32,380 nt of DNA, taken from positions 1 to 32,380 of the forward strand of contig JACYLR010000136.1 in NCBI GenBank assembly GCA_015272465.1, read 5' to 3'. Positions 1-32,380 of this stretch are shown one piece after another. Both the position numbers and the translations under genes were made by a program. The stretch's first letter is position 1. Every line of letters starts with the position of its first letter. Source of the stretch: Gloeomargaritaceae cyanobacterium C42_A2020_066. GTDB taxonomy: Bacteria > Cyanobacteriota > Cyanobacteriia > Gloeomargaritales > Gloeomargaritaceae. The notes below the pieces were generated by a model that was not told the DNA's origin, made no database searches, and worked only from the letters and a program-made list of their open reading frames with translations.

Positions 1-1
1 C

Positions 2-482
2 GTTTCAGTCCCTCAAGAGGGATTCTGGGGCCGGCCGCTCAATTTGACGGCGCTCGGCGGCGAGGCGGTTCTGTTCGTTTCAGTCCCTCAAGAGGGATTC
101 TGGGGCCGGCCGCGCCAGAATTGCTCGAACTGTGGTGCAGTGGTCAAGAAGTGTTTCAGTCCCTCAAGAGGGATTCTGGGGCCGGCCGCTGTTGACTGGT
201 CTGGAGGGCTAGAGCGCTACCCTGGTTTCAGTCCCTCAAGAGGGATTCTGGGGCCGGCCGCCTGACCACTGAATGCTACGTTAATCCCAGTTAGGTTTCA
301 GTCCCTCAAGAGGGATTCTGGGGCCGGCCGCCTGGGTGGAACGTGTTAGGCAATCCGAAACTACTTTTAGAGTTTCAGTCCCTCAAGAGGGATTCTGGGG
401 CCGGCCGCGCGTCCAACTCCCTACCGTACCAAAGCCATAGTCCACGTTTCAGTCCCTCAAGAGGGATTCTGGGGCCGGCCGC
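2..482. CRISPR. CRISPR array, 7 identical 37-nt repeats GTTTCAGTCCCTCAAGAGGGATTCTGGGGCCGGCCGC; 6 complete unique spacers of 33-40 nt; probably continues beyond the left window edge
   Basis: Repeats at 2-38, 77-113, 153-189, 225-261, 295-331, 372-408, 446-482. Spacers 39-76 (38), 114-152 (39), 190-224 (35), 262-294 (33), 332-371 (40), 409-445 (37), all different. The repeat has an internal inverted repeat TCCCTC-AA-GAGGGA and ends in the palindrome GGCCGGCC + GC. Confidence 0.98.
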
Positions 483-564
483 TGCAGCCTGCCAGAAGCT
501 CTGCACCGTCGGCCTTTCAGACATCAATTTGGCAAAGGTCTCCCGTAGGAGCCTCCCCAAGCCC

Positions 565-2400
565 TCAGTCTGCCTCCGGTGGCGGCGACTCTGGCCCAAA
601 AAGCCCTAATTGTCGAGGTTCAGCGTTTTGGCGAACCCCCCGGGGTTTTCGCCCCCGCTTGGGTTTGCCAGATTTCCCCTCTTGTTGCTCCCCCACAGGG
701 GAGGGGACCCCAGAGTAAATTGCGCCCTGGGTGCCGTCGTGAGCGGCTTCCTGTCTCATCGTCTCCTCTTGGCTTGCGCCGAGGAGCTCGCCCGCTGGCA
801 CGCCTCCAACGGATAGCCGGGTTTCCCCCGCAACAGGCTTTACTGCCCCAACGAAACTGGGGTCAGACGGATCAAATCCGCAGCCATTAGTATAGCTTTT
901 CTGCCATTCAGCCTTGCCAAAGACCACCTGCGCCGCCGCCTGATCCCGATCAGCCCGATAACCACAGTGGGGACAGTGATGTACCCGAACCTTCAGGGCT
1001 TTGGGCACCGACCCGCCGCACCGAGGACACACCTGGGAGTTGTTGCGACTGCTGACCAGATGAAACTCCGCATCCCTGGCCTCCACCTTGGTCTTCAGCA
1101 TTTCTCGGAACTGTCCCCCCGCCACATCCAGCAGGGCCTTATTCAGGCCCGCCTTAGCCCGGCGGTTGTTGCGTTCATAGCCCTTGCCATCGGTTCGCGC
1201 CTTGGGCTTGGGCTTTCTGACCATGTTGCGTATCGTATTCTCCTCAATCGCCACACCCCCATATTCACTCGCAAGGAACGTACTCAACTTGTGGTTAAAG
1301 GCGCGCCGCTGCCGGGACACCTTCTCGTGCAGACGGGCAATCCGCTGCTGCATTTTCTGCCAGTTCTTGGACTTACGCTCGCCATTCTGCTGCCACTTGC
1401 GGCTTGCCTGGCGCTGGAGCCGCCGCAGCTTCTTCTGGCTTTTCTCGTAGTACTTGGGAGGGGTCACCTTGTCGCCTTCATGGCTGGTGATCACCGCCGA
1501 CACCCCAGGATCTAGGGCCACCGCCTGTTCGGGTTTCTTAGGTCGCTTGGGTTTATCTTGAATGGGACAAACAAGCTGGAGGTACCAACCACTGGCCTTT
1601 TTGAGAATACTGGCCTGGGTGGGGTGGCAGGGCAACCGTTCCGCCAAGCCCTTGACCGTGAAAACCAAGCCGAGGGGAAAGCTAATCTGGTCGCCGTGAA
1701 TCTTCACCGTATCCGGTGCCGTCTCCCCTGTTTCTCTGTTGACATATTTACCTGCATTCCCGTTCGTCAAAATCCGTATGTCCCCTCGCCGTCGATAGCG
1801 AGGCCGCCGAACAATCGTTTGCGTAGGGTTTTTATAGGCTTTCCAGGCATACTGTAAATCCTCCATCAGCCCATTGCGAAACCGAGAACACATGGACATC
1901 CAGGGGCCATCTGGCCACGGCCCATTCTTCCCCTGGAGCTTGTTACCCATGACGACCTTCCTGGGGTCTTCGATATGCGGGTACTGGCGAATCTTGCAGT
2001 AGGGCCCCTTGACCACGCCACGGCTGTGTTTGGGCCGGACTATCCCTGAACCGCGCAGCCGAGCCGGTTTCTTGTTGCCCTGGGCCTGCGCTTTGTCTTT
2101 CTTACCTCGCTTCTTTTTCCCTTTAGTTTCCAGGGGAACAGACTCGTCCTGAACTCCCGAACTTGTCTCCCCTTCACTACTGTTTATCGAAGCAGGGGGA
2201 CGGCCCCACTTCAGCCAAACACCTGGTGGCACCCCACAGCTTTTGTGCTTTTCCTGAAGTTGAGCGCGCCACTCCCGCTGCTCGCTTTCCTCCAGCAACG
2301 CCAACCCATAATTCCAAAGCTGAACAAGGCAATGCAGCCAGTCTTCTAGCCGCTCTACTTGAGCCTTATTGGGGTTGAGCTTAAACTCCAGTGTCTTCAC
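565..2400 (-). CDS. TnpB-like RuvC nuclease, probable type V-U-like Cas12 effector (611 aa)
   Basis: GTG start at 2400, in-frame stop just upstream. N-terminus MKTLEFKLNPNKAQVERLEDWLHCLVQLWNYGLALL is OrfB/TnpB-like. RuvC-I AVALDPGVSAVIT, RuvC-II GGVAIEENTIRNMV, zinc finger CPRCGG...HHCPHCGYRADRDQAAAQVV with RuvC-III Asp. Ends 82 bp from the CRISPR array. The V-U subtype is inference; no search was run. Confidence 0.85.
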   Translation of the reverse strand: MKTLEFKLNPNKAQVERLEDWLHCLVQLWNYGLALLEESEQREWRAQLQEKHKSCGVPPGVWLKWGRPPASINSSEGETSSGVQDESVPLETKGKKKRGKKDKAQAQGNKKPARLRGSGIVRPKHSRGVVKGPYCKIRQYPHIEDPRKVVMGNKLQGKNGPWPDGPWMSMCSRFRNGLMEDLQYAWKAYKNPTQTIVRRPRYRRRGDIRILTNGNAGKYVNRETGETAPDTVKIHGDQISFPLGLVFTVKGLAERLPCHPTQASILKKASGWYLQLVCPIQDKPKRPKKPEQAVALDPGVSAVITSHEGDKVTPPKYYEKSQKKLRRLQRQASRKWQQNGERKSKNWQKMQQRIARLHEKVSRQRRAFNHKLSTFLASEYGGVAIEENTIRNMVRKPKPKARTDGKGYERNNRRAKAGLNKALLDVAGGQFREMLKTKVEARDAEFHLVSSRNNSQVCPRCGGSVPKALKVRVHHCPHCGYRADRDQAAAQVVFGKAEWQKSYTNGCGFDPSDPSFVGAVKPVAGETRLSVGGVPAGELLGASQEETMRQEAAHDGTQGAIYSGVPSPVGEQQEGKSGKPKRGRKPRGVRQNAEPRQLGLFGPESPPPEAD

Positions 2401-2425
2401 CGTTCAGCCCACCCCTCACCGACCC

Positions 2426-2632
2426 TTAACCCAATAACGCCGACTTGAGGACAATCCCCACCAACGCAATCGACGCGCTCACCGCCAGGCCGGCCGAAAT
2501 CCCCCCCACCCACTTGATCACATCCCAGGTGCGGTCATTCCACTTTTGGGTCTGGGCCAACTCTTCGGCCAATCGGTCGATCTTGTCTGCCAAATCCCGC
2601 AGAGTCGGTTCCCGCTCTGGTACAGATGCCAT
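2426..2632 (-). CDS. Small one-TM protein with N-terminal coiled-coil-like segment (~68 aa)
   Basis: MASVPEREPTLRDLADKIDRLAEELAQTQKWNDRTWDVIKWVGGISAGLAVSASIALVGIVLKSALLG. The ORF-track start is a TTG at 2638; the ATG at 2632 is preferred. 25 nt upstream of the nuclease ORF, same strand. Confidence 0.6.
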   Translation of the reverse strand: MASVPEREPTLRDLADKIDRLAEELAQTQKWNDRTWDVIKWVGGISAGLAVSASIALVGIVLKSALLG

Positions 2633-2709
2633 ACCCAAATCCCCATGATCAACCCAGCTACAGTCCCCAGCTTAACAAAAGCTGACAACAGGGCCTGATT
2701 CTCTGGCGA

Positions 2710-5313
2710 CTAGGCATTGGCAAACAGCGCCTCCACCTCCTGCTTGGGCAACACTCGGCCCTCATCCTCAAACCCCACCATCTGGTCAAAGCTCAAGTAA
2801 CGGTAGAGATCCTGGGCAAACGGATTGATCTTGTCGGACACAATTTCCCGGTACTCCTCCGGCGTGGGCATCCGTCCCAACAGGGCACAGGCCGCTGCCA
2901 GTTCCGCCGACCCCAGATAAACCCGCGCATCTTTACCCATGCGGTTGTTGAAGTTGCGGGTCGAGGTCGAAAACACCGTCGTGCCATCCGCCACCCGCGC
3001 CTGGTTACCCATGCACAGCGAACAGCCCGGCATTTCCAGGCGTGCCCCCGCCGCCGCAAAAATGCTGTAGTAGCCCTCCTTCCGCAACTGCTCCTCATCC
3101 ATACGAGTGGGGGGCGCAATCCACAGCCGCACCTTGGCCTGACCCGCCACCTCCAGCACCTTGGCCGCCGCCCGGTAGTGGCCGATGTTGGTCATGCAGG
3201 AGCCGATAAATACCTCGTCAATACGGTCACCGGCACATTCCGACAGGGTCTTGATGTTATCCGGGTCATTCGGGGCCGCCACCAACGGCTCGGTAATCTG
3301 GTCAAGATTGACCTCCAGAATGTCCGCGTACTCCGCATCGGGGTCGGCTTGGAGGAGACTGGGATTAGCTAACCAGGCTTCCATCTGCCGAATCCGTCGC
3401 AACAGAGTACGGGCGTCCTGGTAGCCCCGGGCCACCATGTTCTTCATCAAGGCAATGTTGGAGCGCAGGTATTCCGCCACCGTATCGGTGCTGAGGGCAA
3501 TGGTGCAGCCTGAACAGGAACGCTCCGCCGTTGCGTCAGTCAGTTCAAACGCCTGCTCCAATTGCAAGTCTGGCAGGCCCTCCATTTCCATCACCCGGCC
3601 GGCGAACAGGTTCTTTTTGTTCTGCTTGGCCAGGGTGAGGCGGCCATCCTGAAGGGCCACATAGGGAATGGCATTGACAATATCCCGCAGCGTAATGCCC
3701 GGTTGCAGGTGGCCCGTAAACCGCACCAGCACCGACTCCGGCATATCAATGGGCATGACCCCAATCGCCGCCGCAAAGGCCACCAGACCGGAGCCACCGG
3801 GGAAGGAAATGCCCAGGGGAAACCGGGTATGGGAATCCCCGCCGGTGCCCACCGTGTCCGGCAAAAGCATTCGGTTCAGCCAGGAGTGAATGATGCCATC
3901 GCCAGGCCGCAGGGCAACGCCACCCCGACTGGCGAAGAAATCGGGCAAGTCCTGATGCACCTTGATGTCCACCGGCTTGGGATAGGCGGACGTGTGGCAG
4001 AAGCTCTGCATCACCAGATCGGCACTGAAACCCAGGCAGGCTAGTTCCTTGAGTTCATCGCGGGTCATGGGGCCAGTGGTGTCCTGGGAACCCACCGTGG
4101 TGATCACAGGTTCACAGGAGGTACCGGGTCGAACCCCCGTCACACCACAGGCGCGACCGACCATCTTCTGCGCCAGGGTGTAGCCCTTGCCCGTATCCAC
4201 CGGGGCTTGGGGCCGGATAAACCCAGGATGGGGCGGCAACCCCAGGGCTTGGCGGGTCTTGTCCGTCAGGCTGCGGCCAATCAGTAGGGGAATCCGACCA
4301 CCGGCACGCACCTCGTCGAGCAGGGTGTCCGGGCGAAGTTGGAAGGTGCTGATCACCCGGCCGGCCGCATCCCGCACTTCCCCCAGGAATGGATGAACCG
4401 TAATGGCCATGCCGGTTTCCAGGCTCTCGACATTACACTCGATGGGTAGCGCCCCGGCATCTTCGGCGGTGTTGAAGAAGATCGGTGCAAGGGTGCCCCC
4501 CAGGATCACCCCGCCCCGCCGCTTGTTGGGTACGTGGGGAATGTCCGCGCCAATGTGCCAGAGCAGGGAGTTGATTGCTGATTTGCGCGAGGAACCCGTT
4601 CCCACCACATCCCCAACAAAGGCAATCGGCCGGCCGGCCTGTTTCAGGTCTGCCAGGGTTTGCAGGGCACCGGGCATGCGGGTTTCCAACATCACCAGGG
4701 CATGGAGGGGAATGTCCGGGCGGGTGGTGGCGTGCACCGCAGGCGAAAAGTCATCGGTATTGATTTCCCCCGGCACCTTGAACACCGTTAGGGACAATAC
4801 CTCGGGCACGGCCGGCCGCTGCTGGAACCAGAGGGCTTCGGCCCAGGCATCCACAACCCGGCGGGCGCGGGGCAGGGTTTCCGATAGGGCATAGATATCG
4901 TGAAACGCATCGTAGACCAGGGTGGTGGTGGCCAAGGCTGTCGCTGCGGCATCGGCGATCACCGGGTCAGCCACCTGGAGCAAGTCCAGCAGTGCCCCGA
5001 CGTTGTAGCCCCCTACCATCGTTCCCAGCAGCGCCACCGCCTCTAGGGGGGTGATCACGGGCGAGGTGATCTCTCCCTTGGCCACCGTCGCCAGGAAACC
5101 GGCCTTGACGTAGGCAGCTTGGTCAACCCCCGGTGGCACACGCTCACTGAGCAGTTGGCGGTGGGTGGCCGCCGCTTCTGGCGAATCCGGGTGCTGCAAC
5201 GCTTCACAGACCAACGCGGTCTGTTCTGCCGTCAAAGGCAGGGGAGGAATCCCCAACTTGGCTCGCTCGGCAACGTGCTGCCAGTATTGTGCCAGGGTCA
5301 TGGGAACCTCCAT
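2710..5313 (-). CDS. acnB: Bifunctional aconitate hydratase 2 / 2-methylisocitrate dehydratase
   Basis: 867 aa; AcnB-type N-terminal helical domain, swivel domain (GEINTDDFSPA), Fe-S cysteine motifs (GSCMTNIGHYRAA, MPGCSLCMGNQARV). Confidence 0.95.
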   Translation of the reverse strand: MEVPMTLAQYWQHVAERAKLGIPPLPLTAEQTALVCEALQHPDSPEAAATHRQLLSERVPPGVDQAAYVKAGFLATVAKGEITSPVITPLEAVALLGTMVGGYNVGALLDLLQVADPVIADAAATALATTTLVYDAFHDIYALSETLPRARRVVDAWAEALWFQQRPAVPEVLSLTVFKVPGEINTDDFSPAVHATTRPDIPLHALVMLETRMPGALQTLADLKQAGRPIAFVGDVVGTGSSRKSAINSLLWHIGADIPHVPNKRRGGVILGGTLAPIFFNTAEDAGALPIECNVESLETGMAITVHPFLGEVRDAAGRVISTFQLRPDTLLDEVRAGGRIPLLIGRSLTDKTRQALGLPPHPGFIRPQAPVDTGKGYTLAQKMVGRACGVTGVRPGTSCEPVITTVGSQDTTGPMTRDELKELACLGFSADLVMQSFCHTSAYPKPVDIKVHQDLPDFFASRGGVALRPGDGIIHSWLNRMLLPDTVGTGGDSHTRFPLGISFPGGSGLVAFAAAIGVMPIDMPESVLVRFTGHLQPGITLRDIVNAIPYVALQDGRLTLAKQNKKNLFAGRVMEMEGLPDLQLEQAFELTDATAERSCSGCTIALSTDTVAEYLRSNIALMKNMVARGYQDARTLLRRIRQMEAWLANPSLLQADPDAEYADILEVNLDQITEPLVAAPNDPDNIKTLSECAGDRIDEVFIGSCMTNIGHYRAAAKVLEVAGQAKVRLWIAPPTRMDEEQLRKEGYYSIFAAAGARLEMPGCSLCMGNQARVADGTTVFSTSTRNFNNRMGKDARVYLGSAELAAACALLGRMPTPEEYREIVSDKINPFAQDLYRYLSFDQMVGFEDEGRVLPKQEVEALFANA

Positions 5314-5527
5314 ACAAGCGAATTGAGGGGCTGGGAAGAGGGGCGCTGCCCATTCTAAAGAGTCTGTCTAACAGTGTGACGTATCTCACCCCACCCTTTG
5401 CCCGGCCGGCCGTTGCCCATACCCTAGGCGTGGTACATCCTGACCGTTAAAATGCAGAGGTTCGGAGCGTTCTTGGGAAGAGTTTGCAGCTCCAGGAATG
5501 CCGCTTGTTGAGGGTTGGTAAGGCATT

Positions 5528-7744
5528 ATGGTGGCAACCGGGTCTGAGGCAACAATCGGCCGGCCGGCCTTTTGCGAAGGCATTCAGTACTTCAGCGAGT
5601 CTTGGCCCGAGTTTGAGCGCTACGGTCAAGTTCCGATTGTTGACCCCGCCACCGGCACGCTCAGATCCGTGACCGATCCGGCTGCCGCCTACCAAACCCT
5701 ACTCACTGCGGATGCCCTGCGGTACCTGATCCTGCAAATGACCGCCAGCAAAGCCTCCGGCCACCCCGGTGGGTTTGCCAGTTGTGCCGAAGCCTTTGCC
5801 GCTCTCTACCTGTTGGGTCACAAGAATTTCCCCACCGAGGTTGGCCACCACGCCCCTGGCTTCTACAGCGCCCTGTTTTTGGATCGCTCACTGGAGCAGA
5901 TGGGCATCCACACGGTGCAAGATTTACGGAATCGGTTTCGGGAGCGGGAGGGGTTGCTGGGCCATCTATCGGGCTACATCCCCGGCGTCCTCTCCCCGGC
6001 CGGCCCCCTCGGGCAGGGTCAGCACTTCGCCATGGCCGGTGCCCTGCTCAATCCGGATCGGCTGTTTCCTTTTACCGTGGGCGACGGTGGCCTCGGTGAA
6101 CCCTACATCACCAGTGCCTTCCTCCATTTCCATACGGCGTTTCCCCAAGTCACCAACTTCCTGCCGGTGCTGGTCTGGAATGGCTACAGCCAGGAACACC
6201 ACGCCATGTGCTCCACCTGGTCTAACCACCGCATGGTCGAGTATTGGCAGGGGAATGGGTTTGAGGAGATTGTCCTGGTCGATGCCAAAACCTTTGATGA
6301 CCAGGATCAGCCCGAACCCTACGTAGATAGCACCAGCTTCTCCTTCGGTCAACGCTTGGTCTTTGCCCAAGCGGTACTCGCCGGTGTCCAGCAAGCCATT
6401 CAAGCGACCCAGGCAGGCAAGCTAACGGTCTTTATCCTCAAGCAACTCAAGGGGGCGGGGGTTCATGCCCGCGGCTCCAAGTCCCACAATCTCTACGCCC
6501 AGCACACATTGGATAACCCGGATGTGGTAGCAGCCCTTCAGGCCCGTGCCCTTCCTCCTGTGGCCTGGGCATTGGTGCGCGCCAACCTGGAGCGCGCCGG
6601 GGGTGGGCCGGCCGGCCGGATTGCGGTCACCGAGTCAGTACGGCCCTTGCCACCCCTGGGTACCCTCAAACTCCAGGAGTTCCCCCTAGGAGACAAGCAG
6701 GTGTCTACCACTGCCATGGGCGAACTGGTGGTGCAGGTGGGCCAAGCCGACCCCGCCTTCCTGGTGAGTAATGCCGATGGTAACGAAGCCTCCGGGATTG
6801 CCAACATCAACCGCGGCCTGAAGATTATTCACCCCACCCCCGACCCCCTCTATTTTCAGCAACCCCAGGGGCAGGTCTACGAACCCCTCAGTGAAGACGC
6901 CTGTGCGGGGCTGGCGGCCGGCCTGGCGCTGTTGGGGGGGCGGAGTCTGTGGTGCTCCTACGAATCCTTTGCCATTAACGGCCTGCCCATCTGGCAAACG
7001 GTCACCCAGGCGATGGCGGAACTGCGGCGGCCTACCCCCTCTACGGTGTGCCTCTACACCGCCGGTGCCTTGGAGCAGGGGCGCAATGGCTGGACGCACC
7101 AGCGGCCGGAAGTGGAAGCCTACTACGCCGCGTTGATGCGTAACGGCAATGTCTATCCCCTCTTCCCCCCCGATGCCAACGTCACCCAAGCGGCCTACGA
7201 GTGGGCCTTGGGTACGTCCAATAAGGGCATCGCTATTTTCGCCAGCAAGACTCCTCTGCCGATCCGTACCACCCTGGAGCAAGCCCGTCAGGGGGTTCAG
7301 GAGGGCGCGATTGTGATTCAGGAGATGCCTGGCACATCCACCGTAGTCTTCGCCGTGGTTGGGGATATGGTGTTGCTGCCGGTAGTGGAGGCGGCCGGCC
7401 GGCTGGCAGAAGCGGGCATCGGAGTTCGGATCGTCTCGGTGGTCAACCCGCGGCGGTTGTGCCGACCCAGCGATGTGGCCTGGGAAACCTGTGCCGAACC
7501 GGATGGGGAGTTTATGTCCGATGCTCGCTTTGAGGAACTCCTGGGAGGAGATGTGCTAATCGGGGTCACCGGCGGCCCGCTGGCGATGCTGGAACCCCTG
7601 ATGCTGCGTGCCACGGCTCCGCGACGGGACTTCCTGGGCTGGCGGCGCGGGGAAACCACGGCTTCGCCGGGAGAGTTGATGGGCTTCAACGGGTTAACGG
7701 GTGAAAGCCTCAGTCAACGAGCCCTCCTCCTGCTTAAGCCCTGA
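5528..7744 (+). CDS. Transketolase/phosphoketolase-superfamily TPP-dependent enzyme (738 aa)
   Basis: KASGHPGGFASCAEAFAALY, TPP-binding VGDGGLGEPYITSAF, C-terminal transketolase-like domains. Classical phosphoketolase signature blocks are not obvious; it may correspond to the second cyanobacterial phosphoketolase-like family. Confidence 0.7.
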   Translation: MVATGSEATIGRPAFCEGIQYFSESWPEFERYGQVPIVDPATGTLRSVTDPAAAYQTLLTADALRYLILQMTASKASGHPGGFASCAEAFAALYLLGHKNFPTEVGHHAPGFYSALFLDRSLEQMGIHTVQDLRNRFREREGLLGHLSGYIPGVLSPAGPLGQGQHFAMAGALLNPDRLFPFTVGDGGLGEPYITSAFLHFHTAFPQVTNFLPVLVWNGYSQEHHAMCSTWSNHRMVEYWQGNGFEEIVLVDAKTFDDQDQPEPYVDSTSFSFGQRLVFAQAVLAGVQQAIQATQAGKLTVFILKQLKGAGVHARGSKSHNLYAQHTLDNPDVVAALQARALPPVAWALVRANLERAGGGPAGRIAVTESVRPLPPLGTLKLQEFPLGDKQVSTTAMGELVVQVGQADPAFLVSNADGNEASGIANINRGLKIIHPTPDPLYFQQPQGQVYEPLSEDACAGLAAGLALLGGRSLWCSYESFAINGLPIWQTVTQAMAELRRPTPSTVCLYTAGALEQGRNGWTHQRPEVEAYYAALMRNGNVYPLFPPDANVTQAAYEWALGTSNKGIAIFASKTPLPIRTTLEQARQGVQEGAIVIQEMPGTSTVVFAVVGDMVLLPVVEAAGRLAEAGIGVRIVSVVNPRRLCRPSDVAWETCAEPDGEFMSDARFEELLGGDVLIGVTGGPLAMLEPLMLRATAPRRDFLGWRRGETTASPGELMGFNGLTGESLSQRALLLLKP

Positions 7745-7764
7745 TCGCCGTCCTCTGGCACCGT

Positions 7765-8772
7765 TCAGCCGATGGGCAGTGACGTTTGTAGATCAGCCCT
7801 ACTCAGCATCGTCTTGCGCCAACCCTGCACGCGGGCCTGAAGGTGAGACGGCAGCCAGGTGTCGTGGATCGGGTAGAGGGGCAAGCGTGGCTGGAGCACC
7901 CACCCACCGGTCGCGAGGAGTGCTTTCAACTGCCTCACCGCAGGCTGGGGGTAGTCGGGGTTAATCACATCCAGGAGGCCAATGCCCCCCAAGTCACGGG
8001 CACCTGCCTCCAGACAGGCCAATAGCACGTCCGGCCGGCCGATGAGATTAGGGGGGATCTGAATCACCACCTCCGCCGGGAGGAGACGACGCGCCAAGGC
8101 CACCACCTCCGGGAGTTGGTCAACTGGAAAGGGCGGCAGAACCGCCGTCTGGCCGTGGCCCGGTTGGTACGGTTGGAGGATCACCTCCTGGATGTGTCCC
8201 CAGCGGCGATGACTGTGGGCGATGGCGTCCAGCGTATCCACCCAATCCTTGGGGGTTTCCCCAATGCCCAGCAGCAACCCGGTCGTGAAGGGAATCCGCC
8301 AGCGGCCGGCCCAGTCCAGTTGCTGTTGCCGCAGGTCAGGACGCTTACTGGGGGCGTGGCGATGGACGCCGGTCAGGAGGGCGGGGGTCACCTGTTCGAG
8401 CATCAGGCCGAGGGAGACATTGACCTGGCGCAATTGGCCCATTTCTGCCCAGGTGAGGGGGCCAGCGTTGGTGTGGGGAAGCAGATCCTGTTCCAATGCC
8501 AACTGAGCCAACCCGACCAAGCGTTCCATCCAGGCCGGCCGGCCGGGGTGGCGGGGATGCACTTCTCCGCTCAGGATCAGGACTTCACTAATGCCCTGGG
8601 CCGCTAATCCCGCCAGTTGGCGGCCGGCCGTTGCCCCATCGAGACCGGGGTCTTGGCCCAGATCCACGCGAAAGTTGCAGTAGGTGCAGCGGTTAAAACA
8701 GGCGTGGGTCGCCACCAGGGTGTAGCTGGGGCTGTAGGTGACGATCCGATCCCTTTCACTCGCCCCGGCCAT
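7765..8772 (-). CDS. cofG: 7,8-didemethyl-8-hydroxy-5-deazariboflavin synthase subunit CofG (radical SAM)
   Basis: 335 aa; YTLVATHACFNRCTYCNFR radical SAM CX3CX2C; GLMLEQVTP, IGETPKDWVDTL, LQPYQPG typical of CofG. Confidence 0.9.
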   Translation of the reverse strand: MAGASERDRIVTYSPSYTLVATHACFNRCTYCNFRVDLGQDPGLDGATAGRQLAGLAAQGISEVLILSGEVHPRHPGRPAWMERLVGLAQLALEQDLLPHTNAGPLTWAEMGQLRQVNVSLGLMLEQVTPALLTGVHRHAPSKRPDLRQQQLDWAGRWRIPFTTGLLLGIGETPKDWVDTLDAIAHSHRRWGHIQEVILQPYQPGHGQTAVLPPFPVDQLPEVVALARRLLPAEVVIQIPPNLIGRPDVLLACLEAGARDLGGIGLLDVINPDYPQPAVRQLKALLATGGWVLQPRLPLYPIHDTWLPSHLQARVQGWRKTMLSRADLQTSLPIG

Positions 8773-8858
8773 GACCTGTCAACTGAAGCTGGAGGGGGTT
8801 AGGACAACCATCCATCAGGCGCACCAGCCCCCACTGATCGGAGCGAAAGGCCAACGCC

Positions 8859-9257
8859 CTAATTGCCCCGGTTGAGGGCTACTTCAATTTGATTGAGTTC
8901 CTCGGTAATCCGAGCCTTTAGCTTGTCGGGGAACGGCCGGCCGGGGTAGCTGCTGTAGTGACCCGCAATAGCATTCAGCACCGTCCGCATCGTGGTGTAG
9001 GAGGTGAGTCCCTTCACCGTTGTATCGCGCCGGTACCGGGCTGCGAAGTCGTTGAGTTGGAGCTTGGCTTGGGCCTGGTACTCGCTCTTGGCCGGGTCGG
9101 TTTCCGGCAACTCGATGGCCGTGCGTAGGGTCTCAACCAGGGCCAACGTATCCTGGGCATAGTTGCCCGTCAGGGAGGCGGGTATATTGCTACAGCCGGA
9201 GAGCAGGACAACGCAGGCTAGGACTAGCGCCACCAACCGCAACCCAATTCGCCCCAT
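8859..9257 (-). CDS. psb27: Photosystem II assembly lipoprotein Psb27
   Basis: Start at MGRIGLRLVALVLACVVLLSGCSN (lipobox), followed by LTGNYAQDTLALVETLRTAIELPE...FAARYRRDTTVKGLTSYTTMRTVLNAIAGHYSSYPGRPFPDKLK, a Psb27 pattern. Confidence 0.9.
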   Translation of the reverse strand: MGRIGLRLVALVLACVVLLSGCSNIPASLTGNYAQDTLALVETLRTAIELPETDPAKSEYQAQAKLQLNDFAARYRRDTTVKGLTSYTTMRTVLNAIAGHYSSYPGRPFPDKLKARITEELNQIEVALNRGN

Positions 9258-9316
9258 AGCCCTGCGCTCCTTAATTTTTGTAACCTTTCTTACGATTCTA
9301 CCCCAGGCCGGCCGCC

Positions 9317-9574
9317 ATGCCCCCCACAATTCAGGTCACCGTCAAGTTGTTTGCGATTTACCAAGAAGTCCTCGGCCGGCCGGAACTCACCCTGCACCTG
9401 CCCGTCCAGTCCCCCGTGGCCAATGTTTTGGAATGCCTGATTCAGCAGCACCCGGAACTCGCACCTTGGCAATCCCAGACCCAGTTCGGCATCAACCTGA
9501 CGATAGTGCCCCCCACCACCCCGCTCCAGGATCAGGATGAAGTTGTGTTGATTCCTCCCGTCAGTGGAGGCTGA
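9317..9574 (+). CDS. MoaD/ThiS-family sulfur carrier protein (85 aa)
   Basis: Beta-grasp MoaD-like sequence VKLFAIYQEVLGRPELTLHL..., C-terminal VVLIPPVSGG. Confidence 0.85.
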   Translation: MPPTIQVTVKLFAIYQEVLGRPELTLHLPVQSPVANVLECLIQQHPELAPWQSQTQFGINLTIVPPTTPLQDQDEVVLIPPVSGG

Positions 9575-9671
9575 GGTAATCCCGACTCTTTTAGTCCGGT
9601 ATATTTGACGACCTTTTAGGGGCGTGTTAGCATCACGGCCAATCTGGTTGCATCCCTGAGGACACCTGTCT

Positions 9672-10973
9672 ATGGTTCTGGCTACCGCACCCACAACCTC
9701 GCCCCGCGCCGCCTTCACCCATCTGCGGTGCAAAGAATGCGGTGCCGAGTACGAACCCAAGGCTACCCACGTCTGCGAACTGTGTTTCGGCCCACTGGAA
9801 GTGGCCTACGACTACGCCGCCATCCGCGAGCGGGTCAGCCGGGACAGTATTCGTCAAGGCCCCCATTCCATCTGGCGCTACAAGGACTTCCTGCCTGTAA
9901 CCACCGCCACCCCGATCGATCTGGGTACGGGCCTGACTCCTCTGATTCGAGCTGAGCGCCTCGGTCGGCGTCTGGGCCTGAAGAACCTCTACCTCAAGAA
10001 TGATGCGGTGAACATGCCCACCCTTAGTTTTAAGGATCGGGTCGTTTCCGTAGCCCTCACCCGCGCCCAAGAACTGGGTTTCACCACGGTGGGCTGTGCC
10101 AGTACCGGCAACCTAGCCAACTCTACAGCCGCCATTGCAGCCCACGCAGGGTTGGAGTGCTGCGTGTTTATCCCCGCGGACTTGGAGGCAGGTAAGGTTC
10201 TGGGTACGCTGATCTACCGGCCGACGGTGATGGCGGTCAAGGGCAACTACGACCAGGTGAACCGTCTCTGTTCTGAGGTAGCCAACACCCACGGCTGGGG
10301 CTTCGTCAATATCAACCTGCGGCCCTACTACTCGGAAGGCTCGAAAACCCTGGGCTACGAAGTCGTCGAGCAACTGGGCTGGCGACTGCCCGACCATATT
10401 GTGGCACCCCTGGCCTCCGGATCTTTGTTTACCAAGATTCACAAGGGCTTCCGGGAGTTTGTCGAAGTGGGCCTTGTGGAAGACCGGCCCGTGCGCTGTA
10501 GCGGTGCCCAGGCCCAGGGATGTAGCCCGATTGCCCAAGCTTTTGCTGAGCATCGAGACTTTGTCACCCCCGTCAAGCCCAACACCATTGCCAAGTCCAT
10601 TGCCATCGGTAATCCAGCCGATGGGGTCTATGCTCTGGATCAGGCGCGCAAAACCGGCGGTTCCATCGACATGGCCACGGACGCGGAGATCGTGGCGGGC
10701 ATCCAGCTTCTAGCAGAGACGGAGGGTATCTTCACGGAAACCGCTGGTGGCACCACCATTGCCGTGTTGCAGAAACTGGCGGCGGCCGGCCGCATTGACC
10801 CTGAGGAAGTCACCGTAGCCTACATTACCGGTAACGGCCTCAAAACCCAGGAAGCTGTCCAAGGCTACGTCGGTGAACCTTTTACCATCGAACCCCAACT
10901 CGACAGTTTTGCCCGCGCCCTAGAGCGTTCCCACACCCTGGAGCGCCTGGAATGGCAAACCATCCCTGTCTAA
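9672..10973 (+). CDS. thrC: Threonine synthase
   Basis: 433 aa; N-terminal zinc-ribbon-like CKECGAEYEPKATHVCELC, PLP-lysine motif PTLSFKDRVV, GCASTGNLANSTAA. Confidence 0.95.
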   Translation: MVLATAPTTSPRAAFTHLRCKECGAEYEPKATHVCELCFGPLEVAYDYAAIRERVSRDSIRQGPHSIWRYKDFLPVTTATPIDLGTGLTPLIRAERLGRRLGLKNLYLKNDAVNMPTLSFKDRVVSVALTRAQELGFTTVGCASTGNLANSTAAIAAHAGLECCVFIPADLEAGKVLGTLIYRPTVMAVKGNYDQVNRLCSEVANTHGWGFVNINLRPYYSEGSKTLGYEVVEQLGWRLPDHIVAPLASGSLFTKIHKGFREFVEVGLVEDRPVRCSGAQAQGCSPIAQAFAEHRDFVTPVKPNTIAKSIAIGNPADGVYALDQARKTGGSIDMATDAEIVAGIQLLAETEGIFTETAGGTTIAVLQKLAAAGRIDPEEVTVAYITGNGLKTQEAVQGYVGEPFTIEPQLDSFARALERSHTLERLEWQTIPV

Positions 10974-11023
10974 AATGAGAGCAAGGTCGGCAGAGCTAGG
11001 TTTTAGGAGTACACAGGATCACC

Positions 11024-11299
11024 ATGGCAGTCAAGGTTTTAATCCCCACACCATTGCAGAAACTGACCCAAGAACGGGCTGAGGTGGAATGCCAGGCCGG
11101 TTCTATTGACGAACTTCTGGAGTCGCTGGACGCCGCGGCGCCTGGCATTAAGAATCGCGTCTGTGATGACAGCGGCCAGATTCGTCGCTTCGTCAACTTC
11201 TATGTCAACAGCGAGGACATTCGCTTTCTCGAAGGCACCGCCACCCCCCTCAAGGATGGGGATGTGGTCAGCATCATTCCAGCTATTGCGGGAGGTTGA
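11024..11299 (+). CDS. MoaD/ThiS-family sulfur carrier protein (91 aa, CysO-like)
   Basis: [35 protein letters not shown]...[51 protein letters not shown]; diglycine C-terminus. Confidence 0.88.
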
Positions 11300-11300
11300 G

Positions 11301-11723
11301 ATGGCCACGGATACACCCGATACACAAACTGCTGGGACTGAGGTCAAAGCCAAGGCACCCGCAGCTGCCAAAAAGGCTAAGGGGCCAACCGTTGAAGACA
11401 AGCCCCTAGGGCAGTTCATCACGGAAGACTTTTTCCCAGCCCTGCGCCCGCTGCTGGCTCAGCAGGGATTGGGGGATATGGAGCTAACCTTCGCAGATAA
11501 CCGGATCAAAGGGAGTTGGGATCAAGGGGATCATCAATTCGTGGTCCACTTCCTCCAGGGAACCTTGAAGGGGCCAAAGACCTTTGCCTACAGCAGTTTC
11601 GGTGCTGCACCCAGTACCCTCGAATCCTTCATGATCCGGGAAGAAGCTAAGGTCACCCTAGACCTGATGGTGCTTTACGTGCTCCAACGGCTGCGTGCCC
11701 AAAAGACTGTTGTTCTTAACTAA
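11301..11723 (+). CDS. DUF2996-like cyanobacterial conserved protein (140 aa)
   Basis: ATG at 11301, 1 nt after the preceding stop. Lys/Ala-rich N-terminus followed by a conserved-looking C-terminal domain (LAQQGLGDMELTFADNRIKGSWDQGDHQFVVHFLQG...FAYSSFGAAPSTLESFMIREEAKVTLDLMVLYVLQRL). Confidence 0.75.
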   Translation: MATDTPDTQTAGTEVKAKAPAAAKKAKGPTVEDKPLGQFITEDFFPALRPLLAQQGLGDMELTFADNRIKGSWDQGDHQFVVHFLQGTLKGPKTFAYSSFGAAPSTLESFMIREEAKVTLDLMVLYVLQRLRAQKTVVLN

Positions 11724-11901
11724 TCAGCTTCTTCACTTCAGACAAGTCCACTGCCAGTCTGGGACTAGGAGGTTGCGAGTCTTGAGTACGCCGTCAGGAT
11801 TGTCTGCGACCCCATTCCAACAAGCTTGGGGTCTAGATATTTAATTGGGGGCAGTACATCAGGCACGGTTGTCAAATCCCCGCTCCTAACGCTGCCCAAC
11901 T

Positions 11902-13101
11902 CTACTTGGTCGGCGGTTCCTGCCAGCGCTTATCCAGCTTCGTCCGGCCATCGGGCATGATCGCCCCGGCCATATTAGCTCCAGTTAAGTTGGCGCGGTT
12001 GAGCTTGGCTCCCTTGAGGTTAGCCTCTGTTAAATCGGCGTACCAGAGGTTTGCATTCGTCAAATCCGCGCCTTGCAGATTAGCCCGCTTGAGGTTGGTG
12101 CGGCTGAGGTTGGCGTCGGTTAGCGTGGCTTCACTGAGATCTGCCCAGGTAAGATCGGCTTTATTGAGGATGGCCTGGGAGAGATTGGCTTTGCGGAGGT
12201 TAGCTCGGACGAGGATGGCCTGACTCAGATCGGCATCAACTAAGGTGGCCTCTTGCAGCGCCGCACGGGTCAGGTCAGCCCCAGTCAAGGTGGCACGGGT
12301 CAGATTGGCTTGCTTCAAGTTGGCGCTGATCGGCACCGACGTTCCCACTAATGCACTGACCGTCTGGCCACCAATCTTGATCACACCTAGGCTGGCTTGA
12401 CTCAGGTCGGCTTCTGTGAGGTTGGCCAAAGTCAGGTTGGCGCCGGCCAGATTGGCCTCCCGCAACACGGCTCCCACTAGGCTGACTTCCCGCAACACCG
12501 CCCGGCTCAGGTCAGCACCCTGGAAATTGACCTCGTCCAGGATGGCACCAATCAAAGAAACCTGGATCAGTTTGACCCCAATAAAGTCCCGCTCCCCCCT
12601 GGCATAGCGAGTGAGGAAATCCTGGGCTGGGGTCTCAAGGGCTACACCCACTTCATCACTGGTGACAAGGGGGGGAGGTGAAGGTGCCCGCCGGCCGGCC
12701 GTCACTTCTGGATCAGGGACGTTTTCCCAGGGTGAGGCTGGGGGCGGTGCAGCTACGGTGCGCGTGGGTTGGGACTGCCAGGCAGGACTCAGGTCACCCG
12801 TGGGCGGGCCTTCCAGTCCAAAGGCTTCCATCCAATCCGGAAACAGTTCCTCTGCGCGACGGGCATAGACCTTAGCTGTGGCCACGCCCGGAATCTCAAG
12901 GCGAGCCAATCCCTGACGAATGAGGTTTAACGAAGCTCGTCGATCCGGTACGTGGGGTGCTTCGAGCAGCACTTCTAGGCAATTGTGCCGAAACACCACC
13001 CGCGCCGTGACTCCCTGGCTGGCGAGAGCCTGGTTCATCAGAAGTGCAATCGCCTCCGGGTCGCCCTGCTTGGCCCTTTGGAGGATGGAGGGGGAGTTCA
13101 T
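11902..13101 (-). CDS. Pentapeptide-repeat protein
   Basis: Extended A(D/N)LXX repeats (NFQGADLSRAVLREVSLVGAVLREANLAGANLTLANLTEADLSQA...). Likely start MNSPSILQRAKQGDPEAI (ORF track extends to 13143). Confidence 0.92.
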   Translation of the reverse strand: MNSPSILQRAKQGDPEAIALLMNQALASQGVTARVVFRHNCLEVLLEAPHVPDRRASLNLIRQGLARLEIPGVATAKVYARRAEELFPDWMEAFGLEGPPTGDLSPAWQSQPTRTVAAPPPASPWENVPDPEVTAGRRAPSPPPLVTSDEVGVALETPAQDFLTRYARGERDFIGVKLIQVSLIGAILDEVNFQGADLSRAVLREVSLVGAVLREANLAGANLTLANLTEADLSQASLGVIKIGGQTVSALVGTSVPISANLKQANLTRATLTGADLTRAALQEATLVDADLSQAILVRANLRKANLSQAILNKADLTWADLSEATLTDANLSRTNLKRANLQGADLTNANLWYADLTEANLKGAKLNRANLTGANMAGAIMPDGRTKLDKRWQEPPTK

Positions 13102-13249
13102 GGTCAGACCCTGAGGAAGGATTAAAAGTAGCTTAAGTTGCACCCCAAGCTGGTGCCAGAGAATCCCAGGATTTTTTTCTAGTCTCTGAGGCCGGGGGAA
13201 GAGGGAAGCTCACCCAGGCGACTTGAGTTGGCTATGATGATTCTCCGCT

Positions 13250-16200
13250 TCAGTTTACCGTGCTATCGCGAGGAGTTGGATGCTCCAAAAACCGGGTTGT
13301 GGCTAGGTGATCCCAGACCTGATCAGGCGGCAAAGGCCGGCAGAACAGGTAACCTTGGCCATAGGGACAGCCCAAGGCTTGCAGCTCAGCCAATTGCTCC
13401 GCGGTTTCGACCCCCTCAGCGACCACATCGAGTCCCAAACTCTCCCCTAGGGTGAGAATAGAGCGCACAATCTCTTTAGTACCCCCATCCGTATTGAGCC
13501 GCCGAGTAAATGAACGGTCAATCTTGAGGGCATCAATCGGCAGGTTGTGAAGCAATGCTAGGGAAGAGTAGCCGGTGCCAAAGTCATCGACATTCAACTG
13601 CACCTGGAGTTGGCGCAAGCGTTCGAGGGCTTGGCCCACCTGCTCGATGTTGGTCATCATCGTGTGTTCAGTAATTTCCAGCCGCAGGCTCTGGGGGGGC
13701 AGCCCACTGGTGGCCAGAATCATCTGAATGCGATCGACCAGATCTGGTTGGGTCAGTTGCTGGGCTGAAAGATTCACACTCACCGTCAGGAGTGATTGGC
13801 TCACCCATTGCCGCTGCCAGCGCGCCACTTGGTCGGCGGCAGCTTCTAAAACCCACCAGCCCAGGGGTACGATCAGGCCCGTTTCCTCGGCGAGGGGGAT
13901 GAACTCTCCGGGAGACACGAGGCCCCGTTCGGGATGCTGCCAACGCACCAGCGCCTCAAACCCCACAACCCGCTCTTGGCCCAGCGCCACAATCGGCTGG
14001 TAGTAGACACACAACTCGTGGCGGTCGATGGCTCGGCGCAGGTCATTTTCCAATTGCATGGCAGCGAGGGCCTCCACATGCATTTGGGGGGTGAAAAGTA
14101 CGTAGCGATTGCGGCCACTGCCTTTGGCCTGATACATGGCGATATCGGCATCCCGCAACATCTCCTCTGCTGTCTGGTAGTCGGAGTGGCTAAGGACGAC
14201 GCCGATACTACAAGCGGGTGTGACGGTGTGGCCACTGAGTTGCACAGGGGTACTCAGGGTGGTTTGGAGACGCTCTAGCAAACTATTGAGCAGGGTGGGA
14301 CTCTCCAAATCCTCCAAGATCAGGACAAATTCATCGCCGCCGAGGCGGGCAATGGTGTCGGTTTCCCGGAGAACACTTGTCAGGCGCTGGGCGAGAATCA
14401 CCAGCAGGTCATCCCCCGCCCGGTGCCCCAGGCTGTCATTGATCACTTTGAACCGATCTAGGTCAAGGAAAAGGACGGCAAAAGGCCGTTCAGGAAAACG
14501 CCGGAAGCGACTCATAGCCTGGGTGAGGCGATCCATGAAAAGGACGCGGTTGGGCAGGCTCGTGAGGGCGTCGTGGAGGGCTTCATGGAGGAGTTGGGCT
14601 TCGGCTCGCTTGCGTTCGCTGATGTCCCGCCCAATGGCCTGGTACTCCAGCGGCTGTTGTTTCTCGTTAAAGACGGCCCGTACCGTCCATTCGTACCAGC
14701 GGCCGGCCGTGGTTTGGCATTCTAGGGTGCCCACGGGGGTGCCGGGGGTCAGTTCGGTGAGATGTTGCCCAAAGCGAGTTTGGTCTTCAGGGAGAAAAGG
14801 ATGCTGAAAGACTTCATCCAGCAAGGCATCCACCGGCCGGCCGGCGTAGCGGGCAAAGGCTTGGTTGACAAAGGTGAGGGTGCCATTGGAGCGGCAGCGG
14901 TAGATTAACTCGGTTTGGTCTTCGACCACCATACGGAAGCGCTGTTTCTCCTGCCGCAGAGAGGCCACCAGTTCAGCTTGGGTGACGGCTAGGCCCACTT
15001 GTCCGGCAATTTGTTGCAGCACATCCACTTCTTCGGGAATCCAGGGCCGCGGGCCTTGGCAGTGCTGGGCCAGCAGCAGACCCCACAACTCTGGGCCTGC
15101 CAGGATCGGCACCACCAAGTTGGCCCGAATGTCGAACTGGCGCAGCATGTCCAGGTAGCAGGGTTGGAGGTTGGCCGCTAGCACATCACCCAAGACGGAG
15201 ACCCGGCCGTGGCGGTAGAGGCTGATGCACTGCTCGGTGAAACAGGGGTCTTCAAGAGTTCTCGTGAGGATTGGGGCACCCTGGGGGCCGATGGCCTCAA
15301 CAATAAACTCTCCAGACCAGTTGGGGAGAAAGCGGTAAACCAACACCCGGTCGCACTGGAACAGGGATTGCACCTCATCCACCGTGGTTTGGAGGATAGC
15401 TTCCAGTTCGAGGGACTCGCGAATCTTGAGGACGATGCTCGCCCAGGCTTCATTCCAACGCTGTTGCCGCAGCCGGGTCAATTCGGCGAGTTTACTTTCG
15501 GTGATGTCGCGGGTAATGCCCACTGACCCCAACACCACCCCCTGGGCATCCCGCTGCACTTTGCCAAGGACTTGTTGCCAGCGCAGGCTGCCATCCTCCA
15601 TGACGACCCGCCCCTCCCATTCGTAATAGGCTTGATTGACATCTTGAGCAGTTTGCATGAGCAGGGCATCCAGGGCTGGCCGGTCGTCGGGGTGCACAGG
15701 ACGGATAAAGTCCTCGAGGCTGACTTGGAAACTGGTGCCCGGGGGACGAGTCCGGTAGCGAGAACGCGGCAGGTGGGAAATCACGGTGACCATCTGGCTG
15801 GGCCAATCCAACTCCCACACGGATAGGCCCGCGCTTTCCATCGCCAGTTGCAGACGAGCTTCACTGTTGCGCAGGGCCTGGAACGCAGTTTGGCGGTCAG
15901 TGATGTCGAATAGAACACCATCTAAGTAAAGGCAGGTGCCATCGGGTGCAAAGACCCCCTGCCCCTGTTCGCTCACCCAGCCAATCCGCCCGTCGGCCCG
16001 CACCACCCGGTACTCTAGGGCATAGATTTTCCGCTCGTGAGTGGCTGCGAGGGTGTCGGCGATTACCCAGTCCCGGTCATCGGGGTGGATTAGGCTGTCC
16101 CAACTGGGGGCACGTTCGTTGAGCAGGGCCTGGGCAGAATAGCCACTCACCGCTTCGATGGGGCCACTGACAAAGACCATCATCCAGGGGGGTGTGGCCT

Positions 16201-17932
16201 GCATTCGGTAAACTGCCCCCGGAATGTTGGCCACCAGGGTGCGGAATCGGTGTTCACTGGCCAGGAGTTCGGCTTCCGCTGTTTTGCGAACGGAAATATC
16301 CCGACAGTTCACCACAATGGCCCCAACATCCGGGTCGCGGGTCTGGTGGGTGACTTTGGCCTCAAAGACCAACCACTGGCCGGCCGCGGTGCGGAGGCGA
16401 TGCTCGGGTAGGGTGATCGGCCGGCCGGGATCACTGGCAGCCATGCCCAGGGTATGGGCCACCGCAGATCGATCGTCGGGGTGGATCACTTCAAAGTAGG
16501 GACGGCCCACCAGGCAGGCTGGGTCGTAGCCCAGGGTAGCCTTGGCCGCCGGACTGACGTAGGTACACAGACCCTGGGGATCGAGGAGCAGCAGCAAATC
16601 CGCAGCATTTTCGATCAGAGCGCGAAACCGCCGTTCCTGACGAGACTGGGCCGCTATAGCCCCCTTGAGGCTGGTAATGTCTTGAAAGGTGCCTATCATG
16701 CCCAAGCGATTCCCTTGGGTGTCCAAGAGGCAGGCATCGGTTACACGTATATCCAATCGGTGGCCGTCCCGATGCTGGAACTGAACATCGACCTGATGGT
16801 TTGCCTGGGTCATGCCCGCTGCAAAAACCTGCATCAGGGCCTCGTGTTGGTCAGGGGGCCAGAAGGGAAAGGGGGGGCGTACACCGAGCAGTTCCTCCGC
16901 CCGCCAGCCCAACATCTGCACAAAAGCTGGGTTGACGTAGATCAGTTTCCCGGTCTGATCGACCGCAAGGACGCCAATGGGCAGGGCTGCCACCAAGGCT
17001 TCTAACTCAGCACTCTTTTGGGCAAGGGCGGCAAGGGCGGCGGACTGGGGCTGGCTGAGTTGGGTTTCCAACTGCTGACGGGTTTTAATTTCCTGGTCGA
17101 GGGCCTGATTGAGAATGTGGATCGTGGTCTGGAGATCAAGGGGATCTAGGGCTTGGAGCACATCCGTCTGGGTGACAATCCCCAGCAACTCCCCCCGGCG
17201 ACTGGTGACAACTACGCGTTTGACGCCCTGCTGGGCCATCAACTGCTGGGCATCCCACAGGGTACTCTGGGGCCTCAGGATATGGAGCGGCGTGCCCATC
17301 ACCGCCTTGGCCTCGGTGCGATGGATATCGCGGCCGGCCGCCAACAGGCTGACCACATCCCCTTCCGTCAGGATCCCCACCGGCCGGCCGGCGGTCGGGC
17401 CTAGAGGTGAGTGGGCCTCGGCCACGAGAACCACACAACTGATCCGTTCCTGGGCCATCCTCTGTATCAGACCTGCGACTGGGGTGTCTTCTCCGGCCGC
17501 CACCACCGGCCGGGTCATCACCTCACTCAGGCGGCGCAACCGCAACAAATCGCTCGGCTGAATCTGGCGACGCAACCCCTCCTGGGTCATCAGCCCCAGC
17601 AGGCGGCCGGCCGCATCCACCACAGGCAACTGTCGAATGCGGTGCTCTCGAAACAGGGCTAGGGGGACGAAGATATCCGTTAAAGTCTCCCCATTGAGCG
17701 TGATCAGCGGCTGAACCATCACCGCTCCCAGGGGCCGATCCAGGAAATCGGGATCGGTCGCAGCCAAGCGCACTACATCTCGTTTGGTGAGAATTCCGGC
17801 CGGCCGACCCTCGTCCAGCACAACCACACAGGGCGTACGCTGGGCACCCATAGTAGCCACGGCTTGGCGCACCGTTCCCTGGGGTGACGCAGTCTCTACC
17901 GGCTCTATCCAAGTTTCAAGGCGCGGAGTCAC
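13250..17932 (-). CDS. Giant signalling protein: tandem CBS pairs - PAS repeats - phytochrome/CBCR-like GAF - PAS - GGDEF - EAL (1560 aa)
   Basis: GTG start. CBS-like blocks (ILTKRDVVRLA, ILTEGDVVSLLAAG, IVTQTDVLQAL); several PAS/PAC segments; GAF ...QPCYLDMLRQFDIRANLVVPILAGPELWGLLLAQHC; RETDTIARLGGDEF (I-site RxxD + GGDEF); EALVRW, ITEHTMM, VDDFGTGYSSL, VAEGVET (EAL). Confidence 0.93.
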   Translation of the reverse strand: MTPRLETWIEPVETASPQGTVRQAVATMGAQRTPCVVVLDEGRPAGILTKRDVVRLAATDPDFLDRPLGAVMVQPLITLNGETLTDIFVPLALFREHRIRQLPVVDAAGRLLGLMTQEGLRRQIQPSDLLRLRRLSEVMTRPVVAAGEDTPVAGLIQRMAQERISCVVLVAEAHSPLGPTAGRPVGILTEGDVVSLLAAGRDIHRTEAKAVMGTPLHILRPQSTLWDAQQLMAQQGVKRVVVTSRRGELLGIVTQTDVLQALDPLDLQTTIHILNQALDQEIKTRQQLETQLSQPQSAALAALAQKSAELEALVAALPIGVLAVDQTGKLIYVNPAFVQMLGWRAEELLGVRPPFPFWPPDQHEALMQVFAAGMTQANHQVDVQFQHRDGHRLDIRVTDACLLDTQGNRLGMIGTFQDITSLKGAIAAQSRQERRFRALIENAADLLLLLDPQGLCTYVSPAAKATLGYDPACLVGRPYFEVIHPDDRSAVAHTLGMAASDPGRPITLPEHRLRTAAGQWLVFEAKVTHQTRDPDVGAIVVNCRDISVRKTAEAELLASEHRFRTLVANIPGAVYRMQATPPWMMVFVSGPIEAVSGYSAQALLNERAPSWDSLIHPDDRDWVIADTLAATHERKIYALEYRVVRADGRIGWVSEQGQGVFAPDGTCLYLDGVLFDITDRQTAFQALRNSEARLQLAMESAGLSVWELDWPSQMVTVISHLPRSRYRTRPPGTSFQVSLEDFIRPVHPDDRPALDALLMQTAQDVNQAYYEWEGRVVMEDGSLRWQQVLGKVQRDAQGVVLGSVGITRDITESKLAELTRLRQQRWNEAWASIVLKIRESLELEAILQTTVDEVQSLFQCDRVLVYRFLPNWSGEFIVEAIGPQGAPILTRTLEDPCFTEQCISLYRHGRVSVLGDVLAANLQPCYLDMLRQFDIRANLVVPILAGPELWGLLLAQHCQGPRPWIPEEVDVLQQIAGQVGLAVTQAELVASLRQEKQRFRMVVEDQTELIYRCRSNGTLTFVNQAFARYAGRPVDALLDEVFQHPFLPEDQTRFGQHLTELTPGTPVGTLECQTTAGRWYEWTVRAVFNEKQQPLEYQAIGRDISERKRAEAQLLHEALHDALTSLPNRVLFMDRLTQAMSRFRRFPERPFAVLFLDLDRFKVINDSLGHRAGDDLLVILAQRLTSVLRETDTIARLGGDEFVLILEDLESPTLLNSLLERLQTTLSTPVQLSGHTVTPACSIGVVLSHSDYQTAEEMLRDADIAMYQAKGSGRNRYVLFTPQMHVEALAAMQLENDLRRAIDRHELCVYYQPIVALGQERVVGFEALVRWQHPERGLVSPGEFIPLAEETGLIVPLGWWVLEAAADQVARWQRQWVSQSLLTVSVNLSAQQLTQPDLVDRIQMILATSGLPPQSLRLEITEHTMMTNIEQVGQALERLRQLQVQLNVDDFGTGYSSLALLHNLPIDALKIDRSFTRRLNTDGGTKEIVRSILTLGESLGLDVVAEGVETAEQLAELQALGCPYGQGYLFCRPLPPDQVWDHLATTRFLEHPTPRDSTVN

Positions 17933-18075
17933 GTCACCCCCTGTGGCCGGCCGGGGGGCAGAGCGTGGCCAGACTGGACAAGATTGTCAGGCAGACCGCA
18001 TCGGCACACGGGTCAAGACTATGCTAAGAGTGAAGCGAAACGCCTATCCCTAGGCCCACAGAGCTTTCCTTCAGT

Positions 18076-18531
18076 ATGACACTTGCGCTTATCTTCGACG
18101 GGGCCAACCTGTTTGTGCTGCCCTTTTGGGCCTTAATGATTTTGCTGCCCAACTGGACGGGAACCCGGCGGATCATGACCTCCCCGTGGCCGTTTGTCGC
18201 CCTTGCCAGCCTCTACCTCTACCTGTTCATCCGCGCCATTACCCCGGACACAGCCCAGGCTCTCGCCAGCCCCCAACTGGCTGATATTGCCCAAGCCTTT
18301 GGTCAGGAACCGGTTGTTCTCACCGGTTGGGTGCATTTCCTGGTGATGGATCTATTTGTCGGGCGCTGGATCTACGAGGAAGGGCAGCGCACCGGCGTCT
18401 GGGTCTGGCACTCCCTGCTCCTAGGTTTGTTCGCAGGTCCCTTGGGTTTGCTGTCCCATCTGATTACTGCCGCTGTCCGGGGATGGTGGGATGCCAAAGC
18501 GGTGCCGGCTGCGGAGGCTGAATCTTCCTAA
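18076..18531 (+). CDS. ABA4-like / DUF4281 membrane protein
   Basis: 151 aa, four hydrophobic segments; FDGANLFVLPFWALMILLPNW..., WVHFLVMDLFVGRWIYEE, GPLGLLSHLI. Confidence 0.8.
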   Translation: MTLALIFDGANLFVLPFWALMILLPNWTGTRRIMTSPWPFVALASLYLYLFIRAITPDTAQALASPQLADIAQAFGQEPVVLTGWVHFLVMDLFVGRWIYEEGQRTGVWVWHSLLLGLFAGPLGLLSHLITAAVRGWWDAKAVPAAEAESS

Positions 18532-18609
18532 CCTCCAACGTCCTGTCCTCCCAGCGCTCCCCTCGCCGGTTTTGGCCACGGGTTCGCTGTACGAGGCCCC
18601 GGATTGGGG

Positions 18610-18918
18610 CTAGGACTGGTCGGGAATGCGCGCCCGGCGATGGATCTGCCAGGCGGCTAGACACAGGGTGCAGTTCCCCACAACCGTCAAACTGGCCTGG
18701 AGCGTGACCAATCCCTCCAAACTGGGCGCATTCTCAAAGAAATGCCAGGTACAGGCGGCGAAAGCACTCCCTAGGGCCGGCACCATGGCCCAAGCCAACC
18801 ATCGCCAGGCCGGCCGGCCGGTTTGCTGCGCGTACTGCCACACCAGCGCCATCGCCACAGCCCACTCCAGAACACTGGATACATGAATCACCCAGGTGGG
18901 TAGGGAAAGGCTGTGCAT
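18610..18918 (-). CDS. DUF2499 / Ycf49-like membrane protein
   Basis: MHSLSLPTWVIHVSSVLEWAVAMALVWQYA...PALGSAFAACTWHFFENAPSLEGLVTLQASLTVVGNCTL. Confidence 0.75.
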   Translation of the reverse strand: MHSLSLPTWVIHVSSVLEWAVAMALVWQYAQQTGRPAWRWLAWAMVPALGSAFAACTWHFFENAPSLEGLVTLQASLTVVGNCTLCLAAWQIHRRARIPDQS

Positions 18919-18979
18919 AGGCCGGCCGAACGCGAGGATGATGGGACTGACATCTTCGCCCAGTTTACTGGTACCCGTT

Positions 18980-20047
18980 ATGCAGGTTGTGCTCTGCGGC
19001 TATTACGGCTACGGAAATGCAGGGGATGAGGCGCTGCTGGCCACCCTCCTGGAGATGTTGCCCGATCACTGCACACCTGTGATTCTCTCCGCCGATCCCG
19101 TCGCGACCGAGCGCACCTACGGCGTCGCAGCCTGCCCCAACCGCCAACCCGGCCCGCTCCTAGCCACTCTGCGCGCTAGCCAAGCCTTTATCTGGGGGGG
19201 TGGCAGCCTGATTCAAGACGCCACCAGTGCCTTCAGTCCTCTGTACTACCTGGGGCTGATGACCCTCGCCCAACAATTGGGGTTGACGACCCTCGCCTGG
19301 GCACAGGGGATCGGGCCACTGCGGCGACCGTGGGTGCAGCGTTTGGCGCGCCCTGTGTTTCGGGGATGTACCGCTGTCAGTGTGCGGGATGGTGGCTCCG
19401 CCAGTCTCCTCCAAGCCTGGGGAGTCCCCCATCAGCTTGCGCCCGACCCGGTATGGGCGATGGCCGGCCGGCCGATGACCTCGCCAGTCCCTTCCCAGTC
19501 ACGCATTGCCGTTGTCCTGCGCCCCCATGCCTGGTTGACTCCGGCCTGGATTGCGACCCTGACCGAGGCCCTAGCCCAATTGCAGCGAGCAACCGGTGCC
19601 CATCTCTGGTTGATACCCTTTCAGCCCAGCACCGACACCGCCCTCGCCCAGGCCCTCCACGCAGCCCTGCCCCACAACAGCCAAGTGCTGATCGAGACGG
19701 ATGTTCACCGCTTGCGGGGGCTGTTTGATCACGTCAACCTAGTCCTAGGAATGCGCTACCACAGCCTCGTCATGGGGGCTGCGGCCGGCCGGCCCTGTAT
19801 TGGCCTCAGCTACGACCCGAAGGTGAGCCGCTTGGTGCAAGAGTGCGGCCTACTCGGCTGGTTCTTAGCCGATTCCCCTCCGCCTGCCCAAGACCTGGCA
19901 GCCGCCTGGGTACAATACTATGCAAGCCCACCCAGCCAAACCACCTACCAGGACTGGGTTGCCCGTGCCCTCAGCCATCAGCAACTCTTGCACCACACCC
20001 TGGGAGGCCCTGGCCATGACTCGCCCGCCATCCACCCCCACGGATGA
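18980..20047 (+). CDS. csaB: Polysaccharide pyruvyl transferase CsaB
   Basis: MQVVLCGYYGYGNAGDEALLATLLEML, FIWGGGSLIQDATSAFSPLYY, GMRYHSLVMGAAAGRPCIGLSYDPKV. ATG at 18980 preferred over the ORF-track start at 18896. Confidence 0.92.
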   Translation: MQVVLCGYYGYGNAGDEALLATLLEMLPDHCTPVILSADPVATERTYGVAACPNRQPGPLLATLRASQAFIWGGGSLIQDATSAFSPLYYLGLMTLAQQLGLTTLAWAQGIGPLRRPWVQRLARPVFRGCTAVSVRDGGSASLLQAWGVPHQLAPDPVWAMAGRPMTSPVPSQSRIAVVLRPHAWLTPAWIATLTEALAQLQRATGAHLWLIPFQPSTDTALAQALHAALPHNSQVLIETDVHRLRGLFDHVNLVLGMRYHSLVMGAAAGRPCIGLSYDPKVSRLVQECGLLGWFLADSPPPAQDLAAAWVQYYASPPSQTTYQDWVARALSHQQLLHHTLGGPGHDSPAIHPHG

Positions 20048-20381
20048 CCCCCTACCCCGGCTCAAGTTGTTTTTCTATTTGGTGCCGGTTTTTGGGCTAT
20101 TGCCAGCGCTCTGGGGTCTCTACCGCCGGCCGGCCGCTAGCCGCGACGAACGCCAAGTCTGGCGAACTGTAGTTGCGCTGGGTATCCTCTGGCTGCTGGG
20201 ACAAACCCTGCTGAATGGGGCCAGCAGCGGGGGAGAAGTGGCCCCCGTCAGCCTACAACTGATCAGCAGTCTCCTGACATCTGGCTATTTTGCGGCGCAT
20301 ATCTGGCTGATGGTGCAACTGTGGCAGCGGCGCCCCGTCCGTCTTCCTGGATTGCAGGCTCTTGTGAGACGCTTGCCCTGA
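20016..20381 (+). CDS. Small cyanobacterial membrane protein, function unknown
   Basis: MTRPPSTPTDDPLPRLKLFFYLVPVFGLLPALWGLYRRPAASRDERQVWRTVVALGILWLLGQTLL...; 3-4 TM segments; overlaps the csaB 3' end. Confidence 0.7.
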   Translation: MTRPPSTPTDDPLPRLKLFFYLVPVFGLLPALWGLYRRPAASRDERQVWRTVVALGILWLLGQTLLNGASSGGEVAPVSLQLISSLLTSGYFAAHIWLMVQLWQRRPVRLPGLQALVRRLP

Positions 20382-20441
20382 CGCTAGGATGGTGCCCAGC
20401 CTCTTACGGACTGCCCGTTCCGGTCAGCACTCAGGAGATTT

Positions 20442-21842
20442 GTGTCCGCCACGACCCCCCGCTACCATCGGCCCCGAAGCCGCCCTGTCCCGCCTCGCGC
20501 CCGGCGGCGGCCGACACGACTCTGGTTCCTCCTGTTCATGGCAGTTGGTTTTGGGTCAGCGGTGGCCGGGGCGAGTCTCGCCCTGTTGTTCGGAAGTCCC
20601 ACCCTCCAGCAAGCCGAACTATCCCCCGAGGAAACACGCCTTGTAGGGGGGGATCGGATCGTCACTGGGGGCTACTTTGGCCTGCCCCGCCTCACCCAGC
20701 CTGTCAACATCATGGTGATGGGCATCAAGATGCTGGCCCTAGACGAACAGGAAGGCTTTCAAAAACGGGTCAATACCTTCGACGGATTGGCCGATACGAT
20801 CCTGATCGCCCGGTTTGAGCCGGACACTCGCCAAGTACGCGCCCTGTCGATTCCCCGCGATACCCGCGTCAACATTCCTGGTCACGGCTGGAGCAAGATC
20901 AACGCCACCAATGTCTGGGGTGGCCCGGCCTTGACAGCGCACACCCTGGATATGTTGCTGGGTGGGGTCGAGGTGGATCGCTACGTGCGGGTTAACCCGA
21001 TGGCCGTTGAGGCCCTCGTGGATGCGCTGGGGGGGATTACCCTAACGGTTCCTGAGGACATGCGGTATCAGGACGATAGCCAGCACCTCTACATCAACCT
21101 CAAGGCCGGCCGGCAGCGATTGAACGGCAAGCAGGCGATGGCCTTCCTCCTGTTCCGCTACGACCGGCTGGGGGATATCGGCCGGATTCAACGACAGCAA
21201 CTGTTCATGCGCGCCTTCCGGGAGGAAGTCCTGACACCCGCCACGCTGGCTAGATTGCCCCAACTGTTGAGTGCGATCCAGACGTACGTCGATACCAATC
21301 TGACGGTCGAGGAGATTGTGGCCCTAGCCGGGCTGGTCAAGGAGGTTCAGAGTGACAGTTTTCAGATGACTCTGCTGCCAGGTCAATTTAGCGGTCAAGA
21401 GTACAGTGCCAGCTATTGGCTCCCGGACGAGACACGGGTGCAAACAGTGGCGGCCCAGTTTTTCCAGGCCCGGCCGGCCGCCGCCCTCAGTGAGGGTGAG
21501 GGGGAAACTCCACCGTCCCTAGCCCAACTGCGAATTGCCATCCAGGACAGCACCGACAACCCAGAGGCCGTAGCTGCCGTCACCGATCACTTACTGGGGG
21601 CGGGTTATCGCCGCATCTACGAGGATGTGCCCTGGAAGGTTACCCTCCGCCAAACCCAGATCATTGCCCAGCAGGGTAACCTCGCCGCCGCCCAACAATT
21701 GCAGGGAATTCTCGGCTTTGGGGCAGTGCGAGTGGAAAGTACTGGGGAACTCTACTCCGACCTTACTATCCAGGTGGGTCAAGATTGGAAGTATGGCCTC
21801 AAGGCCGTCACCAGCTCGGCTCAAACAGGCGAGCGGCCATAG
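20442..21842 (+). CDS. LytR-CpsA-Psr (LCP) family protein with LytR_C-like C-terminus
   Basis: NIMVMGIKML...DTILIARFEPDTRQVRALSIPRDTRVNIPGHGWSKINATNVWGGP...VDALGGITLTVPEDMRY..., RLNGKQAMAFLLFRYDRLGDIGRIQRQQ. Confidence 0.93.
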   Translation: MSATTPRYHRPRSRPVPPRARRRPTRLWFLLFMAVGFGSAVAGASLALLFGSPTLQQAELSPEETRLVGGDRIVTGGYFGLPRLTQPVNIMVMGIKMLALDEQEGFQKRVNTFDGLADTILIARFEPDTRQVRALSIPRDTRVNIPGHGWSKINATNVWGGPALTAHTLDMLLGGVEVDRYVRVNPMAVEALVDALGGITLTVPEDMRYQDDSQHLYINLKAGRQRLNGKQAMAFLLFRYDRLGDIGRIQRQQLFMRAFREEVLTPATLARLPQLLSAIQTYVDTNLTVEEIVALAGLVKEVQSDSFQMTLLPGQFSGQEYSASYWLPDETRVQTVAAQFFQARPAAALSEGEGETPPSLAQLRIAIQDSTDNPEAVAAVTDHLLGAGYRRIYEDVPWKVTLRQTQIIAQQGNLAAAQQLQGILGFGAVRVESTGELYSDLTIQVGQDWKYGLKAVTSSAQTGERP

Positions 21843-22426
21843 AAAGGCAGTGCCTCTGTCCAGGCCGGCCGCTTACCCTGCTGCCACTCTAGGGCAGCCC
21901 ACTGCCACAGCTCGGTCACGGGAGCCTCATCTAGAGTTGCAGCGACAGTGAGACTCTTGGGCCAAGTCAATAGGGCAGTCTGCCACTCACCCGCGGTAAA
22001 GACCCGATCCGGGCAAAGAGCCTGCGGGCCAAAGGCCGTACCAACATAGACACCGCCATAGACCTGATTCGGGCCGGCCGGAAGGGTGACGGCGATGGGT
22101 GTCGGGGTAGAACGGCCGGCCGCCCAGGCCAGACAACCCAGGCTGGACAGCGACCAGAGGGGTAGCGTCAGACTCTGGGCCAGCGTGCGAGCCGTGATTA
22201 CGCCCAGGCGAGTACTGGTGAAACTGCCCGGCCCACAGGCGACGGCGACATAGACGAGATCTGTCCACTTCAGAGGTGCAAGAAAAGCCTCCAGCGTGGT
22301 GTGGAGATGACTGGCGATCTGTCGCCCCTGGGGCCAAGTTTGAACACGCAGGTCATCAGGGGCACAGCCAACCGCTAACCCCAGGGTTGAACCACTGGTG
22401 TACAGGGCTAAACCATAGGCCGTCAT
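21821..22426 (-). CDS. tsaB: tRNA threonylcarbamoyladenosine biosynthesis protein TsaB
   Basis: MTAYGLALYTSGSTLGLAV...AVACGPGSFTSTRLGVITARTLAQSLTLPLWSLSSL. ATG at 22426 overlaps the ycf34 stop by 1 nt. Confidence 0.88.
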   Translation of the reverse strand: MTAYGLALYTSGSTLGLAVGCAPDDLRVQTWPQGRQIASHLHTTLEAFLAPLKWTDLVYVAVACGPGSFTSTRLGVITARTLAQSLTLPLWSLSSLGCLAWAAGRSTPTPIAVTLPAGPNQVYGGVYVGTAFGPQALCPDRVFTAGEWQTALLTWPKSLTVAATLDEAPVTELWQWAALEWQQGKRPAWTEALPFYGRSPV

Positions 22427-22674
22427 CAGGTTGGAAGCGGTTCCCCGGGGCGCAGTCTCGCCCACCGGCCGACCTCTTGAAGGAACGACTGGCAACCGAC
22501 CACATCCCATTCCATTTCAATCACCTCGTCCCGACTACGGATGTTGACATTGATCGTCGGTTCCTGGGGGTCAAAATCCGGCGCGTCCGTGAGATGGGAC
22601 TGCTGATGCTGATGCTCCACCGCGTGATAGGTCATACAGCGATCGACGTACTGGCAGTTAATGCAAATACACAT
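22426..22674 (-). CDS. ycf34: Ycf34 family protein
   Basis: MCICINCQYVDRCMTYHAVEHQHQQSHLTDAPDFDPQEPTINVNI matches the Ycf34 N-terminal cysteine pattern. Confidence 0.93.
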   Translation of the reverse strand: MCICINCQYVDRCMTYHAVEHQHQQSHLTDAPDFDPQEPTINVNIRSRDEVIEMEWDVVGCQSFLQEVGRWARLRPGEPLPT

Positions 22675-22894
22675 GGCTCTCCCTCCGGTAGTGGGGGGCG
22701 TCTCCCTACTCTAGCTCGGCTGGGTTTAATCCTCATCTGGAGTGTAGATGGGGGTCGGAGAACAGAATGCCCAGCCCCTGGGAGAGCGGCTATCCTCAGG
22801 TAGGGTATCGTCAGCTCGGTGTAGTTCCGCCGCGACAAGCATCTCTCACTTCTTCCGAATAATTCATTATGTTGGTTGGTGAACAGCTACAGGC

Positions 22895-23527
22895 TCACTG
22901 CATTATTGGGGATGCCGGGTCGCATCTTTTGGTTTCTTCCACAAGATTGGCAATCTGTCTGCGTGTGCGACGAAGATTTCCCCATTGCTGACCAGCACCA
23001 TTTCCCGCTCTTTTTAATGCTTCTCGTGCCTCCCTGACTGATGGCGCTTGCCGGATTATTTGCGCTGACCATTCGAGCATTTGCAAGCAGAGAGACTGGG
23101 TAACCTGTCGTGTCCACGAACGGGAAGCGCCTGAGGGTACGGGCAATGTCTCGACATGAAAGATCATGCCACTATCAACCTTTTCAACGATTTCATGGAG
23201 TGTTGCTCCCACTTCAGCATGTTGCTCAAGGATGGGGATAACATCATGGCCAATTCCAGGAATGGTTGGCAACGCAGGGTGCAGGTTCAGAGCGAGGCCC
23301 ATCCCGGAGATCTCCTGAGCGGAAAAGATCAGGTCATTGTGAACAGAGAACACTATGTCCCAGGGCCAGGCTGAGACAATAGCACGCGCTTCCGTGTCAG
23401 GTTCCGTGTTGATATCCCATATGGTAGATACATGATCAGGGAAAAAGCGACGCAGAACCTCCTCTGCACGCAATCCTAAGGACGCATCAGAAACGAGAAG
23501 CGTTCTTGGAGTCCAGTATGCTGTCAT
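22895..23527 (-). CDS. Formyltransferase-family protein (Formyl_trans_N-like, 210 aa)
   Basis: GLALNLHPALPTIPGIGHDVIPILEQHAEVGATLHEIVEKVDSGMIFHVETLPV: Asn-His-Asp formyltransferase layout. Confidence 0.8.
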   Translation of the reverse strand: MTAYWTPRTLLVSDASLGLRAEEVLRRFFPDHVSTIWDINTEPDTEARAIVSAWPWDIVFSVHNDLIFSAQEISGMGLALNLHPALPTIPGIGHDVIPILEQHAEVGATLHEIVEKVDSGMIFHVETLPVPSGASRSWTRQVTQSLCLQMLEWSAQIIRQAPSVREAREALKRAGNGAGQQWGNLRRTRRQIANLVEETKRCDPASPIMQ

Positions 23528-23543
23528 CTAGTTAAGTATTGGA

Positions 23544-24614
23544 TCAAATCCACTTCCCGTTCACGTTCATGGGGTTTGCAGATAATGGTGATGCCTCACC
23601 CCCGTCAAAATGTAGCATCTGTCTCGATTGGTGGTCAATTGCTCTCCGTAATGCAGCGGCATAGGCCTTCCTCCACCCCTTTTGAGGGCTGCGCAAGAAC
23701 CACGAGCGGCGAATATCCCAGGATCTATTCAGTGGTGTGTCTATGATATTTCCGGTATGATGAGCGTACCCTCCAAGATTATAGATAGTGATCTCACCGA
23801 GGTAAAGCTGAGTACCATCCGTGAGGAAGTCTACACGAACATGGTCGAAGTCAGCACCAATCTTTGATGCCAGTTCCAGGGCCTTCCCAATGCATTTTGG
23901 CAGTGGTCGCCGATCTATTTGCTCTGAGATCGCTGTCTTGATGTCTAGCATGTGGAATTGGCCATCCAAATCTTTCTCCCAAATTGCCCCGGCCCGACCC
24001 TGTTCATTCTTAGAAATCAATACAATTTGTTCAACGTGGGATCCAAAAGCGTAAAGCTTAAGGTCAATCAGGTCGCCTGAAGTGGGTCGGATGACTTCTT
24101 CTACCAGAAGCCTTCTAGGGATATTTAAGTAAGCCCATTCAAGATGGATATTGCCATGTGACTTTTTAAGGAAACTGTTAGCGTTGTTAACGAGTCGAGC
24201 AGGATCATAGCTACTATCCTTCACGAAGATGTTCATAGCCCACCCATGTGTCGCTTTAATAACGACATCGCCTTCAAGAAGGGTCTCAGGTATTTCGTGC
24301 GCGTTGGTGCCGCACCATAGAGTTCTTGGAATTGTGACATCGAGAGCAAGACTCGCAATCCAATCCTTGACTGCTTGCTTGTCTGATAGAATCACAAACC
24401 TTGGGTCATGGTCAAAGATCTTTCGCCAAGCATACTTCTCGTTGGCAGTTAGTGGCAGTGCAATATTCGGACGAGAGAAGCTTAAACCCCATCTGTGCTG
24501 CACGAGGCGACGCCAGATTTTTGGGTATTGCACTATGGCCCATGCCTGTGCAAACCATATAATTAGACAGCCGAACATCCTAAGCTTATCCAAGTGCCCA
24601 ACTTTTTTACTCAA
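23544..24614 (-). CDS. TupA-like ATP-grasp protein (356 aa)
   Basis: NEKYAWRKIFDHDPRFVILSDKQAVKDWIASL...TLLEGDVVIKATHGWAMNIFVKDSS...LLVEEVI...DLKLYAFGSHVEQIVLISKNEQGRAGAIWEKD...FDHVRVDFLTDGTQLYLGEITIYNLGGYA. 16 nt upstream of the formyltransferase, same strand. Confidence 0.8.
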   Translation of the reverse strand: MSKKVGHLDKLRMFGCLIIWFAQAWAIVQYPKIWRRLVQHRWGLSFSRPNIALPLTANEKYAWRKIFDHDPRFVILSDKQAVKDWIASLALDVTIPRTLWCGTNAHEIPETLLEGDVVIKATHGWAMNIFVKDSSYDPARLVNNANSFLKKSHGNIHLEWAYLNIPRRLLVEEVIRPTSGDLIDLKLYAFGSHVEQIVLISKNEQGRAGAIWEKDLDGQFHMLDIKTAISEQIDRRPLPKCIGKALELASKIGADFDHVRVDFLTDGTQLYLGEITIYNLGGYAHHTGNIIDTPLNRSWDIRRSWFLRSPQKGWRKAYAAALRRAIDHQSRQMLHFDGGEASPLSANPMNVNGKWI

Positions 24615-24697
24615 ATGTATTTTATGTCTGAATTATGAAGATCTTACAGACTATCAAGCACCTATGCACAGTAGGAGCTGGTCAACTCGATGATTCA

Positions 24698-25027
24698 GGC
24701 TCCCATTCTCAATGAGAAGACCGGCCGGCCGGGTGGTAGGCGTGTCCCTATGCCGACCCTGCTCCTGTTGCCTACCAGGAGTGGAGAGCATGCAATTGGG
24801 GCGTCTTCTTCAGTTGGTGGGTTTCCATAAACGAGGTCGTGGGCCAAGTTACGGGCGCTGGCGCTAAAGGCAGGGCGGGCAATGGCGAGCTGCCACTGGT
24901 CAAACAGGGATGCACCCTCAGTCTCAATGATCTTGTAGGCCTTGCAGGGTAGCGGGGCGCAAATCGGGTTGCGTGTCGGGCACTTCTGTAGATGTGAGCA
25001 TAGCTTTGCCCCCCCATTGCACCGCGG
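24698..25027 (-). pseudogene. Possible coding remnant without a clear start codon
   Basis: Manual translation of a minus frame open between stops at 25028-25030 and 24695-24697 gives ...CSHLQKCPTRNPICAPLPCKAYKIIETEGASLFDQWQLAIARPAFSASARNLAHDLVYGNPPTEEDAPIACSPL... This looks more protein-like than the 81-aa track ORF overlapping it. Confidence 0.25.
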
Positions 25028-25216
25028 TCATGGATGATAGGCTCCGGGTTCAGCCCTCAGGATTGGCGATGGGTTTTGGGTCTCACAGCAGGGCCTTCCT
25101 GAGTAGGCTTACCTACCCCGATCCTATCGATTCGGCCGGCCGCTGATTCTAGAGATAGCCTTAAACCCTGGGGCCACTCCCTCAAGCTCCACCCAACTCA
25201 CCCAGGACATCACGCA

Positions 25217-26268
25217 CTAGTCCTCTGGGGAGAGCGGCTCATCCAACTGGGCTATCTCCTGATGCAGGCGGCGGCGGGACAGGCGTCGATACTTTTCTGC
25301 GGTCAGGCGAGGTTCAGCTCGCAGCCGGCCGGCCGGGCCACTTTTGTATTTCACGCCTGCATCACGGCCGGCCGAATTTGCCGTGTGGGCCTCCTGGGCT
25401 AAGCATTCCTGAAGCCAAGTGCAGTAGTGGGCATAGCGTTCCCAATCCCCTCGCACCTGACACCCTGGTTCCCGGTGATGCTGGCAATTGCGAAACTCAC
25501 AGGTTCCGTAACGTAACCGCTGTCGAATTTCAGGAAAGGCATCCCCCAACCCGCGTGCTGACATCCGCAGCAGGGGCTGATTAAACCCTGGCGTATCCAC
25601 CAGAAACCCCCCGGCCGGCAGCGGCAATAAGGAAACATGGCGAGTCGTATGGCATCCCCGACCCGAGCGGGCCGAAACCGCCCCCACACCCCGGCCGGCC
25701 GTAGGCACTAGAGCATTGATCAGACTCGACTTCCCCACCCCCGATGGCCCGCAAAGTACTGCCGTTTCCCCCACTAGGGCAGCTCGGAGAGGTTCCAAAC
25801 CCAGAGACATTGGGGTACTCACCAAAAAGGGTTGGTACCCCCACTGGGCTAGACGCGTTTCCCACGCCGCCGCTATCGTTGATTCCACCAGATCCACCTT
25901 GGTGAGGGCCACCTGAACCCCCAACCCCATCGCCTCAGCATGCACCAAAAACCGGCTGAGTAGCATCGCTTCTAGGGGCGGTTCCGCTAGCGAGACCACC
26001 ACCACCAGGCAGGTTGCATTAGCCACGGGTGGATGGGCCATCTCCGACTGGCGCGCCGCAATACCTGCAATCACGCCGCGTCCCGTCCCCAGATCCGCCT
26101 CCCCCAACCAGACCCGATCCCCCACCATCACCCGCCGGCCTGTCTTCAAAAGCCGCGCCCGCCCGGTACATAACAGGGGCGTTTGATCGACCGCCCCGTG
26201 CGCCAGATAGACCTCGTAAAAATTTGCCTGGGCCGCCACCACCGTGCCCATCGGCGCGGCCGGCCGGG

Positions 26269-26272
<4 letters not shown>
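25217..26272 (-). CDS. rsgA: Ribosome small subunit-dependent GTPase A
   Basis: Circularly permuted GTPase: TKVDLVE (G4), GPSGVGKSSLINAL (G1), VDTPGF (G3); C-terminal zinc-binding CEFRNCQHHREPGC. Apparent TTG start overlapping the tusA stop. Confidence 0.95.
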
Positions 26273-27662
<1,390 letters not shown>

Positions 27663-29543
27663 CTACTCAAGCTGCTCGTAGTCCGAAGAGACAATGGTTG
27701 TCGCGCTGGCTGGAACCTGCCCCGGGGCTTGGTAGGAGGCTGCTCCCATGGACATGATAACTTGGTTCATCCCATTCAATTCGTCCTGGAGGGCATTCAC
27801 CGCTACATCCGGATCTAAAACCATCTGGCGAAGACGGGCTGCACGGGCTGCTGCTTCAGACTTCAGGCTCGCGTCCAGCCGCTGGCTCCCATCCCGCAGG
27901 CCAAGCTCATAGCTTGCGAGTAGGGCATCCGCCTGATTCTTGTACTGAGCCAGTTCTCTTCGCCGCTGATCTAGTTCAGCATTGACCGTAGCTTCGAGGG
28001 TGAGCCGTTTGATTTCCTCGGAAGTTAATCCGCCCGTATTGGTGATTTTGGCGGACTGGGAACGTCCTGTGCCCCGATCCCGCGCCGTTACCTGTAGGAT
28101 ACCGTTGGCATCAATCTCAAAGGTAACTTCAATCTGAGGCACGCCCCGCGGGGCTGAGGGCAGGCCCGTGAGTTCGACACGCCCCAAGCTCTTATTGTCG
28201 GCTGCCATCGGCCGTTCCCCTTGGAGAACGTGCACCTCGACGACCATTTGGTTATCCACTGCGGTTGAAAAGACTTCCGACTTACTCGTTGGGATGGTGG
28301 TGTTTCGTTCGATAATCCGGGTAAACACCCCACCCAGGGTTTCAATCCCTAGGGATAGCGGCGTGACATCAAGGAGCAACAAGTCCTTGACTACAGTTTC
28401 GCCTCCGAGCACACCAGCCTGGAGGGCCGCACCAATTGCCACGGCCTCATCCGGATTGACGGATTTCTCGGCCGCCTTCCCCCCAAAGTAGCTTTGAATG
28501 GCAGTCTGCACGGAGGGCATCCGGGTAGACCCCCCCACCAGCAGAATGCGGTCGATATTTTGAGTGGACATACCCGCATCTCGAAGAGACTGGGCTACTG
28601 GCTCCAGGGTCGCCTGCACCAAGTCGCGGGTGAGTTCATCGAACTTTGCGCGTGTTAGCTCCACATCGATGTGCTTTGCACCCGTTTCATCTGCGGCGAT
28701 GAAAGGCAAATTGATAGTGGTGGTTAAAGCGCTCGATAGCTCAATCTTGGCCTTCTCTGCCGCCTCGCGCACTCGCTGGAGGGCCATTTTGTCTTGGCGT
28801 AGGTCAATGCCCTCATCCCGCTGAAAGTCTTCGAGGAGCCAATCGACAAGACAAGCATCGAAATCGTCACCCCCCAAGCGATTGTTCCCGGCTGTCGCCT
28901 TCACTTCAAACACGCCATCCCCCATCTGAAGGATGGAGACATCGAAAGTACCCCCTCCTAGGTCAAACACGAGAACCGTTTGATCCTGCTCCTGCTTATC
29001 CACCCCAAAGGCTAGTGCAGCGGCGGTGGGTTCGTTGATAATCCGCAAGACCTCAAGACCAGCAATAGCACCTGCGTCCTTAGTAGCTTGGCGCTGAGCG
29101 TCACTAAAGTATGCAGGTACGGTGATCACTGCTTGGCGAATTTCCTCGTTGAGAAATGCCTCAGCATCTTGCTTGAGTTTTTGGAGGACAATGGCCGAGA
29201 CTTCCTGGGGAGTATAGGCTTGCCCACGGATTTCGACATTGACAGTGCTGTCTTTGCCAGGCACACATTTGTAGGGTACCCGGCGCCGCTCCTCTTCAGT
29301 TTCAGCCCAGCGCCGGCCGATGAAGCGCTTGATGCTGTAGATCGTATTTTCGGCATCGGTAATCGCCCGCCGCTTCGCTGGCTGCCCGACCAGCCGCTCC
29401 CCGGATTTACCAAAGCCAACAACACTGGGTGTGGTGCGGCCCCCTTCGGCGTTGGGAATGACAGTGACTTGCCCCCCCTCAAGGACGGCGACACAACTGT
29501 TGGTTGTCCCCAAGTCGATGCCAATGACCTTTTCCTTTGCCAT
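27663..29543 (-). CDS. dnaK: Chaperone protein DnaK (Hsp70)
   Basis: [44 protein letters not shown]...; [28 protein letters not shown]. Confidence 0.98.
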
Positions 29544-29680
29544 GACGAACCGATGTCTAGTCGGACTCCGTACCCTGCCACATCCGAGTCAGGGATTCTC
29601 TCCCAGTGTTCCACAACTTCTGGGAAATGTGATCAACAGGCTGCAACTTTCTCAGGGATTCTACGGAAAGTCGGGAAGGA

Positions 29681-30412
29681 CTAGGTCTCAATGACGGGCT
29701 CTGTTGACAACACAGGGCCGGCCGGCCGGTCTTCTGCGTCATTGACTCCATCTGTTTCGGGTGGGCCAGCCACCTTGACCATGGCGTGGCGGAGCACCCG
29801 CTCCTCCATCAGATATCCCCTCCGCAACTCCTCCAACACTGTGCCTTCAGGGTGTTCCCTAGAAGGTTCACGGAGGACTGCTTCGTGATAGTTCGGGTCA
29901 AAGGGCTGTCCCTTGGCATTGATGGGAGCCACCCCCAGCTTCTTCAGAGACTCGACCAGTTGTTTATAAATGCCCTGGTAACTCTTGTGAATACTAATCT
30001 CCTGGTCTGTCTGGGGCTTCAGGAGGGCGCGGGCCCGCTCAAAATCGTCAACTACAGGTAGTAGGCGCTCAATCACATTGCCAACGGCGCGCCGTTCCAC
30101 CTCCTCTTGCTCCCGCTGACTACGTTTCCGGTAGTTATCGAAATCCGCAGCCAAGCGAAGGTAGAGACTCTTCTGCTCCTCCAATTGGTTCCGTAGGGTT
30201 GTCAATTCTTGCTGGAGTGCAATCGCCTGGGTGAGATCAGTCGCTGAGGGTGGTGTTGCCGTTTCCACCGCAGCCGGCTCCTCAGGGTCAATAGGCAACT
30301 CGATCTCACCAAAGGTTGGAGCGGGGTTCCCTTGGTCAGATTCGGTACAAGTCGCGATCGTTTCTGTCTCGGCTTGATCCTTGAGTTGTTCCTCGCGTTC
30401 AGAATCCCCCAT
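29681..30412 (-). CDS. grpE: Nucleotide exchange factor GrpE
   Basis: [87 protein letters not shown]. Confidence 0.96.
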
Positions 30413-30702
30413 ACCTCAAACCTCCCAGTGTGGCAATGTCCATGGGTGAGACAAGCTCTCCACGCGCTTCAATATAGCAATCCCACCAAGGGTAGCGTAC
30501 TCTGATGCCACGCACCTAAGGGAAAACACGTAGAGAGTACATCCTGGCTCCTACATCTAGGTCAACAACACAGAGCTGCCGGGAGGATAGGGGATACCAA
30601 CCCGGTCTTGTTGGTCATATAGTCTGCACATCCCACCCATTGGCCGGGCATACTAGAGGCATCCATGCCCGATGTTCCGCTTACCCCCCAGACCTTAACC
30701 CT

Positions 30703-32380
30703 ATGGCTAACACGCCCATGCGCCCCGGCCGTGCCCTGATCCGCCAGGGGGGCGGCAATCCCTTCGCTAATCAACTGGTTAAAGCTGGCATTGTCGATCA
30801 GGACAATCTCCGTAAAGCCCTGGAATTGGTGCGTCAGACTAACCAAACCCTCCCTGAGATTCTCGCCAACCTGACCGGACGGGAGCTTCCCCCCGAACTT
30901 CTGCGCCAGTACAAGCGGCAACAGCTCTTCGAACTCAAGGTGCTCTACGGGGTCGAGTGCCTCGATCCGGAACTTAATCCGATCACGTTTCCGCAGGTCA
31001 AGGAACTGATCGACACGCTTGTGCCCCTCGACCCCTGTCGGCGATATCAACTACTCCCCATCCTGCGCCAAGATGGCAACCCTCCCAGCCTTCTGGTGGC
31101 CATGGTCAACCCGGATAACCTCCAGGCAGTTGACCAGCTCAATCGACTACTGCGGGACAAGGGCCTCAAGCTCCGCCGCCGGGTGATTACTCAGGAGGAC
31201 TTCCAGCAACTGATCAACCAGTACGTTGACGTCAAGCACCAGGAACAGCAGAAGGCTCAAGCGGAAGTCCAGATCCAGGACATTGATCTCTCGGATTACG
31301 CCCAACTGGGTGAGGTCGATGATGAGAAGGAGATGGATCTGGCGCAGGCGCTGGCCAACGCTGATGAGGCTCCGATTATCGCCCTTGTCAACAATATTTT
31401 GGCCAAGGCACTTAGCGAAGGGGTATCCGACATTCACATTGAGCCACAGGAAGAGTTTCTACGGATTCGCTTCCGGAAGGATGGAGTGCTCAGAATTGGC
31501 TGGGAAAACCTGCCTAAGCAGGTGGTGCCGGCTGTGACCTCTCGCTTCAAAATCATTGCCAATCTGGATATTTCGGAACGGCGGGCACCACAAGATGGCC
31601 GGATTCGGCGAATCTTTCAAGGCCGGAAGGTGGACTTTCGGGTTAATACCCTGCCAATGCGCTATGGCGAGAAAATTGTTTTGCGTATTTTAGACAACGC
31701 GTCCACGCAATTAGGGCTAGATAAGTTAATCACTGATCCAGAGACCTTGACCATTGTTCAAGATATGGTCAAGCGTCCCTTCGGTCTGATTCTCGTGACG
31801 GGGCCAACAGGGTCAGGTAAGACTACCACGCTCTACTCAGCCCTCGCGGAGCGCAATGACCCAGGGGTGAATATCAGCACGGCGGAAGACCCCATTGAGT
31901 ACAGTCTCCCTGGCCTGACCCAAGTACAGGTGATCCGGGAAAAAGGCATGGACTTTGCCGCGATTCTACGGGCCTTCCTCCGCCAAGACCCAGATGTCAT
32001 TCTGGTGGGGGAAACCCGAGACAAGGAAACCGCTAAGACGGCGATTGAAGCGGCCTTAACGGGGCACCTTGTGTTGACAACCCTGCACACCAACGATGCC
32101 CCTAGTGCTGTGGCTCGGTTGGGGGAAATGGGGGTGGAAACCCACATGGTGTCGGCATCTCTGATCGGGGTGTTGGCGCAACGGCTGATGCGGCGAGTCT
32201 GCTCCGAATGCCGGATTGCCTATGTACCAAGTCGGGAGGAGTTAGCTCGGTTTGGGCTGTCTGTCTCGGATAGTGCTGCAGTCACTCTGTACCGGGCGAA
32301 CAGCCTATCCCCTGATGAGATCCGCCAGGCCAAAGCAAGCGGTCAGCCCATTTGCCCGAAATGTAATGGTGTGGGCTATA
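30703..32380 (+). CDS. pilB: Type IV pilus assembly ATPase PilB (GspE family), 3'-truncated by the window edge
   Basis: Not in the supplied ORF track (no stop before the window end). Manual translation from ATG 30703: MANTPMRPGRALIRQGGGNPFANQLVKAGIVDQDNL...ALVNNILAKALSEGVSDIHIEPQEEFLRIRFRKDGVL...LILVTGPTGSGKTTTLYSAL...EDPIEYSLPGLTQVQV...LRQDPDVILVGETRDKETAKTAIEAALTGHLVLTTLHTNDAPSA...CSECR. Confidence 0.95.
   Translation, partial: MANTPMRPGRALIRQGGGNPFANQLVKAGIVDQDNLRKALELVRQTNQTLPEILANLTGRELPPELLRQYKRQQLFELKVLYGVECLDPELNPITFPQVKELIDTLVPLDPCRRYQLLPILRQDGNPPSLLVAMVNPDNLQAVDQLNRLLRDKGLKLRRRVITQEDFQQLINQYVDVKHQEQQKAQAEVQIQDIDLSDYAQLGEVDDEKEMDLAQALANADEAPIIALVNNILAKALSEGVSDIHIEPQEEFLRIRFRKDGVLRIGWENLPKQVVPAVTSRFKIIANLDISERRAPQDGRIRRIFQGRKVDFRVNTLPMRYGEKIVLRILDNASTQLGLDKLITDPETLTIVQDMVKRPFGLILVTGPTGSGKTTTLYSALAERNDPGVNISTAEDPIEYSLPGLTQVQVIREKGMDFAAILRAFLRQDPDVILVGETRDKETAKTAIEAALTGHLVLTTLHTNDAPSAVARLGEMGVETHMVSASLIGVLAQRLMRRVCSECRIAYVPSREELARFGLSVSDSAAVTLYRANSLSPDEIRQAKASGQPICPKCNGVGY

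Follow-up and report, generated by a model that had tools for sequence, protein, structure and literature searches.

Why cyanobacterial genomes carry thousands of highly iterated palindrome (HIP) sites has been an open question since 1995. In most cyanobacteria the site is HIP1 (GCGATCGC), which is palindromic, occurs genome-wide at about 2 per kb in coding and noncoding DNA and deviates at its outer positions. The best clue to the puzzle comes from rare genomes in which another palindrome replaces HIP1 and a matching methyltransferase is present. The alternate HIPs described by Elhai (2015) are GGGATCCC, TCGATCGA, GGCGCC, rCCGGy and GCsGC, and the accompanying rule states that a methyltransferase capable of modifying the HIP is encoded in each genome with a HIP (PMC4390886).

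The palindrome GGCCGGCC and its extended form CGGCCGGCCG share all of the above properties of HIP1. Both HIP1 and this palindrome also occur inside a CRISPR repeat, the Synechocystis CRISPR1 repeat holding 7/8 HIP1 bases (PMC6604393). They differ in that the palindrome here has no GATC core and no A or T, that its unit is 10 bp rather than GCGATCGC, that separate loci closer than 30 bp are strictly excluded and that HIP1 itself is at background in this genome and its family. As for Elhai's alternate HIPs, HIP1 is low or absent, the palindrome is GC-rich with a density of around 1000–2000 per Mb (here 2043) and a methyltransferase that possibly fits the site is present. However, CGGCCGGCCG is missing from Elhai's list, the density exceeds the 1160–1345 per Mb of GGGATCCC, the HIP arises in a family with background HIP1 and the candidate enzyme belongs to a D12-like clade of NotI partners. 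The alternate HIP is a known class (Elhai 2015) and this palindrome sequence is a new member, adding a further independent case, previously unlisted, from the Gloeomargarita family.

Abundance and distribution of the palindrome

In the window, meaning the whole stretch of 32 380 nucleotides analysed here, 61 exact copies of GGCCGGCC were counted, compared with 2.3±1.4 in dinucleotide shuffles (maximum 6, n=100). Seven were located in CRISPR repeats and 54 elsewhere, at 46 loci between 2488 and 29727 (Table 1). The recount outside the array was identical to that of the original prediction, the enrichment it described was real and the absence of GCGATCGC from the window was confirmed (0 counted). 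Unrelated genes and intergenic gaps were indeed the carriers, with 11 copies in 6.3 kb of noncoding DNA and 43 in about 25.6 kb of coding DNA, an equal density.

Table 1. Exact matches to GGCCGGCC in the window
Feature	Location	Position
Seven repeats (GTTTCAGTCCCTCAAGAGGGATTCTGGGGCCGGCCGC), one GGCCGGCC each at 29, 104, 180, 252, 322, 399, 473	CRISPR array part	29..480
GGCCGGCC	noncoding	2488..2495
GGCCGGCC	acnB	4359..4366
GGCCGGCC ×2, overlapping	acnB	4628..4639
GGCCGGCC	acnB	4810..4817
GGCCGGCC	noncoding	5404..5411
GGCCGGCC ×2, overlapping	phosphoketolase/transketolase-like gene	5558..5569
GGCCGGCC	phosphoketolase/transketolase-like gene	5998..6005
GGCCGGCC ×2, overlapping	phosphoketolase/transketolase-like gene	6606..6617
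GGCCGGCC	phosphoketolase/transketolase-like gene	6916..6923
GGCCGGCC	phosphoketolase/transketolase-like gene	7393..7400
GGCCGGCC	cofG	8033..8040
GGCCGGCC	cofG	8304..8311
GGCCGGCC ×2, overlapping	cofG	8533..8544
GGCCGGCC	cofG	8622..8629
GGCCGGCC	noncoding	8935..8942
GGCCGGCC	noncoding	9306..9313
GGCCGGCC	noncoding	9374..9381
GGCCGGCC	thrC	10784..10791
GGCCGGCC	pentapeptide-repeat gene	12693..12700
GGCCGGCC	PAS-GGDEF-EAL gene	14701..14708
GGCCGGCC	PAS-GGDEF-EAL gene	14835..14842
GGCCGGCC	PAS-GGDEF-EAL gene	16378..16385
GGCCGGCC	PAS-GGDEF-EAL gene	16419..16426
GGCCGGCC	PAS-GGDEF-EAL gene	17332..17339
GGCCGGCC	PAS-GGDEF-EAL gene	17382..17389
GGCCGGCC	PAS-GGDEF-EAL gene	17605..17612
GGCCGGCC	PAS-GGDEF-EAL gene	17798..17805
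GGCCGGCC	noncoding	17945..17952
GGCCGGCC ×2, overlapping	noncoding	18808..18819
GGCCGGCC	csaB	18920..18927
GGCCGGCC ×2, overlapping	csaB	19462..19473
GGCCGGCC ×2, overlapping	csaB	19783..19794
GGCCGGCC	noncoding	20128..20135
GGCCGGCC	LCP-family gene	21104..21111
GGCCGGCC	LCP-family gene	21472..21479
GGCCGGCC	tsaB/tsaD-like gene	21863..21870
GGCCGGCC	tsaB/tsaD-like gene	22072..22079
GGCCGGCC	tsaB/tsaD-like gene	22114..22121
GGCCGGCC	noncoding	24723..24730
GGCCGGCC	noncoding	25134..25141
GGCCGGCC	rsgA	25327..25334
GGCCGGCC	rsgA	25366..25373
GGCCGGCC	rsgA	25693..25700
GGCCGGCC	rsgA	26258..26265
GGCCGGCC	dnaJ	27386..27393
GGCCGGCC ×2, overlapping	grpE	29716..29727

Across the genome there were 5579 copies of GGCCGGCC in 2.73 Mb, or 2.04 per kb compared with about 1.7 per kb in the window, so that the density does not drop outside the window and the window is not special. 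Among the 256 palindromic octamers GGCCGGCC, which is 100 % GC, ranked first, and the second-ranked CCGGCCGG was an overlap product of GGCCGGCC itself. Like other HIPs it is a short palindrome strongly over-represented across the genome. Copy numbers were 2–79 in seven relatives from the Gloeomargaritaceae and at most 274 in 31 further cyanobacteria; for the decamer CGGCCGGCCG, 3623 copies were found here as against at most 113 in any of 389 other cyanobacteria. The source genome represents a lone genus within its family.

The original prediction placed the palindrome in place of HIP1. The low HIP1 count was upheld, with 40 copies, a background level, but the idea of replacement has to be qualified, as HIP1 is at background across the whole family (7–52 copies). 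With no other dominant palindrome in two sampled relatives, the palindrome seems to have been acquired by a lineage that had no HIP, not exchanged for HIP1, which also makes cause and effect easier to separate. Identity with the Yellowstone Synechococcus, whose HIP is GGGATCCC, was rejected, since that octamer has just 31 copies here (3–15 in the family) and the family is Gloeomargaritaceae.

Foreign-looking DNA, comprising the restriction-modification (R-M) contig C67 (GC 0.46, 2.8 kb), c2c8 and tupA, contained no copies of GGCCGGCC, showing that the palindrome is restricted to native-looking DNA. Three CRISPR spacers had no match in viral contigs. Copies of the palindrome carry a protein-level conservation cost: residue identity at palindrome sites was 0.523, compared with 0.667±0.019 for matched residues drawn from those genes, and control G/C octamers showed no such fall.

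The repeated unit and its variants

A 510 kb sample of the genome, with the CRISPR part left out, was used for Markov modelling. The unit proved to be the 10-mer CGGCCGGCCG, with 683 copies against 1.6 expected, and octamers without both outer C/G were scarce (15 by subtraction, about 59 expected under independent ends). One-base variants at the four central positions were near background (0–6 copies, 0.6–2.7 expected each) and those at the ends numbered 51–77, deviations therefore sitting at the outer positions; HIP1 in a control genome (G009) had a variant profile of the same shape. The hexamer CGGCCG was not enriched apart from the octamer, only 214 of 1791 copies lying outside GGCCGGCC, so a plain CGGCCG methylase alone predicts no 10-mer. 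No C-to-T excess was seen at the palindrome, which is neutral if the mark is N4-methylcytosine (m4C).

The candidate methyltransferase MT19

The genome encodes an intact D12-like DNA methyltransferase with FxGxG and DPPY motifs, designated MT19 (contig C19, 1984–2958). It was considered solitary because its neighbours are pilT-like and epimerase genes; no NotI-family endonuclease adjoins it, and none was found in the approximately 20 % of the genome searched. Identity was 45–53 % to NotI-linked methylases compared with <29 % to other D12 enzymes, and MT19 grouped with the former, separately from Dam and the remaining D12 enzymes (clade support 98/98). Within this clade the Aeromonas, Thermus and Variovorax enzymes adjoin NotI-family endonucleases (Pfam PF12183), as do 11 of the 14 homologues on viral contigs. 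There was no sign of an MT19-type gene in five relatives. The gene has the GC content of its genome (0.599) and one internal copy of the palindrome, and is therefore a long-term resident. MutS is also present.

NotI cuts GCGGCCGC, and its sites contain CGGCCG. Judged by the partner enzymes of its clade, the target of MT19 may thus lie within the palindrome. Besides the lack of enrichment of isolated CGGCCG, two observations count against MT19 as the writer: D12-like enzymes are mostly adenine methylases, yet the palindrome lacks A and T, and the NotI site is not the HIP (GCGGCCGC has 23 copies in 510 kb). Among D12-like enzymes with DPPY there are m4C methylases of GGCC: the alpha-class M.CbeI and DmtB, which carry FxGxG and DPPY, place the methyl group on N4 of a cytosine within a site containing GGCC (PMC3425538). 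MT19 has these motifs in common with M.CbeI and DmtB, the comparison being by motifs, but plain GGCC, the target (GGm4CC) of DmtB, M.Ssp6803II and M.CbeI, is not the enriched unit here.

The original prediction pointed to solitary methyltransferases; a candidate was found in MT19, but not an enzyme of the GGCC m5C type. The latter was rejected as cognate, as contigs of at least 3 kb contained no C5 methyltransferase candidates (PF00145; M.HaeIII type, GGCC), and Dnd phosphorothioation of GGCC was rejected as DndC (TIGR03183) had no match in the genome. Two beta-class (PF01555) methyltransferases have other predicted targets (CGCG, ThaI type; CcrM-like adenine). MT85 (contig C85, SPPY m4C type) was rejected because its homologues adjoin ThaI-family (CGCG) endonucleases. 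The MutH/Sau3AI-like endonuclease and CcrM-like methylase of C67 were likewise rejected as Elhai's 'MutH analogue', the segment being low in GC with no palindrome copies; 83–94 % identical copies of this endonuclease type occur in three cyanobacteria having at most four decamers.

Explanations for the accumulation

Taken together, GGCCGGCC/CGGCCGGCCG is probably an alternate HIP, gained by this genus and kept through modification by the solitary MT19. We infer that MT19 recognizes the palindrome, methylates it in vivo and so drives its accumulation. The enzyme would modify all or part of the palindrome (CGGCCG or GGCCGGCC), probably at cytosine N4, and once methylated, the site would in turn influence repair or recombination, along the lines of Elhai's methylation-directed mismatch-repair ratchet. 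Near-sites would be converted into the complete palindrome, and mutations in its interior purged. One candidate gene follows from this, with the simple prediction that MT19 protects EagI or FseI sites. We are close to evenly balanced, leaning slightly against, on a fuller scenario in which the HIP arose de novo in a HIP1-background lineage after a NotI-type R-M methyltransferase turned solitary, the orphan wrote about 5600 of its own sites, altering proteins, and repair or chromosome organization now uses the methylated sites as spaced marks.

The count of GGCCGGCC climbs with local GC (Spearman 0.65, 2 kb windows), as would be expected of a composition effect arising from GGCC/CCGG abundance, codon usage or a protein motif. 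However, the order-3 Markov model, which already takes in GGCC/CCGG abundance, accounts for only 129 of the 1100 copies observed in the 510 kb sample, and tract-masked training gives 32 (order 3) or 11 (order 5); unmasked order-5/6 models swallow the signal because their training data contain the motif itself. Every reading frame is occupied (44, 50 and 85 copies), noncoding DNA is as dense as coding DNA and a relative of equal GC (G003, 0.600 compared with 0.597) shows no enrichment. This explanation is refuted by these tests, and with neither tetramer abundance nor a local density peak behind the count, the original reading as a highly iterated palindrome is supported. Mutational accumulation without modification, through slippage of a (GGCC)n tetranucleotide or its biased gene conversion, would fit the period of 4 and the extension of 10-mers to 14-mers in 7.5 % of cases, compared with an overall frequency of about 1 % for the next four bases. 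It is nevertheless very improbable, already disfavoured by tract lengths that are bimodal (minimum at 8, peak at 10), unlike geometric microsatellite decay, with few tracts beyond 14; same-GC relatives show nothing similar.

It is distinctly unlikely that the cognate enzyme is a methyltransferase other than MT19, for example one of GGCC, CCGG or FseI type that is plasmid-borne or missing from the assembly: contigs smaller than the 3 kb minimum of the gene search could hide one, genome completeness is 98.7 % and plasmid binning is uncertain, but the genome does carry MT19, intact and from a suitable clade. Somewhat less unlikely, though still doubtful, is that selection maintains the palindrome as a site of protein binding or recombination (nucleoid organization, Chi-like repair or uptake), with methylation incidental or absent and a bound dimer giving both the strict interior and an exclusion zone. 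Consistent with this, no separate loci were 9–30 bp apart where about 32 were expected, spacings of 100–400 bp were in excess and control hexamers showed no exclusion; copies also override protein conservation, as a selected DNA site would, at equal density in coding and noncoding DNA. The spacing exclusion below 30 bp and the protein-conservation cost are two measurements that any HIP theory must explain. Against a binding site, we know of no protein that binds this palindrome, relatives live without it and a new 10 bp specificity at thousands of places would be hard to establish by selection alone. The exclusion could instead stem from hairpins or slippage where two G/C palindromes lie near each other, and for HIP1 in the control genome it was weak, with 14 pairs seen at 9–20 bp and 27 expected.

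Abundance and specificity of the palindrome

The octamer GGCCGGCC occurs in 61 exact copies in the window, against 2.3 ± 1.4 in dinucleotide shuffles. An exact recount gave the same 54 copies at 46 loci outside the CRISPR array as the original prediction, and its observations that the HIP1 octamer of cyanobacteria, GCGATCGC, is missing from the window (count of 0) and that copies run across unrelated genes and gaps were borne out, with noncoding DNA (11 in 6.3 kb) as dense in copies as coding DNA (43 in ~25.6 kb). The source assembly (2.73 Mb, 246 contigs) contains 5,579 copies, or 2.04 per kb, indicating that the window is typical of its own genome; a background density beyond the window, named at the outset as a possible refutation, was not what was found. 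The other such possibility, GGCC/CCGG tetramer abundance, is already taken into account by an order 3 Markov background, which predicts 129 copies in a 510 kb sample where 1,100 were seen. With tract-masked training, 32 (order 3) and 11 (order 5) were expected; unmasked order 5–6 models absorb the excess solely through training on the motif itself.

Every CRISPR repeat of the window carries the octamer, a parallel to Synechocystis CRISPR1, in which each repeat holds 7 of the 8 HIP1 bases (PMC6604393). The adjoining C2c8-like gene scored 332 bits against NF038192, slightly below the cut-off of 350.

Coordinates of the palindrome copies and of genes and loci discussed in the text
Feature	Location	Remarks
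CRISPR array	window 1-500	palindrome-bearing repeats
GGCCGGCC in CRISPR repeats	window 29-480	7 copies
C2c8-like type V effector gene	window 565-2400 (-)	adjoins CRISPR array
GGCCGGCC outside CRISPR array	window 2488-29727	54 copies, 46 loci
Low-GC gene pair	window 22895-24614	GC 0.515 and 0.473
MT19	C19, 1984-2958	324 aa; D12 class, divergent
MutH/Sau3AI-family endonuclease and CcrM-like methyltransferase genes	L232 2578-4109	contig C67; overlapping
ThaI-type methyltransferase gene	L047 1261-2187	contig C85
~286-aa family genes	L112 3973-4833; L105 4127-4987	
GCGATCGC islands of G002	C1:841936-864548; 141465-143989	

The source genome is the sole representative of its genus among the Gloeomargaritaceae genomes compared, and these relatives are distant (aconitase identity 77%). 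GGCCGGCC was present in 2–79 copies in each of 7 family relatives and at most 274 in each of 31 further cyanobacteria, while the decamer CGGCCGGCCG reached 3,623 in the source genome and at most 113 in each of 389 other cyanobacteria. HIP1 was counted 40 times in the source genome and 7–52 times across the family, compared with 13,152 and 9,746 times in two HIP1 genomes. GGGATCCC, the variant carried by Synechococcus OS types A and B, was at background in the source genome. Neither G003 (GC 0.600 vs 0.597 in the source genome) nor G004 (Gloeomargaritales cyanobacterium VI4D9) had a dominant palindrome, the other relatives being counted for named octamers only. HIP1 is thus at background in the family, and no replacement was seen in two sampled members. 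No HIP of sequence GGCCGGCC was found in open-licence papers.

In G004 (L157–L176), TTGCTATA/TATAGCAA and the hexamer CTATAG were enriched at most 10-fold over order 3, unlike in the source genome. Many of the few GCGATCGC copies of the G. lithophora-like G002 lie in two short islands, as if imported with DNA of a HIP1-bearing cyanobacterium.

Anatomy, spacing and placement in genes

Lengths of GGCC-period tracts were distributed bimodally, dipping to a minimum at 8 and peaking at 10, and the decamer, which comprises two overlapping CGGCCG, is the unit (683 copies vs 1.6 expected in the 510 kb sample). One-base variants numbered 0–6 each at the four central positions and 51–77 each at the two ends, and HIP1 variants in the HIP1-bearing control genome G009 were likewise weighted to the ends. 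Octamers wrong at both ends numbered 15 (by subtraction) vs ~59 under independence, indicating that at least one CGGCCG is required; isolated CGGCCG was unenriched (214 of 1,791 outside the octamer).

Among 909 loci, with overlapping copies merged, none were 9–30 bp apart (~32 expected) and 16 were 30–50 bp apart (29 expected), whereas distances of 100–400 bp were over-represented. Seven control hexamers in the source genome had no comparable short-distance exclusion, and that of HIP1 in G009 was weak (14 vs 27 expected at 9–20 bp). The exclusion may reflect selection against a G/C hairpin or slippage-prone direct repeat, either of which two nearby copies would make, or it may be the footprint of a bound protein.

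The 29,188 codons aligned to relatives contain 179 sites (2.04 per kb), using all three frames. Residue identity at these sites was 0.523, compared with 0.667 ± 0.019 for matching residues of those genes. When the matching residues were limited to those at most 20 codons away, the values were 0.526 vs 0.631 ± 0.014. G/C-only control octamers gave 0.662 vs 0.648. These deficits indicate that sites occupy somewhat less conserved places and are, beyond that, associated with replacements. No copies were found in c2c8, tupA or the low-GC restriction-modification segment of C67, nor in dnaK, where protein constraint is plausibly the cause. The low-GC pair, one gene of which encodes a TupA-like ATP-grasp protein, is palindrome-free and was probably acquired.

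Candidate methyltransferase and proposed mechanism

Elhai (PMC4390886) reported that every HIP genome encodes a methyltransferase that can act on its palindrome, and proposed a mismatch-repair ratchet steered by the methylated site. The source genome fits this association, the palindrome and MT19 both being present there and undetected in the relatives searched. MutS is present in the source genome and in relatives, and is thus necessary at most. MT19 would recognise the palindrome, which would then be methylated and could drive such a ratchet.

The search for a solitary methyltransferase suggested by the original prediction gave a candidate, MT19, whose putative target, judging from the partner enzymes of its clade, is of CGGCCG type. 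Neither C5 methyltransferases, a GGCC enzyme included, nor DndC were found in source-genome contigs of at least 3 kb. MT19 is intact (FVGGG and DPPY present), and its gene has the GC of the genome, contains one palindrome copy and is flanked by pilT-like and epimerase genes with no adjoining endonuclease. No counterpart was among the matches listed for five Gloeomargarita relatives in a D12 model search. Relatives of MT19 (45–53% identity) from Aeromonas, Thermus and Variovorax plasmids have a NotI-family endonuclease as their immediate neighbour (PF12183 matches with E-values as low as 2e-80), as do 11 of 14 viral-contig relatives. MT19 clusters with NotI-linked methylases (support 98/98), separate from other D12 enzymes tested, and no NotI-family endonuclease was found in the searched fifth of the source genome. 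NotI cuts GCGGCCGC and EagI, which we take to be of the same family (PF12183), cuts CGGCCG. The D12-like DPPY enzymes M.CbeI and DmtB methylate GGm4CC (PMC3425538), so an 'adenine methylase' annotation is compatible with a G/C-only target.

Other modifying enzymes

Besides MT19, the D12 class includes a Dam-like enzyme (C223), and two N4/N6 beta-class methyltransferases are encoded on C67 and C85. The former is CcrM-like, and its gene adjoins and overlaps the MutH/Sau3AI-family endonuclease gene in a low-GC segment; copies of this endonuclease at 83–94% identity occur in three unrelated cyanobacteria, each with at most 4 decamers. A second methyltransferase could also lie in contigs below 3 kb or on a plasmid. 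In the 510 kb sample (L005–L024, L137–L156), GGWCC (O/E 0.05), GGGCCC (0.04) and CAGCTG (0.06) were extremely avoided, as were GAGCTC, AGGCCT, GTCGAC and CTGCAG, yet a C5 methyltransferase was not found.

Members of the C85 family neighbour ThaI (CGCG) endonucleases at 29 of 83 loci, among them those of two Gloeomargarita relatives. In the source genome this ThaI-type methyltransferase has lost its endonuclease, which is kept in G004 and G001 (L045, L046 and L069 compared); CGCG avoidance is strong in G004 (0.13) and weak in the source genome (0.70). At the two tabulated and 21 other loci, the place of the ThaI endonuclease, upstream of this methyltransferase, is taken by a ~286-aa family. Its hosts are Bacteroidota and other phyla, and with no Pfam or NCBIfam match it is probably an undescribed endonuclease family.
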